From Rhytidiadelphus loreus (Eukaryota > Streptophyta > Bryopsida > Hypnales > Hylocomiaceae), in contig OX344765.1 in the NCBI GenBank assembly GCA_947034895.1, positions 3,353,001-3,417,000 on the forward strand: 64,000 bases of DNA, read 5' to 3'. Of this stretch, positions 1 to 64,000 are shown piece by piece. The first letter of the stretch is position 1; the number at the start of each line of letters is the position of its first letter. The notes beneath the pieces are model-generated. The model had not been told where the DNA came from. It ran no database searches and worked only from the letters and a program-made list of their open reading frames with translations. The position numbers and the translations under genes are program-made.

Positions 1-283
1 TCAAAAGATCACCTTTGCCGCTTAAATTTAGTTTCAAAGCAAGAAGCACAAATTGCCAAAATATACTACTTGGTGATCATTCCATAGATTCAAGCAATTC
101 CACCATTTTTACTCATTTAGGTTCTTTCAAGACGTATTTGATCCCTCCATGCCATGAGAGGTGCTCCATTAAGTACTCCTCGAACCTTGTGTCAATGTTG
201 ACAGTATCTAAACAAGTAATGGATGAAATCTTGATTTTTATTTGTCCAAATAACATTTTGTATCCTCACATAACTTTCTAGGG
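1..283 (-). mobile_element. TTAA-type (piggyBac-like) element, terminal fragment
   Basis: This is the reverse complement of the first part of the element at 44538-45269. It ends in CTTTCTAGGG followed by TGAA, a one-base variant of the expected TTAA. It is cut by the window edge. The ORF seen across it is not conserved in the other copies and is treated as chance. Confidence 0.6.
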
Positions 284-699
284 TGAACCCTAGAATGCCA
301 AGCTAATCACTATGAAAATCATCCTTTTGTGAATTGATCATTGACAGCGAGAGTAAAGTAGCTTAAAGTTTAGTTTTTATAAAAATAATGAATTGGTAGC
401 TTCGCAGACACCGTTCTAGCTAGCGCAGTGTTGATCAGACACTCATGAAATTGTGATTATCAGTTAGTAAGTGCACTTCTGTAGAAAAAAGCTCAACTGT
501 TCCATTCTTGAAAACACTAAGTTACGTTAGAACAAATGAAAGACGATGTTAGAAAAACTATTTCATTCATTATTTTCGTGGAGATTTTGAGACCAGGTGA
601 AACCAGTTGCATATTACTGTTGAGGAAGATTGTTGCGACTCACAGAACTCGTCTCGTCCAAATTGCAATGCAATGATGATACTTGAGAGTTTCCATTTG

Positions 700-792
700 T
701 CTTGACAGGATAGGAAAGATCGAAGCTGCATCGTCGAAGTTGTAATTGATTAAGTTGAGAGTGTCTGGGCCATAGAACTTGAATCCCTCACT
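700..792 (-). pseudogene. Conserved unrecognised coding-like fragment (copy 1)
   Basis: Read on the minus strand this gives a peptide containing GFKFYGPDTLNLINYN, which recurs at 25103-25190 (plus) and, shortened, near 41700 (plus). I do not recognise the family. Copies differ by frameshifts and small deletions, so at best this is a captured and decayed exon. The surrounding 400-1440 block is itself part of the repeated arm. Confidence 0.25.
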
Positions 793-1546
793 CACTGCTG
801 TCTCATCAGTTGTGTTCTCTCATTGCATTGGAATAGTCTAACAGAGGCTCATGAATGTTATTTTTCCTCCGTCTCATTAATTGGATCCTAGAACACATAT
901 GAAACTCGAAAACAACGCTACCTTCGACTAGAAAATTAACGACTTGATGCAATCCAACAACTTCAACTACTTCACCATTTTCTTAGAGTATCAGATGGCT
1001 CAAAGCTGGCTTTCACAAGAATTTCATATCCAACACTTGACAGCTCCTCCATTTAATTTGTTCCTGCCAAGGATTCTTCAAAATTTTCTAATCATGTGCA
1101 AAGTCCGACACTAAACTCCGTGACTGTATAAAAAGAAAACAATGAGGCTTCTGTCAGACAACTACAAATTGACATACATAGCTAGCTGTCTCTCTCTACG
1201 CATTAATTATTTCAAAGTCTCTCTCATAATTATTATGAAACAAAATTGAAAGTTCGATGGAGCATGCATATGTGTGTGTGTGTAAGTTACTGCAAAGGCT
1301 TTGTGCAAAACTTCCTTCAATTCGTCAGAGGTGTTTTGGGACTTGGAATCCATTCAGAGAGCAACGATCTTCACGTGCAGAGAGAGACTGCTGACTGAGA
1401 GAGAGAGAGTGTCGAGAAGAGACGAGAATGGGGGTTACCAACGACAGGTGGAAAACAGATGACACAAGAATCTGTCCACGTTGCCGCATTCTCATCCAAA
1501 CGCCACGGAATGGCGTTTTCGGCGTTCCTGGGTTAAGTTACCTTTG

Positions 1547-1570
1547 GACCCCGCGGAGCTCCGCGGGGTC
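1547..1570. repeat. 24-bp perfect GC palindrome
   Basis: A perfect palindrome whose half is GACCCCGCGGAG, in otherwise AT-rich DNA. It lies about 45 bp before the first A heptamer of the adjoining module cluster. Copies sit at the same relative place at 24204-24227, 40577-40600 and, with one mismatch, 52674-52697. Confidence 0.9.
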
Positions 1571-1614
1571 GACACGCCTGGCTTCAGTTTGCGCACGCAG
1601 GTCCCTCCTTCTAC

Positions 1615-2042
1615 ATCTACGAATCTTCCGTCGGATCATCGCCAGGCTTCGGTCAAACTGAACTCCTTTCCACAAAATCTACGTTTGTGGAGCGTAATCT
1701 ACGTATGCGACTGCTGCTGGTGAGAGCGAGGAGGCGATGGGAGGGCTGGGCGGCGGGCGAGAATGCTGCACGCTGTGCCTTCGAATCTACCAACAATGCG
1801 ACCAATCAGCGTCAGGATGTGATGGAATTGAACTGCCATATCGTACATCTACGCTTTGGGGAATCAATCTACGCTTTGGGGAATCAATCTACGCTTTGGG
1901 GAATCAATCTACGCTTTGGGGAATCAATCTACGCTTTGGGGAATCAATCTACGCTTTGGGGAATCAATCTACGCTTTGGGAAATCAATCTACGTCCATCG
2001 CTGCAGGTAGGCACGCTAGCACCTAGTCCCCTCAAATCTACG
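1615..2042 (+). repeat. ATCTACG module cluster 1 (two modules plus an extra A site)
   Basis: Module 1 has heptamers at 1615 (A), 1677 (B) and 1697 (C). Module 2 has them at 1785 (ATCTACC), 1847 and 1867. Spacings are 62 and 20 in both. A further A-type site lies at 2036. Between C and the next A is a GC-rich linker of about 88 bp. Reading frames run through this cluster in two phases because the units lack frequent stops, but the heptamer falls in different phases, so I do not call a protein. Confidence 0.9.
1847..1993 (+). repeat. 20-bp tandem array, eight ATCTACG sites
   Basis: ATCTACG recurs every 20 bp at 1847, 1867, 1887, 1907, 1927, 1947, 1967 and 1987; the unit is CTACGCTTTGGGGAATCAAT. 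The inverted copies at 23901-23927 and 40272-40298 have only the normal B-C pair. The array is therefore a left-arm-specific amplification of exactly the B-to-C interval. Confidence 0.95.
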
Positions 2043-2104
2043 AATTCTTCGACCAATCAGCACCAGGGTATGATCGAATTGAACTATCGTCCAGCCCAGT
2101 TATA

Positions 2105-2580
2105 AATCCTGGCTAATTTTTTTTTTTTGTCTTGTATGAATTCTTTATTTTCTGAGGGTTTTCAAAATTAGAAAATTATCTAGGTTCCTGTAATTTACGA
2201 TAGCCATTTTCGATTCACAATTCCAAATTTATTCATAGAAGATTATTATATTCGATATGCTTTTTACTTACTTTTAGAAATTTGCTTACAAATGTTGGAA
2301 TGAATTGGCTAATTATCCACCCAAACAAATGATCTGTCAATGAAATTAGGTACATAGATATTTTCTAGTTAAATTTGGTTAAGATTCATGCAATATAATT
2401 TCGGTAGTCTTGGCAAGCTTCTTTGCACATACAATTGACCTTTGAGAACTTATCTGGAATGCTAATTTGATTTAGCTTGTAAAGTAAATATATTTGATTG
2501 GGATCTTCACATAATTGCTTCACATTTACAAGTGATATAGAAAGTTGATTTTTTGAAGCTAATTATGTAATTTTAAAATT
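2105..2580 (+). repeat. AT-rich tail repeat following module cluster 1
   Basis: Non-coding AT-rich sequence that follows the modules. It contains the landmarks 'caaaattagaaaattat', 'caatgaaattaggt', 'tattttctagttaa' and 'cttggcaagcttctttg' in order. The same landmarks follow other clusters (16195, 8549 reversed order of insertions, 19660, and in minus orientation 22870, 28742, 39690 and 48050). It appears to belong to the same repeat unit as the modules. Confidence 0.7.
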
Positions 2581-3600
2581 AAAGCAAAAGCTTAGGATAA
2601 GTCTTGCTTTCTAGAAAATTTTGTCCTTTGGAATTGATGTTTCTCAATTTCATGTCAAAAGAATTAAATACATAATTATATTTTTATTTATATACCTAAT
2701 TACATAAAAGAAATCCACAATTTTAGAATCAAATTTGTTGCCATAGATTTTCAAATGTAAAAATATAATACACATGATGCTTTTCTAAAATAATTAAAAT
2801 TAAATTTGTTGAGTACAATTTCTACTGTCACATTTTAAATTTGAAAAAAACACATTTTTGACTTGACATATCACCAATCTATTGTGTATAGAATATTAGC
2901 AAAACATATTTTTGAAAGTATGCAATATGCAAGTGTTACCCATAGAAAATTTGAGATGGATGAAAATTGCATCACTTGAAGACCAATGAACACTTAAGTT
3001 TGCATTTGCTCGTTGTTCAAAAAATGAACTTCCAAGTGCTTATAAGTTCACTTGAAATGCTTCTATCATGGTTATTACTGTGTTTATGTCAACACCCACA
3101 ACATATGCACATGTTATGCATAATTATGTTATAACCTCTTTTGTATGTGAAATATTCCACACCAACATCCTCCACCATCTAACCCATCCACTTGCCATAA
3201 TATTCAACTTATAAAATTGACTTTTTGTAATCACAAATTTTTACCATAATCAATTCAACTAAAACATGAAAAATATCAATCATATATAAAACATACACAA
3301 TAAAGGTTAGAACACACAACCATTCATTGTTTAACAGCCGTTGCTTATGAAAGCACACACAATGCATCAATTAAATTTCTTCATGACAAATTCAAACTTC
3401 CAAATCACTCCATTAAACGAATACGGAATCATAGCCATTCAATAGGCTACATACATTCTTTTACATACAATAGGCTAATGTTGGGTGTGGAATATTTCAC
3501 ACCATTTCATCCTTTAAATGAAAGGTAGCATAGCTCATTGCTATTTTTTTCCTTGCATTGAAAATTGACCATGTGTTTCAAAAAAGAAAATTAGTGAATT
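2581..3600. repeat. Dispersed arm repeat, non-coding
   Basis: AT-rich sequence with no gene. It is repeated in inverse at 37800-38745 and, with a 432-bp insertion, at about 21860-22990. A diverged piece is at 32259-32600. Position 2579-2582 (TTAA) is the empty site for the element inserted at 38749-39673 in the other arm. Confidence 0.75.
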
Positions 3601-3628
3601 GTTGTTTTGTGCTTCTTGATTGATTAAC

Positions 3629-4070
3629 CCTTAAAATAATGAGCCGATCACTATGGAAATCATCTGTTTGGATACCATGTGAATTGTTGGCTTAAAAAAA
3701 TGAAAAAGCACTCATCAGAAGACAAACTATTGTAGAAGACCTTCCCTTTTCACACAAAATTTGGAGGGTGAATAGTTGCATTTCTATCCTACATGGAAGA
3801 ATTATTTGTCATTCATTGGCTAGAAAACATCATCTACGTCTTTTATGGGTCAATTCTTAAAGGACGAAGGGGTGACTTTAGAAATCATCCCTTTCCATTA
3901 CTGTGTGAATCATGGGCTTTAGAAATAGCAAAAGCACTCATTGGAAGTCAAACTATTGTAGAAGACCTCCCCTTTTCACAACAAAATTTCAAAGATGAAT
4001 AGTTGCACTTCTGTCCTACTACAAAGATTTCTTGTCATCCATCAAACACCAAACGTCCTCCTCAACATTT
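3629..4070 (+). repeat. Dispersed repeat family F, TTAA-CCCT end
   Basis: It begins after TTAA with CCCTTAAAATAATGAGCC and ends near 'cctcctcaacatt'. Related copies are at 37240-37688 (minus), 44307-44533 (minus, partial), 50735-51165 (plus) and 63680-63905 (minus). Its TTAA-CCCT terminus suggests that it is another piggyBac-like element, but only one end is clear. Confidence 0.5.
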
Positions 4071-4386
4071 AACCCCTTAATGCCTCGATCCTTTTTCAAA
4101 TTTTGACACATTTTTGCTTATATCTTTCTACAAAAATATAATTTTAGCGCAATTTCATGAAATTGATCATTAAGGAAGTTTGTCTTTTCAAGATTCAAGT
4201 GTTACATTGGATGAATGAAAACTTACTTGGACAAAACAGCGCCTCGAAGCTCTCTGTTCATTGTCCAGAATATGGACGTTGGAGCGCTTGACACGCATGG
4301 GAGTTGGAGAACATCTGAGATCACCCGAATGAAATCAGATTGGAAACCGTTTGGGATTTGCTGATTTCCTGCACAAGTCCGTCTAG

Positions 4387-4475
4387 ATCTACGAGTGGTC
4401 CGTGGAATCGTCGTCGGGCTTGGATCCAATTCAACTATTTTCCTAAAAATCTACGCTTTCGAGTCACGATCTACG
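4387..4475 (+). repeat. ATCTACG module cluster 2
   Basis: Single module: 4387 (A), 4449 (B), 4469 (C), spacing 62 and 20. Its mirror copy in the right arm is 36837-36925 and its direct copy is 51489-51577. The preceding 4071-4386 is AT-rich with a TTAACCCCTTAATG start at 4070 and no recognisable gene. Confidence 0.9.
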
Positions 4476-4703
4476 AATGTCATTGCTGGTGGGCATGAAA
4501 GACACAGTGAGACATCGGGTGAGGACTTGCATCGCTGTGCAGTCAAACTCATTTTGTTTCATTCATTTTTTTTAATTTAATACAATTTCTGTAACAAATA
4601 AGCTAATTGTCTTCAAGTGCTCCTTTAATGAAATTAGGTTTAAAAATTTATTTTCTAGTCATTTTGGTTAAAATTCAAGCATCATAATTCACTAATTCAT
4701 ATA

Positions 4704-5128
4704 TTTATACCACAAAAAGTCTAGAACTGAACTTGGTGGTGAGCACAAAAAAATTGCAAAGATTCAAAATAGATTGAAAAAAAATCATTTTCTCAAATAT
4801 TATGTTTTTGTCTACACCTGAAGCTTTGATTCATTCCATTTGGACTAGTTATGAGAAAGTTATGGACAATCTTAAGTTGTTTTTCGGGCAATCTAAGCAT
4901 GTTCTTAAGAAAAAAACTTTTTGTCCAAATTTGAATGCTAATATCTTCCAATCCATACATTCAAATTTGATGAAATTTTTACCACGTGATCTAGAACAAG
5001 TGAAGTACAAGATCCTACGGTTCTATTCGTAACAAAAATGTTTTTTCTGCTTCCATGGGTGAATGCAGTAGAAATGGCAGTTTTGAGTGGGTTTTTTGAC
5101 AGAAAGATGGCCTTGGGACTTTAGGGGG
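4704..5128 (+). mobile_element. TTAA-type element, 5'-truncated
   Basis: Collinear with the 3' half of the intact element at 38749-39673. It ends in 'ccttgggactttaggggg' followed by TTAA at 5129-5132. The 5' half is missing. The same truncated copy, inverted, is at 36187-36608, so truncation happened before the arms were duplicated. A 76-codon frame across it is open in both arms but is not supported as a gene. Confidence 0.75.
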
Positions 5129-5643
5129 TTAAAGCATCGCTACTAGGCCTTTGCAACTGCCACTCCATGCTTGTCATGCATGCCCAGACAAAAACGGCTC
5201 TACACTAGCACCCCATCGTTGTGCCGATCCTCGTGTCACTCCCACATTTGCCCAATGGTAGAGGGCCTTTGTAGCAGGTAATTTTACACTCACGCCAACT
5301 TGGTCAACTTTGACAATAGCCTTAGTTGAAGACGTGGAGGCTAGTGAGAGGTGTAAGAAGAAAGGGAAGTACTTTAGTGAGAACTTTTAAGGTGCAGAGC
5401 ATCAGGGCTTGAGTGTGCCGCCACATCTCATGAGGCAGCAAGTGCCAAGCCACTTTTTGATGCCGTAGTCAAATGGAGTGCTACTTGGTGGCAATGCTCT
5501 TATCTCGTATTGGATATTGGATATGATTTTCTTTCACAATATTTCTTCAAATAATGATTCATTTCAATTTTTATTAACTAACAAAAGACAAACGACTTCA
5601 TATCCGATATGTCGTTTGAGTTTCCACTCACATGTCCCTCTTC
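5129..5643. other. Gene-free spacer shared by both arms
   Basis: Relatively GC-rich for the window, with no motif I recognise. The inverted copy is at 35680-36186. Short frames exist on both strands but differ between arms. Confidence 0.4.
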
Positions 5644-6005
5644 ATCTACGATTCCTTGGGTGGATCATCATGGAACGATACATAACGTGGACTGCTATCC
5701 AAAGTAATCTATGCTTTTGCAGTTCAATCTACAGGATTCGTATTTCCAGGAGGCTACATGGAAGCAGGTCGACGAGTGGATGCAAGTGGGCGGTTGCAGG
5801 AGTGACGGTACTGTGCCTTCAAATCTACAAATTCCACATTGAATCAGAATCATGTTGTGAATAAGTTACATTGCACTGATTTTGAAATAATCTTCACATT
5901 TGTAAATCGATTTATGTATTCCACAACAACTGGGCGTATACTACTGAGCCTACGCTCTGCTCTAAAAATCTACGAATATAGCATACCATAGACTCCAAAT
6001 CTACG
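5644..6005 (+). repeat. ATCTACG module cluster 3, decayed
   Basis: Sites at 5644 (A), 5707 (B, ATCTATG) and 5727 (C), spacing 63 and 20, then an A-type site at 5823. A pair at 5968 and 5999 is spaced 31 bp, unlike other clusters. The inverted arm shows the same 63 and 31 spacings (35365-35680), so these variants predate the duplication. Confidence 0.75.
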
Positions 6006-6087
6006 TAATGCAACAAAATTGAGCCATCAAGGAGTTCCTGCACAGTGGTGGCGAGCAAGTCATGACATTGTCCCTTAAACTCTACTA

Positions 6088-6383
6088 ACCAAAGTAGTCT
6101 CCTTTTAAAGCGACCATTCAAGAGCTGATTGCCTTTTCAGGGAAGCTAAATTCCTTGAAATTTTTTTGAGTAAACTTTTGTAGGAAGAAAAAAGGGATTG
6201 GCATCTAACACCAAGTCGTTTCATATTTTTGGAATTAGTTACAAATTTTTGAAGTTGAAATGCAATGGTCACTAAAAGTGACCACCTCCTGAAATGTACA
6301 ATGCTAGTACATTGAAGAAAACAAAATGTACCTCTACATCATGATTGTAGTTAGAGCATGGGCGCTTTTAGAGCATACTACCT
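6088..6383. mobile_element. TA-flanked MITE, AGGTAGTATG family
   Basis: The right end is GCTTTTAGAGCATACTACCT before TA at 6384-6385. The left end is a diverged inverted copy (AAAGTAGTCTCC and on) near a TA at 6086-6087. The same insertion is in the other arm at 34987-35282. The closest clean relative is 27609-28018. Confidence 0.65.
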
Positions 6384-7481
6384 TAATACTTTGTGGAATC
6401 AACATGACAAAAAGATTTAATTAGACTATACATTCAATAATCTATTGTTCTCTCAATCGATCTACGTTCTCTTCTTATGTCTGATTGTGTCTAGGCCTCA
6501 AAATCTACACATTCTTTGTCAGATCAGGATTTAGTCGAATTGAATTGGGTTTTCTCAGTGTCTACGTCTCCTAAACCTTTTACCAAAGGTTGTTTTTGTG
6601 TTTACACTTGCATATGCTTGTAGACACATGACAATGGAATAGCATCATAATTGAGTTTTTTTTTATTAGTTTGGAGACATTACATGTTTTTTTGCTACTC
6701 TAGAGGGCAACAAGTTCCCATCTAGAAACTTGTGAAAACCCGTTGAAACCCGCGAAAACCTGCTGAAACCCGCTGTTCGCAAGTTGGGCTGACCTGGCCA
6801 AGCGACTTCCCTATCACTTTTTTTGAAAAAAAAAAATTAACTTTGTTTTTTTATTTTAAGGATTTTAAAATTTATTTATTTATTTTTGAAAAAAAATATC
6901 TGACACTGGCGTTCGATGAGACCGGGGGGAACAGAGCTAGGAACAGGCTTGAAACAGCCCTCCAGCCTCCCTGATCTCATCTAATGAGTAGTGAGCTATT
7001 TCTTTAATACTTGGGGGTGATGTTCAGTGATATCAATATCAAAACTAGGTGATACCTAGATAAAAATTGGCTATTGATCTTAAAATACAATGGAATGGTG
7101 ATAATTTGGCAATTTTTTAATTAGTTTGGAGAACTAACTAGCTATTTCTTCAATACTTGGATGATTCTTGGTAATATCGATATCAAAACTAGGAGATACC
7201 TGAATAAAAATTGACTATAATTGATCTTGATATACAGTGAAATGATGGTAATCTAGCAATTTCGGCCCTTGAAAATGAAAATTTCTCTTACGAAAAATAG
7301 CCAATGTCTTGTGGTTGTAACCAAAGAGCAAGAAAGTATGCATGAAAATCACATTGAGCATCACGGAACCACAACTTTCAATTGTTGCTTGTCTTGCTTC
7401 AGGATGAAAAACCCTACTTGTTGCATATAAGGCAAGTGGACAGCATGGGGCGTCCGCGGGTTTGCAGCGCTGTGTCTTCAA
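6384..7481. repeat. Gene-free stretch with a local ~135-bp duplication
   Basis: No gene is visible. Degenerate heptamers occur at 6460 and near 6503-6560. The sequence around 6990-7110 is repeated around 7130-7260 and again near 17790-17920 (landmark 'gatatcaaaactagg'). The inverted arm copy is 33900-34980. Confidence 0.55.
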
Positions 7482-7570
7482 ATCTACGAACAGTCCGGAG
7501 TATCAGCGTTAGGGTATGATTCGATTCAGTTGTTTTCTAGAACATCTACGCTTCTGTACATCAATCTACG
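7482..7570 (+). repeat. ATCTACG module cluster 4
   Basis: Sites 7482 (A), 7544 (B) and 7564 (C), spacing 62 and 20, all three perfect heptamers. The mirror copy is 33797-33885. Confidence 0.92.
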
Positions 7571-7703
7571 TAGTCCACTGCGGGTGGGCGCTTGCGGTTT
7601 AGGCCAGCTACTGCTCATGCTTTGGAACTGATGGGCGAATTGGATGTGCTACTCTTACATTTTTTATATCCATCATTTGAACGAAATATTCTAAATTCAT
7701 TAA

Positions 7704-7929
7704 CCCTCAACCCCAGGGTCAAAAGCTCTTTGTGGTCATATAATATATTATAAATTTGGTGGTATTTGATAAAAAAAACAAGGACCAAATATTTTTCAGC
7801 ACAAAGTAAATTAATGATTATGATAGTATGTAAATAATAATATATTACAATTCATATATTGATTCAAAATTGAAGAGTTATAAGGCTAAATACGGGTCAT
7901 ATTGAGGGACCCCAAGGACCTTTCAAGGG
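7704..7929. mobile_element. Short TTAA-type element (226 bp)
   Basis: Flanked by TTAA at 7700-7703 and 7930-7933. Termini are CCCTCAACCCC and, reverse-complemented from the far end, CCCTTGAAAGG. No coding capacity. The mirror copy is 33432-33663. Confidence 0.75.
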
Positions 7930-8119
7930 TTAAAGGACGCGACCCCCCATACCCAAGGTAGTCACCAAAATTTGCTTGGATTATTGAACCAATAAGTGCA
8001 TTATTTGCTTCTACACTCAACAATCAAATCATCCATCCATCAGTCACTTTTTGATCTCAACATCCTTTAAGGGTTGATGAACTTGTGGCAACTTATTATA
8101 TGTGATACATATTTCACTA

Positions 8120-8548
8120 AGGTAGCCAACCTCTTTTCGACCACAGACCTATTTTTGCTAGTTAGACTGCTTTATTTTCGATCACTTGTGACAGCTCACA
8201 TGATTAGGTGACAGCTCACATAGCACAAATGTCCGGAGGTGTACATTGAATTCATACAATGATCGTGAGATGTACATTTGAAACCACAATTATCACCTGC
8301 TTCGAAGCATGGTCAATTTTGTAATCAGCTTATGGTTGGAAATACGGTATCCTATATAACAAAAATGGATTGAAAGGAATCTTTACAAAAAAAAAATTAA
8401 TAATTATTTTATTTTTGAGGGAAAAAAAGGAAAAAATTCTGGAACCCTCTTTAAATCTATTTCTCTACATGGGGGATTTTTCTCCTCACCAAATTCATAC
8501 TAGAACTACACTAAATTGCTTATATGGTCGGAATGAGGTTGGCTACCT
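8120..8548. mobile_element. TA-flanked MITE, AGGTAGCC family (429 bp)
   Basis: Termini are AGGTAGCCAACCTC and its perfect inverse, extending to about 23 bp with two mismatches. TA occurs at both flanks (8118-8119 and 8549-8550). The right arm lacks it: the empty site with a single TA is at 33242-33243. Relatives are at 22004-22435 and 53890-54236. An internal 76-codon frame is not conserved. Confidence 0.88.
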
Positions 8549-9305
8549 TACTTTCTTTTATAAATTTGTTACGGATATTGTAAACCAATCGGCTAATTGA
8601 CTTTGAATTTTTTTTTTCTATATGCAATCGTTATTTTGGTTAAAATTCAAGCAATATAATTTCATTGATCTTGGCAAGTTTCTCTGTGCATACAATGAGT
8701 TTCACTGAAATTTAGTTGGCAATCCATGAAAAAAAATTCAAGGGAAAAAAACTCAAATACAAAAAGGGTTCCTTGTTGTCCGTTGTGCTAGTTGAGAATA
8801 AAAAGACTAAATTGGACATAACTTTGTAGCCATTAGTCCAAATTCTATCAAATTGAGCTATATTATTTTGTTGAATTTGTATGAGTTCTTATTCTACATA
8901 TGTGGAATAGCCATGCAATGCATTTTAGTGCCTTGGGCTTTTTGTTTTAAATCTTAGTTTAATAATCTTTATTTTTTTAAAAGTTCAAGCAAAACGGAAA
9001 GTTAATTTACACAAAAAATTATAACCCTACAACATACATGTGCTCAAAAAAAAAATTCAGATTTCTTGAGCTTATTTCATATTTGATATGAATTTTTTTC
9101 ACTAGTTCTTCAACCAATCATACTAGTTTCTAATTTTACAGAAAGCATTGAAAATTGTATGATTTATTGAAGTCATGTGATTTCATGTTGAAAAACGAAA
9201 AAACAAAAAAACAAAAAAACAAAAATTTCAGTCTACAAGTCACTGAGACAAGTGCATGGGATAGAAGCACCGATCTTGTGGTTCTTTGCTCACAAGTCCC
9301 CCTAC
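8549..9305 (+). repeat. Tail repeat and AT-rich spacer, no gene
   Basis: Contains tail landmarks (wide 'tttgttacggatattgtaaa', 'ttcaagcaatataatttcat', 'cttggcaag'), then AT-rich sequence shared with 31670-32110 and 33010-33240 in inverse. Confidence 0.6.
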
Positions 9306-9394
9306 ATCTACAAGTCCATCGTCAGATCATCATCAGGCTGTAGTCGAATTAAACTATATTCCCCAAAATCTACGCTTCAGTGACTCAATCTACA
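9306..9394 (+). repeat. ATCTACG module cluster 5
   Basis: Sites 9306 (ATCTACA), 9368 and 9388 (ATCTACA), spacing 62 and 20. This module and about 430 bp after it are duplicated at 13270-13640. The right arm has a single copy (31566-31654). Confidence 0.88.
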
Positions 9395-9553
9395 TACTCC
9401 CAACGCGCGCACATGGAAGCAGGGTGGAGTCATGGAGTCTCAGTTTCTTTCAGTTGGACCTGCGATTCTTCTCTGAATCTGCGGCAGACGCGACAGGTTC
9501 GGACTTCATAATTGAAATCCCCTGTTTCAATTCTCAAGATTTGGCGAGAATTA

Positions 9554-9770
9554 GGGTGGCTCCACCCAATTCCAACCGGGACCCAATTCCAACCAAATGA
9601 AAAGCCCTCATTGATTGTAGAAAACAAATTTGTGACTGTAGTACATGCCTTAACTTGCATGATTGTAAAGTTAAGGCATGTACAACAATCACACATTTGT
9701 ATTCTGAAATCTATTTACGCTTTTCATTTGGTTGGAATTGGGTCCCGGTCGGAATTGGGTACAGTTACAA
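9554..9770. mobile_element. TA-flanked foldback MITE, GGGTGGCTCC family (217 bp)
   Basis: One end is GGGTGGCTCCAC, the other (inverted) TTGTAACTGTACCC. Most of the element folds on itself, with CCAATTCCAACC and CATTTGGTTGGAATTGGG arms and an inner 'catgccttaac' palindrome. TA is present at both flanks (9552-9553, 9771-9772). The empty site is in the duplicate copy at 13563-13564. The second copy is 24387-24631. Confidence 0.88.
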
Positions 9771-9888
9771 TAGCGAGAATTGGCAAAAATTCAGCAGTTC
9801 TAGTGAAAAATGGGAGATCACAGCTGAACCTTTATATTATGGCATAGAGAAAGAAGGATTTCAAAGAATTATATTCATGAATCTTACT

Positions 9889-11199
9889 TGCACAAATGAA
9901 GGAGCAATTTCAGTGATGATCGCACAGGAGCATTTGATTTGATATATTTGCAAATGATCATTCCACCCTTCTAATAATTCCGCACATTTCGTTGGAAATG
10001 CCCAAAATACATGTTGACACATCGGACTAGAGCAATAAATTGGCAATTCCCATTCCACATAGGGATTCCAAGAATTTTGAAGTTGACGCATTCTTCGTCC
10101 ATGGCAGAATTGGGAAATTGATGGTGGTTTGAAATCTGCTCTTTTACGCATCCAGTCTTTGCAATTCCTCCATATTTGAAGGAATTCATAGCAAGACTTT
10201 TTGTTTTCACACATCTTAGCGATCCTAGGTCCAAAAGGTGAGTATACTAGTAGAAAACGTAGGAATTTTGACAGAATTCTGTTGATTTGGTCACTGTTTT
10301 GTTGATTTCAACAGATTTCTGTCAAAATTCCTGCGTTTTCTACTAGTGGTAGTCAAATGCTAAGGTCAATTTGCGAACTTTTTGACAAACATGACATTTA
10401 CTGCAACAATGCGTACAATCTCGTTTAAGTAGTTTGGAATTTTCTCCATTGCATGAACATTTTACCGCTTTTGCTCCCTCATATATATCTTCGTCACTTG
10501 GTTCCAAGAGAGTAGGTGCATGTGGAGTGCCATCTTGACCTGTGCACAATCAATATCGTATTGGACTAATCATCCCTTCAGCTTTGTAGAAGCCCCCTAG
10601 TTTATCCCATGATGGGGGATCAAAGTATTCCACAGACCTAGATTATGTAGATGTATATGCACATGCCAATAGTGAGTGTCCTAATTTACAAATTACATCT
10701 ATTTGAATATAAACTCACATAATTTTGTAATTAATAAAGTTTTTAACAAAATAGTACATGCAAGTGCTATAAATAATGGAAAATAATGGAAAATAAATCA
10801 TTAGGAAAAATACAACTTTATAATATATACATTTATGTATGGTATATAAATTTATGTATATGGGTATATGATATAAAGTGGAGAATACAAAAAAATTATA
10901 ATTTGTGTCTTTTCATTGTAGGATAAAAGGTAGGAAAATAACGGACCTGCTAATACAAATAGTTGTCACAAACCCATTCTATCATAGTTTTGGGGATCAA
11001 CTTGATTCTCTAGTTTTCTTTCAAATAGTTGCTCCAAGATTTTACCTTGTATAGTAATTGGTACGTTAGAGTCATCAAGATATCCTTGGAACCCTACCAC
11101 CTTATTTTCAATGGCTTTTGCCAAATCCATATGTAACGGAACATGAGGTAGAATCCTTGAAACTTGTTTTCCACCAAGAGAATATTTTTTGGGATCCAT
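9889..11199 (-). pseudogene. Probable OTU-type cysteine protease gene fragment, broken by a transposon
   Basis: Minus-strand gene model with visible logic. Exon 1 is 11199-10974 (starts MDPKKYSLGGKQVSRILPH). The donor is GTTTGT at 10973, the acceptor is AG at 10541-10540, and exon 2 runs on from 10539. The splice phase matches (G split 1+2). Exon 2 encodes a Cys-rich stretch (KCSCN...CTHCCSKCHVC), then meets the 104-bp transposon at 10348-10245. Removing that element and one GTA rejoins the frame into SPFGPRIAKMCENKKS and on to 9861. In the next frame, 10067-9971 reads GIPMWNGNCQFIAL then NVRNY 21 residues after the Cys. This resembles the OTU signature DGNCxFxAL with Asp changed to Asn. A one-base shift separates the two frames, so the gene is decayed. 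A donor-like CAA|GTAAGA lies at 9887. OTU deubiquitinases cleave ubiquitin with a Cys nucleophile; activity here is not expected. The family call is tentative; the gene structure is firmer. Confidence 0.45.
10245..10348. mobile_element. CACTA-like foldback MITE (104 bp)
   Basis: Near-perfect inverted arms: ACTAGTAGAAAACG with continuation GGAATTTTGACAGAA at the left, and the mirror ending in CGTTTTCTACTAGTG at the right, around a short loop. GTA is duplicated at 10242-10244 and 10349-10351. A 3-bp target duplication and CACTAGTAGAAA-type ends fit the CACTA (En/Spm) superfamily; the first C is mutated at the left end. It sits within the coding frame of the OTU-like gene. Confidence 0.85.
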
Positions 11200-12250
11200 A
11201 TCTTAAAATTTGCATGACAAAATAAAGTTAGATGTAGAATAATTGATGGTCTATATTTTTTTTAAATGCAATTAAACTATTAAGAAATTAGTTTCAAAAT
11301 AATTCAATCCCAACTTTTAAAAATTTTGAGCAATTAGTATGCTCATCATAATGAATATGAAATTTAATGTGTTGCTTGAGATTTTTATATGAACCACATT
11401 ATGTATTGTGATTATTTGAGACTTAGTATTCAAAACTGAAGTGCATATTAGTATTTTTTTTAAAGAATATAATCTTATATATCATTGTTCAAGTGGCACT
11501 AAATTTTTTTTATGTCTCATCAAGTGATTGCTAAATAATAATTCAAACAAAAAAGATGTCAATCAAGAAAAGAGATTTGTACATTTTCTATGCATTAAAA
11601 AAGACCAACAATGACAACAACACGAGCAACAACACAAAGAGGCACAAAAGCATTTTGATTAAAATCATATAAGACCTATATTGTATTGTATCAAAGTTTT
11701 GATTTCACCTCTTATTTTCAAGCAATAAATATTGATAAGTTTAGTCACATGCACTGTATAGATAGAAAAGTGTACATGTATATATTTTGACAGAGATTGC
11801 GCTAGGAAGAATGTGTACAACTTTCATTTGTATCCTTATTGCATATCTATAATTATATATATTGTATCTATTAAAGTAAAAAATTTCAATTTTATTTTAA
11901 TATAGAAGTCCTAAAGAAGTGGATGTTATTACCAAAAGCGCAGTCATTTTAAATTAGAATGTGTAGTGTACTAGCAATGTACTATAAGAAATATAGTAAG
12001 ATAACTAAAAAATGTAGAATAGTCTAACATAGTTTCTAAAACTCTTGATTTAGTCATTTAGTATCAACTATAATAATTTAGTTTCTTTCCTTAACAAACT
12101 TGGAATGTCTTAGTGTGAATGTTCTCTTCAAAAAGTCAATGCACATAATTCCCCAACCATGAAATTTCTAAATATTCCTACACTTAGAATCATTAATTTA
12201 AATCGATCTCCAAAAAATTCATGCACAAATTGCCACTATCTTATTATTCA
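11200..12250. other. AT-rich stretch upstream of the OTU-like exon 1, nothing recognised
   Basis: Low-complexity AT-rich DNA with no convincing frame or repeat. It could contain introns or 5' flanking DNA of the minus-strand gene remnant. Confidence 0.4.
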
Positions 12251-12480
12251 TTACCCCCCTAGAAGGCATTGATTGTCCCCTTGAGGGACAATTTGCAGTT
12301 TGGGTAAGATCCTATGGTCTCGATTTTTACTATTTTTTTTAAACGTTCTCATACGGTAGAAAAATCCATCAGCTTTGTGGGAATATAATTTTTTATTTCA
12401 ATTGGAACACAGGAGCAAAAGTTATAACACAAGAAGTCCAAATCTTCACTTGACTTGTAGAAAATTAAATCTATAAAAAC
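12251..12480 (+). mobile_element. TTAA-type element, 5' fragment
   Basis: Begins TTACCCCCCTAGAAGG and is collinear with the first 190 bp or so of the element at 38749 (landmarks 'gattgtccccttgagggaca' and 'gctttgtgggaatataat'). The right half is missing. Confidence 0.65.
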
Positions 12481-12539
12481 TTGGAATTGTAATTTTAAAG
12501 TATTATTTCTTATCGATCATATTTTTGTCTTCATGAGTT

Positions 12540-12650
12540 GGAACAACACGAAACAAAGCCGGTGCACCCCTCCTCACTAAGAGCTTTCATATGGTACCAA
12601 GAACACGATCAGGGGATGCCAAGGTTTGGGAGATTTCAACGTAACAAACA
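12540..12650 (-). repeat. Dispersed repeat family D
   Basis: Shares a block ('gtgcacccctcctcactaag', 'aagaacacg') with 49840-49920 (same orientation) and 63000-63130 (reverse). Function unknown; it reads open in one frame for about 25 codons. Confidence 0.5.
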
Positions 12651-12899
12651 AAACAAACAACCTAACTTAAGGTGTGGATGTTTTGAATGGAAAATTTTAA
12701 TTAGGGATTTGTAATCAAACTTCATAAAAGAACCTTGAAAAGTTAATTAAAAGACATGAATAGAAATTATGATAAATTGAACCGTACAAGATGTGATTTG
12801 CACATTGACATTTCAAGTTTGCTTTAAATGTAGATATACATGTATATAGTACATGTACGGATTTCTCATCTGACTTCGATTTTTCATCCCCAATTTTCA

Positions 12900-13255
12900 T
12901 CCTTTTTTACTCGTGATTTACGTTGGTCAATGCCTCTTGTCGTCGGGCGTTTTGGGAAAAAAAGTGCCTCCTTGTCGGGCTCCGCCCCTCCTCGTTGGCC
13001 CTTTTTTTTCCCAAAATGCCCTCCTCCTTGGGCATTGCCCTATACAAAACCACCATGGAGATTCGAACGGCTTGAGCTGTTTCTGATGGAAGATACCAAG
13101 TACTTACTTCACAAAGTTCACAAAGTTCGTGTGTGGGCAGATAAGCTCGGCACGGGCAGGTAGGTGGAGAAAAGGCGTTTGGGCTCTTCAACTCGCAGAG
13201 GAACATCTGCGTTTCCCCTGTGAGCATCACGGGGGAAACGATATGAGCTCCCTGT
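12900..13255. other. GC-rich island, unrecognised
   Basis: Clearly GC-richer than its surroundings, with a frame of about 120 codons on the minus strand (13269-12907) and others on plus. No domain is recognised. It lies at the boundary of the left-arm-only segment and could be the 5' region of the OTU-like gene or captured DNA. Confidence 0.3.
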
Positions 13256-13269
13256 GCAAGTCCCCCCAC

Positions 13270-13380
13270 ATCTACAAGTTCATCGTCAGATCATCGTCAG
13301 ATCATCGTCAGATCATCATCAGGCTGTAGTCGAATTAAACTATATTCCCCAAAATCTACGCTTCGGTGACTCAATCTATG
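13270..13380 (+). repeat. ATCTACG module cluster 6, with 22-bp expansion
   Basis: Sites 13270 (ATCTACA), 13354 and 13374 (ATCTATG). The A-B distance is 84, not 62, because an 11-bp unit (atcatcgtcag) between them is present in extra copies. The B-C distance stays 20. Confidence 0.88.
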
Positions 13381-13888
13381 TACTCCCAATATGGGGTAAG
13401 CAACGCGGGCACACGGAAGCAGGGTGGAGCCGTGGAGTCTCAGTTTCTTTCGGTTTGACCTGCGATTCTCCTCTGAATCTGCGGCGGAAATGATGCAGAC
13501 GCGATGGTTTCAGACTTCAGAATTGAAATCCCCCATTTCAATTCTTGAGATTTTGCGAGAATTAGCGAGAATTGGCGAGAATTGGCGAGAATTCAACAGT
13601 TCTAGTGGAAAATGGGAGATCGCAGCTGAACCTTTTGCTACAAACGTGGTTTCTGACTTTCTGTTCGGTGCTTTCATTGCAACACATACACAAGTTATAT
13701 ATATTGTAACCTTCTTTCATAGCAACACCGTTTGACCATCGGAGCTTCCGCAAGCCAACGTCGTTCCCAAGGTAATTAGCACTGACAACAAAATCATGCA
13801 CAGTGATTCTTCCTTTGCCTGAGAAGATGAACCATAAGAATTAATTAAGTCCAAGTCTATTATAATTGTTGTGTGTTATTTTCTCTCC

Positions 13889-14089
13889 ATGGGTGCGGAA
13901 CAGAGTGTGGAGCAGAAGAGCTACCGAGCAGGTCGAGTGGAAAGAAGAGCGCATGAGCTTTTTATATTGTATATATTCCACAACTGGTCGATTTCAAGGT
14001 TCACTTTGTTCGACACCTTCACCTCCTTTGTCCTTTATCTCCAGTTCCATATCAAGCTTTATATTCTTTATGGGCGTACTGGCCAATGA
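13889..14089 (+). CDS. Small conserved unknown ORF (copy 1)
   Basis: Starts MGAEQSVEQKSYRAGRVERR, then runs hydrophobic/aromatic to a stop after 66 residues. The inverted copy at 31059-30859 keeps the same length with about 7 substitutions and no stop or frameshift. A second overlapping frame is also intact in both arms, so constraint on this frame is not proven. It may be the first exon of a captured gene; no family recognised. Confidence 0.3.
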   Translation: MGAEQSVEQKSYRAGRVERRAHELFILYIFHNWSISRFTLFDTFTSFVLYLQFHIKLYILYGRTGQ

Positions 14090-14654
14090 ACGTTGGTAAT
14101 GTGTGTTCGTGGCTACTATATGGATGGTTTGTTCAATGACCCGCGGCTAGCTACTCTCGTAGCTACTGTAGCTCTTCAACGGACCACGTGAGCTTCGATC
14201 TGCACCTCAACTCCAAAAAAAGACCGACACTCCCTGAGAAATCCCATGCCAGTGAAATCATGCACTACAATTAAGAATTACACACTGGGTTTTATTGGTT
14301 CTCTTCTCAATCTTCAAAGTAGGCATGAAAATCAAATCATCACGAGTACCCCCACAAGTACTAATCCAAAACTTGTTTCCTATTGACAAGAAACAGACAT
14401 ACTTAATTGTCTGTCATTGAATCGAGCATTGAATGACATGATATATGATCTACATGGAACAGTAAATTGTTTAAGTCTTCTACAGTCCGAAACAAATGAG
14501 TTCATAACATTTCTAAAACCCTTCTAATTCACACACTCTCAAGTGGGGCCAATTCTCATTTTGTTTCAGCTAGTAACTATCCAAAATTTGACAGTGCAGA
14601 CCATGCCGGACTGGTTTAATTTTTGGCAGAAAGGAGCAACGCAATGGAAGTGAC

Positions 14655-15060
14655 TTGAACTTCACTATGGGTCGGACTTGTAGAACATGCATGGGAATGA
14701 GCGTGAAGCATATGAGAAAAATCTTATTCAATTCTCCGACTGAAACTAAACGAGAACCGGATGCAATCACTTATTCGAGCATCCTGAATGCATGTGGAAG
14801 CGCAAGGACTCAGTTTAATTTTGGGTGGCGCGTGTTGAAGGAGGGTTTCAGGTTTCGGGGTTTCCAGGATCACAGTCATTCCTGAGAAGCAAGCAAGGGT
14901 TGAATCAGGTGAGCGTGTGAGCAATGCGCTGCTGCACAAGTATGCAAAGTATGCGATCGAGCATCGATGATGTTCCTGAGACAATGAATATAATGAACGC
15001 AACATATTTCCAGTTTCCAGCTGATTGTATGATCCTTGGCAAATGGATAGGCGCGCGGGA
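14655..15060 (+). pseudogene. PPR (PLS-type) protein fragment, left copy
   Basis: Contains REPDAITYSSILNACGSA, the start of a PPR helix pair as in plant PLS proteins. About 40 codons later it has VSNALLHKYAKYA, matching the VxNALxDMYAKCGSIxDA consensus of the next repeat. In-frame stops follow LNACGSA...HSHS. A 4-bp insertion (gatc) after KYAKYA shifts the frame relative to the right copy. PPR proteins bind organellar RNA for editing or processing; this piece is non-functional. It is evidence that the host is a land plant. It lies upstream of module cluster 7 as 'cargo'. Confidence 0.75.
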
Positions 15061-15130
15061 TCTCCGATTTGCATTGGAAGCGCTCACTGTTTCAAGATTC
15101 GAGATTAGGTCTTCAATCTCCTCCTCTCTA

Positions 15131-15430
15131 CTAGGAATCATTCAGAATACCGGCGCAGGGTCTTTCTGATGTGAGATCCACGGAGGGAGCTACAGAATCG
15201 CCGAGAAATTTGCGGAGATCGAAGTGCGCGCTGGTGGCGGTAGAGTACACACGAATCTCCAACGACGCACAGCTTGAATTGTCGACAGGGAGGCTCCCTG
15301 CCATTATATTCCCAAATGCAGAATCCCGACCCCTAGAGCGCACACTCAAACACCCCGTCATGGAATCACAGGGAAACCTCCCGGGGATTTCTTTGCCATC
15401 GGTCCATGATCCATTACATCTACGAAGCAA
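15131..15430 (-). CDS. Unrecognised coding-like fragment (left copy)
   Basis: Minus-strand frame containing GSWTDGKEIPGRFPCDSMTG and ASLEIRVYSTATSAHFDLRK. Over about 80 residues the right copy (29511-29816) differs at only two (Cys/Tyr, Ala/Ser). Other differences fall at third positions (for example Ser tcc/tct, Pro ccc/ccg), while the opposite strand's frame shows about five replacements. This favours the minus strand as the real coding strand. No family recognised; no start or stop context suggests a complete gene. Confidence 0.4.
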   Translation of the reverse strand: MLRRCNGSWTDGKEIPGRFPCDSMTGCLSVRSRGRDSAFGNIMAGSLPVDNSSCASLEIRVYSTATSAHFDLRKFLGDSVAPSVDLTSERPCAGILNDS

Positions 15431-15861
15431 CTATTGAATCATCGTCAGCCTTTGGTCGAATTGAACTCTATTTATACAAAATCTACGTGTTTTAAGCGTA
15501 ATCTACCACTGCCGAATGCAGGCGAAAGGTAGGGTGCGACCTCGGGTGAGGTTGCACTGTTGTGCATTTGAATCTACGACAAGTTAGACAAATCAGCGTT
15601 AACTTTTTGATTAAAGTCTACGGATTTCTCAAACATCTACGCTTCTGTAATTCAGTGGGAAAGGCACGGGGCGTCTGCGCGCTTGCGCAAGCCTGTGCAC
15701 CGTACCATCAAATCTATGAATAGTGCGATGCATCACCATCGAGATGTGATTGATGTAAGGGGATTTGTCAAACATCTACGGTTATGTGATTCAATCTACG
15801 TAATCCGCTGTCAATCGGAGACAAAGTGCACGAACCAATGCTCTGTCCCTTCAAATCTACG
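15418..15861 (+). repeat. ATCTACG module cluster 7 (three modules and an extra A)
   Basis: Sites 15418/15481/15501 (63, 20), 15572/15635 (63; C lost), 15712/15774/15794 (62, 20) and a lone A at 15855. The mirror cluster is 29079-29535. Confidence 0.88.
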
Positions 15862-16160
15862 AATGCAACCGGTTTGACTAGAAATCTTGTTGCAATTTCT
15901 TGCTCCGGACCAACCCGGCCAAGGAGAACTGACCCCCTCGCTCGGCCCTGTGGGGGCAAACCCTGGAATTATTTATTTTCTGCACATGAATTTTTTTGCA
16001 AATTTTGAATTCATTTTTGTGATCAGAGACCCTGAATTAGCTAAGAGAGGTCAAGATTATACCCTAGAATGGCCCAAAATAAGGGGCACTTTTTTTACTT
16101 GCACCCCTGGTAAGGACGAGTGAGGGGTCAATCCACCCCATCCGACCAACCCCAGGTAGT

Positions 16161-16192
16161 TAGTTAGTTGGGGGGGGGGGGGGGGGGGGGGG
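16161..16192 (+). repeat. (AGTT)n and a 23-bp G run
   Basis: 'tagttagttagttg' runs into 23 consecutive G. The right arm has a shorter C run and more CTAA units at 28978-29010. This is simple-sequence instability; run length may be an assembly estimate. Confidence 0.85.
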
Positions 16193-16194
16193 TC

Positions 16195-16437
16195 TTAAAT
16201 TTCTTTATATGAATACATGGTTATGGATTTTTCAAAATTAGAAAATTATTTTGGTCCTTTAATTTCTGGTAGCCATTTTGAATAGACAACCCCAGATTTA
16301 ATTGTAGCAAGTTATTGTATTTCATACTCACATTTTTTCCTAATTCTTACAAATTTGTTACAAATTTTGTACCAAATTTGCTAATTGTCCTCAAATCTTT
16401 CTTCAATGAAATTAGCCAAATAGATATTTCTAGTTAA
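16195..16437 (+). repeat. Tail repeat after cluster 7
   Basis: Carries the tail landmarks 'tcaaaattagaaaattattt', 'acaaatttgttacaaatttt' and 'caatgaaattag'. Mirror: 28742-28975. Confidence 0.7.
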
Positions 16438-16935
16438 CCCCTAAAATGTTGTGGTGTTATGAGGCCCAAAATTACTTCAAAATACTTATATCCAAAGCAA
16501 GGCTAAAATCTTTACCCATATTTATTTTCTAACAAATTCAACAATAGGATCCCTAAGTTAACTTCTTCTCCATAGAATTACAAATGCCTAAACCATACCT
16601 ACACATCATACCTAGTACACCAAAACATATAAAGCTAATAATGTCCCTAAATTAAATACCGTACCAATATGACCTACAATTAAACCTAATCCAAATTCAC
16701 TACCATCTATAATGCCCTCTTATACAAATGAAACGCCACTTAAATATCCTTTAAACTATAGCTATTATGCTAATGGATCATTCAACCACCTAATGTACAA
16801 CCTATCAGATTTGGCAACTAGATAGTAGAAATTGCAACATATGGAATATACAATCTCGATTAAAAAAATAGAACTCCCATTCCCAAGCAAATTACCAAGT
16901 CTCTAAATATACTCCAAGATGAATTAATAGTGATA
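16438..16935 (+). mobile_element. TTAA-type element, left end only
   Basis: Starts after TTAA (16434-16437) with CCCCTAAAATGTTGTGG. The same end is inverted at 28247-28740 and a related start is at 21009. The inner boundary of the giant inverted repeat falls inside this element, so its two arm copies face each other across the loop. Confidence 0.65.
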
Positions 16936-18591
16936 CACAAATTAGTACAAATACCGACAAACAAATGACTCAAAGAACTAGCACAAAATTTTAATAATAG
17001 ATTAAATTCCATTTTATCTAATTTTCAAACACATCAAATGCCAAGCATCGCAACATAACCATCTACATAGAACAATGCTCATCTTCATTATCCGCATGCT
17101 CCAAAGCCATATTTCCCGGCACACAGTACAAATAGTGAAAGCACATATTAACAATACAAGAAATGACATGCTTGAACAATGCACTAGCTATTATAGGGAA
17201 TCCAAAAGAGCATAGACTTTCAATTCCCAAATTAGACTACAAACATGCACATTCTACGCCATACTATTTCCATAAAGATGATTGGTCCTCCTTAGAGCAC
17301 GTGCCATACAAAAGACCAATGTGCTTTCTAAAATCTTTTCTAGACCAAAAGAAGCTAATGAAAATACTAAAACAACTTACAAATTTCCATCTATCAACAA
17401 ATAGGTAGAAAATAAAACAATCCTAGTTACCAACCATCAATAAATTTTGGACCAATCCCACCATTATAGATGCACAAATTACACAATCTTTTAAATTTTG
17501 ATACAAACAATACTCATAGGTCAAATCTGCAAACATCTCTTTTGGCCAATAAAATACCCATCCCGCACAAAATGCCTACTATATACCCTAAATCAAGCAA
17601 AAATTTGGATACATATACAATTGAATGAAATTAAATTGTTTTCTTAAAATCTACACTTGCGTAACTACGTCCCCCACACCTTCTAGTGCGTGCGTGCAAG
17701 CAAAGGTTGTCTTCAAGTTTACACTTACATATGCTTGTAGATACATGGTAGTCAAAGAACATCATCAATTGTTATTTTGATTAGTTTGGAAAAGTAGCTA
17801 GCTATTTCTTCAATGGTTGGGTGATGCTTGGTGATATTGATATCAAAACTAGGCGATACTTAGATAAAAGTTGGCTATTGATCTTAAAACACAATAGAAT
17901 GGTGGTAATTTGGTGATTTTTTTGGAAAGAAGTGAGTATGGACCTTGCAATGTGCAACAACATACAACATGTCATTAGGTGTCTCTTGACTTTAAAATCC
18001 TCCCCTAGAATTGTGCCCCAAAGTGCATATTCTATACATTTAATCCTTAAAAGACATTTTATGTCTAAGCTTGGTCAAACTTTAGCATATTTGTAAATTA
18101 AATCACACTATTCAAAAATTCAAATTTATTTTTATATAATTAAAGGTATCAAATTCAATTTGATAAGATTTCATAAAGAATTTTTTGGTAAAAATCATAG
18201 CAATTACAAAAATACCAAAAAAACAGTATAAATTTTTGGACAAAATGGAAATGGTAATGCAAAACATCATGGTATAACTAGTTGAGCTTACACCAAGAGT
18301 AATTTGATAGAAAAAATTCAAAAATAGTGCGATTTTGAGCTTTCAAGATGCTACTGTATCTTCGAAGTGTTACAAAAATTTAAATTTTAAAATTTTTGAA
18401 AGAAATTAAAATGGAAAGAAAAGTAGATTATTAGAGCTACATTTTCTTAGTTAAATTTATAAACACTTAAAATCAAGAATTATGTGAAAATTTCAGGTTT
18501 TGACTTTCAAAATGCCCTCATCGGGCTTGCAAGGTCCTTCAACGGGTAACACAGGGAAACGTTGCTCGGATAACACATGTCCATCCATCGT
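16936..18591. other. Loop start, gene-free
   Basis: AT-rich DNA unique to the loop, with a C-rich plus strand before 17600, a decayed module-like pair at 17649-17669, and the 'gatatcaaaactagg' repeat near 17830. An 81-codon frame at 17163-17408 has no recognisable motif. Confidence 0.4.
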
Positions 18592-18850
18592 ATCTATGAA
18601 GCATTTCTCGAATCATCATCAGGCTTTGGTCAGATTCAACTGCTTTCCACAAGATCTACACTTTTGCAATGCAATCTACGTATTCCGATGCTGTTAAGCT
18701 CATGAAGGCAAGTGGAAGGCATGGGGCGACCGCGGGTATGTAGCACGCCTGTGGCTTCGAATCCACCAACAGTACAACATATCAGCGTCTGGACATGATT
18801 CGATTCAGCTATTTTCTTAAAAAATCTACGCTTCTATATCTCAATCTACG
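18592..18850 (+). repeat. ATCTACG module cluster 8 (two modules)
   Basis: Sites 18592 (ATCTATG)/18654/18674 (62, 20) and 18761 (ATCCACC)/18824/18844 (63, 20). Another heptamer is at about 18906. Confidence 0.88.
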
Positions 18851-19079
18851 TAGTCTGCTACAGGTGGGGGCCACCAGCTCCGAATCATCACCTGGATATT
18901 ATTTTCAAAATCTACGTTTTTCTATAGTCCGTCTTCTTCTCCCGCAACATTTGTTTTCACGTCTCCACTCCCATGCCTGCAGCCTCGGTGGACTAACGAA
19001 GAACAATGTTGCTGCTGGTTTTGCTTCGGAACTGAATGGCCAATTGGATGTACTACGGTATCCTTACCTTTTTAATTAA

Positions 19080-19655
19080 CCCCTAAAGTTCCAAGGCCAT
19101 TTTTCTGCCAAAATCACTCAAAACTACCACTTTTGCTATGTTCACCTATGAAATAAACTTTTCAAATATTTTTTAGAATCTAACCATAGGATCTTGTTCT
19201 ATACTCGTCTTAGATCATGTGATAAATTTTTTGTAATGTTTGACTATGTAGATTGAAAGATATTAGCATTCAAAGTGAAAGAAAAAAAATTCTTTCGAGA
19301 AGTTGCTATGATTGCCCGCAAAACAAGAAATTCCATAACTTTCACATCACTAATCCAAATGGAATGAATCTAAGCTTCCCATTTAAAAGAAAATATAATC
19401 TACAAGAAAAAAAAATTCAATTTTTATATCAAGTTTTTGTGAATTTTTTTTGCTGCCCGATCTCTTCCATTTTGAGGTTATTGTGACATAACTTTTGCTC
19501 CCGGGCACCGATCGGAATAAAAATTATATTCCCGGAAAGCTCATAAGTTTATCTATCTTATGAGAAAGTTTCAAAAAGTTTCAGTAAAGATTGAGATCAT
19601 AGGAACTTGCCCAAAATCCATTTTGTCCCCCGTAGGGATAATGGGACTTTAGGGG
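19080..19655. mobile_element. TTAA-type element (576 bp)
   Basis: TTAA at 19076-19079 and 19656-19659. Left terminus CCCCTAAAGTTCCAAGGCC; right terminus inverse CCCCTAAAGTCCCATTATCC. Interior landmarks are shared with 38749-39673 in the opposite sense. No transposase seen. Confidence 0.85.
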
Positions 19656-19659
19656 TTAA

Positions 19660-20100
19660 AGCCTTTTTGAACAAAATATTCTATATACTTGTAGTAACTT
19701 ACTATATTTGATACGTATTTATTATTTTTTTAAATTTTGTTACAAATTTTGTAACAATTTGGCTAATCAACTTTGAATAATTTTTCCTTTATTCACTGTT
19801 TTGGTTGAAATTCAAGTAATATGATTTTGTTGATTCTAGCAAACTTCTTTGCATATACAATTGGCAATCAAGAATTTTAAGCAGAATGATCACTTTCTTT
19901 TGTCTTGTAAAATAAGTGGGACCTCCACCTAATTGCATGACAATATTCACTCCATCTTTATTCCAAATCTAAATTTAGGATAGCTTCACTTGCCTTATGA
20001 GATATATACACACAAATAAGAAAAGAACGACGAGCTTTAATATAGAATTTGTAATGAAATTTGGAGTGGGTTGCAATTAGATGCACTTATCGCTTGGTTT
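19660..20100 (+). repeat. Tail repeat after cluster 8
   Basis: Long tail version with 'ttttgttacaaattttgtaa', 'ggctaatcaactttgaat' and 'attccaaatctaaatttagg'. The last landmark also occurs at 48160, 51920 and 61330, showing that the tail can exceed 400 bp. Confidence 0.65.
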
Positions 20101-20191
20101 GAACTCTTTAGTAGATTTCAAAGCCTCATACTTGTCAAGACAATTGTTTCATAACAATCTCCAATTTGCCATTATTTGTATTGATACTTAA

Positions 20192-21004
20192 CCCCTAAAT
20201 GTCTAGGTGACCAAATATGGTCGATGTAAAATTTCAGGCTCATTTTGCAGCGGGCAGTTAAATTTGTTTAACTAGTTTAAAAAAAATTCGAGCAGTTTTT
20301 AGGGTTAACCGTTGAAAACTTTCATTTTTCACTGAAAAAGATACATATTTGATTGTTGAGAGGTCTCCAAAGCCATATATGTCCATTAGTGGAAGAGTAA
20401 AGCTTGCTAATTTTACTTCATTTTCCAACTTTGAGCAATTTCACTTGATTTGAGATCTAAAAACCTATATTTATCCGTTTGCTTTGAAAATGGTCCCTAT
20501 GGAAAGAGTAAAGTGTTTTCATGATTTTCACCATTGAAAATTTAAACAAAAAAGTGTTGATTTGGAGTTATTTGTGATTTATACTTATAAAAGAAAATTG
20601 CATCTCAACAATTTCAAGGTGGATTGTGTAATGAGTTTAATAGCTTTTCAGGTGATATTAAATTTTTGAAAGCTTTTTGAAAGGGTATTTTAGTGTGCTA
20701 ACACAATTTGTAGTTGTTCATGTCACCTCCAATCCCAAAAAGCTTTTATGTGCAAATTTCTAAAACATTGTGGAAAGGGACAACATATTAAAAATAGAAA
20801 ACGTACATTTTTCTTATTATAATCTCACAACTCTTATGCAATTTTACACTCAAAATTGGTGTGCATACTAATAAGCAAGCTCCTTAAACATCCATACGGT
20901 TAGATTTTGAAAAAAAATCATTTTGCTTCAATGGAGATAACTATAAGCGTATTTTCTTTTTTCATGGGAAAAAACACACTTGAAAAGGCTTAGGCACTTA
21001 GGGG
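20192..21004. mobile_element. TTAA-type element (813 bp)
   Basis: TTAA at 20188-20191 and 21005-21008. Termini are CCCCTAAATGTCTAGG and inverse CCCCTAAGTGCCTAAGCC. No coding region. It shares its right TTAA with the start of another TTAA element at 21009. Confidence 0.85.
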
Positions 21005-21008
21005 TTAA

Positions 21009-21107
21009 CCCCTCAAGTTCTTTCACATTTAGAGGCACAAAACTACTTCAAAATACAAGTCTCCATAGCAAGGCAAAAACCTTCTATCATCTTCTATTAG
21101 TTTTCCA
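21009..21107 (+). mobile_element. TTAA-type element, left end abutting the previous one
   Basis: CCCCTCAAGTTCTTTCAC follows directly on the shared TTAA. The sequence matches the start at 16438 ('actacttcaaaatac', 'agcaaggc'). It is cut short by the tandem array that follows. Confidence 0.7.
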
Positions 21108-21303
21108 CGCTTATAATTATTAATTTCCACACTTATAATTATTAATTTTCCACACTTATAATTATTAATTTCCACACTTATAATTATTATTTTTCCACAC
21201 TTATAATTATTATTTTTCCACACTTATAATTATTATTTTTCCACACTTATAATTATTAATTTTCTACACTTATAGTTATAAATTTTCCACACTTATAATT
21301 ATT
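21108..21303. repeat. Tandem array of ~22-bp AT-rich unit
   Basis: About nine units of 'ccacacttataattattaa' with small length changes. Frames through it give a repetitive peptide on the minus strand, which I regard as chance. Confidence 0.9.
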
Positions 21304-21383
21304 CCCATTCTGACGCAGCTGATGAAGACTTGATATAATAATTCAATTCGATCCGTACCCCAGTGTTGATTGGACGAAGAATT

Positions 21384-21698
21384 CGTAAATTTGAAGGGAC
21401 TGGGAAGGCACCTGTCTGCAGCGATAGACGTAGATTGAATCACAGAATCGTAGATACGTGATATAACAGTTCAATACAAATCCACCCTGACGCTGATTCG
21501 TCGCATCGTTCGTAGATTTGAAGGCACAGCGTGCAGCATTCCAGGCCGTCCCCCCGGCCGTCCCTGGCCCTCCCCTTGCCTCCTTGCGCTCACCAACAGC
21601 AGTTGTATACGTAGATTAGTCTTCATAAACGTAGATTTTGTGAAAAGGAGTTCACTTCCACCAAAGCCTGACGAGGATCCGATGGAGTATTCGTAGAT
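21384..21698 (-). repeat. ATCTACG module cluster 9 (two modules plus an A)
   Basis: Minus orientation, positions of CGTAGAT: 21384 (CGTAAAT, A), then 21429/21449/21511 and 21610/21630/21692. Spacings 20 and 62 in both modules. Confidence 0.92.
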
Positions 21699-22003
21699 AT
21701 TGAAGGAAGAACCTGCGCAGATGCAAACGCTTCGAATGGCCATCTGATTCTATTTGGGGGTGTCATCAGAGCACGCGATCTGGCGTCGCTACTTTGCGTG
21801 GGGAGCCAGCTGTCGACATGCTGTAGATTCTTGTATAATCTAAATCTGTAATCTAATTGATATGTGATTGATATTTTTCATGTTTTAGTTGAATTGATTA
21901 TGGTAAAAACCTGTCGTTACAAAAAGTTAATTTTATAAGTTGAATATTATGGTTTGATGGTGGAGGATGTTGGTGTGGAATATTTCATATACAAAGGAGG
22001 TTA

Positions 22004-22435
22004 AGGAAGCTTACCTCATTTTCACCACTTCAACAATTTACTGTATTTCCAGTATGCATTTGTTGATCCTCCCTTAAGAAAAATAGATTTGAGGACGCAT
22101 GTAGAATTTGTTCTTTTTTTCCCTCAAAAAACGAAATAACTACGAATTTTTTTAATAGAGATTCTATTCAATACATTCTTGTCATGTAAGGCACTACATT
22201 TCAAACTATAGGCTGATTACAAAATCGACCATGCTTCAATGTAGGTGATAATTGTGGCTTCCAATGTACATCTTGTGAGCATTGTATGCTCTCAATGTAC
22301 ACCTCCTCAACATTTGTGCTACATGAGTTATCTCCTAACCACGTGAGCTATCACCTTGAACTACAATTGATCAGAAACAAACAAAGCAATCTAATTAGTG
22401 AAAATAGGTAGTGGTTGGAAAGATGTTAGCTACCT
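22004..22435. mobile_element. TA-flanked MITE, AGGTAGCC family (432 bp)
   Basis: Ends AGGAAGCTTACCTC and inverse AGGTAGCTAACATC. TA flanks at 22002-22003 and 22436-22437. The empty version ('agaggTAtaacataattatg') is at about 38190 and inverted near 3125. Confidence 0.85.
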
Positions 22436-22869
22436 TATAACATAATTTTGCATAACACGTGCATTTGTTGTGGGTGTTGGTATAAATAGGATAATAGTTG
22501 TGATGGAAGCATTTCAAGTGAATTCATAAGCACCTAGGAGTTCATTTTTTAGAACAATGAGCAAATGCAAACTTAAGTGTTCATGTTCATTGGTCTTCAA
22601 CCAATGCAATTTTCATCCATCTAAACTTTTCTATGAATAACACTTGAATAGACTTTCAAAAATATGTTTTACTAATATTCTATATATAGTAGATTGGAAA
22701 TATGTCAAGTCAAAATCATGTCTTTTTCAAGTTCAAAATGTGACATTAGAAAATGTGCTCAACAAATTTAATTTTAATTATTTTAGAAAAGAATCATATG
22801 TATTATATTTCTACATTTACAAATCTATGGCAATAAAATTTATTCTAAAATTGTGGATATTTTTTATGT

Positions 22870-23740
22870 AATTATGTATATAAATAGGAAACCTAATTAT
22901 ATATCTAATATTTTTTATATGAAATTGAGAAGCTTATGAGGACCATTGAAACTATATTACATGTATTTTAACCAAATTAACTAGAAAATATCTATTTACC
23001 TAATTTCATTGACAAATCATTTGTCTAGGGGATAATTAGTCAATTCATTACAACATTTGTAAGCAAATTTGTAAAAATAAGTCAAAAACATATAAAACAT
23101 ATAATAATCTTCTATGAAGAAATTTGGAATTGTGAATTGAAAATGGCTATTGTAAATCAATCAATGTTACTATAACTACATCTTTAGAGCTCATTGTCAT
23201 TGTGACAATGAGAAAAAAAATAAAAAACAAACTCTTATTTATTTATTTTTTCATTTACACCCCACTACTTCGTGAGTTTAAAATTTAAAAAAAATTAAAT
23301 TAATTGAAAAGTATTTTTTGAATGCCTCCATCCCCCCTTTTGTAATTTCCAAGTGACGTGGGGTTGGCATACACACACCTTAGCCTCGTCAAGATCGGAC
23401 GGTCTTTGAGGAAACCCTAGCCTCCTTTCTAAGATCAACAACCCGAACATCAAAACACGGCCAAGGAGAACTGACCCCCTCGCTCGGCCCTCCGGGCAAA
23501 CCCTGGAATTATTTATTTTCTGCACATGAATTTTTTGCAAATTTTGAATTCATTTTTGCGATCAAAGACCCCGAATTAGCTAGAGGAGGTCAAGAGTATA
23601 CTCTACAATGGTCCAAAATAGGGCTGGTAAGGCCGAGCGAGGGGGTCAATCCACCCCGATCTCAAAACACCACCAAACTGATCTTCTCGGTAGATTATAA
23701 ATTAAAGCAGCTAGATAATTTTCTAATTTTGAAAAATCTC
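22870..23740 (-). repeat. Tail repeat of cluster 10
   Basis: Same landmarks as 2105-2580 in reverse order. Includes a 23460-23650 block (landmark 'gaactgaccccctcgctcgg') that also occurs at 15920-16140. No gene. Confidence 0.6.
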
Positions 23741-23840
23741 AGAAAATAAAGGACCAAAAAAAGAATTAACCAGAATTTATATCTGGGCTGGACAGTAGTT
23801 CAATTCGTATCATACCTTGGTGCTGATTGATTGAAGAATT

Positions 23841-24159
23841 CGTAGATTTGAGGGGACTAGGTGCTAGCTCCAATGGTCGGCGCCTACCTGCAGCGATGGA
23901 CGTAGATCGATTCTCCAAAGCGTAGATGTACGATCTGGCAATTCAATTCCATCATATCCTGACGTTGATCGGTTGCATTGTTGGTAGATTCGAAGGCACA
24001 GCGTGCAGCATTCTCGCCCGCCGCCCAGCCCTCCCCTTGCCTCCTCGCTCTCACCAGCAGCAGTCGCATACGTAGATTACGCTCCACAAACGTAGATTTC
24101 GTGGAAAGGAGTTCACTTTGACCGAAGCCTGGCGATGATCCGACGGAGGATTCGTAGAT
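23841..24159 (-). repeat. ATCTACG module cluster 10
   Basis: A at 23841, then 23901/23921/23983 (GGTAGAT) and 24071/24091/24153. Spacing 20 and 62 in both. Counterpart of 1615-2042 without the tandem expansion. Confidence 0.92.
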
Positions 24160-24203
24160 GTAGGAGGAGGGACCTGCGTGTGCAAACGGAAGCCAGGCGT
24201 GTC

Positions 24204-24227
24204 GACCCCGCGGAGCTCCGCGGGGTC
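24204..24227. repeat. 24-bp perfect GC palindrome, copy 2
   Basis: Same palindrome as 1547-1570, about 45 bp beyond the last A site of the cluster. Confidence 0.9.
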
Positions 24228-24386
24228 CGAAGGTAACTTAAGGTTCAGACGATTTAGGGTCGTTGGGGAGCCAGCTGTCGACAGGCCGTCCGTCGTTACA
24301 GATTCTTGTGTCATCTGTTTTCCACCATTCTGTCGGTACCCCCCATTCTCGTCTCTTCTCTTCTCGACTCCTCTCTCTTCTCAGTA

Positions 24387-24631
24387 TTGTAACTGTACCC
24401 AATTCCGACCAGGACCCAATTCCAACCAAATGAAAACCAACCAAATGAAAAGCCTAAATTGATTTCAGAATATAAATGTGTGATTGTTGTACATGCCTTA
24501 ACTTTACAATACATTTACAATACATGCAAGTTAAGGCATGTACTATAGTCACAGATTTGTTTTCTACAATCAATGAGGGCTTTTCATTTGGTTGGAATTG
24601 GGTCACTGGTTGGAATTGCGTGGAGCCACCC
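24387..24631. mobile_element. TA-flanked foldback MITE, GGGTGGCTCC family, copy 2 (245 bp)
   Basis: Inverted relative to 9554-9770: begins TTGTAACTGTACCC, ends CGTGGAGCCACCC, with TA at 24385-24386 and 24632-24633. The empty site (AGTTAGTC) is at 52880-52881. The inner stem 'gttaaggcatgtac' is conserved. Confidence 0.87.
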
Positions 24632-25069
24632 TAGTCTCTCTGAATGATGATCGGAGTGAAGATCGGAGTGAAGATCGTTGCTCCCTGAATGGATTCCAAG
24701 TCCCAAAACACCTCTGACGAATTGACAGAAGTTTTGCACAAAGCCTTTGCAGTAACTTATACACACACAAAGCCTTTTCAATTTTGTTTCAAAATATGAG
24801 AGAGACAGCTAGCTATGTATGTAAATTTTTAGCTGTCTGACAGAAGCCTCGATGTTTTCAATCACGGAGTATAGTGTCGGATTTTGCACATGCTTAGAAA
24901 ATTTTGAAGAATTCTTGGCAGGAACAAATTAAATGGTGGAGTAGTTGAGGTTGTTGGATTGCATCAAGGTATTAATTCTCGATTCCAAGGTCCGGTTATC
25001 GTTTTTCTAGGATCCAATCGAGGAGATGGAGGGAAAATAAGATTCATGAGCCTCTGTTAGACTGTTCCA

Positions 25070-25345
25070 ATGCAAAATGAGAAAACACAAGAGACAGCAT
25101 TGAGGGAGGGATTCAAGTTCTATGGCCCAGACACTCTCAACTTAATCAATTACAACCTCGATGATGCAGCTTTGATCTTTCCTATCCTATCAAGCCAGTC
25201 GGACAAATGGAAACTCAAGTATCTTTGGAATTTGGACGAGACGAGTTCTGTGAATCGCACAACCTTCCTCATGGTAATTAATATGCAACTGGTTTCACCT
25301 GGTCTCACCTGGTCTCAACTATCCTCAAAATCTCCACGAAAATAA
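25070..25345 (+). pseudogene. Conserved unrecognised coding-like fragment (copy 2)
   Basis: Frame with GFKFYGPDTLNLINYN followed by LDDAALIFPILSS. See the copy at 700-792 (minus). This copy is the longest open version (91 codons), but its 3' part is not conserved. Confidence 0.25.
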
Positions 25346-25735
25346 TGAATGAAATAGTTTCAATTTTTAAATTTTGTCAGGCCGGCACTTTGAAATTTTC
25401 TCAGGAGTTGCTAGCTAAGAAGCACCTTGGACCCATCCGCTAATGCACCTTGGAAAATTTACTACTGCAAAATTTTATTACTACTGCAAAATTTTCTAAC
25501 ATCGTCTTTCGTCTGCCCAATTGTTCTTACGTAACTTAGTGTTTTCAAGAATGGAACAGTTGACCTTTTTTCTACACAAGTGCACTTACTAACTGGTAAT
25601 CTCAGTGCCAAGAGTGGCTGATCTACACCGCTAGAACGGTGTCTGCGAAGCTACCAATTCATCATTTTATAAAAACTAAACTTATAAAAACTAAACTCTC
25701 GCTGTCAATTCTTTGTTCCATAATAGATAAGGTAG

Positions 25736-25985
25736 AACAGTCCCTCGTGGAAAAAAGACCCATTCCAAGAAATGACCCATTCAAGTCTTTTTTTTCAATA
25801 ATAAAATGAGATTTGGGCTACATTGGATTGAGTGTAGTGGCCACAATCAATGTCTTGGATGATAGTAATTATTAAAGAGATTTGTCACTACAAGAGGAAC
25901 TTCCACTTTTTGAGAGTAAATTCACTACAGGAAGTGACTTTTTTAGGCCTTCAATCATATTGTAGCCACAATAGAAAATACTGTG
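25736..25985. other. Loop-specific insertion, unclassified
   Basis: Not present at the matching place near 41900. It contains 'cactacaagagg' and 'cactacaggaagtgac', which suggest a MITE remnant, but I could not define ends. Confidence 0.3.
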
Positions 25986-27480
25986 ACTACTTTAGGTGAG
26001 TAAGATGATCATTATGGATATACTTTTTTTTTTATTGGTTTGGGAGTAGTCTCCAAACTCTTTGGGACCATGATGGGCAAAACACTCCAAAATTCATAAC
26101 AAATTCATATTTTGTTGAAAAAATATAAATTTCAATTGCTCTTGCCATTTCTCACACTTGTTTTTATGTGAGAAAAAAATTAAAAAAGTATAGCAATGCC
26201 ATGAAAGCAAACTCCTAAATCTACCCATGATGGGTTGTTCTACTTTAGCATAGAGAAAACAATTGAATCAACAATCAAGGAAACACTCCTATATAAAACT
26301 ATCCACTAAAAAATCCACCAATTCATTAAAACTTGGCAAATTGTCTCTATCATTGTCAATTTTTTTTGTTCCAAAATAGAAATTGTAGAAAAAATATTGG
26401 TAAGGTGAAGGCACACAAAAGCATCCATGTACCTATTTTGTATCCTAGATTGCCTCGAAATGTGTCCCTAGATTTTAGTTCATGTGTCCTTCAAATACTT
26501 AACTCTAAATTCGTTGACACATTTGAGGGACGCACTTAACTCTAATTCGCTCACTAAAGATTTTTGTGGATTTCGATTTAAGGTTCACCTATGTGAAAAT
26601 TTTAGTGGTCTAGGGAATTAACACTTTGAAAATCATAGAAATAATTACATACCACATCCCAAAATCTATTTTTTTTCTTAATAATCATGATTTTCACTTG
26701 CTAATACTACAAAAATATCATTTTAAGGAAAAGTTGCCTCCAACTGTGCTGAAATGCTTATTTTGGGTGCTTCCACCTTAGCAACAATAGACATTAACAC
26801 TCCAACATTAACACTGCATTAAGTTTCACATCATACAAATTTACCACTAACACGTTCTCACAAACCAATAGATTCACTCTTGTATAACTTTATAGACTAG
26901 GTATTTGCAATGTAAGTCAAGTTATCAAGAATAATTGTTCGTTAATTAGGACCTACCAGGCCATGGGTGGTGAGGTTGGTATTGACTTGTGATTATTCTT
27001 AATGACTTGGCCTACTTTGCAATTACTGGACATAATGTCAATGTAGGGGAGTTGAGCTGTTTGATTGCTTTGATTGCTTAACCATTCAAAACATGCCACA
27101 ACAACAAAAATCTCATGCATTTAGATTATGCTAGGTGAATCCGCATTCACTAAGTTAATACCAGTTGGTGGTAGTAGTAGAGATTTCCCTCATATTTCTT
27201 TCATTGCCATACCAATGAAATTTCTACTTCACATCCACCTTGTTGAAAATTTGCACATGGCAAGCAATGAGCATTATCAATCTTAATTTGCCTCTCCTTA
27301 ACCAATTGAAACATTGTACATTAGCAAAACTCTCTTGCATTGACATTATGAAAAATTCTCTTCTATTGTAGCTTGTGTGTGGCACTACTTTTCTTACATA
27401 AACATTAATTTCAAAAATAGAGTTGGGACTCAATCAACTACTAAAGTATACTTGTGTATTGAACACAAGTGTACTACTAA
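25986..27480 (+). repeat. Non-coding repeat shared with 41905-43330
   Basis: Starts 'gtaagatgatcattatggat' in both copies and stays collinear. Frames of up to about 70 codons on both strands do not persist between copies. No domain recognised. Confidence 0.7.
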
Positions 27481-27608
27481 AGGTATGTGCATTGCAAACA
27501 CTATGCGTTAAAAGATAAAGCTTCCGTGTAAGAAGGAAATAGTCTTTTTTTATGGAGCTCAGTATGACTCTTCTTCAACCGTACACTACAACTAGAGGTC
27601 ACCCTCTA

Positions 27609-28018
27609 AGGTAGTATGCTCTAAAAGCGCCTGCCTTCTTCAAACCGCCCCTATTTTAGGGTGAAGAATGGAGACGGGTTGATCCTTAAATGGACCACTC
27701 TAGGAATTAAATGCATCAAAAATAATACATTTTTCTATTGCAAGAGCCAATCATTACCTTTGATTTCTACACATTTGTTTACAAATTGCAAGTGAACAGA
27801 TTTTGGGAGACCTATGGTCACAAATAGGTGCCTATGCCTTGAATCTTTGAAAATTTATAAGTAATTCAAAAATGCTTGGAAAAATATAAAACTACTTGTG
27901 TTAGTTTCCACATCCATTTTTCTTTCTCTGAAAATTGATCTAAAAATAATTCTGTCCGCCTAAGCCTATAAAAAAGGCGGACCAACTCTTAAATGGTCGC
28001 TTTTAGAGCATACTACCT
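27609..28018. mobile_element. TA-flanked MITE, AGGTAGTATG family (410 bp)
   Basis: Perfect terminal inverted repeat beginning AGGTAGTATGCTCTAAAAGC at the left and mirrored at the right. TA at 27607-27608 and 28019-28020. Best-preserved member of the family in the window. Confidence 0.9.
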
Positions 28019-28246
28019 TAAGAAAAATAATTAAAATTTCAAAATCTGAATGATTTTGAAAATAAAAAAATCATCTTGCTAAATCCACGAAAGATTAATT
28101 GTAAGAAAATTCTAAAATCCTAGAAAGGATGTCAACTCAATTTGTTGCCTTCACTAAACATAGAGTACAAAGATTGTTTTTATAATGTTATCCGTTTTTC
28201 ATCATGAATACTCAAAGGATATGGGACAATTTGAAGATGAGTATGA

Positions 28247-28740
28247 CTATTAGTTCATCTTGGAGTATATTTAGAGACTTGGTAATTTGCTTGGGAATCG
28301 GGGAGTTCTAATTTTTAATCAAGATTGCATATTCCATTTGTTGCAATTTCTACTATCTAGTTGCCAAATCTGATAGGTTGTACATCAAGTGGTTGAATGA
28401 TCCATTAGCATAATAGCTATAGTTTGAAGGATATTTAAGTGGTGTTTCATTTGCATAAGAGAGCATTATAGATGATAGTGAATTTGGGTTAGGTTTAATT
28501 GCAGGTCATATTGATACGGTGTTTAATTTAGGGACATTATTAACTTTATATGTTTTGGTGTACTAGGTATGATGTGTAGGTATGGTTTAGGCATTTGTAA
28601 TTCTATGGAGAAGAAGTTAACTTAGGGATCCTATTGATGAATATGTTAAAAAATAAATATAGGTAAAGATTTTAGCCTTGCTTTGGATACAAGTATTTTG
28701 AAGTAATTTTGGGCCTCATAACACCACAACATTTTAGGGG
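28247..28740 (-). mobile_element. TTAA-type element, mirror of 16438-16935
   Basis: Ends 'aacattttagggg' then TTAA at 28741-28744. Same partial element as in the left arm. The sequence between 28021 and 28246 is AT-rich with nothing recognised. Confidence 0.65.
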
Positions 28741-29078
28741 TTAACTAGAAAATATCTATTTAGCTAATTTCATTGAAGAAGGATTTGAGGACAATTAGCA
28801 AATTTGGTACAAATCTGTCAGAGTTAGGAAAAAAATGTGAGTATGAAATACAATAACTTGCTACAATTAAATCTGGGATTGTCTATTCAAAATGGCTACC
28901 AGAAATTAAAGGACCTAAATAATTTTCTAATTTTGAAAAATCCATAACAATGTATTCATATAAAGAAATTTAAGAACCCCTCCCCCCCCAAACTAACTAA
29001 CTAACTAACTGGGGTTGGTCCGGAGCAAGAAATTGCAACAAGAGGCATTCTGGGATTTATAGTCAGACCGGCGGCATT

Positions 29079-29535
29079 CGTAGATTTGAAGGGACAGAGC
29101 ACTTTGTCTCCCACTGGCAGCGGATTACGTAGATTGAGTCACATAACCGTAGATGCTTGAGAAAACACCTAATATCAATCACATCTTGACGGTGATGCAT
29201 CGCACTATTCGTAGATTTGGTGGTACGGTGCACAGGCTTGCGCAAGCGCGCAGACGCCCCCATGCCTTTCCCACTTGCCTTGAGGCGTTCACGTGCAGTG
29301 GAATACGTAGATTGAATTACACAAGAGCAGATGTTTCAGAAATCCGTAGACTTTAATCAAACGCTGGCGCTGATTCGTCTCATTGTTCGTAGATTCGAAT
29401 GCACAACAGTGCAACCTCCCACGCCTTTCGCCTGCATTCGGCAGTGGTAGATTACGCTTAAAACACGTAGATTTTGTGTAAATAGAGTTCAATTCGACCA
29501 AAGCCTGACGATGATTCAACAGTTTCTTCGTAGAT
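29079..29535 (-). repeat. ATCTACG module cluster 11 (three modules and an A)
   Basis: A 29079, then 29128/29148/29210, 29306/29326/29388 and 29446/29466/29529. Spacings 20 and 62 (63 in the last). The middle B site has decayed to AGCAGAT yet keeps its place. Mirror of 15418-15861. Confidence 0.9.
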
Positions 29536-29816
29536 ATAATGGATCATGGACCGATGGCAAAGAAATCCCGGGGAGGTTTCCCTGTGATTCTATGACGGGG
29601 TGTTTGAGTGTGCGCTCTAGGGGTCGGGATTCTGCATTTGGGAATATAATGTCAGGGAGCCTCCCTGTCGACAATTCAAGTTGTGCGTCGTTGGAGATTC
29701 GTGTGTACTCTACCGCCACCAGCGCGCACTTCGATCTCCGCAAATTTCTTGGCGATTCTGTAGCTCCGTCCGTGGATCTCACAGCAGCAGAAAAAGGCCC
29801 TGCGCCGGTATTCTGA
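29511..29816 (+). CDS. Unrecognised coding-like fragment (right copy)
   Basis: Plus-strand frame of 101 codons with the same ~80-residue block as 15430-15131 (PGRFPCDSMTG; VDNSSCASLEIRVYSTATS). It ends AAEKGPAPVF and then a stop, where the left copy has diverged. The pattern of mostly silent differences suggests past coding constraint. Confidence 0.4.
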   Translation: MIQQFLRRYNGSWTDGKEIPGRFPCDSMTGCLSVRSRGRDSAFGNIMSGSLPVDNSSCASLEIRVYSTATSAHFDLRKFLGDSVAPSVDLTAAEKGPAPVF

Positions 29817-29823
29817 ACGATTC

Positions 29824-30400
29824 CTAGTAGAGAGGAGGAGATTGAAGACCTAATCTCGAATCTTGAAACAGTGAGCGCTTCCAATGCAAATCGGAGATCC
29901 CGCCTATCCATTTGCCAAGGATCATACAATCAGCTGGAAACTGGAAATATGTTGCGTTCATTATATTCATTGTCTCAGGAACATCATCGATGCTCGCATA
30001 CTTCGCATACTTGTGCAGCAGCGCATTGCTCACACGCTCATCTGATTCAACCCTAATTGCTTGCTTCTCAGGAATGACTGTGATCCTGGAAACCCCGAAA
30101 CCTGAAACCCTCCTTCAACGCGCGCCACCCCAAATTAAACTGAGTCCTTGCGCTTCCACATGCATTCAGGATGCTTGAATAAGTGATTGCATCCGGTTCT
30201 CGTTTAGTTTCAATCGGAGAATTGAATAAGATCGAGCTCTCTCATATGCTTCACGCTCAATATTCCCATGCATGTTCTGCGAGTCCGACCCATAGTGAAG
30301 TTCAAGTCCTTTGATCGCATTGCTCCATTCTGCCAAAAATTAAACCAGTCCGGCATCGTCTGCACTGCTAGAATTTGGATACAGAATGAGAATTGGCCCC
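29824..30400 (-). pseudogene. PPR (PLS-type) protein fragment, right copy
   Basis: Minus strand. VSNALLHKYAKYASIDDVPET is in frame here, so this copy preserves the 'SIDD' that the left copy lost to a 4-bp insertion. The upstream part (ITYSSILNACGSA equivalent near 30190) is interrupted by frameshifts. Same origin as 14655-15060. Confidence 0.72.
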
Positions 30401-30858
30401 ATGCATGCACTCATTCGTTTAGCTTTGGGACTGTAGAGGACTTAAAAGAATATTTTTATTGTTCCATGTAGATCATACTGTATATCATTAATTCTCAGGA
30501 TGCAATCAAATAAGTTCAATGATGTGCAATTAATTAAGTGCGTCTGTTTCTTGTCGTTAGGAAACAAGTTTTGGATCAGTACGTGTGGGAGTGCTCGCGA
30601 TGATTTGATTTTCATGCCTACTTTGGAGATTGAGAAGAGAATTAATAAAACCCAGTGCATAATTCTTAATTGTAGTGCATGATTTCATAGTTTTGATAAA
30701 CGGCGGACTGGCATGGGATTCCTCAGGGAGTGTCGATCTTTTCTTGAAGTTGAGGTGCAGATCGAAGCTCACGTGGTCCGTTGAAGAGCTACAATAGCTA
30801 GCCGTGGGTCATTGAACAAACCATCCATATGATAGCCACGAACACACATTACCGACGT

Positions 30859-31059
30859 TCATTGGCCAATACACCCATAAAGAATATAAAGTTCGATATG
30901 GAACTGGAGATAAAGGACAAAGGAGGTGAAGGTGTCGGAGAAAGTGAACCTCGAAATCGACCAGTTGTGGAATATATACAATATAAAAAGCTCATGTGCT
31001 CTTCTTTCCACTCGACTTGCTCGGTAGCTCTTCTGCTCCACACTCTGTTCCACACCCAT
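30859..31059 (-). CDS. Small conserved unknown ORF (copy 2)
   Basis: Starts MGVEQSVEQKSYRASRVERR. Same 66-residue length and stop as 13889-14089. See that entry for caveats. Confidence 0.3.
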   Translation of the reverse strand: MGVEQSVEQKSYRASRVERRAHELFILYIFHNWSISRFTFSDTFTSFVLYLQFHIELYILYGCIGQ

Positions 31060-31565
31060 GGAGAGAAAATAACACACAACAGTTATAATAGACTTGGACT
31101 TAATTAATTCTTATGGTTCATCTTCTCAGGCGAAGGAAGAATCACTGTGCATGATTTTGTTGTCAGTGCTAATTACCTTGGGAACGACGTTGGCTAGCTT
31201 GCGGAAGCTCCGATGGTCAAACGGTGTTACTATGAAAGAAGGTTACAATATATGTAGCTTGTGTATGTGTTGCAATGAAAGCATCGCACAGAAAGCCAGA
31301 AACCACGTTTGTAGCAAAAGGTTCAGCTGCGATCTCCCATTTTCCACTAGAACTGTTGAATTATCGTCAATTCTCGCTAATTCTCGCAAAATATCGAGAA
31401 TTGAAGTGGGGGGATTTCAATTCTGAAGTCTGAAACCATCGCCGCGTCTCCATCATTTCCGCCGCAGATTCAGAGGAGAATCGCAGGTCAAACCGAAAGA
31501 AAGTGAGACTCCACTGCTCCACCCTGCTTCCATGTGCGCGCGTCGCTTACCCCATCTTGGGAGTA

Positions 31566-31654
31566 CGTAGATTGAGTCACCAAAGCGTAGATTTTGGGGA
31601 ATATAGTTTAATTCGACTACAGCCTGATGACGATCTGACGCAGGACTTGTAGAT
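31566..31654 (-). repeat. ATCTACG module cluster 12
   Basis: 31566 (C), 31586 (B), 31648 (A, TGTAGAT): 20 and 62. It corresponds to both cluster 5 and cluster 6 of the left arm. Confidence 0.9.
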
Positions 31655-32114
31655 GTAGTGGGACTTGTGAGTAAAGAGCCACACGACAGTTGCATTGCAG
31701 AGGGCCTACCCCCATGCACTCGTCTTAGTGACTTGTAGACTGAAATTTTCGTTTTTTCGTTTTTCACATGAAATCACATGACTTCAATAAATCATAAAAT
31801 TTACAATGCTTTCTGTAAAATTAGAAATTAGTATGATTAGTTGAAGAACTATTGAAAAAAATTCATATCAAATATGAAATAAGCTCAAGAAATCTGAATT
31901 TTTTTTTAGCACGTGTATGTTGTAGAGTAGTAATCTTTTGTGTAAATTAACTTTCTGATTTGCTTGAATTTTAAATTTCTTTTTTTTATTAATGTAAGTT
32001 TTAAAGCAAAAAGTCTAAGGCACTAAAATGCATTGCATGGCTATTCCACATATGTAGAATAAGAACTCATACAAATTCAACAAAATAGTTAATATGGTTC
32101 AATTCTCAGTCAAT

Positions 32115-33008
32115 CATGTGAACATATCATGAGAAGAGTTGCATGGACAAAGCTAGATGAAAATAATTTATATCCTATTATCCATGCTTGTTTTTATTTT
32201 TCTCAAAAATGAGTGTTCTTTGTGGTTGGTGGTACAAAGTTAATGATTTTCAAAAATGTCACATTCTTTGTCCTAGATGATAATTTTGTATTGATGGGTT
32301 TGTTGTTTTAGGTGAATTCAAAAGTGCTTTGAAGTCCATTTTCTGATCAATTAAGGAGTGCAATTTATTTTGTTCATTGGTCTTTGAGTGATGCATTTTC
32401 ATCCATCCAAAATTTTCCAATCCATGATGTAGATGAGTTGTATTAGATGAGTACAACTTAAGCAATGTACACCTCCCAAAACATGTTTTTATTAATGTTC
32501 TATATACTGTAGATTAGAAGAATGTCAAGTCAAAAAATATGTCCTTTCCAAGTTCAAAATGTGATGTCAAAAAATGTGTTCAACAAATTAAATTTTATCT
32601 TTGAAAATAATTTTTATTTATTTATTTTTACATTTAGAAATCAAAGGCAATAAATTTTACTTTAAAATTGGCCGCATTTTCAATGTAAGTAGTTGTAGAT
32701 ATAAGAACCTAATTATATATCAAATAATTTTGACACAAAATTTAAAAAATGGCAATCCTAATGGACAGGAAATTTTGTTAAAATGGTGCCATTCTATTAC
32801 TTTGGCAGTTTATACGGTTTAGACCGAGTGGTTTGAAATGTACATCTATCCTAAATGTTTGAAATCTATATATTTATTAGATGTCTAAAATCTATGCCTA
32901 TCCTAGATTTTTGAAATCTATATAAATCAAATATTTCTCAAATCTATAGTTGTTCTAAATGTCAATTTTACATTTCAGACCAGATGCCTTGAAAATGGCA
33001 CTTGGCAC
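32115..33008. mobile_element. Right-arm-only insertion (~0.9 kb)
   Basis: Missing from the left arm, where the flanks join at about 8808. Its first part (32259-32720) is a diverged copy of the 2600-3100 type sequence. Its end (about 32765-33005) resembles the MITE at 56112-56433 ('ttaaaatggtgccattct', 'acatttcagacc'). Confidence 0.6.
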
Positions 33009-33431
33009 AACGGACAACAAAGAAGCCTTTTTGTATTTGAGTTCTTTTCGCTTGAATTTTTTTTCATGGATTGCCAACTAAATTTCAATGAAATTCATTG
33101 TATGTACAAAGAAGCTTGCCAAGATCAATGAAATTATATTGCTTGAATTTCAACCAAAATAACAATTGCATATAGAAAAAAAAATTCAAAGTCAATTAGC
33201 CAATTTGTTTACAATATCCGTAACAAATTTATAAAAGAAAGTAGTAAAATATGTATCACATATAATAAGTTGCTATAAGTTCATCAACCCTTAAAGGATG
33301 CTGAGATCAAAAAGTGACTAATGGATGGATGATTTGATTGTTGAGCGTAGAAGCAAATAATGCACTTATTGGTTCAATAATCCAAGCGAATTTTGGTGAC
33401 TATCTTGGGTATGGGGGGCCGTGTCCTTTAA

Positions 33432-33663
33432 CCCTTAAAAGGTCCTTGAGGTCCCTCAATATGACCCGTATTTAGCCTTATAACTCTTCGATTTTGAATC
33501 AATATACAAGTTGTAATATATTGTTATTTACATACTATTATGATCATTAATTTACTTTGTCATGAAAAATCTTTGGTCAATGTTTTTTTTATATCAAATA
33601 CCACCAAATTTATAATATACTATATGGCTGCAAAGAGCTTTCAAGCCCTTCAAGGGTTGAGGG
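33432..33663. mobile_element. Short TTAA-type element, mirror copy (232 bp)
   Basis: TTAA at 33428-33431 and 33664-33667. Termini CCCTTAAAAGGTCC and inverse CCCTCAACCC. Partner of 7704-7929. Confidence 0.75.
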
Positions 33664-33796
33664 TTAATGAATTTACAATATTTCGTTCAAGCGATGGCTT
33701 TGAAAAATGTAAGAATAGCACATCCAATTCGCCCATCACTTCCAAAGCATGAGTAGTAGCTGGCCTAAACCGCAAGCGCCCACCCGCAGTGGACTA

Positions 33797-33885
33797 CGTA
33801 GATTGATGTACAGAAGCGTAGATGTTCCAAAAAACAGCTGAATCGAATCATACCCTGACGCTGATACGTCGGACTGTTCGTAGAT
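33797..33885 (-). repeat. ATCTACG module cluster 13
   Basis: 33797/33817/33879, spacing 20 and 62, perfect heptamers. Mirror of cluster 4. Confidence 0.92.
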
Positions 33886-34986
33886 TTGAAGACACAGCGC
33901 TGCAAACCCGCGGACGCCCATGCCGTCCACTTGCCTTATTATATGCAACAAGTAGGGTTTTTCATCCTGAAGCAGGACAAGCAACAATTGAAAGTTGTGG
34001 TTCTGTGATGCTCAATGTGATTTTCATGCACACTTTCTTGCTCTTTGGTTACAACCACAAGACATTGGCTATTTTTCGTAAGAGAAATTTTCATTTTCAA
34101 GGGCCGAAATTGCTAGATTACCATCATTTCACTGTATATTAAGATCAATTATAGCCAATTTTTATTTAGGTATCTCCTAGTTTTGATATTGATATTACCA
34201 AGAATCATCCAAGTATTGAAGAAATAGCTAATTACTTCTCCAAACTAATTAAAAAATTGCCAAATTACCACCATTCCATTGTATTTTAAGATCAATAACC
34301 AATTTTTATCTAAGTATCACCTAGTGTTGATATTGATATCACCAAGCATCACCCCCAAGTATTGAAGAAATAGCTCGCTGCTCATTAGATGAGATCAAGG
34401 GAGGCTGGAGGGCTGTTTCAAGCCTGTTCCGAGCTTTGTTCCCCCCGGTCTCATCGAACACCGGTGTCAGATTTTTTTTTTCAAAAATAAATAAATAAAT
34501 TTAAAAATCCTTATAATGAAAAAACAAAGTTAATTTTTTTTTTCAAAAAAAGTGATGTAGGAGTCGCTTGGCCAGGTCACCCCAGCTTACGAACGGCGGG
34601 TTTTAGCATGTTTTCGCGGGTTTCAACGGGTTTTCACAGGTTTCTAGATGGGAACTTGTTGCCCTCTGGAGTAGCAAAAAAACATGTAATGTCTCCAAAC
34701 TAATAAAAAAAACACTCAATTATGATGCTATTCCATTGTCGTGTATCTACAAGCATATGTAAGTGTAAACACGAAAACAACCTTTGGTAAAAGGTTTAGG
34801 AGACGTAGACACTGAGAAAACCCAATTCAATTCGACTAAATACTGATCTGACAAAGAATGTGTAGATTTTGAGGCCTAGACACAATCAGACATAAGAAGA
34901 GAACATAGATCGATTGAAAGAACAATAGATTATTGAATGTATAGTCTAATTAAATCTTTTTGTCATGTTGATTCCACAAAGTATTA

Positions 34987-35282
34987 AGGTAGTATGCTCT
35001 AAAAGCGCCCATGCTCTAACTACAATCATGATGTAGAGGTACATTTTGTTTTCTTCAATGTACTAGCATTGTACATTTCAGGAGGTGGTCGCTTTTAGTG
35101 ACCATTGCATTTCAACTTCAAAAATTTGTAACTAATTCCAAAAATATGAAACGACTTGGGGTTAGATGCCAATCCCTTTTTTCTTCCTACAAAAGTTTAT
35201 TCAAAAAAATTTCAAGGAATTTAGCTTCCCTGAAAAGGCAATCAGCTCTTAAATGGTCTTTTTAGAAGGAGACTACTCTAGT
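34987..35282. mobile_element. TA-flanked MITE, AGGTAGTATG family, mirror copy
   Basis: Begins AGGTAGTATGCTCTAAAAGC after TA 34985-34986; the far end is diverged. Partner of 6088-6383. Confidence 0.7.
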
Positions 35283-35364
35283 TAGTAGAGTTTAAGGGAC
35301 AATGTGGTGACTTGCTCGCCACCAATGCGCAGGAACTCCTTGGAGGCTCAATTTTGTTGCATTA

Positions 35365-35680
35365 CGTAGATTTGGAGTCTATGGTATGCTATATTCGTAG
35401 ATTTTTAGAGCAGAGCGTAGGCTCAGTAGTATACGCCCAGTTGTTGTGGAATACATAAATCGATTTACAAATGTGAAAATTATTTCAAATGAATTTGTAG
35501 ATTTGAAGAAACAGTACTGTACTCCTGCAACCGCCCACTTGCATCCACTCATCGACCTGCTTTCATGTAGCCTCCTAGAAATACGAATCCTGTAGATTGA
35601 ACTGCAAAAGCATAGATTACTTTGGATAATAGTCCACGTTATGTATCGTTCTACGATGATCCACCAAAGGAATCATAGAT
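35365..35680 (-). repeat. ATCTACG module cluster 14, decayed
   Basis: Pair 35365/35396 (31 apart), then 35591 (TGTAGAT)/35611 (CATAGAT)/35674 (CATAGAT), spacing 20 and 63. Mirror of cluster 3. Confidence 0.75.
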
Positions 35681-36186
35681 GAAGAGGGACATGTGAGTGG
35701 AAACTCAAAACGACATATCGGATATGAAGTCATTTGTCTTTTGTGAGTTAATAAAAATTGAAATGAATCATTATTTGAAGAAAGAAAATCATATCCAATA
35801 TCCAATACGAGATAAGAGCATTGCCACCAAGTAGCACTCCATTTGACTACGGCATCAAAAAGTGGCTTGGCACTTGCTGCCTCATGAGATGTGGCGGCAC
35901 ACTCAAGCCCTGATGCTCTGCACCTTAAAAGTTCTCACTAAAGTTCTTCCCTTTCTTCTTACACCTCTCACTAGCCTCCATGTCTTCAACTAAGGCTATT
36001 GTCAAAGTTGACCAAGTTGGCGTGAGTGTAAAATTACCTGCTACAAAGGCCCTCTACCATTGGGCAAATGTGGGAGTGACACGAGGAACGGCACAACAAT
36101 GGGGTGCTGGTGTAGAGTCGTTTTTGTCTAGACACACACGACAAGCATGGAGAAGCAATTGTAGAGGCCTAGTAGCAATGCTTTAA

Positions 36187-36608
36187 CCCCTAAAGTCCCC
36201 AGGCCATCTTTCTGTTAGAAACCACTCAAAACTGCCATTTATGTTGCATTCACCCACGGAAGCAGAGTAAACATTTTTGTTAAGAATGTAACCATAGGAT
36301 CTTGTACTTCACTTGCTCTAGATCACGTGGTAAAAATTTCATCAAATTTGACTGTATGGATTGGAAAATATTAGCATTCAAATTTGGACAAAAAGTTTTT
36401 TTCTTAAGAACATGCTTAGATTGCCCGAAAAACAACTGAAGATTGTCCATAACTTTCTCATAACTAGTCCAAATGGAATGAATCAAAGCTTCAAGTGTAG
36501 ACAAAAACATAATATTTGAGAAAATAATTTTTTTTAAATCTATTTTGAATCTTTACAATTTTTTTGTGCTCCCCACCAAGTTCAGTTGTAGACTTTTTGT
36601 GGTATAAA
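36187..36608 (-). mobile_element. TTAA-type element, truncated, mirror copy
   Basis: TTAA at 36183-36186 then CCCCTAAAGTCCCCAGGCC. Partner of 4704-5128, with the same internal truncation. Confidence 0.75.
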
Positions 36609-36836
36609 TATATGAATTAGTGAATTATGATGCTTGAATTTTAACCAAAATGACTAGAAAATAAAATTTTAAACCTAATTTCATTAAAGGAGCACTTGAA
36701 GACAATTAGCTTATTTGTTACAGAAATTGTATTAAATTTAAAAAAATGAATGAAACAAAATGAGTTTGACTGCACAGCGATGCAAGTCCTCACCCGATGT
36801 CTCACTGTGTCTTTCATGCCCACCAGCAATGACATT

Positions 36837-36925
36837 CGTAGATCGTGACTCGAAAGCGTAGATTTTTAGGAAAATAGTTGAATTGGATCCAAGCCCAACG
36901 ACGATTCCACGGACCACTCGTAGAT
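36837..36925 (-). repeat. ATCTACG module cluster 15
   Basis: 36837/36857/36919, spacing 20 and 62. Mirror of cluster 2. Confidence 0.92.
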
Positions 36926-37239
36926 TTAGAGGGACTTGTGCATGAAATCAGGAAATCCCAAACGGTTTCCAATCTGATTTCATTCGGGTGATCTCAGATG
37001 TTCTCCAACTCCCATGCGTGTCAAGCGCTCCAACGTCCATATTCTGGACAATGAACAGAGAGCTTCGAGGCCCTGTTCTGTCCAACTAACTTTACATTCA
37101 TCCAATGTAACACTTGAATCTTGAAAAGACAACCTTTCTTAATGATCAATTTCATGAAATTGCAATAAAATGATATTTTTGTAGAAAGATATAAGCAAAA
37201 ATGTGCCGAAATCTAAAAAAGGATTGAGGCATTAAAAGG

Positions 37240-37688
37240 GGTTAAACGTTGAGGAGGATGTTTGGTGTTGATGGATGACAAGGAATCTTTGTAGTAAGAT
37301 AGAAGTGCAACTATTCATCTTTGAAATTTTGTTGTGAAAAGGGGAGGTCTTCTACAATAGTTTGACTTCCAATGAGTGCTTTTGCTATTTCTAAAGCCCA
37401 TGATTCACATGGTAATGGAAAGGGATGATTTCCAAGGTCACCCCTTCATCCTTTAAGAATTAACCCATAAAAGACGTAGATGATGTTTTTTGGCCAATGA
37501 ATGACAAATAATTCTTCCATGTAGGATAGAAATGCAACTATTCATCCTCCAAATTTTGTGTGAAAAGGGAAGGTCTTATATAGTAGTTTGTCTTCTCATG
37601 AGTGCTTTTTTATTTTTTTAAGCCAACAATTCACATGGTATCCAAACAGATGATTTGGATAGTGATTGGCTTGTTCTTTAAGGGTTAA
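37240..37688 (-). repeat. Dispersed repeat family F, mirror copy
   Basis: Reverse-complement partner of 3629-4070, ending in the TTAA-CCCT type terminus near 37680. Confidence 0.5.
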
Positions 37689-38748
37689 CCAATCAGGAAT
37701 TAAAAAACAACAATTCACTCATTTTCTTTTTTGAAACACATGGATAGTTTTCATTGCAAGGAAAAAAGTAGCAATGAGCTATGTTGCCTTTCATTTAAAG
37801 GATGAAATGGTGTGAAATATTCCACACCCAACATTAGCCTATTGTATGTAAAAGAATGTATGTAGCCTATTGAATGGTTGTGATTGAATGGCTATGATTC
37901 CGTATTCGTTTAATGGAGTGATTTGGAAGTTTGAATTTGTCATGAAGAAATTTAATTGATGCATTGTGTGTGCTTTCATAAGCAACAACTGTTAAACAAT
38001 GAGTAGTTATGTGTTCTAACCTTTATTGTGTATGTTTTATATATGATTGATATTTTTCATGTTTTAGTTGAATTGATTATGATAAAAATTTGTGATTACA
38101 AAAAGTTAATTTTATAAGTGGAATATTATGGCATGTGGATGGGTTACATGGTGGAGGATGTTGGTGTGGAATATTTCACATACAAAAGAGGTATAACATA
38201 ATTATGCATAACACGTGCATATGTTGTGGGTGTTGACATGAACACGGTAATAACCATGATGGAAGCATTTCAAGTGAACTTATAAGCACTTGAAAGTTCA
38301 TTTTTTGAACGACGAGCAAATGCAAACTTAAGTGTTCATTGGTCTTCAAATGATGCAATTTTCATCCATCTCAATTTTTCTATGGGTAACACTTGCATAT
38401 TGCATACTTTCAAAAATATGTTTTGCTAATATTCTATACACAATAGATTGGTGATATGTCAAGTCAAAAATGTGTTTTTTTCAAATTTAAAATGTGACAT
38501 TAGAAATTGTACTCAACAAATTTAATTTTAACTATTTTAGAAAAGCATCATGTATATTATATTTTTACATTTGGAAATCTATGGCAACAAATTTGATTCT
38601 AAATTGTGGATATTTCTTTTTATGTAATTAGGTATATAAATAAAAACCTAATTACATATTTAATATTTTTGACATGAAATTGAGAAACATCAATTCCAAA
38701 GGACAAAATTTTCTAGAAAGCAAGACTTATCCTAAGCTTTTGCTTTAA

Positions 38749-39673
38749 CCCCTAAAGTCCCATTGTCCCCTCGGGGGACAATTTGGAATTCAGGCAGGTT
38801 CCTATGGGCTGAAATTTTACCCTAATTTTTTGAAACTTTTTTTGAAGATAGAAAATCTGATAAGCTTTGTGGGAATATAGTTTTTATTTCAATTGGTGTC
38901 CAGAAGCAAAAGTTATACAACAAAAAGCTTGAAACTGAACTCAGCGGGCAATACAAAAAATATTGCAAAAATTCAAAATAAATTAAATTTTTTTTTTCTC
39001 AAAGATAATGTTTTTGTCTATATCTAAAGCTTTGATTCATTCCACTTTGATTAGTGATGTGAAAGTTATGAACAATCTTATTTTTCGGGCAATCTAAGCA
39101 TCTTTTTGGAAAAAAAACACTTGTAGGATTCATCTCAGAATGCAATTTTCAAATTTTTTCAATTTTTTTTTTTGAAAAGGTTAAATTTGCTTGTTAGAAC
39201 AATCTCACCGTTGGGATTATTGTATTTCAATCCCATCTAAGAGCTATTATCAATTTAATTTTTTTCTTTCAATCTTGGACCTACTTCTACTTGACAATTT
39301 TTTGAAGTATGAAAATCAAGTTTTTATTTTTTGAATTTTTTTTGCTAGACTCCCAACTCAATTCTTCAACACAATAAGTTTTAAATTCAAACTCCTCAGT
39401 GTAATTTTTTTCCACAAATAGAGATCAAAGTCATCTAAAATTGCAGTCCAGTGTTCAAAAAAACTTGTTTTTTCAACTTTGAATGCTCATATCTCTCAAT
39501 CTGTACGGTCAAACTTCATGAAATTTTTATAACATGATCTAAAACAAGTAAAGTTTAAGATCCTACGGTTCAGTTCCAAAAAAAGTTTTTTTTTTTTTTT
39601 TTTTGGACTAACACAGTAGAAATGGCAGTTTTGAGTGTTTTTTGACAGAAAAATGGCCTTGGGACTTTAGGGG
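38749..39673 (+). mobile_element. TTAA-type (piggyBac-like) element, 925 bp, with proven target duplication
   Basis: TTAA at 38745-38748 and 39674-39677. Termini CCCCTAAAGTCCCA at both ends in inverse orientation. The left arm has the uninterrupted site with a single TTAA at 2579-2582, flanked by matching sequence on both sides. The interior is non-coding and AT-rich. TTAA duplication with CCC-type ends is the hallmark of the piggyBac superfamily; no transposase is present, so mobility would be in trans. Confidence 0.9.
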
Positions 39674-39689
39674 TTAATTATATACGGAG

Positions 39690-40120
39690 TAATTAGCTTC
39701 AAAAAACAACTTTCTGTATCACTTGTAAATGTGAAGCAATTATGTGAAGATCCCAATCAAATGTATTTACTTTACAAGCTAAGTCAAATTAGCATTCCAG
39801 GTAAGTTCTGAAAGGTCAATTGTATGTGCAAAGAAGCTTGCCAAGACTATTGAAATTATATTGCATGTATTTTAACCAAATTAACTAGAAAATATCTATG
39901 TACCTGATTTCATTGACAGATCATTTGTCTGGGTGGATAATTAGCCAATTCATTACAACATTTGTAAGCAAATTTCTAAAAGTAAGTAAAAAGCATATCA
40001 AATATAATAATCTTCTATGAATAAATTTGGAATTGTGAATCGAAAATGGCTATCGTAAATTGAAGGACCTAGATAATTTTATAATTTTAAAAAACTCTCA
40101 GAAAATAAAGAATTCATACA
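39690..40120 (-). repeat. Tail repeat of cluster 16
   Basis: Inverse of 2105-2560, with the same landmarks. No gene. Confidence 0.7.
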
Positions 40121-40211
40121 AGACAAAAAAAAAAGAATTAGCCAGGATTTCTAACTGGGCTGGATGATAGTTCAATTCGATCACACCCTGGTGCTGATTG
40201 GTCGAAGAATT

Positions 40212-40529
40212 CGTAGATTTGAGGGGACTAGGTGCTAGCTCCAATGGTCGGCGCCTACCTGCAGCGATGGACGTAGATCGATTCTCCAAAGCGTAGATGT
40301 ACGATATGACAGTTCAATTCAATCATATCCTGACGTTGATCGGTTGCATTGTTGGTAGATTCGAAGGGACAGCGTGCAGCATTCTCGCCCGCCGCCCAGC
40401 CCTCCCCTTCCTCCTCGCTCTCATCAGCAGCAATCGCATACGTAGATTACGCTCCACAAACGTAGATTATGTGGAAAGGAGTTCACTTTGACCGAAGCCT
40501 GACGATGATTCGACGGAGGATTCGTAGAT
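40212..40529 (-). repeat. ATCTACG module cluster 16
   Basis: A 40212, then 40272/40292/40354 (GGTAGAT) and 40441/40461/40523. Spacing 20 and 62. Mirror of cluster 1 and direct copy of cluster 10. Confidence 0.92.
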
Positions 40530-40576
40530 ATCGAAGGAGGGACCTGCATGCGCAAACGCAAGCCCGTTTGTCACAC

Positions 40577-40600
40577 GACCCCGCGGAGCTCCGCGGGGTC
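40577..40600. repeat. 24-bp perfect GC palindrome, copy 3
   Basis: Same palindrome and same position relative to the module cluster as 1547-1570. Confidence 0.9.
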
Positions 40601-40963
40601 CGAAGGTAACTTAAGGTTCAGACGATTTAGGGTCGTTGGGGAGCCAGCTGTCGACAGGCCGTCCGTCGTTACAGATTCTTGTGGAATCTATTTTCCACCA
40701 TTCTGTCGGTACCCCCCATTCTCGTCTCTTCTCAGTCAGCAGTCTCTGTGCACGTGAAGAAGATCGGAGTGTCGATCGTTGCTCTCTGAATGGATTCCAA
40801 GTCCCAAAACACCTCTGACGAATTGAATTGAAGGAACCTTTGCAAAAAGCCTTTGCAGTAACTTATACACACACATAATTATGCTCCATCGAGCTTTCAA
40901 TTTTGTTTCATAATAATTATGAGAGAGACTTTGAAATAATTAAGGCGTAGAGAGAGACAGCTA

Positions 40964-41337
40964 CACTAAAGATGATATTTAGTGTTGAGTGACATTTAGT
41001 GTTTTTACCACCCTACTAGCTACAACACTAAATCTGAACTTGTCCACAATTAGTGTTAGACTTGAATGTGCCGGCTGCAAAAATTGTAGATGCCGAAAAA
41101 CATCTCATTTTCCTTATTTGAAGAATTTTTGCAAAAGTTACAAGGCTCTGAAGTTTGCAGCCGCCTAGCCCTAATCGGTCCGATTCTGTTGGTGAATAGT
41201 GATATTCCGTCTGATATGACAACTCTGGTTCACATTTAGTGTTTGAATTGACATTTAATGTTACTTTCATAGGGTAATTGGCTTTTAGTGTATGCCTTCG
41301 TATTTAGTGTACAAGACACTAAATATCATCTTTAGTG
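40964..41337. mobile_element. TA-flanked MITE, CACTAAA family (374 bp)
   Basis: Termini CACTAAAGATGATATTTAGT and perfect inverse. TA at 40962-40963 and 41338-41339. Empty sites (agcTAgctatg) are at 53084-53085 and near 24808 and 1180. An 80-codon minus frame inside is not conserved elsewhere. Confidence 0.92.
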
Positions 41338-41904
41338 TAGCTATGTATGTCAATTTGTAGTTGTCTGACAGAAGCCTCAATGTTTTCTTTCTTATACGGA
41401 GTGTGGTGTGGGATTTTGCACATGCTTAGAAAATTTTGAAGAATTCTTGGCAGGAACAAATTAAATGGAGGAGCAGTCAAGAGGGATTTTTGTGATGGAT
41501 ATGAAATTTCTGTGAATGTCACCTTCGAGCCATCTGATACTCTAAGAAAATGGTGGAGTAGTTGAGGTTGTTGGATGGCATCAAGGCATTAATTTTCGAT
41601 TCCAAGGTAGCGTTGTTTTCGAGTTTCATTTGTGTTCTAGGATCCAATTGAGGAGATGCAGGGAAAATAAGATTCATGGGCCTCTGGTCCAATGCAATGA
41701 GAAAACACAGTGAGGCAGACACTCTCAACTTAATCAATTACGACCTCGACGATGCAGCTTCGATATTATCCTGTCAAGACAAATGAAAACTCTCAAGTAT
41801 CATCATTGCATTGCAATTTGGACGAGACGAGTTCTGTGAGTCACACAATCTTCTTCATGGTAATATGCAACTGGTTTCACCCGGTCTCAGAATCTCCTCG
41901 AAAT

Positions 41905-43490
41905 TAGTAAGATGATCATTATGGATATACTTTTTTTTATTGGTTTTGGAGTAGTCTACAGACTCTTTTGGGCCATGATGGGCAAAACACTCCAAAATTC
42001 ATAACAAATTCATATTTTGTTGAAAAAATATAAATTTCAATTGCTCTTGAATTGCCGTTTCTCACACTTATTCTTATGTGAGAATTAAAAATTAAAAAAG
42101 TATAGCAATGCCATGAAAGCAAACTCCTAAATCTACCCATGATGGGTTGTTCTACTTTAGCATAGAGAAAACAATTGAATCAACAATCAAGGAAACACTC
42201 CTATATAAAACGATCCATTAAATAATCCACCAATTCATTGAAAACTTGGCAAATTGTTTCTATCATTGTTAATTTTTTTGTTCCAAAACAAAAATTGTAG
42301 AAAAAACATTGGTAAGGTGAAGGCACCCAAAAGCATGTATGTACCTATTTTTGTACCCTAAACTGCCTCTAAATGTGTCCCTAGATTTTAGTTCATGGGT
42401 CCTTCAAATGCTTAACTCTAAATTCGTTGACACATTTGAAGGACACATACTTAACTCTAATTTGCTCACTATTGATTTTTGTAGATTTTGATTTAAGGTC
42501 CACCTATGTGATAGTTTTTTTGATTTAGGGAATTGACACTTTGAAAAATCATAGAAATAATTACATACCACATCCAAAAAATCTTTTTTTATTTTTAATA
42601 TTCATGATTTTCACTTGCTAATACTACAAAAATATCATTTTAAGGAAAAGTTGCCTCCAACTGTGCTGAATTGTTTATTTTGGGTGCTTCCAGCAACAAT
42701 AGACATTAACACTCCAACATTAACATTGCATTAAGTTTCACATCATACAAATTTACCACTAACACATTCTCACAAACCAATAGACTCACTCCTGTATAGC
42801 TTTATAGACTAGGTATTTGCAAAGCAAGTCAAGTTATTAAGAATAATTGTTGGTTAATTAGGACCTACCGAGCCATGGGTGGTGACGTTGGTATTGACTT
42901 GTGATTATTCTTAATGACTTGGCCTACTTTGCAATTACTAGACACAATGTCAATGTAGGGGAGTTGAGCTGTTTGACTTCTTTGATTGCTTAACCATTCA
43001 AAACATGCCACAACAACATAAATCTCATGCATTTAGATTATGTTAGGTGGATCTGTACTCACTAAGTTAATACCGGTTGGTAGTAGTAGAGATTTCTCTC
43101 ATATTTCTTTCATTGCCATACTAATGAAATTTTTACTTCACACCCACCTTGTTGAGAATTTGTACAAGGCAAGCAGTGAGCATTATCAATCTTAATTTGC
43201 CTCTCCTTAACCAATTGAAACATGCCACATCACCAAAACTCTCTTGCATTGACATTATGAAAATTCTCCTCTACCATAGCTTGTGTGTAGCACTACCTTT
43301 CTTATATAAACCTTTCAAGAATAATAGAGTTAATAAACCTTATTGTGGTGATGGAATTTCCCATTCCAATGCAAGACCAGCACCAAAATTGTTCTTCGTC
43401 AGTTCAACCGCATGTGGAAATGTGAAAACACAACAACTTCGGATTGCAGGTGCAACCAGCCGGTAGAGGCGGAGGTTGACTTACAAAAGC
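41905..43490 (+). repeat. Right-arm insertion, direct copy of 25986-27480
   Basis: Absent from the left arm between 345 and 400. A 105-codon plus frame at 43149-43466 is broken in the loop copy, so I do not call it a gene. Confidence 0.6.
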
Positions 43491-43503
43491 ATAGTTTCCT
43501 TAA

Positions 43504-44302
43504 CCCTTTAGGGTCTAGCATGCCAATTCTGGTTCTTTTAAATTGAATTTTGGGAATTGGAACACTCTCTTGGCCTTAATTGCTCTTGAGGTGTAAACGA
43601 GATGTGAGGGTACGGGTATTCCGCTTCCAACGAGCCATTAGCCATCAAATTTGGAGCAATGATGATTTGTCTATGGAAATTTGAAGTTGGGAATTTTAGA
43701 GTTTCAAAATGCACTGTGGAACATGTTTCTCTATTGAATTTATTTGTGTATAACTAAAGAGAGCATGCCAACTTTACCATAATGTTCAATATAATAAACT
43801 CTATTTTCAATAAAAAAAAAATTCATGGTAAAGGGAGCTTTTTTGTAATTATGCCATATTTAACTACTTTTGGACTTTGAAGGGAATTTTGGACTTTGTC
43901 CATTGGGGGATCTCCCGATGTCATAGATATCTAAAATCTAAACCTGTTGTACATTTTAAAATCACCTAGTCCAAAATCTATATCATTTCGAGATTCATAA
44001 AATCTATAGAAGTCAAAGTCTACAATTGTCTTAGATGTCCCTTTACCAATTTTGGACTTTGCAAAGTCCCAAAGTAGTTAAATATGGCATAATTACTATG
44101 ATTTTGCAAAGACATAAACTTTAAAAAATCATATAAATTTCATTTTTTTTCCCAAAAATAATTTAAAATCATATTAGATAGAAGACATGAATGCTTATTT
44201 GTGAAAAAATAATAATTTTAATTAAATCATAAAATTTTAATATGAAAATTTAATTCTAGAAGAATTTAAGAGGTTGCTTGGGGTTCTTTAGGCCCTAAAG
44301 GG
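43504..44302. mobile_element. TTAA-type element (799 bp) with a nested MITE
   Basis: TTAA at 43500-43503 and 44303-44306. Termini CCCTTTAGGGTCTA and inverse CCCTTTAGGGCCTA. A second inverted-repeat element lies inside at about 43851-44095. Confidence 0.85.
43851..44095. mobile_element. Nested MITE, TTATGCCATATTTAAC family
   Basis: Inverted ends 'tatgccatatttaactactt' and its mirror before 44095. A diverged relative is at 57881-58079. Target duplication unclear. Confidence 0.7.
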
Positions 44303-44306
44303 TTAA

Positions 44307-44533
44307 GAAAGCCATTGAATTTGTAACCACTAAAAGTGTCCGATGGATGACAAAGAATCCTTCTATGCAAGATAAAAGTGCAACATTCATCTTTGGAATT
44401 TTGTGTGAAAAGGGAAGGGCTTGCATTGTTGTTTGACCTCCAATGAATATTCTTGGTTTTTTTTAAGCAAATGATCAATTCACATGGCATTAAAAAGGAT
44501 GATTTTCACAGTGACTAGCTTGGCATTCTAGGG
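44307..44533 (-). repeat. Dispersed repeat family F, partial
   Basis: Ends 'ggcattctaggg' before TTAA 44534-44537, so its terminus is CCCTAGAATGCC. It abuts the next TTAA element, sharing one TTAA. Confidence 0.5.
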
Positions 44534-44537
44534 TTAA

Positions 44538-45269
44538 CCCTAGAAAGTTCTATGAGGATACAAAATGTTCTTTGGACAAATAAAAATCAAGATTTCATCC
44601 ATTATTTGTTTAAATACTATCAACATTGACACAAGGTTCAAGGAGTACCCTATGGAGCACCTCTCATGGAGGGATCAAATACTTCTTGAAAGAACCTAAA
44701 AGAATAAAAATGGTGGGAATTGCTTGAATCTATGAATCACCAAGTAGTGTATTTTTGGCAATTTGTGCTTCGTGCTTTGAAACTAAATTTAAGCCACAAA
44801 GGTTATCTTTTGAATCTGACGTCGCCTAGTAAAAAAAAGCTTATCAACTCTAGTTTTTAGTCCAATTCAAAAATTTGAAAAACTCCTAAATTTGAATATT
44901 TTATTGAAATTTGAACTTTAGGCTTATTACCATAGTGCTAATTTTCTAATTTTAGGATGACACAACGAAAAAAGTGCACCATGATGTTCTACACCATAAT
45001 ATACACCTATCGGGGAAAAAATAAATTTTTAATCATATTTTGTATTTGATATGAATTTTTGAATTTCTTACTAAAAAATTCACAATTTTTCTCAAATTTT
45101 CACAAAAAAAAACCCTTAAATTTTAACAACTTGCAGATGTCACGTAATTTCATCTCATCCCTGAAAATAATCAATTTTTAAAAATTCACATATAGTTGCA
45201 AAATGAGAACCTAGAAAGAGGAACTTCCAGGTTTGGAAAAGTGGTCATAGGCCCATCCGGCCTTCTAGG
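44538..45269 (+). mobile_element. TTAA-type element with canonical piggyBac-like end
   Basis: TTAA 44534-44537 followed by CCCTAGAAAG; the right end is CCTTCTAGG with the flanking TTAA decayed. The first ten bases equal the start of the classical piggyBac inverted terminal repeat (CCCTAGAAAGATA). Non-coding. A truncated copy is 54250-54963 and an end fragment is 1-283. Confidence 0.75.
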
Positions 45270-45360
45270 AACAATTCCATCATACCCTGGTGTTGATTCA
45301 ATGCAACATTTGTAGATTTGAAGGTTGACTCAGCCGCACTCGCCCACCGGCAGCGAACTA

Positions 45361-45619
45361 TGTAGATTCAGGTACAGAAGCGTAGATGGTTACGAGGACA
45401 GTTAACTTGAATCATTTCCTGGAGATGATTCGCTGTTGTGCTCGTAGATTTGAAGGCATAGATCGCTGGTTCTCTGCGGCCGCTCCCCACGCTTTCGACT
45501 TGCCTCAATGCTCCTGCCTGGTGTGGAATACATAGACTGGGTCGAGAAAGCGTAGATTCATTGGGAATTAGTTCAATTCGATCAAAGCCGTTTGAAGATC
45601 CGATGGAAGGTTGGTAGAT
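45361..45619 (-). repeat. ATCTACG module cluster 17
   Basis: 45361 (TGTAGAT)/45381/45443 and 45531 (CATAGAC)/45551/45613 (GGTAGAT). Spacing 20 and 62 in both; an A-like site is near 45311. Confidence 0.9.
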
Positions 45620-46029
45620 ACAGAGGGACTCACGAGCACATCTGCAAACGCTTCAAGAATTCCCCACGAATTCCCTATGAATTCCCAGTGACCCCTCACT
45701 GCGAATTTCAGAATGTTCTACATAGTGTATTCCCCAAGAACTGCAGTACGGTAGTAGGTCCATAAATAGACCACCTAAGAGCTGGAATGTGAATTTTGGG
45801 GGAGGTAAAACTTATTGAAATATTTTCAGTAAATTTTTCTTGAAAGACAAGTGGAATTGGAATGTAACCCAAGTCGTTTCATATTTTTTGGAGCTCTGTG
45901 GAATTAGTTATAAAATTTTGAAGTTTAACTGACATAGGGCTCTAAAATCACCCACTTCCTAAACTGCACACTCTTTGTACATCAGTGAAGACTATGAAAA
46001 AGCAACATGTACAAATAGTGTGCATTTAA

Positions 46030-47057
46030 CCCCTATATGACCAAGGCCTTTTTTTGCCAAAAAATACTCAAAACTTCCATTTTTATAGCAAAAAGTTTAA
46101 AAAAATAGAAAATTGCTTTTTCTTTCCACATCTAACTATAGGATCTGACAACTAACTACACAAAATAGTGAAATTAGGTTGCCCCACACTAATTTCTCAT
46201 ATCTAACACTTTCAGACATAGTCAACTATAGTCTGGGGCAACCTAATTTCACTATTTTGTATAATATGAAAATGCGTGGAAAAAATTTCGGAATTTTTGA
46301 CCACATGGATTGCAAGATATCTGTGTTTAAAGTGATAAAAAAGAAGTTTTTCAGCACATTGCGGGACTAGATTTTTCAACTTTGAACATTTTTAACTTAA
46401 ATATTTTGCACTCTAGAGTTTTGAGCTTTAAATCTTTATAGTGAAGAATTGAGTTCAGAGTCTAGGGAAAAAAAGAAATCCAAAAAAACTTTATTTTTAT
46501 TCTTAAAAAAATTGTTAAGTAGAAGTAGGTATGAGATAGAAGGAAATCTAAAATAATTAATATCTTTTAGATGGAATTAAAATGCACTAATCCCAATGGT
46601 AAGATTGTTCTAGCAAGAAAACTAAACCATGTGAAACTTTTTTTTTGAAAAATAGCAAAAACAGCATTCAAAAATGAATCCTACAAGTTATTTTTTTCAA
46701 AAAGATGCTCTAATTGCCCTCAAAACAAAATTGTCCATAACTTTCTCATAACAAATCCAAATAGAATGAATCAAAGCTTTCCATGTAGACAAAAATATAA
46801 TCTACAAGGTAAAAAATAAAAATTTAAAATGAATTAATTTTGAAATTTTTTTTGCTGCCTTTTGTCCCTTGTTTTGAAGTTATTTGGACATAACTTTTGT
46901 TCCCGGTCACCAATTGAAAAAATAATTATATTCCCACAAAGCTTATCAGCTTTTCTATCTCCAAAAAAAATTCAAAAAATCAGGGAAAATTTTTGAGCCC
47001 GCAGGTACTTGCCCGAAATCCCATTTGTTCCTCGAAAGGACAATGGTCCTTTAGGGG
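46030..47057. mobile_element. TTAA-type element (1028 bp) nested in the MITE
   Basis: TTAA at 46026-46029 and 47058-47061. Termini CCCCTATATGACCAAGGCC and inverse CCCCTAAAGGACCATTG. The empty site (acatTTAAggagg) is in the relative at 49628-49631. Confidence 0.9.
46159..46261. mobile_element. TA-flanked MITE, CACTAAA family (103 bp), third nesting level
   Basis: CACAAAATAGTGAAATTAGG at the left, mirrored at the right (one mismatch at the tip). TA at 46157-46158 and 46262-46263. It lies inside the TTAA element. Confidence 0.87.
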
Positions 47058-47199
47058 TTAAGGAAGTGGTTGGTTTTAGAACCTGCACTTTTAGAACCTC
47101 CTACTTTACAAGTGGGTTCAATAATCTTACAAATTGCCTATTGTGCCATTCAAAAAAATTGAATACACTCAATTGGCAATATATCATAGAATTCACTCA

Positions 47200-47720
47200 T
47201 TTTGGTAATTTTCATCTTGCACAATTAGCATTCAATTCTTACACAATTCCAGTCAAGCATACCAAATTTCAGATTCAAAAAACCCAAAATTCCAGTCAAG
47301 CATCTCCAAAAAAGTTTCAAAATTCCCTCCATAGCCATAGAGATTTCAATGTTGGCATGACAATACTCAAATTTTGTAAAATAGATATCTCTTTGACAAA
47401 ACCTAATTACAATAAAGAGATATCTATTTTACAAAATTTGAACATTTTCACTCCAATATTGAAATCTCTTTGACGGAACTCTAAAACTTTTTGGAGATGC
47501 TTGTTGAAGGAAAGATGTGTGTATAGATGTTTTCTACATATCTAAATAAATGAATTAAAAAAATTCATCACCAATGTTTTTCAATCAATTATTATAAATA
47601 TTAAATGAAACAATTCATCAAAAATGGAGTTTTGTTTTTCTGTGAAATTTGGTATGCTTGATTGGAATTGCATACAAATTGAACACTAATTATACAAGAT
47701 GAAAATCATCAATCTCTTAA
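47200..47720. repeat. Large foldback element
   Basis: Outer arms 'cagtcaagcataccaaattt' (about 47245) and its inverse near 47650. An inner palindrome at about 47375-47450 is built on TAAAATAGATATCTCTTT. A related foldback is at 56510-56890. The 154-codon frame 47009-47473 is a by-product of this and the adjacent TTAA element. Confidence 0.7.
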
Positions 47721-48049
47721 TAGAATGATTATTACCATTTTGGACATGGTAGACCATGCTCTATGGGTTAGACTAATTCACATGTGATTTTGGATAGATT
47801 CATATCAAAGGACCAAAGTTTTTAGCTTGGTTAAGCCAAAATGGTGAAAAAATGCTAACTTTTGAGGTTTGAACCTTTTCATTTTGCAATTTGTATCACA
47901 TAGAGCAACTATTCATCAAATATTTGTTCATTGCTTGGAAGGCACAATGGACCATGCTTAGACCCCCAGTGTAGGAGTTTTACAACAAGAAACCAAGAAT
48001 CCCCAAGGGTGTACTTGTTCTATATCAAAGGTGGAGATAAAATGCTAAC

Positions 48050-48480
48050 AACCCCCTCTAATTTTCATTTCAAAGCCTAAATCTAAGGTTATTGCTCTTA
48101 TCTTATATGTGTTGCACAAATCTCATAAGACAAGTACATATATCCTAAATTTAGATTTGGAATGAAGATGGGGTATACATTATGAGGCAATTAGGACACA
48201 TTGACTAATTATTAGCTAATTAAAAAATTGGGATTGCATACTGATTGTGGACAAATTACCTAGGAAATATTTATTTAGCTAATTTCATTGGAGGAATATT
48301 TCAGAGCAATTAGTCAATATTTGTGATAAATTTGTTAAAGTTAGTCAAGAAAATCATATCAAATGTAGTAAGTTCCTACAAATTTATCAATGAATTTAGA
48401 ATATTGGTTCAAAATGTCTATAAAAATGAAGGGACCCAATAATTTGATAATTTCGAAATTAACCATTAAAAAATTCACTC
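48050..48480 (-). repeat. Tail repeat of cluster 18
   Basis: Landmarks 'caaatctcataagacaagta', 'ctaaatttagatttgga' and 'aatttcattggaggaatatt'. A parallel copy is at 61240-61575. No gene in 47720-48480. Confidence 0.6.
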
Positions 48481-48549
48481 CCCAGCCGTGGATGATACAC
48501 TTAAACCTGAAAACAACTTCCATTTGCAGGCACCAGCATCCTGTATGGG

Positions 48550-48969
48550 CGTAGATTGAATTACAAAAACGTAGACTTCTTAAGAAACATGCCAATTCGA
48601 TCATATCTAGGTGCTGATTCGACTTAGAATTTATAGATTTGAAAGGACTGAGCGTTGATTCAGTCGCATTCTCCGACCGCAGTAGACAACGGAGATTGGG
48701 TTATAGAAGCGAACATGTGTAAGAAATCAGTGCAATTCAACCACATTCCGACGTTGATTCGTCCCAAAGCTCATAGATTTGAAGTCACAGCGCGTTGCAC
48801 ATCCGCGGTCGCCTCAGAATGCATTCCATCCGACTTCATGTGCCTGGCAGCAGTGAAACACGTAGATTACAGTGCAAAATCATAGATTACAGTGCAAAAT
48901 CATAGATTTTGAGGAAAATAGCTCGATTTGATCAAAGTCCGACGAAGATCCGATGTCAAGCTCGGACAT
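48550..48969 (-). repeat. ATCTACG module cluster 18 (three modules, one with duplicated 20-mer)
   Basis: 48550/48570/48632; 48690 (CGGAGAT)/48710 (CGAACAT)/48772; and 48861/48881/48901/48963. In the last module a 20-bp unit is duplicated, yet the outer A is still 62 bp from the last B-type site. Decayed heptamers keep exact spacing. Confidence 0.9.
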
Positions 48970-49098
48970 ACAGAGGGTCTTATGAGTGTGTTTATACCCC
49001 CCCTCCACGAATTCCGAATCTCATTTCACAAAGACTATATTTATTTATTTATTTAAACAAAAGGCAGAGCCATTGCATTAAAAAAAGAAACCACAATA

Positions 49099-49680
49099 AG
49101 GTAGGAGGTCCATAAATGGACCATCTAAGGGCCGGAACTGAATTTTGGGGGAGGTGAAACATCTTCAAAATATTTTTTTAGTAAATTTTCCTTAAAAGAC
49201 AAGTGGAATTGACATCTACACTAAATAGTGAAATTAGGTTGCCCCACACTAATTTCTCGACATTCTACACTATATAAATATGTATTGTTTCTTTACAAGA
49301 ATTTACTACTTTTTTGAATTAAAAATTTATGCATGTGAGACTTATGAACCTCTATGTGTATAAATAGAAAAAATAGTAGACATATTTGTTGATTGGTTGG
49401 CTTGTAAAGTGATTTTCTTGAAGTAAGGCAACCTAATTGTTAAGGCAACCTAATTTCACTATTTAGTGTAATTCAAGTCGATTCATATTTTTTAGAGCTT
49501 TGTGGAATTAGTTATAAAATTTTGAAGTTGAAATGACATAAGGCTTTAAAATGGCTCACCTCCTAAAATTTACACCTTTTGTACATTGCTGAAGGCTATG
49601 AAAAAACAACATGTACAAATAGTGTACATTTAAGGAGGTGGGCCATTTTAGAGCCTGAGCACTATTAGAACGTCCTACCT
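49099..49680. mobile_element. TA-flanked MITE, AGGTAG family (582 bp)
   Basis: AGGTAGGAGGTCC at the left and inverse AGGTAGGACGTTC at the right; TA at 49097-49098 and 49681-49682. Contains the nested element 49219-49468. Confidence 0.85.
49219..49468. mobile_element. TA-flanked MITE, CACTAAA family (250 bp), nested
   Basis: CACTAAATAGTGAAATTAGG and perfect inverse; TA at 49217-49218 and 49469-49470. The host sequence without it is seen at about 45870 and 6210. Confidence 0.9.
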
Positions 49681-49839
49681 TACAAAGACAGCCAAGTCAT
49701 TAGGCTTGACACTAAAGAGATAGATTTCACAAAGACCCATGTATTGTTGCCATAGCCAAAATCAAAATAAAAGCAATTTTCTAATTTTTTAACTCATAAA
49801 AAATTCAAAATTCAATAACTTTCACACTATGGGTTCAAA

Positions 49840-49920
49840 TGCCACGAAACTAAGCCCGTGCACCCTTCCTCGCAAAGAACTTTCCAACAGCACTAAGAAC
49901 ACGCCTAGGGGACGCGCAAT
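49840..49920 (-). repeat. Dispersed repeat family D, copy
   Basis: Shares 'gtgcacccttcctcgcaaag' with 12540-12650. The remaining 49700-50570 is AT-rich with no gene seen. Confidence 0.5.
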
Positions 49921-50577
49921 CCTCGAGATCTCATTGTAACAAACAAAACAATTAAAACAAACAAACAACCTAACTTAATTTCCCAAATTTGTTGAATTCA
50001 ATTTTTTCTGAGAAAAATTATCCTATTGTGTGCCTAAATGAGGGTTGAAGTTTTACTTCAAACACAATTCATGTTTTTGACTTAATTACGAGTGGTGGAA
50101 CTTCTAATTTACATATTCCACGTGAGTTGTGTTACCTCCTACCACCCAAAATTTATATATATAGCTTTTCATCTCATTCTTAAAATCAAATTACAATTGG
50201 TTTTTATATCAATGCAAGCTACTTCTTCAACTCATTGCTTTCAATGAATAAAGAGTGTTGATTGTCCATACATTTTTAATGCATTGGAACTTACTTCACA
50301 TAACATTGCTAAACCAAGTGAAATGCATCCCCCTAGGTGGAGGTATAATTCACCCCAAAGATACCTTGAAGGAGAATTGAGTCATAATGTTCAAAATGTA
50401 ATTGGTTGGGCTTAGAATGTGATTCATTGCTTTGTCAGACTTGGAAAAATCATCGATTAGGGGCTCCTGATATGGAGGAGCAAAAGGGAAGGTGAACAAT
50501 GTTATGCAATCTACATTGTATAGTTGGGACCCAACGGACTTCAATTCTCTTACTAATATCGATACATGTAACTTAGC

Positions 50578-51785
50578 TAATGTTGGGTGTGGAATATTCC
50601 ACAACATTTCATCCCTTAGATGAAAGGCAACATAGCTCATTGCTACTTTTTTTCCTTGCAATAAAAATTGTCCATGTGTTTCAAAAAAGAAAATCAGTGA
50701 ATTGTTGTTTTGTACTTCCTGATTGGTTAACCCTCAAAGAATGAGCCGATTACCATCAAAATCATCTGTTTGGATACCCGATGAGGATTGTTGGCTTAAA
50801 AAAATGAAAAAACACTCATTAGAAGACAAAATAACCTTCCCTTTTCACACAAAATTTGGAGCATTTCTATCCTACATAGAGAGATTCTTTGTCATTCATT
50901 GGCTAGAAAACATCCTCTACATCGTTTATGGGTTAATTCTTAAAGGATGAAGGGGTGACCTTGGAGATCATCCCTTTCCATCTTTCCATTACAGAGTGAA
51001 TCATGAGTTTTAGAAATAGCAAAAGCACTAGTTGTAAGTCAAACTATTGTAGAAGACCTCCCCTTTTCACAACAAAATTTCAAAGATGAATAGTTGTACT
51101 TCTATCCTACTACAAAGATTCCTTGTCATCCATCAAACGCCAAACGTCCTCCTCAATGTTTAACCCCTTAATGCCTCAATCCTTTTTCAGATTTTAACAC
51201 ATTTTTGCTTATATCTTTCTACAAAAATATCATTTTACCGCAATTTCATGAAATCGATCATTAAGGAAGGTTGTCTTTTCAAGATTCAAGTGTTACATTG
51301 GATGAATGAAAAGTTAGTTGGACAAAACAGCGCCTCGAAGCCCTCTGTTCATTGTCCAGAATATGGACGTTGGAGCGCTTGACACGCATGGGAGTTGGAG
51401 AACATCTGAGTGTAGCTGTGATCACCCCGAATGAAATCAGATTGGAAACCGTTTGGGCTTTGCTGATTTCCTGCACAAGTCCATCTAGATCTACGAGTGG
51501 TCCATGGAATCGTCGTCGGGCTTGGATCCAATTCAACTATTTTCCTAAAAATCTACGCTTTCGTCTCATGATCTACGAATGTCATTGCTGGTGGGAATCG
51601 GGTGAGGAATTGCATTGCTGTGCAGTCAAACTTGAAGCAACTTATTATTTTGTTTCATTCATTTTTTAAAATTTAATACAATTTCTGTAACAAATAAGCT
51701 AATTGTCTTCAAATGCTCCTTTAATGAAATTAGGTTTAAAAATTTATTTTTTAGTCATTTTGGTTAAAATTCAAGCATCATAATT
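50578..51785 (+). repeat. Third copy of arm sequence (direct copy of 3475-4690)
   Basis: Collinear with 3475-4690, including family F (50735-51165), the TTAA-CCCC start near 51165 and the single module. Frames differ by small indels. Confidence 0.85.
51489..51577 (+). repeat. ATCTACG module cluster 19
   Basis: 51489/51551/51571, spacing 62 and 20. Tail landmarks follow to about 51990. Confidence 0.92.
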
Positions 51786-52041
51786 GAGTAATTCCTTGCA
51801 ACCTTCTCTATAAATACAATTGATTGCTTAGAAGTTGTCTTGGACGATGGGTTTCTTTTTGCTTCTAAAGTAAAAGTACATCTAATTGTCTCCCAATTTG
51901 CACCTCAATCTTTGGTCCCAATCTAAATTTAGGGTAGTCCTACTTGTTTAATGAGATTTGTGATACATGAATAAGAAAGAAAGACAACCTCACATTTGGT
52001 TTTGAAATTAAATTAGAAGGCGTAAGCATTGGGATGAGCTA

Positions 52042-52132
52042 CGTAAGACTGAGCTACGTACGTGTAGATGTTCGAGAAAACCAGTTCTATTAATTCATAA
52101 AATGGCGTTGATTCGTGTAATCAGTCGTAGAT
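52042..52132 (-). repeat. ATCTACG module cluster 20, degenerate
   Basis: 52042 (CGTAAGA)/52063 (TGTAGAT)/52126, spacing 21 and 63. Embedded in a junction between copied segments. Confidence 0.65.
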
Positions 52133-52379
52133 TCGAAGGTACTATGCGCAGTCACCACATTCTAGAAACTTGAGAAAACGAATTTTTTTTATATACTTGA
52201 CACCCACAAGGTTTCAGTGAGTTGGAGGAGGGGAGCATAAGGACTCCCTCAAATATACACGTGCCTACCCTTGTTGGACTTCATTATGCTACCCTTTACC
52301 CTCTGATGGACTGATTCGAAATTGCAGTATATGTATGCTCGATCGAGCTTTCAATTTTTTTTGAGAATGAAATGAATGC

Positions 52380-53560
52380 GTAGAGAGAGACAGCTAGCTA
52401 TGTATGTCAATTTGTAGTTGTCTGACAGAAGCCTCCATGTTTTCTTTCTTATACAGTCACGGAGCTTAGTGTTGGATTTTGCACATGCTTAGAAAATTTT
52501 GAAAAATCCTTTGGAGGAACATAATAGTCCTTTGTGCATACGTAGATTGCGCTCCACAAACGTAGATTTAGTGGAAAGGAGTTCACTTTGACCGAAGCCT
52601 GGCGATGATCCGACGGAGGATTCGTAGATGTAGGAAGAGGGACCTGCGTGCGCAAACGGAAGTCAGCCGTGTCGACCCCGCGGAGCTCCGCAGGGTCCAA
52701 AGGTAACTTAAGGTTCAGAGCATCAACGCGATTTGGGGTCGCGCCTTTGCTTGGGGAGCCAGCTGTCGACAGGCCGGCCGTACGTCGTTACAGATTCTTG
52801 TGGAATCCCTTTTCCACCATTCTGTCGGTAACGCCCATTCTCTTCTCTTCCCTTCTCGACTCTCTCTCTCTCTCTCAGTTAGTCTCTGTGCACGTGAAGA
52901 AGAGCAGAGTGTCGATCGTTGCTCTCTGAATGGATTCCAAGTCCCAAAACACCTCTGACGAATTGAAGCACAAAGCCTTTGCAGTAACTTATACACACAC
53001 ATATGCATGCTCGATCGAGCTTTCAATTTTGTTTCATAATATGAGAGAGACTTTGAAATAATTAATGCGTAGAGAGAGACAGCTAGCTATGTATGTAAAA
53101 TTTGTAGTTGTCTGACAGAAGCCTCAATGTTTTCTTTCTTATACAGTCACGGAGCTTAGTGTCGGATTTTGCACATGCTTAGAAAATTTTGAAGAATTCT
53201 TGGCAGGAACAAATTAAATGGAGGAGCTGTCAAGAGGGATTTTTGTGGTGGATATGAAATTTCTGTGAATGCCACCTTCGAGCCATCTGATACTCTAAGA
53301 AAATGGTTAATTAAGTAGTTGAGGTTGTTGGATTGCATCAAGGTATTAATTTTCGATTCGAAGGTACGGTTATCGTTTGTACAGAAGTGCACTTACCAAG
53401 TGGTAATCTCAGTGCCAAGAGTGGCTGATCAACACCGCGCTAGCTAGAACGGTGTCTGCGAAGCTACCAATTCATCATTTTATAAAAACTAAACTTTAAG
53501 TTCATTTACTCTCGCTGTCAATTCTTTGTTCCATAATAGATATCATATAGAAAACAACAC
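52380..53560 (-). repeat. Fourth copy of the 400-1700 arm sequence
   Basis: Minus-orientation copy matching 40530-41890. It includes module 52541/52561/52623 (20, 62) and the GC palindrome at 52674-52697 (one mismatch). A partial second copy of its outer part is at 52380-52520. It provides empty sites for the MITEs at 24387 and 40964. Confidence 0.85.
52541..52629 (-). repeat. ATCTACG module cluster 21
   Basis: 52541/52561/52623, spacing 20 and 62, perfect heptamers. Confidence 0.92.
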
Positions 53561-53889
53561 AGCCGGGACCAGCAATCAAGGAAACAATCCTGTGTAAAAC
53601 TGTTCATTTAATAATCCACAGATTCATTAAAAACTTGGCAAATTTTCTCTGTCACTGTCAATTTTCCATTCCAAAACAGAAATCATTGGTAGCAACAATC
53701 AGAGAAACACTCACGTTTGAAATCAATTAATCAAATAAACCTCCAATTCATTACAAAACTAAAATTTTGACCAAATCTCTCTACCACTCCCTTTCCAAAA
53801 CAGAAATCATAGAAGAAAACACTTGTACCAACAATCAACATTAACACTCCAACATTAGCACTCTCACATGGACATATTCACGCAAAGTA

Positions 53890-54236
53890 GGAGCAACACG
53901 AATGTTGGGGAGGTATACATTGAAAGCATACAATGATCACAAGATGTACATTGGAAGCCACAATTAATTATCACATACATTGAAGCATTGTTGATTTTGT
54001 AATCAGCCTATGGTTGGAAATAGGATGACCTATAAAACAAGAATAGGTTGAACGGAATCTTCATGAAAAAAATTCATGATAATTCTATTTTTGAGAAAAA
54101 AAATATGTAAAAAAATATGAAATCCTTCTAAAATCTATTTCTCTAAACAAGGAAATTTTTCCCCTCACCATACCTACCTATACAATAGATATGTTGAATT
54201 GGTTATTTAAGTGATTGGAAGGGGGTCATCTACCTT
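53890..54236 (+). mobile_element. AGGTAGCC-family MITE, partial
   Basis: Collinear with 8225-8548 ('gaggtatacattgaaagcat', 'aatcagcctatggttggaaa'), ending 'catctacct' before TA. The left terminus is not found. The 53560-53890 stretch before it is AT-rich with no gene. Confidence 0.65.
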
Positions 54237-54249
54237 AGCTCTTACAAAG

Positions 54250-54963
54250 TGCAATGTAGCTACAATAGCAATTTTGTTGTACTCAGTAATGAAAATCACG
54301 ATTTCATCCATTGTTGGCTTAGATGCTATCAACAAAGACACGAGGTTGAGGAGTACCCTCATGGAGCACTTATAGATGGAGACCTCAAATTCTTCTGAGA
54401 AGAACCTAAATGAGGAAAAATGGTGGAGTTGCTTGAATCTATAGATCACTATTGTAGTGTATTTGGGCAATTTGTGCTCCATGCCTTGAATATGAATTTA
54501 AGCCACAAAGGTGATCTTTTTTGAATTGAAACCAACTAGGGAAATAAATCTAATCAACTCTAGTTTTTTATTCCAATTCAAAATTTTGAATATTTTATTG
54601 CAATTTGAACATTGGGCCTAGTACTATAGAGTGTTGATTTTCTAATTTTAGAATGACACAACAAAAAAATTGCATCATGGTGCTCTAAACCATAATATAC
54701 ACACTTATAGAAAAAAAAATTCAATTTTAAAAATCATATTTTGTATTTGATATGAATTTTATTTCATAGTTTACTAAAAAAATTCACAATAATTCCAAAT
54801 TTTCACAAAAAAATCTGAAGTTTTTACAACTTCTAGAAGTCATGTAATTGCATCTCTGAAAATAATCAATATTTTAAAATTCACATATAGTTGCAAAGTG
54901 GGAACATCTATAGAGAGAAACTTCAAGGTTTGGAAAAGTGGTCATAGGCCTGTCCTTCTAGGG
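54250..54963 (+). mobile_element. TTAA-type element, left-truncated
   Basis: Collinear with 44570-45269, ending CCTTCTAGGG and TTAA at 54964-54967. The left end is replaced by the preceding MITE. Confidence 0.7.
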
Positions 54964-55054
54964 TTAATTCTATCACACCCCTGTGCTCAATGCTTGTAGA
55001 TTTGAAGAGACAAAGAGCCAGCCTCAGCCATATTCGCCCATTTGCATCCAACTA

Positions 55055-55304
55055 CGTAGATTCAGGTATAGAAGCGTAGATGTTTAAGAGATCAGTTAAA
55101 ACAAATCATATCCTGGAGATGATTTGGCGTCGTGCTCGTAGATTTGAAGACACAACCGACTGGTTTTCTCCGATTGCGCTCCACTTGCCTTGATGCGCCT
55201 GCGTGGTGTGGAATACATAGATTGAATTGATGAAACGTAGATTTTGGGGGAAATAGTTCAATTAGAACGAAGTATTTTGAACATCTGATGTACGGTTGAT
55301 AGAT
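55055..55304 (-). repeat. ATCTACG module cluster 22
   Basis: 55055/55075/55137 and 55216 (CATAGAT)/55236/55298 (GATAGAT). Spacing 20 and 62. Closely related to cluster 17. Confidence 0.9.
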
Positions 55305-55461
55305 ACAGAGGGACTCGCGAGTAAATTTGCAAACACCCTATGAATTCCCTGTGAATTCCCAGTGATGATTTCAAGGGTCAACGCGAAAGTTCCTGTGTAT
55401 TTTCGAAGACTGCAGTACAATATTTTACAGTGGGTTCAAGTATCTTACATTGTGCCATTCA

Positions 55462-55606
55462 ATTCTTTTTACATAACTCTTTTTACGTAATTTACATAAC
55501 TCTTTTTATGTAATTTACATAACTCTTTTTACGTAATTTACATAACTCTTTTTACTTAATTTACATAACTCTTTTTACATAATTTACATAACTCTTTTTA
55601 CATAAC
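55462..55606 (+). repeat. Tandem array of a 23-bp unit
   Basis: 'acataactctttttacgtaa' recurs at 55471, 55494, 55517, 55540, 55563 and 55586. Not found at the equivalent place near 47150. Confidence 0.93.
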
Positions 55607-55647
55607 ATGGTAGAATACAATTGGCAAATTTCATCTTGCGTAATTAA

Positions 55648-56505
55648 CCCCTTAGCACTCTAACATTACTACTACGATGAAAGTCATCTTAATTTGTGGA
55701 TATACTTTATCAAGTTGTTGTCCTATCTAATTGTTGGATTTGGTGTTACTAGAGTACATACTTTTCTAAAATTGTAAATGTGGAAGTATGTGAAGTGGTT
55801 GACTAAGCCAAAATTGCATTCATTCTAGGTCAAAAGTGGATTTGTAAAAGTGAGGTCATAGATTTAAAGAACACAAAAATTTCAAAAAATCACCATGTCA
55901 AGAGAACCTCATTTCAAATCCATTCCAACAAATAGAACATAGAAAATGACAATGTTTTGCTTGTAATCAAATTTACAAGGAATTTTGAAAGTTCCTTTTC
56001 AAAATTCATAAAAAGAATATTGGTGATAGCATTGGTGAATCTAACTTGTGGATGGAATCTAAAACTCAAAGTCTACAACTTTTATTTGTATATCACTTCC
56101 AAAATATTCTTATGGGCAATTTCGTTAAAATGGCGGTATTCCATGTGCCATTTTCAGATCGCCCAGTCTGAACTCTAAAAGTAACATCTAGTACATATGT
56201 AGATTTTAGAAATCTTTGGTTTATATAGATTTCAGAGATCTAAGACTTATATAGATTTCAGATTTCAGGGTCTGGATTTTTAAAGTGACATCTAGGATAT
56301 GAATAGATTTCAGAAATCTAGAAAAGGTATAGATTTCAAACATCTAGGACAATTGTACATTTCAGACCGCCTGGTCTGAACTGTGAAAACTGCCAAAATA
56401 ACAGAATGGCGCCATTTTAACGAAATTGCCCATTCTTCCAAATAACACTTTGTAATGATTTTTCTCCAATCAACAATTATGAAGAACACTTTATTTGTTA
56501 AAGGG
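55648..56505. mobile_element. TTAA-type element (858 bp) with nested MITE
   Basis: TTAA 55644-55647 and 56506-56509. Termini CCCCTTAGCAC and inverse CCCTTTAACAAA. The flanks match 47190-47240, where the site reads TTAG uninterrupted. Confidence 0.82.
56112..56433. mobile_element. Nested MITE, ATGGGCAATTTCG family (322 bp)
   Basis: Inverted ends ATGGGCAATTTCGTTAAAAT and mirror. A possible TCTT duplication at the flanks is not certain. The interior has repeated 'agatttcagaaatct' phrases. A diverged piece is at about 32765-33005. Confidence 0.82.
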
Positions 56506-56509
56506 TTAA

Positions 56510-56890
56510 CATTCAATTTTTATGCAATTCCAATCAAGCATACCTAATTTTATTTTCAAAAAAATAAAACTCCACTTTTGGTGAATTATTTCATTTAATA
56601 TTCATGATAATTTATTGAAAAACATTGGAGATGAATTTTTAAAATTTGATTGCATATATGTGTAGGAAAGATGTGCATATGGATATTTCCTATATATCTA
56701 TACAATTGAATTAAAAAAATTCACCACCAATGTTTTTTGATCAATTATTATGAATATTAAATGAAACAATTCACCAAAAATGGAGTTTTGTTTTTTTTGA
56801 AACCAAAATTTGGTATGCTTGATTAAATTGTGTAAGAATTAAATGCTAATTAAGCAAGATGAAAATTGTCAATTATATTCTATATTATGC
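56510..56890. repeat. Large foldback element, copy 2
   Basis: Arms 'caatcaagcatacc' (about 56530) and inverse near 56810, with long internal complementarity ('ggtgaattatttcatttaat'). Related to 47200-47720. Confidence 0.75.
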
Positions 56891-57289
56891 AAAAAAAACA
56901 TTGAATGGCACAATAGGTGAATGTAAGATTATTGGACCTAATTATACTTCCATGCCTAAAATACAGATGAGTCTACAGCTCAAACACTTGAGTAATTTAG
57001 AGTAGTTTTACTATTAAATTGTCATAGATACTTTTGGATCTTATTAGCAATTCGGTCAAAATACTCTGTAGTACACTTTCTAGATATCATGTGAATTAAA
57101 TATGGTTTTTCATAGTCTAACTTCATAGATTTCTAAAACTATGCCCTAATTTGATGTGCACTACTAATATATCTTGAATTGAGTATTATTTTATTTTCAA
57201 GATTTCTAAGGGCACGCTTTTGGATAGGCATTTTGAAATGGATATGTTTACCTTAATCCCTAAAAGATGGAGCCTATGATCACAACAAT

Positions 57290-57445
57290 GCTAGCATGTA
57301 AGCATAGAGGTGTGAGCCTACGAACCTTCAACCATTTGTAACATATGTATCTCTAACATAGACACCGATAACTATAGAAAGTGTCTATAATATAGACTCC
57401 TAGGCTCATGGGCTCATAGATTCTATGCTCACATGCTAGCACTCT
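57290..57445. repeat. Short foldback
   Basis: 'aatgctagcatgtaagcata' and 'gtgagccta' at the left are mirrored by 'taggctcatg' and 'tatgctcacatgctagca' at the right. Perhaps a MITE. Confidence 0.6.
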
Positions 57446-57880
57446 CCCTATAACTATGTAGTCAAATTTGAAAGTCTCTCACTATGTACTGGATTATGTA
57501 TCCTCCATTTCTTTGCTATTTAAGACTAAAATTTTTGGTTTTATTTTTTAGGGATGAAATCAAATGTCTACTATTTGTCATTAAATTTCCAATTTTTTTT
57601 CAAAAGTTTGAAATTACCATGAATTTCTTAAGAAAAAGTGAAAAAAACTATACTAAATACAAATTGTATTTTAAAAAGCTAATTTTTTTAGAATATGAGT
57701 ACATTATAGTAAAAAACATTGTTGTATAGAGAAATTTTTGGTATCACTCTAGATTTAGAATTTAGTTATAGATACTCAACTTTAAACTTTACTAAAATGC
57801 TTATTTCAAGGAAATTTTTTAAATTTCTAGGTAAAATAGAAACTTCCTTCAAAAGCTTCATTTTATTAGATTTGCTCAAT

Positions 57881-58079
57881 AATGCTACATTTAACTACTT
57901 CTGGACTTTTGAAACTCCTAAATTAACCTAAGGAGATAATCAACAAGAGAATCATTTGGAGATCTCCAGATGCATCAAGAGATCTATACAAACATTGAGA
58001 GATAATCATCAGGAGACCTTGAAGTGCATTGTCTTGAATTCACTTGAAAGTCCAGAAGTAGTTAAATGTGGCATAATAG
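57881..58079. mobile_element. MITE, TTATGCCATATTTAAC family, copy 2
   Basis: 'acatttaactacttctggac' at the left and the mirror 'gtccagaagtagttaaatgt' at the right. The region 57446-57880 before it is AT-rich without a gene. Confidence 0.7.
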
Positions 58080-58559
58080 CAAAAGAAACTGTTTTGAATG
58101 CCAAAATCAAGGAAAAATGTCAAAGTATTGAAATACATTTAACAATGTACTATTTTTTCCCATATAATAAAAAACTAAAATGTCTTGAACTTAATTCAAT
58201 GATGTGGATATAACATCAATAAAGTTGCACATAAAAAATTGGATGAAGATCATCCATTATTCAATTATATTCAAAGTCTAGTAGATCAACCTTCGAAAGG
58301 ACACAAAATGTCCTTGACATCCTTCCAAAGTTAATGGTTCAAAGTCTTCAATTAGGTTATAAAGGATTTTGGATAAGCTCCAATAATGTCAAAAATTGTA
58401 GTGATTTTTTGCAAGTTTTATGAAGGTAAGAGAACGCATTAGCTTTGTATGGATTTATTTCAATTTATGTGAGGGAGAAAAAATTATACCCTCATGAGCT
58501 CAAAATACTTTATTCTTGGCAATAAAAAATAATTTGAAATTATTATGTATTACTATTAT

Positions 58560-58990
58560 TATTATCATTTTTTCTCTTAGACTATATCTATTTCTAGATA
58601 GAAAGCTTTTATTCATTCAATTTGGATTAGTGATGTGAAAGTTATGAAGAATCTTGTTTTACCAACAATTAAGACATTTTTCTAATAAAACAATGTATTA
58701 GATTCATTTATGAATTCAATTTTTTATAAATTTTCAAAGCAAAAAAATCTAGAAACAAAGGAATAGATTATCTAGTACAACAATCTACCATTAGGATTTA
58801 TATGTTTCAACTCCATTATAGATTTATTAACGATTCAACTTTGCTTTCAACCTTGTATTGACTTCTAATTGACAAATCTTTAAAGAATAAAAATCAATTT
58901 TGAATTTTGAATATTTCTTTAGATTTTTAATTTAATTTCTCTACTATAAAGATTTAAACCTTGCAACTATGTGGTGCAAAAACTGTAAGT
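58560..58990 (+). mobile_element. TTAA-type element interior, old remnant
   Basis: Weak but collinear match to 39000-39400 ('gcttttattcattcaatttg', 'gtgatgtgaaagttatgaag'). No termini remain. Confidence 0.45.
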
Positions 58991-61239
58991 TAAGAAGATT
59001 CAAAGTCTGAACGTGCCCCTTTCATAATTTTCCAACACTCAAGATATATCCATGAAATCAATGGCCTTTCATAGTTCTCCAACACTTGAGAAATATTTTG
59101 TGAAGTTTCCAATTTAAAGGCATTGGAAACATCATTAGAGAAGTTTTGAAGCCTCTAGGAGACTATCAGTTCCTTGTAATCCTCTAGAATTCCCATAGTC
59201 TAGGAACCTATCCGCAGTTGCAGTCTATTTTTTCTTAAATAAATAAATAAATATTCAATATTATTATTATTATTATTTTATTTATTTTATACTATGGATA
59301 CCATGCCATGGTTCACAACACGGGGACAAACCGAAACAATCTCCTTGAGGCCTCAAAACTCTTCTAATGTCTCATTCCATAAGTCTTCCCTTAAACAGAC
59401 AACCTAGAAGTACCAAATGTTTTAACATCGATTGGTTGTCCCAAAGAATTGTTCAACCCTCATTAATGTAATCCAATATATTTCCACCTTGATTCATCGC
59501 CTAAAGGCTCAGGATACAATTATTCATTGAGTGATATTCTTTTTTCACAAATGTATACTTTCTTACAAACCAAATGCAAATATGTGTAAATATATATAGT
59601 GGGGGAATGATTTGCTTTGGGTATCACTTTTTGGACACACTAATTAGGTTATTTTTGTTTTAAACCTCCAAAATTTGTCTATTTTGTTCATTTTGATGAA
59701 GTAAGAAGACCATGTTTAAAATAAAAAAGTCTTGCACCTCAACAGGATTAAGATGTATACTCCTAATGAACTTTTTCAATAATAATGAATTTTGTTGGAT
59801 CTTTTCTTAGAAGTGAGATAAATCGCTGAATTTTGGGATTTGTAGGCATCATAGTACACAATCTATTAAATTTTTATTAATAAAGTTAATTAATTTATGT
59901 ATTAGACCACTTAATGTAAGTTACATCCAAAAATGATATTAAAATAAAATTATTTGATATTCCAAATGCTTGTTTTTGAGGATTCTAGGTGTTTGGGATA
60001 AAATTTACTTTTTCAACTAAAAAATTCATTAAAATTTCTTGAAATTCTTTGATTGTACTGAATTTCTTTTAGAGATATATTATAATTTTAGGCAACAAAA
60101 ACCACATTTTGTGAAATCATAATTTATTATATTTAAAAATTGAAGTCGTTTGACACAGTGCAATGGACTAACATCGTAGTTGAGATAACATTTTTGGGTA
60201 TACAAAGCAAACCATTACCCAGTGGTTAGCTGTGAAATTATAAAACCACCCAAAGGTAAGAGTCATGAGCATCCAAAATTTAGCCTCAAACCACCCAAAA
60301 GTAAATCTTAAACCAACTCCCTTTAATACTATTACCATCTTATTAATTTATGTCATCAATCCCAAATCATTGAAGATTTCATTCTTTGAAATTGTTGATG
60401 TATTGTCATCATTTTTGAATTGGTTAATCACCATAAATCAAGCCTATTGCCATTCGTTGAGAAGTGTGGAGGCGCCATAACTATGACTTTAAAAAAAGCA
60501 TTTGACAAATTTTTAATTCAATCCAAAGTCCATAATTGAGTCAAAGTAGTTTGCAACAAATTTGGAGATTTATTTATTTTCAAATGATAGTTATTTCCTA
60601 TCTCAAGATTTCAAGGATGTTACAATACATTGAATACTACAAATTCCGTATTTATAAATAAATAAATTTGGACCTAAATAATGCTCTCAACATGGCTTTT
60701 TATGTAAAATCTTACAAATGATGATCCAATTAATGAATTGGACTATGCATTGTGAAAATTTGTGTACCACATGCCTAAAATTCTCCTTAATCCTTTCATT
60801 GCAAAGTGATAACAAATAGTGTCTACTTCAAAATAGTGTCTGTTAGTTTGCCAAATCATGCAAGTTTGCTAAACCAATAACAAAACTCATCAATTTATGA
60901 AGTGGTGAATATTTTCAATACCTTATAATGGAAATAATTAGGGTGATTCAATTGTCCAATGTCCAAATTCAAATTATCTTGTTAATTCTATGTGATTTCT
61001 CTATATGCTTCTAATAACAATACTTGCAAGTTTTAATTCTATATCAATAAAAAGATTTTTTTTACAATTTTGAGGAATTGGATTGGAGGTGTTTTAAAGT
61101 ACATCCAATGGTAAATTGTAAAACCTTCATAAAACAATGGTCTTGAAAAAGCACAAAGCTTTGAAACAATAAAATATTCCAAGTAATAATGTAAATGCAC
61201 CTAATTGTGACCTGCATCTAAATTTGTCACATTGCATAT
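58991..61239. other. AT-rich stretch with no recognised gene
   Basis: Only simple repeats stand out: (AAAT)n and (ATT)n around 59235-59290. Frames up to 71 codons show no motif. Apparently lower in repeats than the rest of the window. Confidence 0.4.
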
Positions 61240-61575
61240 CCCCTCTAATTTTCATTTCAAAGCTTAAATCTGAGGTTGTTGTTTTTATCATATATGTGTT
61301 GCACAAATCTCATAAGCCAAGTACAAATATTCTAAATTTAGATTAGGAAAGAAGATGGAATATAAATTGTGAGGCAATTAGGACAAATTAACTAATTATC
61401 AATTAATTAAAAAATTATGATGCATACTAATCATCAACAAACCAACTAGAAAATATTGGTTTAATTAATTTTATTGAAGGAGTATTTGGGAGCAATTAAT
61501 AAATTTGTCACAATATTTGTGACAAATTTATTTAAGTTAGTAAAAAAAATCATATTGATTGTAGTAAGTTGCTAC
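61240..61575 (-). repeat. Tail repeat, copy parallel to 48050-48370
   Basis: Landmarks 'gttgcacaaatctcataagc', 'aaatttagattaggaaagaa' and 'tgtcacaatatttgtgacaa'. Confidence 0.6.
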
Positions 61576-63326
61576 AATTATTGAGATTAAAATATTTATT
61601 CAAAATGTCTATATTTTAAGTGAGATTGTTTTTGTTTTTGTTTTCCTAGATTCTATAGTCAAGTTTAAGTGACTAGAATCATTCTGAGAATGCTTGTATT
61701 CCAAACTAGTCTTATTTGAGAAGAAAAAAAAATGCATGTGAAGAAAATAGACAAGTATCAAAGAGGTATCGTCTTTGCTTAAAATTTTTGCCTATTAGAT
61801 ATCCATTCCTTATTATTTTTTTGTTATTTTTTTGCTTAAGAGATGATAAAGATCTCTATGAAAACAATAAAAAAATCACACCCTCCCATCCATGAAGAAA
61901 ATGGAGGTTTATGATAAGATCTGATGTATCTTATTACATCAAGCATTTGACTACACATTAAAACAACATATACTGCAATACTACCAAATCTCTATGACAT
62001 TTTCTTAAAAAACAACATAAAGAAGTGGTTCAACCTTCTTTATTTCAAGGCTTGCATTAATAGTCGGTTCAATACTTTGATTTCAAAGTAATTGGAATGA
62101 TTATAATATATTTTTTTCTACTCTAAGGATGAATTTGTTTATCACAATTTTTTTTCCATTAGGTTGCCTATACACAATTTTACTGAGATATTATCTAGAG
62201 TTAGCTGTGCACACCAAAGTAGCCAATATTTTGACTCGAAGCTCATATTATTGTTGCTACTATAGAGTCGGTGGAAAGAGAGACCAAGGTGGCCAATTGT
62301 CTACTTTATGTTGGGCACAAACTTAGTACTTTGCTTTAGCTGTTTTTAGAGGCTCAGAGTTGTACAGGAATATACTGTTACATTGTAATTGGAAATTCTA
62401 ACAAACACTGTGACTTCTTCACGTTCCACCACAAGCTTCCATGTTCACAAAATGAGCCAAATTATATTTTGAGTAGTATGTCTAAGTTATGTTTGGTATG
62501 ATTGATTTATTCTCCTAGTGAAGGTGATAATGAGTGCTTATAGAGTAAAACACCTCATGTACCTTACTAACGTTCTATTTTTGTCATATTGTGGAATGAA
62601 CACAGTTAAAGTGTGCAGCCTTTTAGAACATTTTCAAGACTCTTCAAAAAACTCTTTACTACTTCCTCGTGATTTATGGTTTAGCTTGCTTATTATTTGA
62701 TTGAAAGGTGATAGATATTCTCCATAAATGCATGTATGAGATATCTTATCATGAACGAAGGGAATCCATTATTTGTCTACTTTTTCAAGAGGACCTATGA
62801 ATCGTAAAAGACAATTTAATTAAGCTTAGTGTAGCTTACACTCGTATACTCTTTTTTGCAAGTATACAAACTTACATATCAATGATATACGAAGATTGCA
62901 TATAGACAAAAGTAGTTGAGCTATGACCTGACTCATATAGGTTTAGACAAAATAAGAATATTACTCAATCATGGGATGTTCCAGAGAAAGTGGTTTTGTT
63001 TGAGATCTCTCAAGCCGTGCCTCCTTCATGTAGTGTTCTTGGTACCATCGGAAAGCTCTTTGTGAGGAAGGGTGGACATGCTTTATTTCATGCCGTTTGA
63101 ATATATGGTATAAAAGACATTGAATTTCAAAGGTTTAATGAGTTAAAAAATTAGAAAATACTTTAATTTTAATTTTATTATAGTGTGGCAATGGCTATGA
63201 AAGGATAATAAATTTGCTAATTTTGAAAATGAACCATTAAGAAAAAGCACTCCCTATGATTTTTACAAGAGCGTGAGTCCTGCACGGTGCCCCAATTGTC
63301 CGCATGCGCTCCACTATAGAGGAATA
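61576..63326. other. No recognised gene; family D repeat at 63000-63130
   Basis: Frames at 62129-62326 and 62518-62700 have no recognisable motif. The D block 'tcttggtaccatcggaaagc' near 63045 is inverted relative to 12540-12650. Tail-like 'ctaattttgaaaatgaacca' precedes the next cluster. Confidence 0.4.
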
Positions 63327-63593
63327 CGTAGAATAAGTTACAAAAGTGTAGATGTTCGAGAAAATAGTTCTTTTTAATCACATTTTGTCGCTGATTCGTA
63401 TCATAGATTGTAGATTCGAATGGATAGCAGTGCAATTCCGCAACCGCTTGTGCCTCGTGCCTTTCCACCTGCCTTCAGTTCACGCCCACCGTGCTTTTGA
63501 AAGTCGTAGACTGCAACTCAAAAGCGTAGATTTCGTATAAATTAGTTAAATTCGACCCAAGCTTAACAAGGATTCGACGAATGATTCATAGAT
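63327..63593 (-). repeat. ATCTACG module cluster 23
   Basis: 63327 (CGTAGAA)/63347 (TGTAGAT)/63409 (TGTAGAT) and 63505 (CGTAGAC)/63525/63587 (CATAGAT). Spacing 20 and 62 in both. Confidence 0.9.
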
Positions 63594-63679
63594 ATAGAGG
63601 AACTTGTGAGTGAAATTGCAAAATGCCCTAACGGTTTTCCATCGGATTTCATGTCACCCTCAGCTAACAGGGCACCCCC

Positions 63680-63905
63680 AACTATTAGTAAGCCTAAAAT
63701 GTTGAGGAGGATGTTTTTTTGTCCATTGGATGACAAAAAATCCTTCTAATAGGACAAAAGTGCAACTATTCATCCTCAAAATTTTGTTGTGAAAAATTGA
63801 GGTTTTTCACAATAGTTTGATTTCCAATGAGTGCTTTTGCAATTTTTTAAGGAAATTATCCCAAAGGGTTAATGTCTACAGTTACTAGTTTGTCCTTTAA
63901 GGATT
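63680..63905 (-). repeat. Dispersed repeat family F, copy
   Basis: 'gttgaggaggatg' and 'ggatgacaaaaaatccttct' align with 37250-37300; ends near 'ggattaacc'. The last 95 bases of the window are AT-rich. Confidence 0.5.
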
Positions 63906-64000
63906 AACCAATTAGGAAGCACAAAACAATAATTCATTGATCTTAATTACAGTTTCAAAAATTAGCAAGTGATTGACTTGGTAATGGCCTTGCAAGCCAT

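Follow-up and report, generated by a model that had tools for sequence, protein, structure and literature searches.

Rigidly spaced ATCTACG cassettes in a repeat-rich region of the moss Rhytidiadelphus loreus: a candidate composite docking site

Why should a seven-base word recur at fixed distances in DNA whose intervening bases diverge? The question is raised by a 64-kb window (the whole stretch analyzed, from contig OX344765.1 of Rhytidiadelphus loreus), where mobile elements and dispersed repeated units abound. We asked how the word ATCTACG is arranged, whether its conservation exceeds that of its surroundings, and what kind of element it may belong to.

RESULTS

A four-site cassette with fixed spacing

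ATCTACG is strongly overrepresented in the window, with 90 exact matches against 2.54 expected (100 shuffles). Distances between same-strand sites peak at 20, 62, and 82 bp; among opposite-strand pairs, no distance up to 200 bp stands out (the best accounts for 4 of 89 pairs). The triplets with 62- and 20-bp spacing reported in a first-pass annotation are borne out, as 13 exact triplets at offsets 0/62/82 occur, compared to none in 100 shuffles. Six of its seven examples are exact; in the seventh (63505/63525/63587, minus strand), only 63525 is exact and the other two sites have one mismatch each. Its decayed triplet at 48690/48710/48772 was recovered, as were 63-bp spacings at 15418/15481, 15572/15635, and 29466/29529. 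Its figure of more than 30 copies is right when decayed and off-spacing copies are counted in, but not for exact triplets, and the placement of the sites on one face of the DNA is approximate, the three distances being 1.9, 5.9, and 7.8 turns at 10.5 bp per turn.

When some mismatches were allowed, hand curation gave 28 gapless 0/62/82 modules, with register repeats of a 20-bp array removed. A profile with the heptamers masked found 42 whole or partial matches in the window; by hand count, 29 of the 38 profile matches spanning sites A to B keep a net 62 bp and 9 do not. For 14 profile matches outside the profile-building set, heptamer bases agree at 143 of 162 positions, compared to 628 of 898 for other bases.

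The cassette is about 107 bp long (roughly 100 bases) and reads ATCTACG ... ATCnnCG ... ATCTACG ... ATCTACG. Its degenerate site at +20, overlooked in the first-pass annotation, is supported by invariant ATC columns, and with this fourth site the cassette becomes two 20-bp-spaced pairs with 62 bp between the pairs. An even 20.5-bp lattice of five slots was rejected: those columns back the +20 slot, and the +41 slot has no support, self-similarity being absent at that lag (z, -1.2). The slots resemble one another at lags of 20, 62, and 82 bp (z, 1.7, 3.7, and 4.4, respectively), and the +62 slot unit forms a 20-bp array at 1847 to 1993 and a shorter one at 48863 to 48908.

Modules fall into two types, A and B, which occur in tandem 141 to 191 bp apart (161 to 181 bp in 8 of 11 A-B pairs), and a third copy, mostly truncated, also occurs (Table 1). 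Each locus holds one to four whole or partial cassettes, with loci about 1 to 8 kb apart. A tandem repeat finder listed no 160- to 180-bp array in the window, nor was a long head-to-tail array seen. Modules have diverged to about 70% identity with their sites retained. Loci run in the order h-a-b-x-c-d-e, nearly all in the same direction; on the other strand this order is mirrored, and b3 is an inverted exception. Locus a is present four times, b three times, and c, d, e, and h twice each. Sorted by hand, the 29 matches with 62-bp spacing represent 17 lineages; the copies as a whole go back to about 17 old lineages, to which local duplications have been added. The spacing is thus not confined to recent duplicates in the window, a limit that the first-pass annotation had named as fatal to its proposal. 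Five more lineages (f-B, e-A, x-A, x-B, and 52126) lack the 62-bp spacing. The same cassette adjoins different sequences in different families.

A search for the exact pattern in viral and prokaryotic contig collections found no relatives, which carries little weight because of what those collections contain. Literature searches on these motifs and layouts found no published description of the heptamer, its complement, or a similar arrangement.

Table 1. Cassette modules and gene-like exon in the window
Feature	Position	Strand	Remarks
a1-A	1604..1710	+	exact heptamers 1615/1677/1697; masked profile
a1-B	1774..1993	+	site A = ATCTACC; contains 20-bp array, 7.3 copies of +62 slot unit
a1 third module C', truncated	2026..2092	+	masked profile
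b1-A	4376..4482	+	exact triplet; masked profile
x1 A and B, decayed	5612..5946	+	spacing lost
c1-B	7471..7577	+	exact triplet; masked profile
d1-A	9295..9400	+	masked profile
d2, partial	13260..13386	+	masked profile
e1-A	15407..15514	+	63-bp spacing
e1-B	15561..15660	+	63-bp spacing; third site deleted
e1-3	15701..15807	+	masked profile
f-A	18581..18687	+	masked profile
f-B	18751..18857	+	1-base insertion
g third module, truncated	21330..21400	-	masked profile
g-B	21422..21528	-	exact triplet; masked profile
g-A	21603..21709	-	exact triplet; masked profile
a2 third module, truncated	23789..23857	-	masked profile
a2-B	23894..24000	-	masked profile
a2-A	24064..24170	-	exact triplet; masked profile
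e2-3	29121..29227	-	exact triplet; masked profile
e2-B	29299..29405	-	middle site = ATCTGCT; masked profile
e2-A	29440..29546	-	63-bp spacing
d3-A	31559..31665	-	masked profile
c2-B	33790..33896	-	exact triplet; masked profile
x2, decayed modules	35425..35708	-	profile
b2-A	36830..36936	-	exact triplet; masked profile
a3 third module, truncated	40160..40228	-	masked profile
a3-B	40265..40371	-	masked profile
a3-A	40434..40540	-	exact triplet; masked profile
h1 third module, truncated	45272..45324	-	masked profile
h1-B	45354..45460	-	masked profile
h1-A	45524..45630	-	masked profile
i-C, full-length third copy	48543..48649	-	masked profile
i-B	48683..48789	-	heptamers decayed, spacing retained
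i-A	48854..48980	-	20-bp duplication of +62 slot unit
b3-A	51478..51584	+	exact triplet; inverted vs neighbors
decayed module	52038..52157	-	masked profile
a4-A	52534..52640	-	exact triplet; a1 alignment stops just past last site
h2-B	55048..55154	-	exact triplet; masked profile
h2-A	55209..55315	-	masked profile
j-B	63320..63426	-	masked profile
j-A	63498..63604	-	masked profile
gene-like first exon, GT donor	24689..24751	+	far side of a2-A; read by eye

Sites and spacing change more slowly than their surroundings

Equal divergence of heptamers and linkers, which the first-pass annotation had named as a refutation of its proposal, was not seen in the window in columns, in recent duplicates, or in a word control. 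By parsimony, heptamer columns have 1.19 changes each versus 4.41 for the other 86 columns (3.7 times fewer), and when the mask is slid, the count is lowest in the true register (25 changes at both -1 and 0, 46 at -3, and 47 at +3). When only recent duplicates were compared, in 8 clades with 20 gapless modules, 5 of 252 heptamer positions changed versus 93 of 1018 others (Fisher P = 1.8e-5; the P values given here are optimistic, since the comparisons reuse common sequences). This test and the next leave aside the pairs of e-A, e-B, d2, and x, which are not gapless. Columns that did not change across a tree of 16 representatives had 1 change in 216 in a separate recent set, and the recent rate climbs with the deep rate, not quite monotonically, up to 23/166.

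In alignments of 75 to 99.9% identity, with counts taken in both directions, 128 of 137 ATCTACG words inside cassettes are preserved versus 8 of 12 outside; other 7-mers are kept at 0.53 inside and 0.56 outside. Outside cassettes, then, the word is kept at about the background rate in this control of 12 words and is not itself slow to change, which disfavors word mutability as the cause; ATCTA outside cassettes is preserved a little more often than background (106 of 151; 0.70 versus 0.64). Some sites have been lost even in recent duplicates: locus e lacks those at 15635/29332 and 15654, and individual heptamers are altered at 13374 and 15712.

The spacing itself looks constrained, apart from the sequence, as intact cassettes hold few indels and their surroundings many. 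Calculated from rounded output, indels per substitution are about 0.01 in the 34 listed cassettes (3 indels) versus 0.16 in flanks (483 indels), with the decayed x1, x2, and 52.1-kb modules and the truncated third copies counted as flank and one border indel excluded; cheaper gap costs shrink the contrast to 0.04 versus 0.15. By bin, indels per 100 bp are 0.00 to 0.20 in A, 0.25 to 0.37 in B, and 1.4 to 2.3 in the two bins that separate them; a few bins in the flanks have low values as well (0.00 at -550 and +1000). Near flanks, with their higher GC content (0.50 versus 0.45), have four to five times more indels (106 in 2927 bp versus 11 in 1383 bp; P = 8e-9).

Coding, RNA, and mobile-element signals

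Conservation is flat across the three codon phases (1.08, 1.06, and 1.12 bits). Stops number 11 in 924 codons in one cassette frame versus 34 in 952 and 51 in 924 in the others. RNAalifold found 0 consensus pairs in 18 modules, and Rfam gave no match for the whole window at the gathering score or for one locus at E values up to 1. A search with one module open reading frame (ORF) returned no protein homologue. The window is a stretch without intact genes; it has no stop-free frame above 158 amino acids, and Pfam searches with 18 of its 87 frames of at least 80 amino acids yielded none above the cutoff (best, PPR_2; E, 0.052). The CpG observed/expected ratio is 1.38 in cassettes versus 0.55; CpG there is undecayed.

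The first 24 bases of the gene-like exon recur exactly at 40790 (+), 52930 (+), and 1330 to 1353 (-). A gene-like exon 1 lies about 260 to 530 bp beyond module A in all four a loci; the GT donor was seen by eye in the three that were read. No homologue of one ORF of this gene was found, and its a3 copy has an in-frame stop (by eye) although the a3 cassette is intact. Exon-like sequence beyond module A was recognized in the a loci only, and no clear transcription start was evident at other loci.

CACTACAAGAAAA is the CACTA-type end pattern. With up to three mismatches it matches the window 54 times versus 44 expected, i.e., at chance level; the CACTA-like ends seen by eye resemble those of small MITEs. 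A pattern for the initiator-Met tRNA primer, the only primer type tried, gave 2 matches with two mismatches versus 3.2 expected. The candidate terminal inverted repeat TGTTGGTGTGGAATATTTCACA near locus b (3146, 3480, 21968, 37811, and 38159) is internal, because loci a1 and a2 remain alike beyond it.

DISCUSSION

Sites and spacing are conserved and the spacer is free, as in a composite cis-regulatory element, and on balance we lean toward a composite docking site on DNA that resembles a promoter or enhancer and belongs to a noncoding repeat unit amplified locally. The earlier suggestion of docking sites for a protein thus gains indirect support, from the unequal divergence together with the spacing kept in the old lineages. 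A DNA-binding protein or complex would hold both pairs of direct sites together, and with such joint occupancy the sites and their exact distances would matter and the intervening bases would not. The tandem groups would lie in an otherwise decaying noncoding unit of several kilobases, either a mobile element's or the host's, of which the cassette is probably a promoter-proximal or enhancer element. We infer protein binding, cooperativity, and a transcriptional role from sequence patterns, and we know of no binding protein for the cassette. Against this reading stand the number of copies (about 35 in 64 kb), for which per-copy selection is hard to square with a simple host function; the site losses in recent duplicates; the stop in the a3 gene beside an intact cassette; and the one cassette frame with few stops.

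Partial likenesses exist. In replication-origin iterons, direct repeats follow one another at intervals of about two helical turns, with fixed spacing and cooperative initiator binding. The cassette sites are likewise direct and regularly placed, but they form a pair of pairs rather than an even array, and no replicon or Rep gene was seen in the window. Enhanceosome-type enhancers and the tandem enhancers of plant LTR U3 regions combine several sites at fixed helical spacing with free spacers upstream of a transcription start; here, in contrast, one heptamer is repeated instead of sites for different factors, and no initiator-Met primer site was found above chance.

Could the cassettes instead be cis sites near one end of a transposable element, bound by a transposase, Rep, or helper protein, with the window a graveyard of copies? 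We regard this as possible but rather unlikely. The setting of dispersed units among mobile elements suits it, as does the joining of one cassette to different sequences, and short repeated motifs are typical of subterminal sites in soybean CACTA elements (PMC2613891). The subterminal repeats of plant CACTA elements (En/Spm and Tgm) are bound by TNPA-type proteins, and a short motif occurring many times within a few hundred base pairs is proposed to dock a DNA-binding protein, much as here; however, those repeats are direct and inverted, vary in length, and lie beside CACTA ends with 3-bp target duplications (PMC2613891). The cassette sites are direct and rigidly spaced, with no inverted counterpart at a marked distance, and no ends, accompanying terminal inverted repeat, or target duplication was found in the window. 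Moreover, the loci mostly share one direction rather than forming inverted pairs, and constraint persists in recent whole-block duplicates, where dead copies should drift. A satellite-like or architectural array, in which chromatin or centromere/pairing proteins would bind throughout the cluster, is improbable in our estimation. The nucleosome-sized A-B distance, the two module types, and the constraint on many copies despite module divergence speak for it, and CENP-B boxes are likewise short protein sites in diverged alpha-satellite monomers of two types, one of the two units in a dimer bearing the box (PMC8122249). The cassettes differ in having four fixed-distance sites per module and no long tandem array, the loci being small and scattered.

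Functionless descent from an ancient minisatellite with 20-bp units, of which the heptamers would be the remnant core, would account for the arrays of the same unit and the slot resemblance at lags 20, 62, and 82. It predicts equal divergence of heptamers and linkers, which is not what we found, and it leaves the avoidance of indels unexplained; the missing similarity at lag 41 and the control outside cassettes also speak against it, and we think it very unlikely. Slightly more improbable still is a remnant of a coding exon or RNA gene, even though one frame reads through most cassettes. The equal codon phases and the lack of a homologue for one module ORF or one gene-side ORF speak against a coding exon, and the absence of RNA pairs and of an Rfam family speaks against a structured RNA gene. 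The first-pass annotation's other option, sites on a transcript, is disfavored by the same RNA results and the flat codon phases; by these results the cassette could still be an unstructured sequence site on RNA.

A bolder version of the docking-site reading, which we consider unlikely, holds that a DNA-binding protein so far undescribed in this host reads the rigid pair of pairs in the dozens of cassettes that make up one cluster, and that the host retains most of them although the surrounding genes and repeats are dead. The cluster would then be a chromosomal landmark (for pairing, silencing, amplification, or a centromere-like locus) set by sequence plus geometry. To our knowledge, signs of selection on distance alone, apart from sequence, have seldom been shown in such noncoding DNA. 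If the constraint proves genome-wide, the cassette would offer a ready bait with which to find an unknown factor that binds DNA, docking in helical phase could be tested cleanly, and the cassette would point to selection on many copies inside seemingly decaying repeats.

Architecture of the ATCTACG cassettes

The heptamer ATCTACG occurs 90 times in the 64-kb window, against 2.54 expected, and the window has 13 exact 0/62/82 triplets, whereas 100 shuffles produced none. As the first-pass annotation anticipated, distances between same-strand sites in the window (at most one mismatch per site) peak at 20, 62, and 82; between such sites on opposite strands there is no marked peak. Six of its seven example triplets are exact, and the last has two one-mismatch sites.

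When modules are aligned on the first site, the block extends from about -11 to +95 and is almost gap-free in the strong copies, where indels are concentrated just beyond it, at -23, -12, and +96. The conserved columns comprise most of three heptamers, the A after the first, and the TT after the second. Because they also include ATC at +20 and C at +25, we describe the cassette as having four sites: ATCTACG at 0, ATCnnCG at +20, and ATCTACG at +62 and +82. An additional slot at +41 lacks support. The two module types, A and B, fall mostly on separate tree branches, and lie 141 to 191 bp apart without constant helical register; a truncated third copy often lies after them. Twice, a 20-bp repeat has grown from the +62 slot unit.

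Constraint on sites and spacing

Simple shared descent would have heptamers and linkers diverge alike, as the first-pass annotation reasoned. Within the window they do not: on a tree of 28 modules built with the heptamers left out, heptamer columns average 1.19 changes and other columns 4.41. Because these modules were selected partly on their heptamers, we ran three further checks. A profile derived from the same 28 modules, with their heptamers masked, gave 42 matches, and in the 14 not used in building it, the consensus was matched at 143 of 162 heptamer bases versus 628 of 898 others. In alignments found regardless of heptamers (75 to 99.9% identity, counted in both directions), ATCTACG survived in 128 of 137 within-cassette comparisons and in 8 of 12 outside, and other 7-mers at 0.53 inside and 0.56 outside. 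This counts against low mutability of the word itself, although the outside sample is small and ATCTA outside cassettes is kept slightly above background (0.70 versus 0.64). Finally, a column ranking from 16 old representatives predicts rates in separate recent duplicates, from 1/216 changes in the slowest columns to 23/166 in the fastest, with one small reversal in between. Slow columns outside the heptamers are likewise slow (6/168 versus 77/756 in fast columns; p 0.003, p-values being optimistic as comparisons share sequences). Recent duplicates alone show 5/252 heptamer changes versus 93/1,018 elsewhere. The recent-duplicate and ranking tests used 20 gapless modules in 8 clades, excluding the e-A, e-B, d2, and x pairs (letters denote duplicate families; -A and -B, module types). 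Real site losses occur in loci e and d.

Spacing appears similarly constrained. Window self-alignments (at least 200 bp, 65 to 99.9% identity) contain 3 indels in 34 listed cassettes versus 483 in flanks, with the decayed modules (x1, x2, and that at 52.1 kb) and truncated third copies entered as flank and one border indel omitted. Indels per substitution, from rounded values, are about 0.01 in cassettes versus 0.16 in flanks, a contrast that cheap gap costs weaken to 0.04 versus 0.15. A positional profile from ten partly redundant pairs (loci a, b, d, and h) has two dips, 0.00 to 0.20 and 0.25 to 0.37 indels per 100 bp, coinciding with the module A and B bins; the two bins between them reach 1.4 to 2.3, and flank bins are mostly 0.5 to 4, a few down to 0. 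The difference persists in near flanks of higher GC (0.50 versus 0.45) and somewhat higher homopolymer content (0.060 versus 0.037), which have 106 gap openings in 2,927 bp versus 11 in 1,383 bp of cassette (p 8e-9; 13 pairs, the 11 not inspected singly). The decayed loci x1 and x2 contain indels, and one heptamer differs between them.

Genomic surroundings

A large inverted duplication relates 2579-17000 to 28200-38750 (83 to 94% identical in the main blocks), and insertions have since entered one copy or the other; additional partial copies also lie in the window. Loci keep to a single order and orientation (h-a-b-x-c-d-e), with its mirror image on the opposite strand; only b3 is inverted. 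No stop-to-stop frame in the window exceeds 158 aa, and none of the 18 tried against Pfam, out of 87 of at least 80 aa, scored above cut-off. A stop-free frame at 14592-14882 encodes a PPR-like peptide fragment (PPR_2, E 0.052, weak and below cut-off).

All four a loci share, on the opposite strand and about 260 to 530 bp beyond module A, 24 identical bases starting with ATG. The three inspected by eye have a CT-rich leader before the ATG and a GT donor about 63 bases after it; one of these, a3, has an in-frame stop. Together these features suggest that the host is a land plant. A 24-bp perfect palindrome, GACCCCGCGGAGCTCCGCGGGGTC (1547-1570), lies 45 to 68 bp before the first site in a1 and is seen also in a2 and a3.

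Other elements in the window
Feature	Coordinates	Remarks
MITE, inverted ends GGTAGCCAACCTC	8118-8550	Ends read here; empty site in duplicate near 33242
Sequences aligning to this MITE	22002-22437; 53909-54170	Latter partial
CACTA-like MITE (by eye)	40963-41338	In locus a3, absent from a1 alignment
Foldback-like element, ACCCAATTCCAACC ends	9552-9779; 24378-24633
Inverted pairs, type TTAACCCCTAAAG / CTTTAGGGGTTAA	about 19076-19662; 46026-47061	Probably ends of another element family
Two 23-bp tandem arrays	21095-21303; 55468-55605	Units differ

Possible roles of the cassettes

The first-pass annotation knew of no named family with this layout, and our literature searches likewise found none with a pair of pairs of ATCTACG. 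Soybean CACTA subterminal repeats are direct and inverted, vary in length, and adjoin CACTA ends (PMC2613891); neither such ends nor inverted repeat orientation was found when tested for in the window. The CENP-B box, present in one of the two units of alpha-satellite dimers (PMC8122249), resembles the cassettes in pattern only.

By the tests made, the cassettes are neither coding exon nor folded RNA. Their CpG observed/expected ratio is 1.38 in the 28 modules (1.09 with heptamers removed) versus a depleted 0.55 elsewhere in the window; their CpG is thus undecayed, as expected for DNA that is methylation-free or under selection. We rank service to a transposase or Rep protein second among the possible roles: searches of the window for element ends, target duplications, and a tRNA-Met primer site revealed none of them, and constraint within recent block duplicates would be unexpected if the copies were dead. 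Every reading shares a weak point, namely, why some 35 copies would each be selected. Since sites and distances, but not most intervening bases, are constrained in DNA that is neither coding nor folded RNA, the pattern fits several protein subunits, which would be seated at set places along the helix. As the nearest transcription-like feature lies in the a loci, our first guess is a promoter-proximal role for the cassettes.
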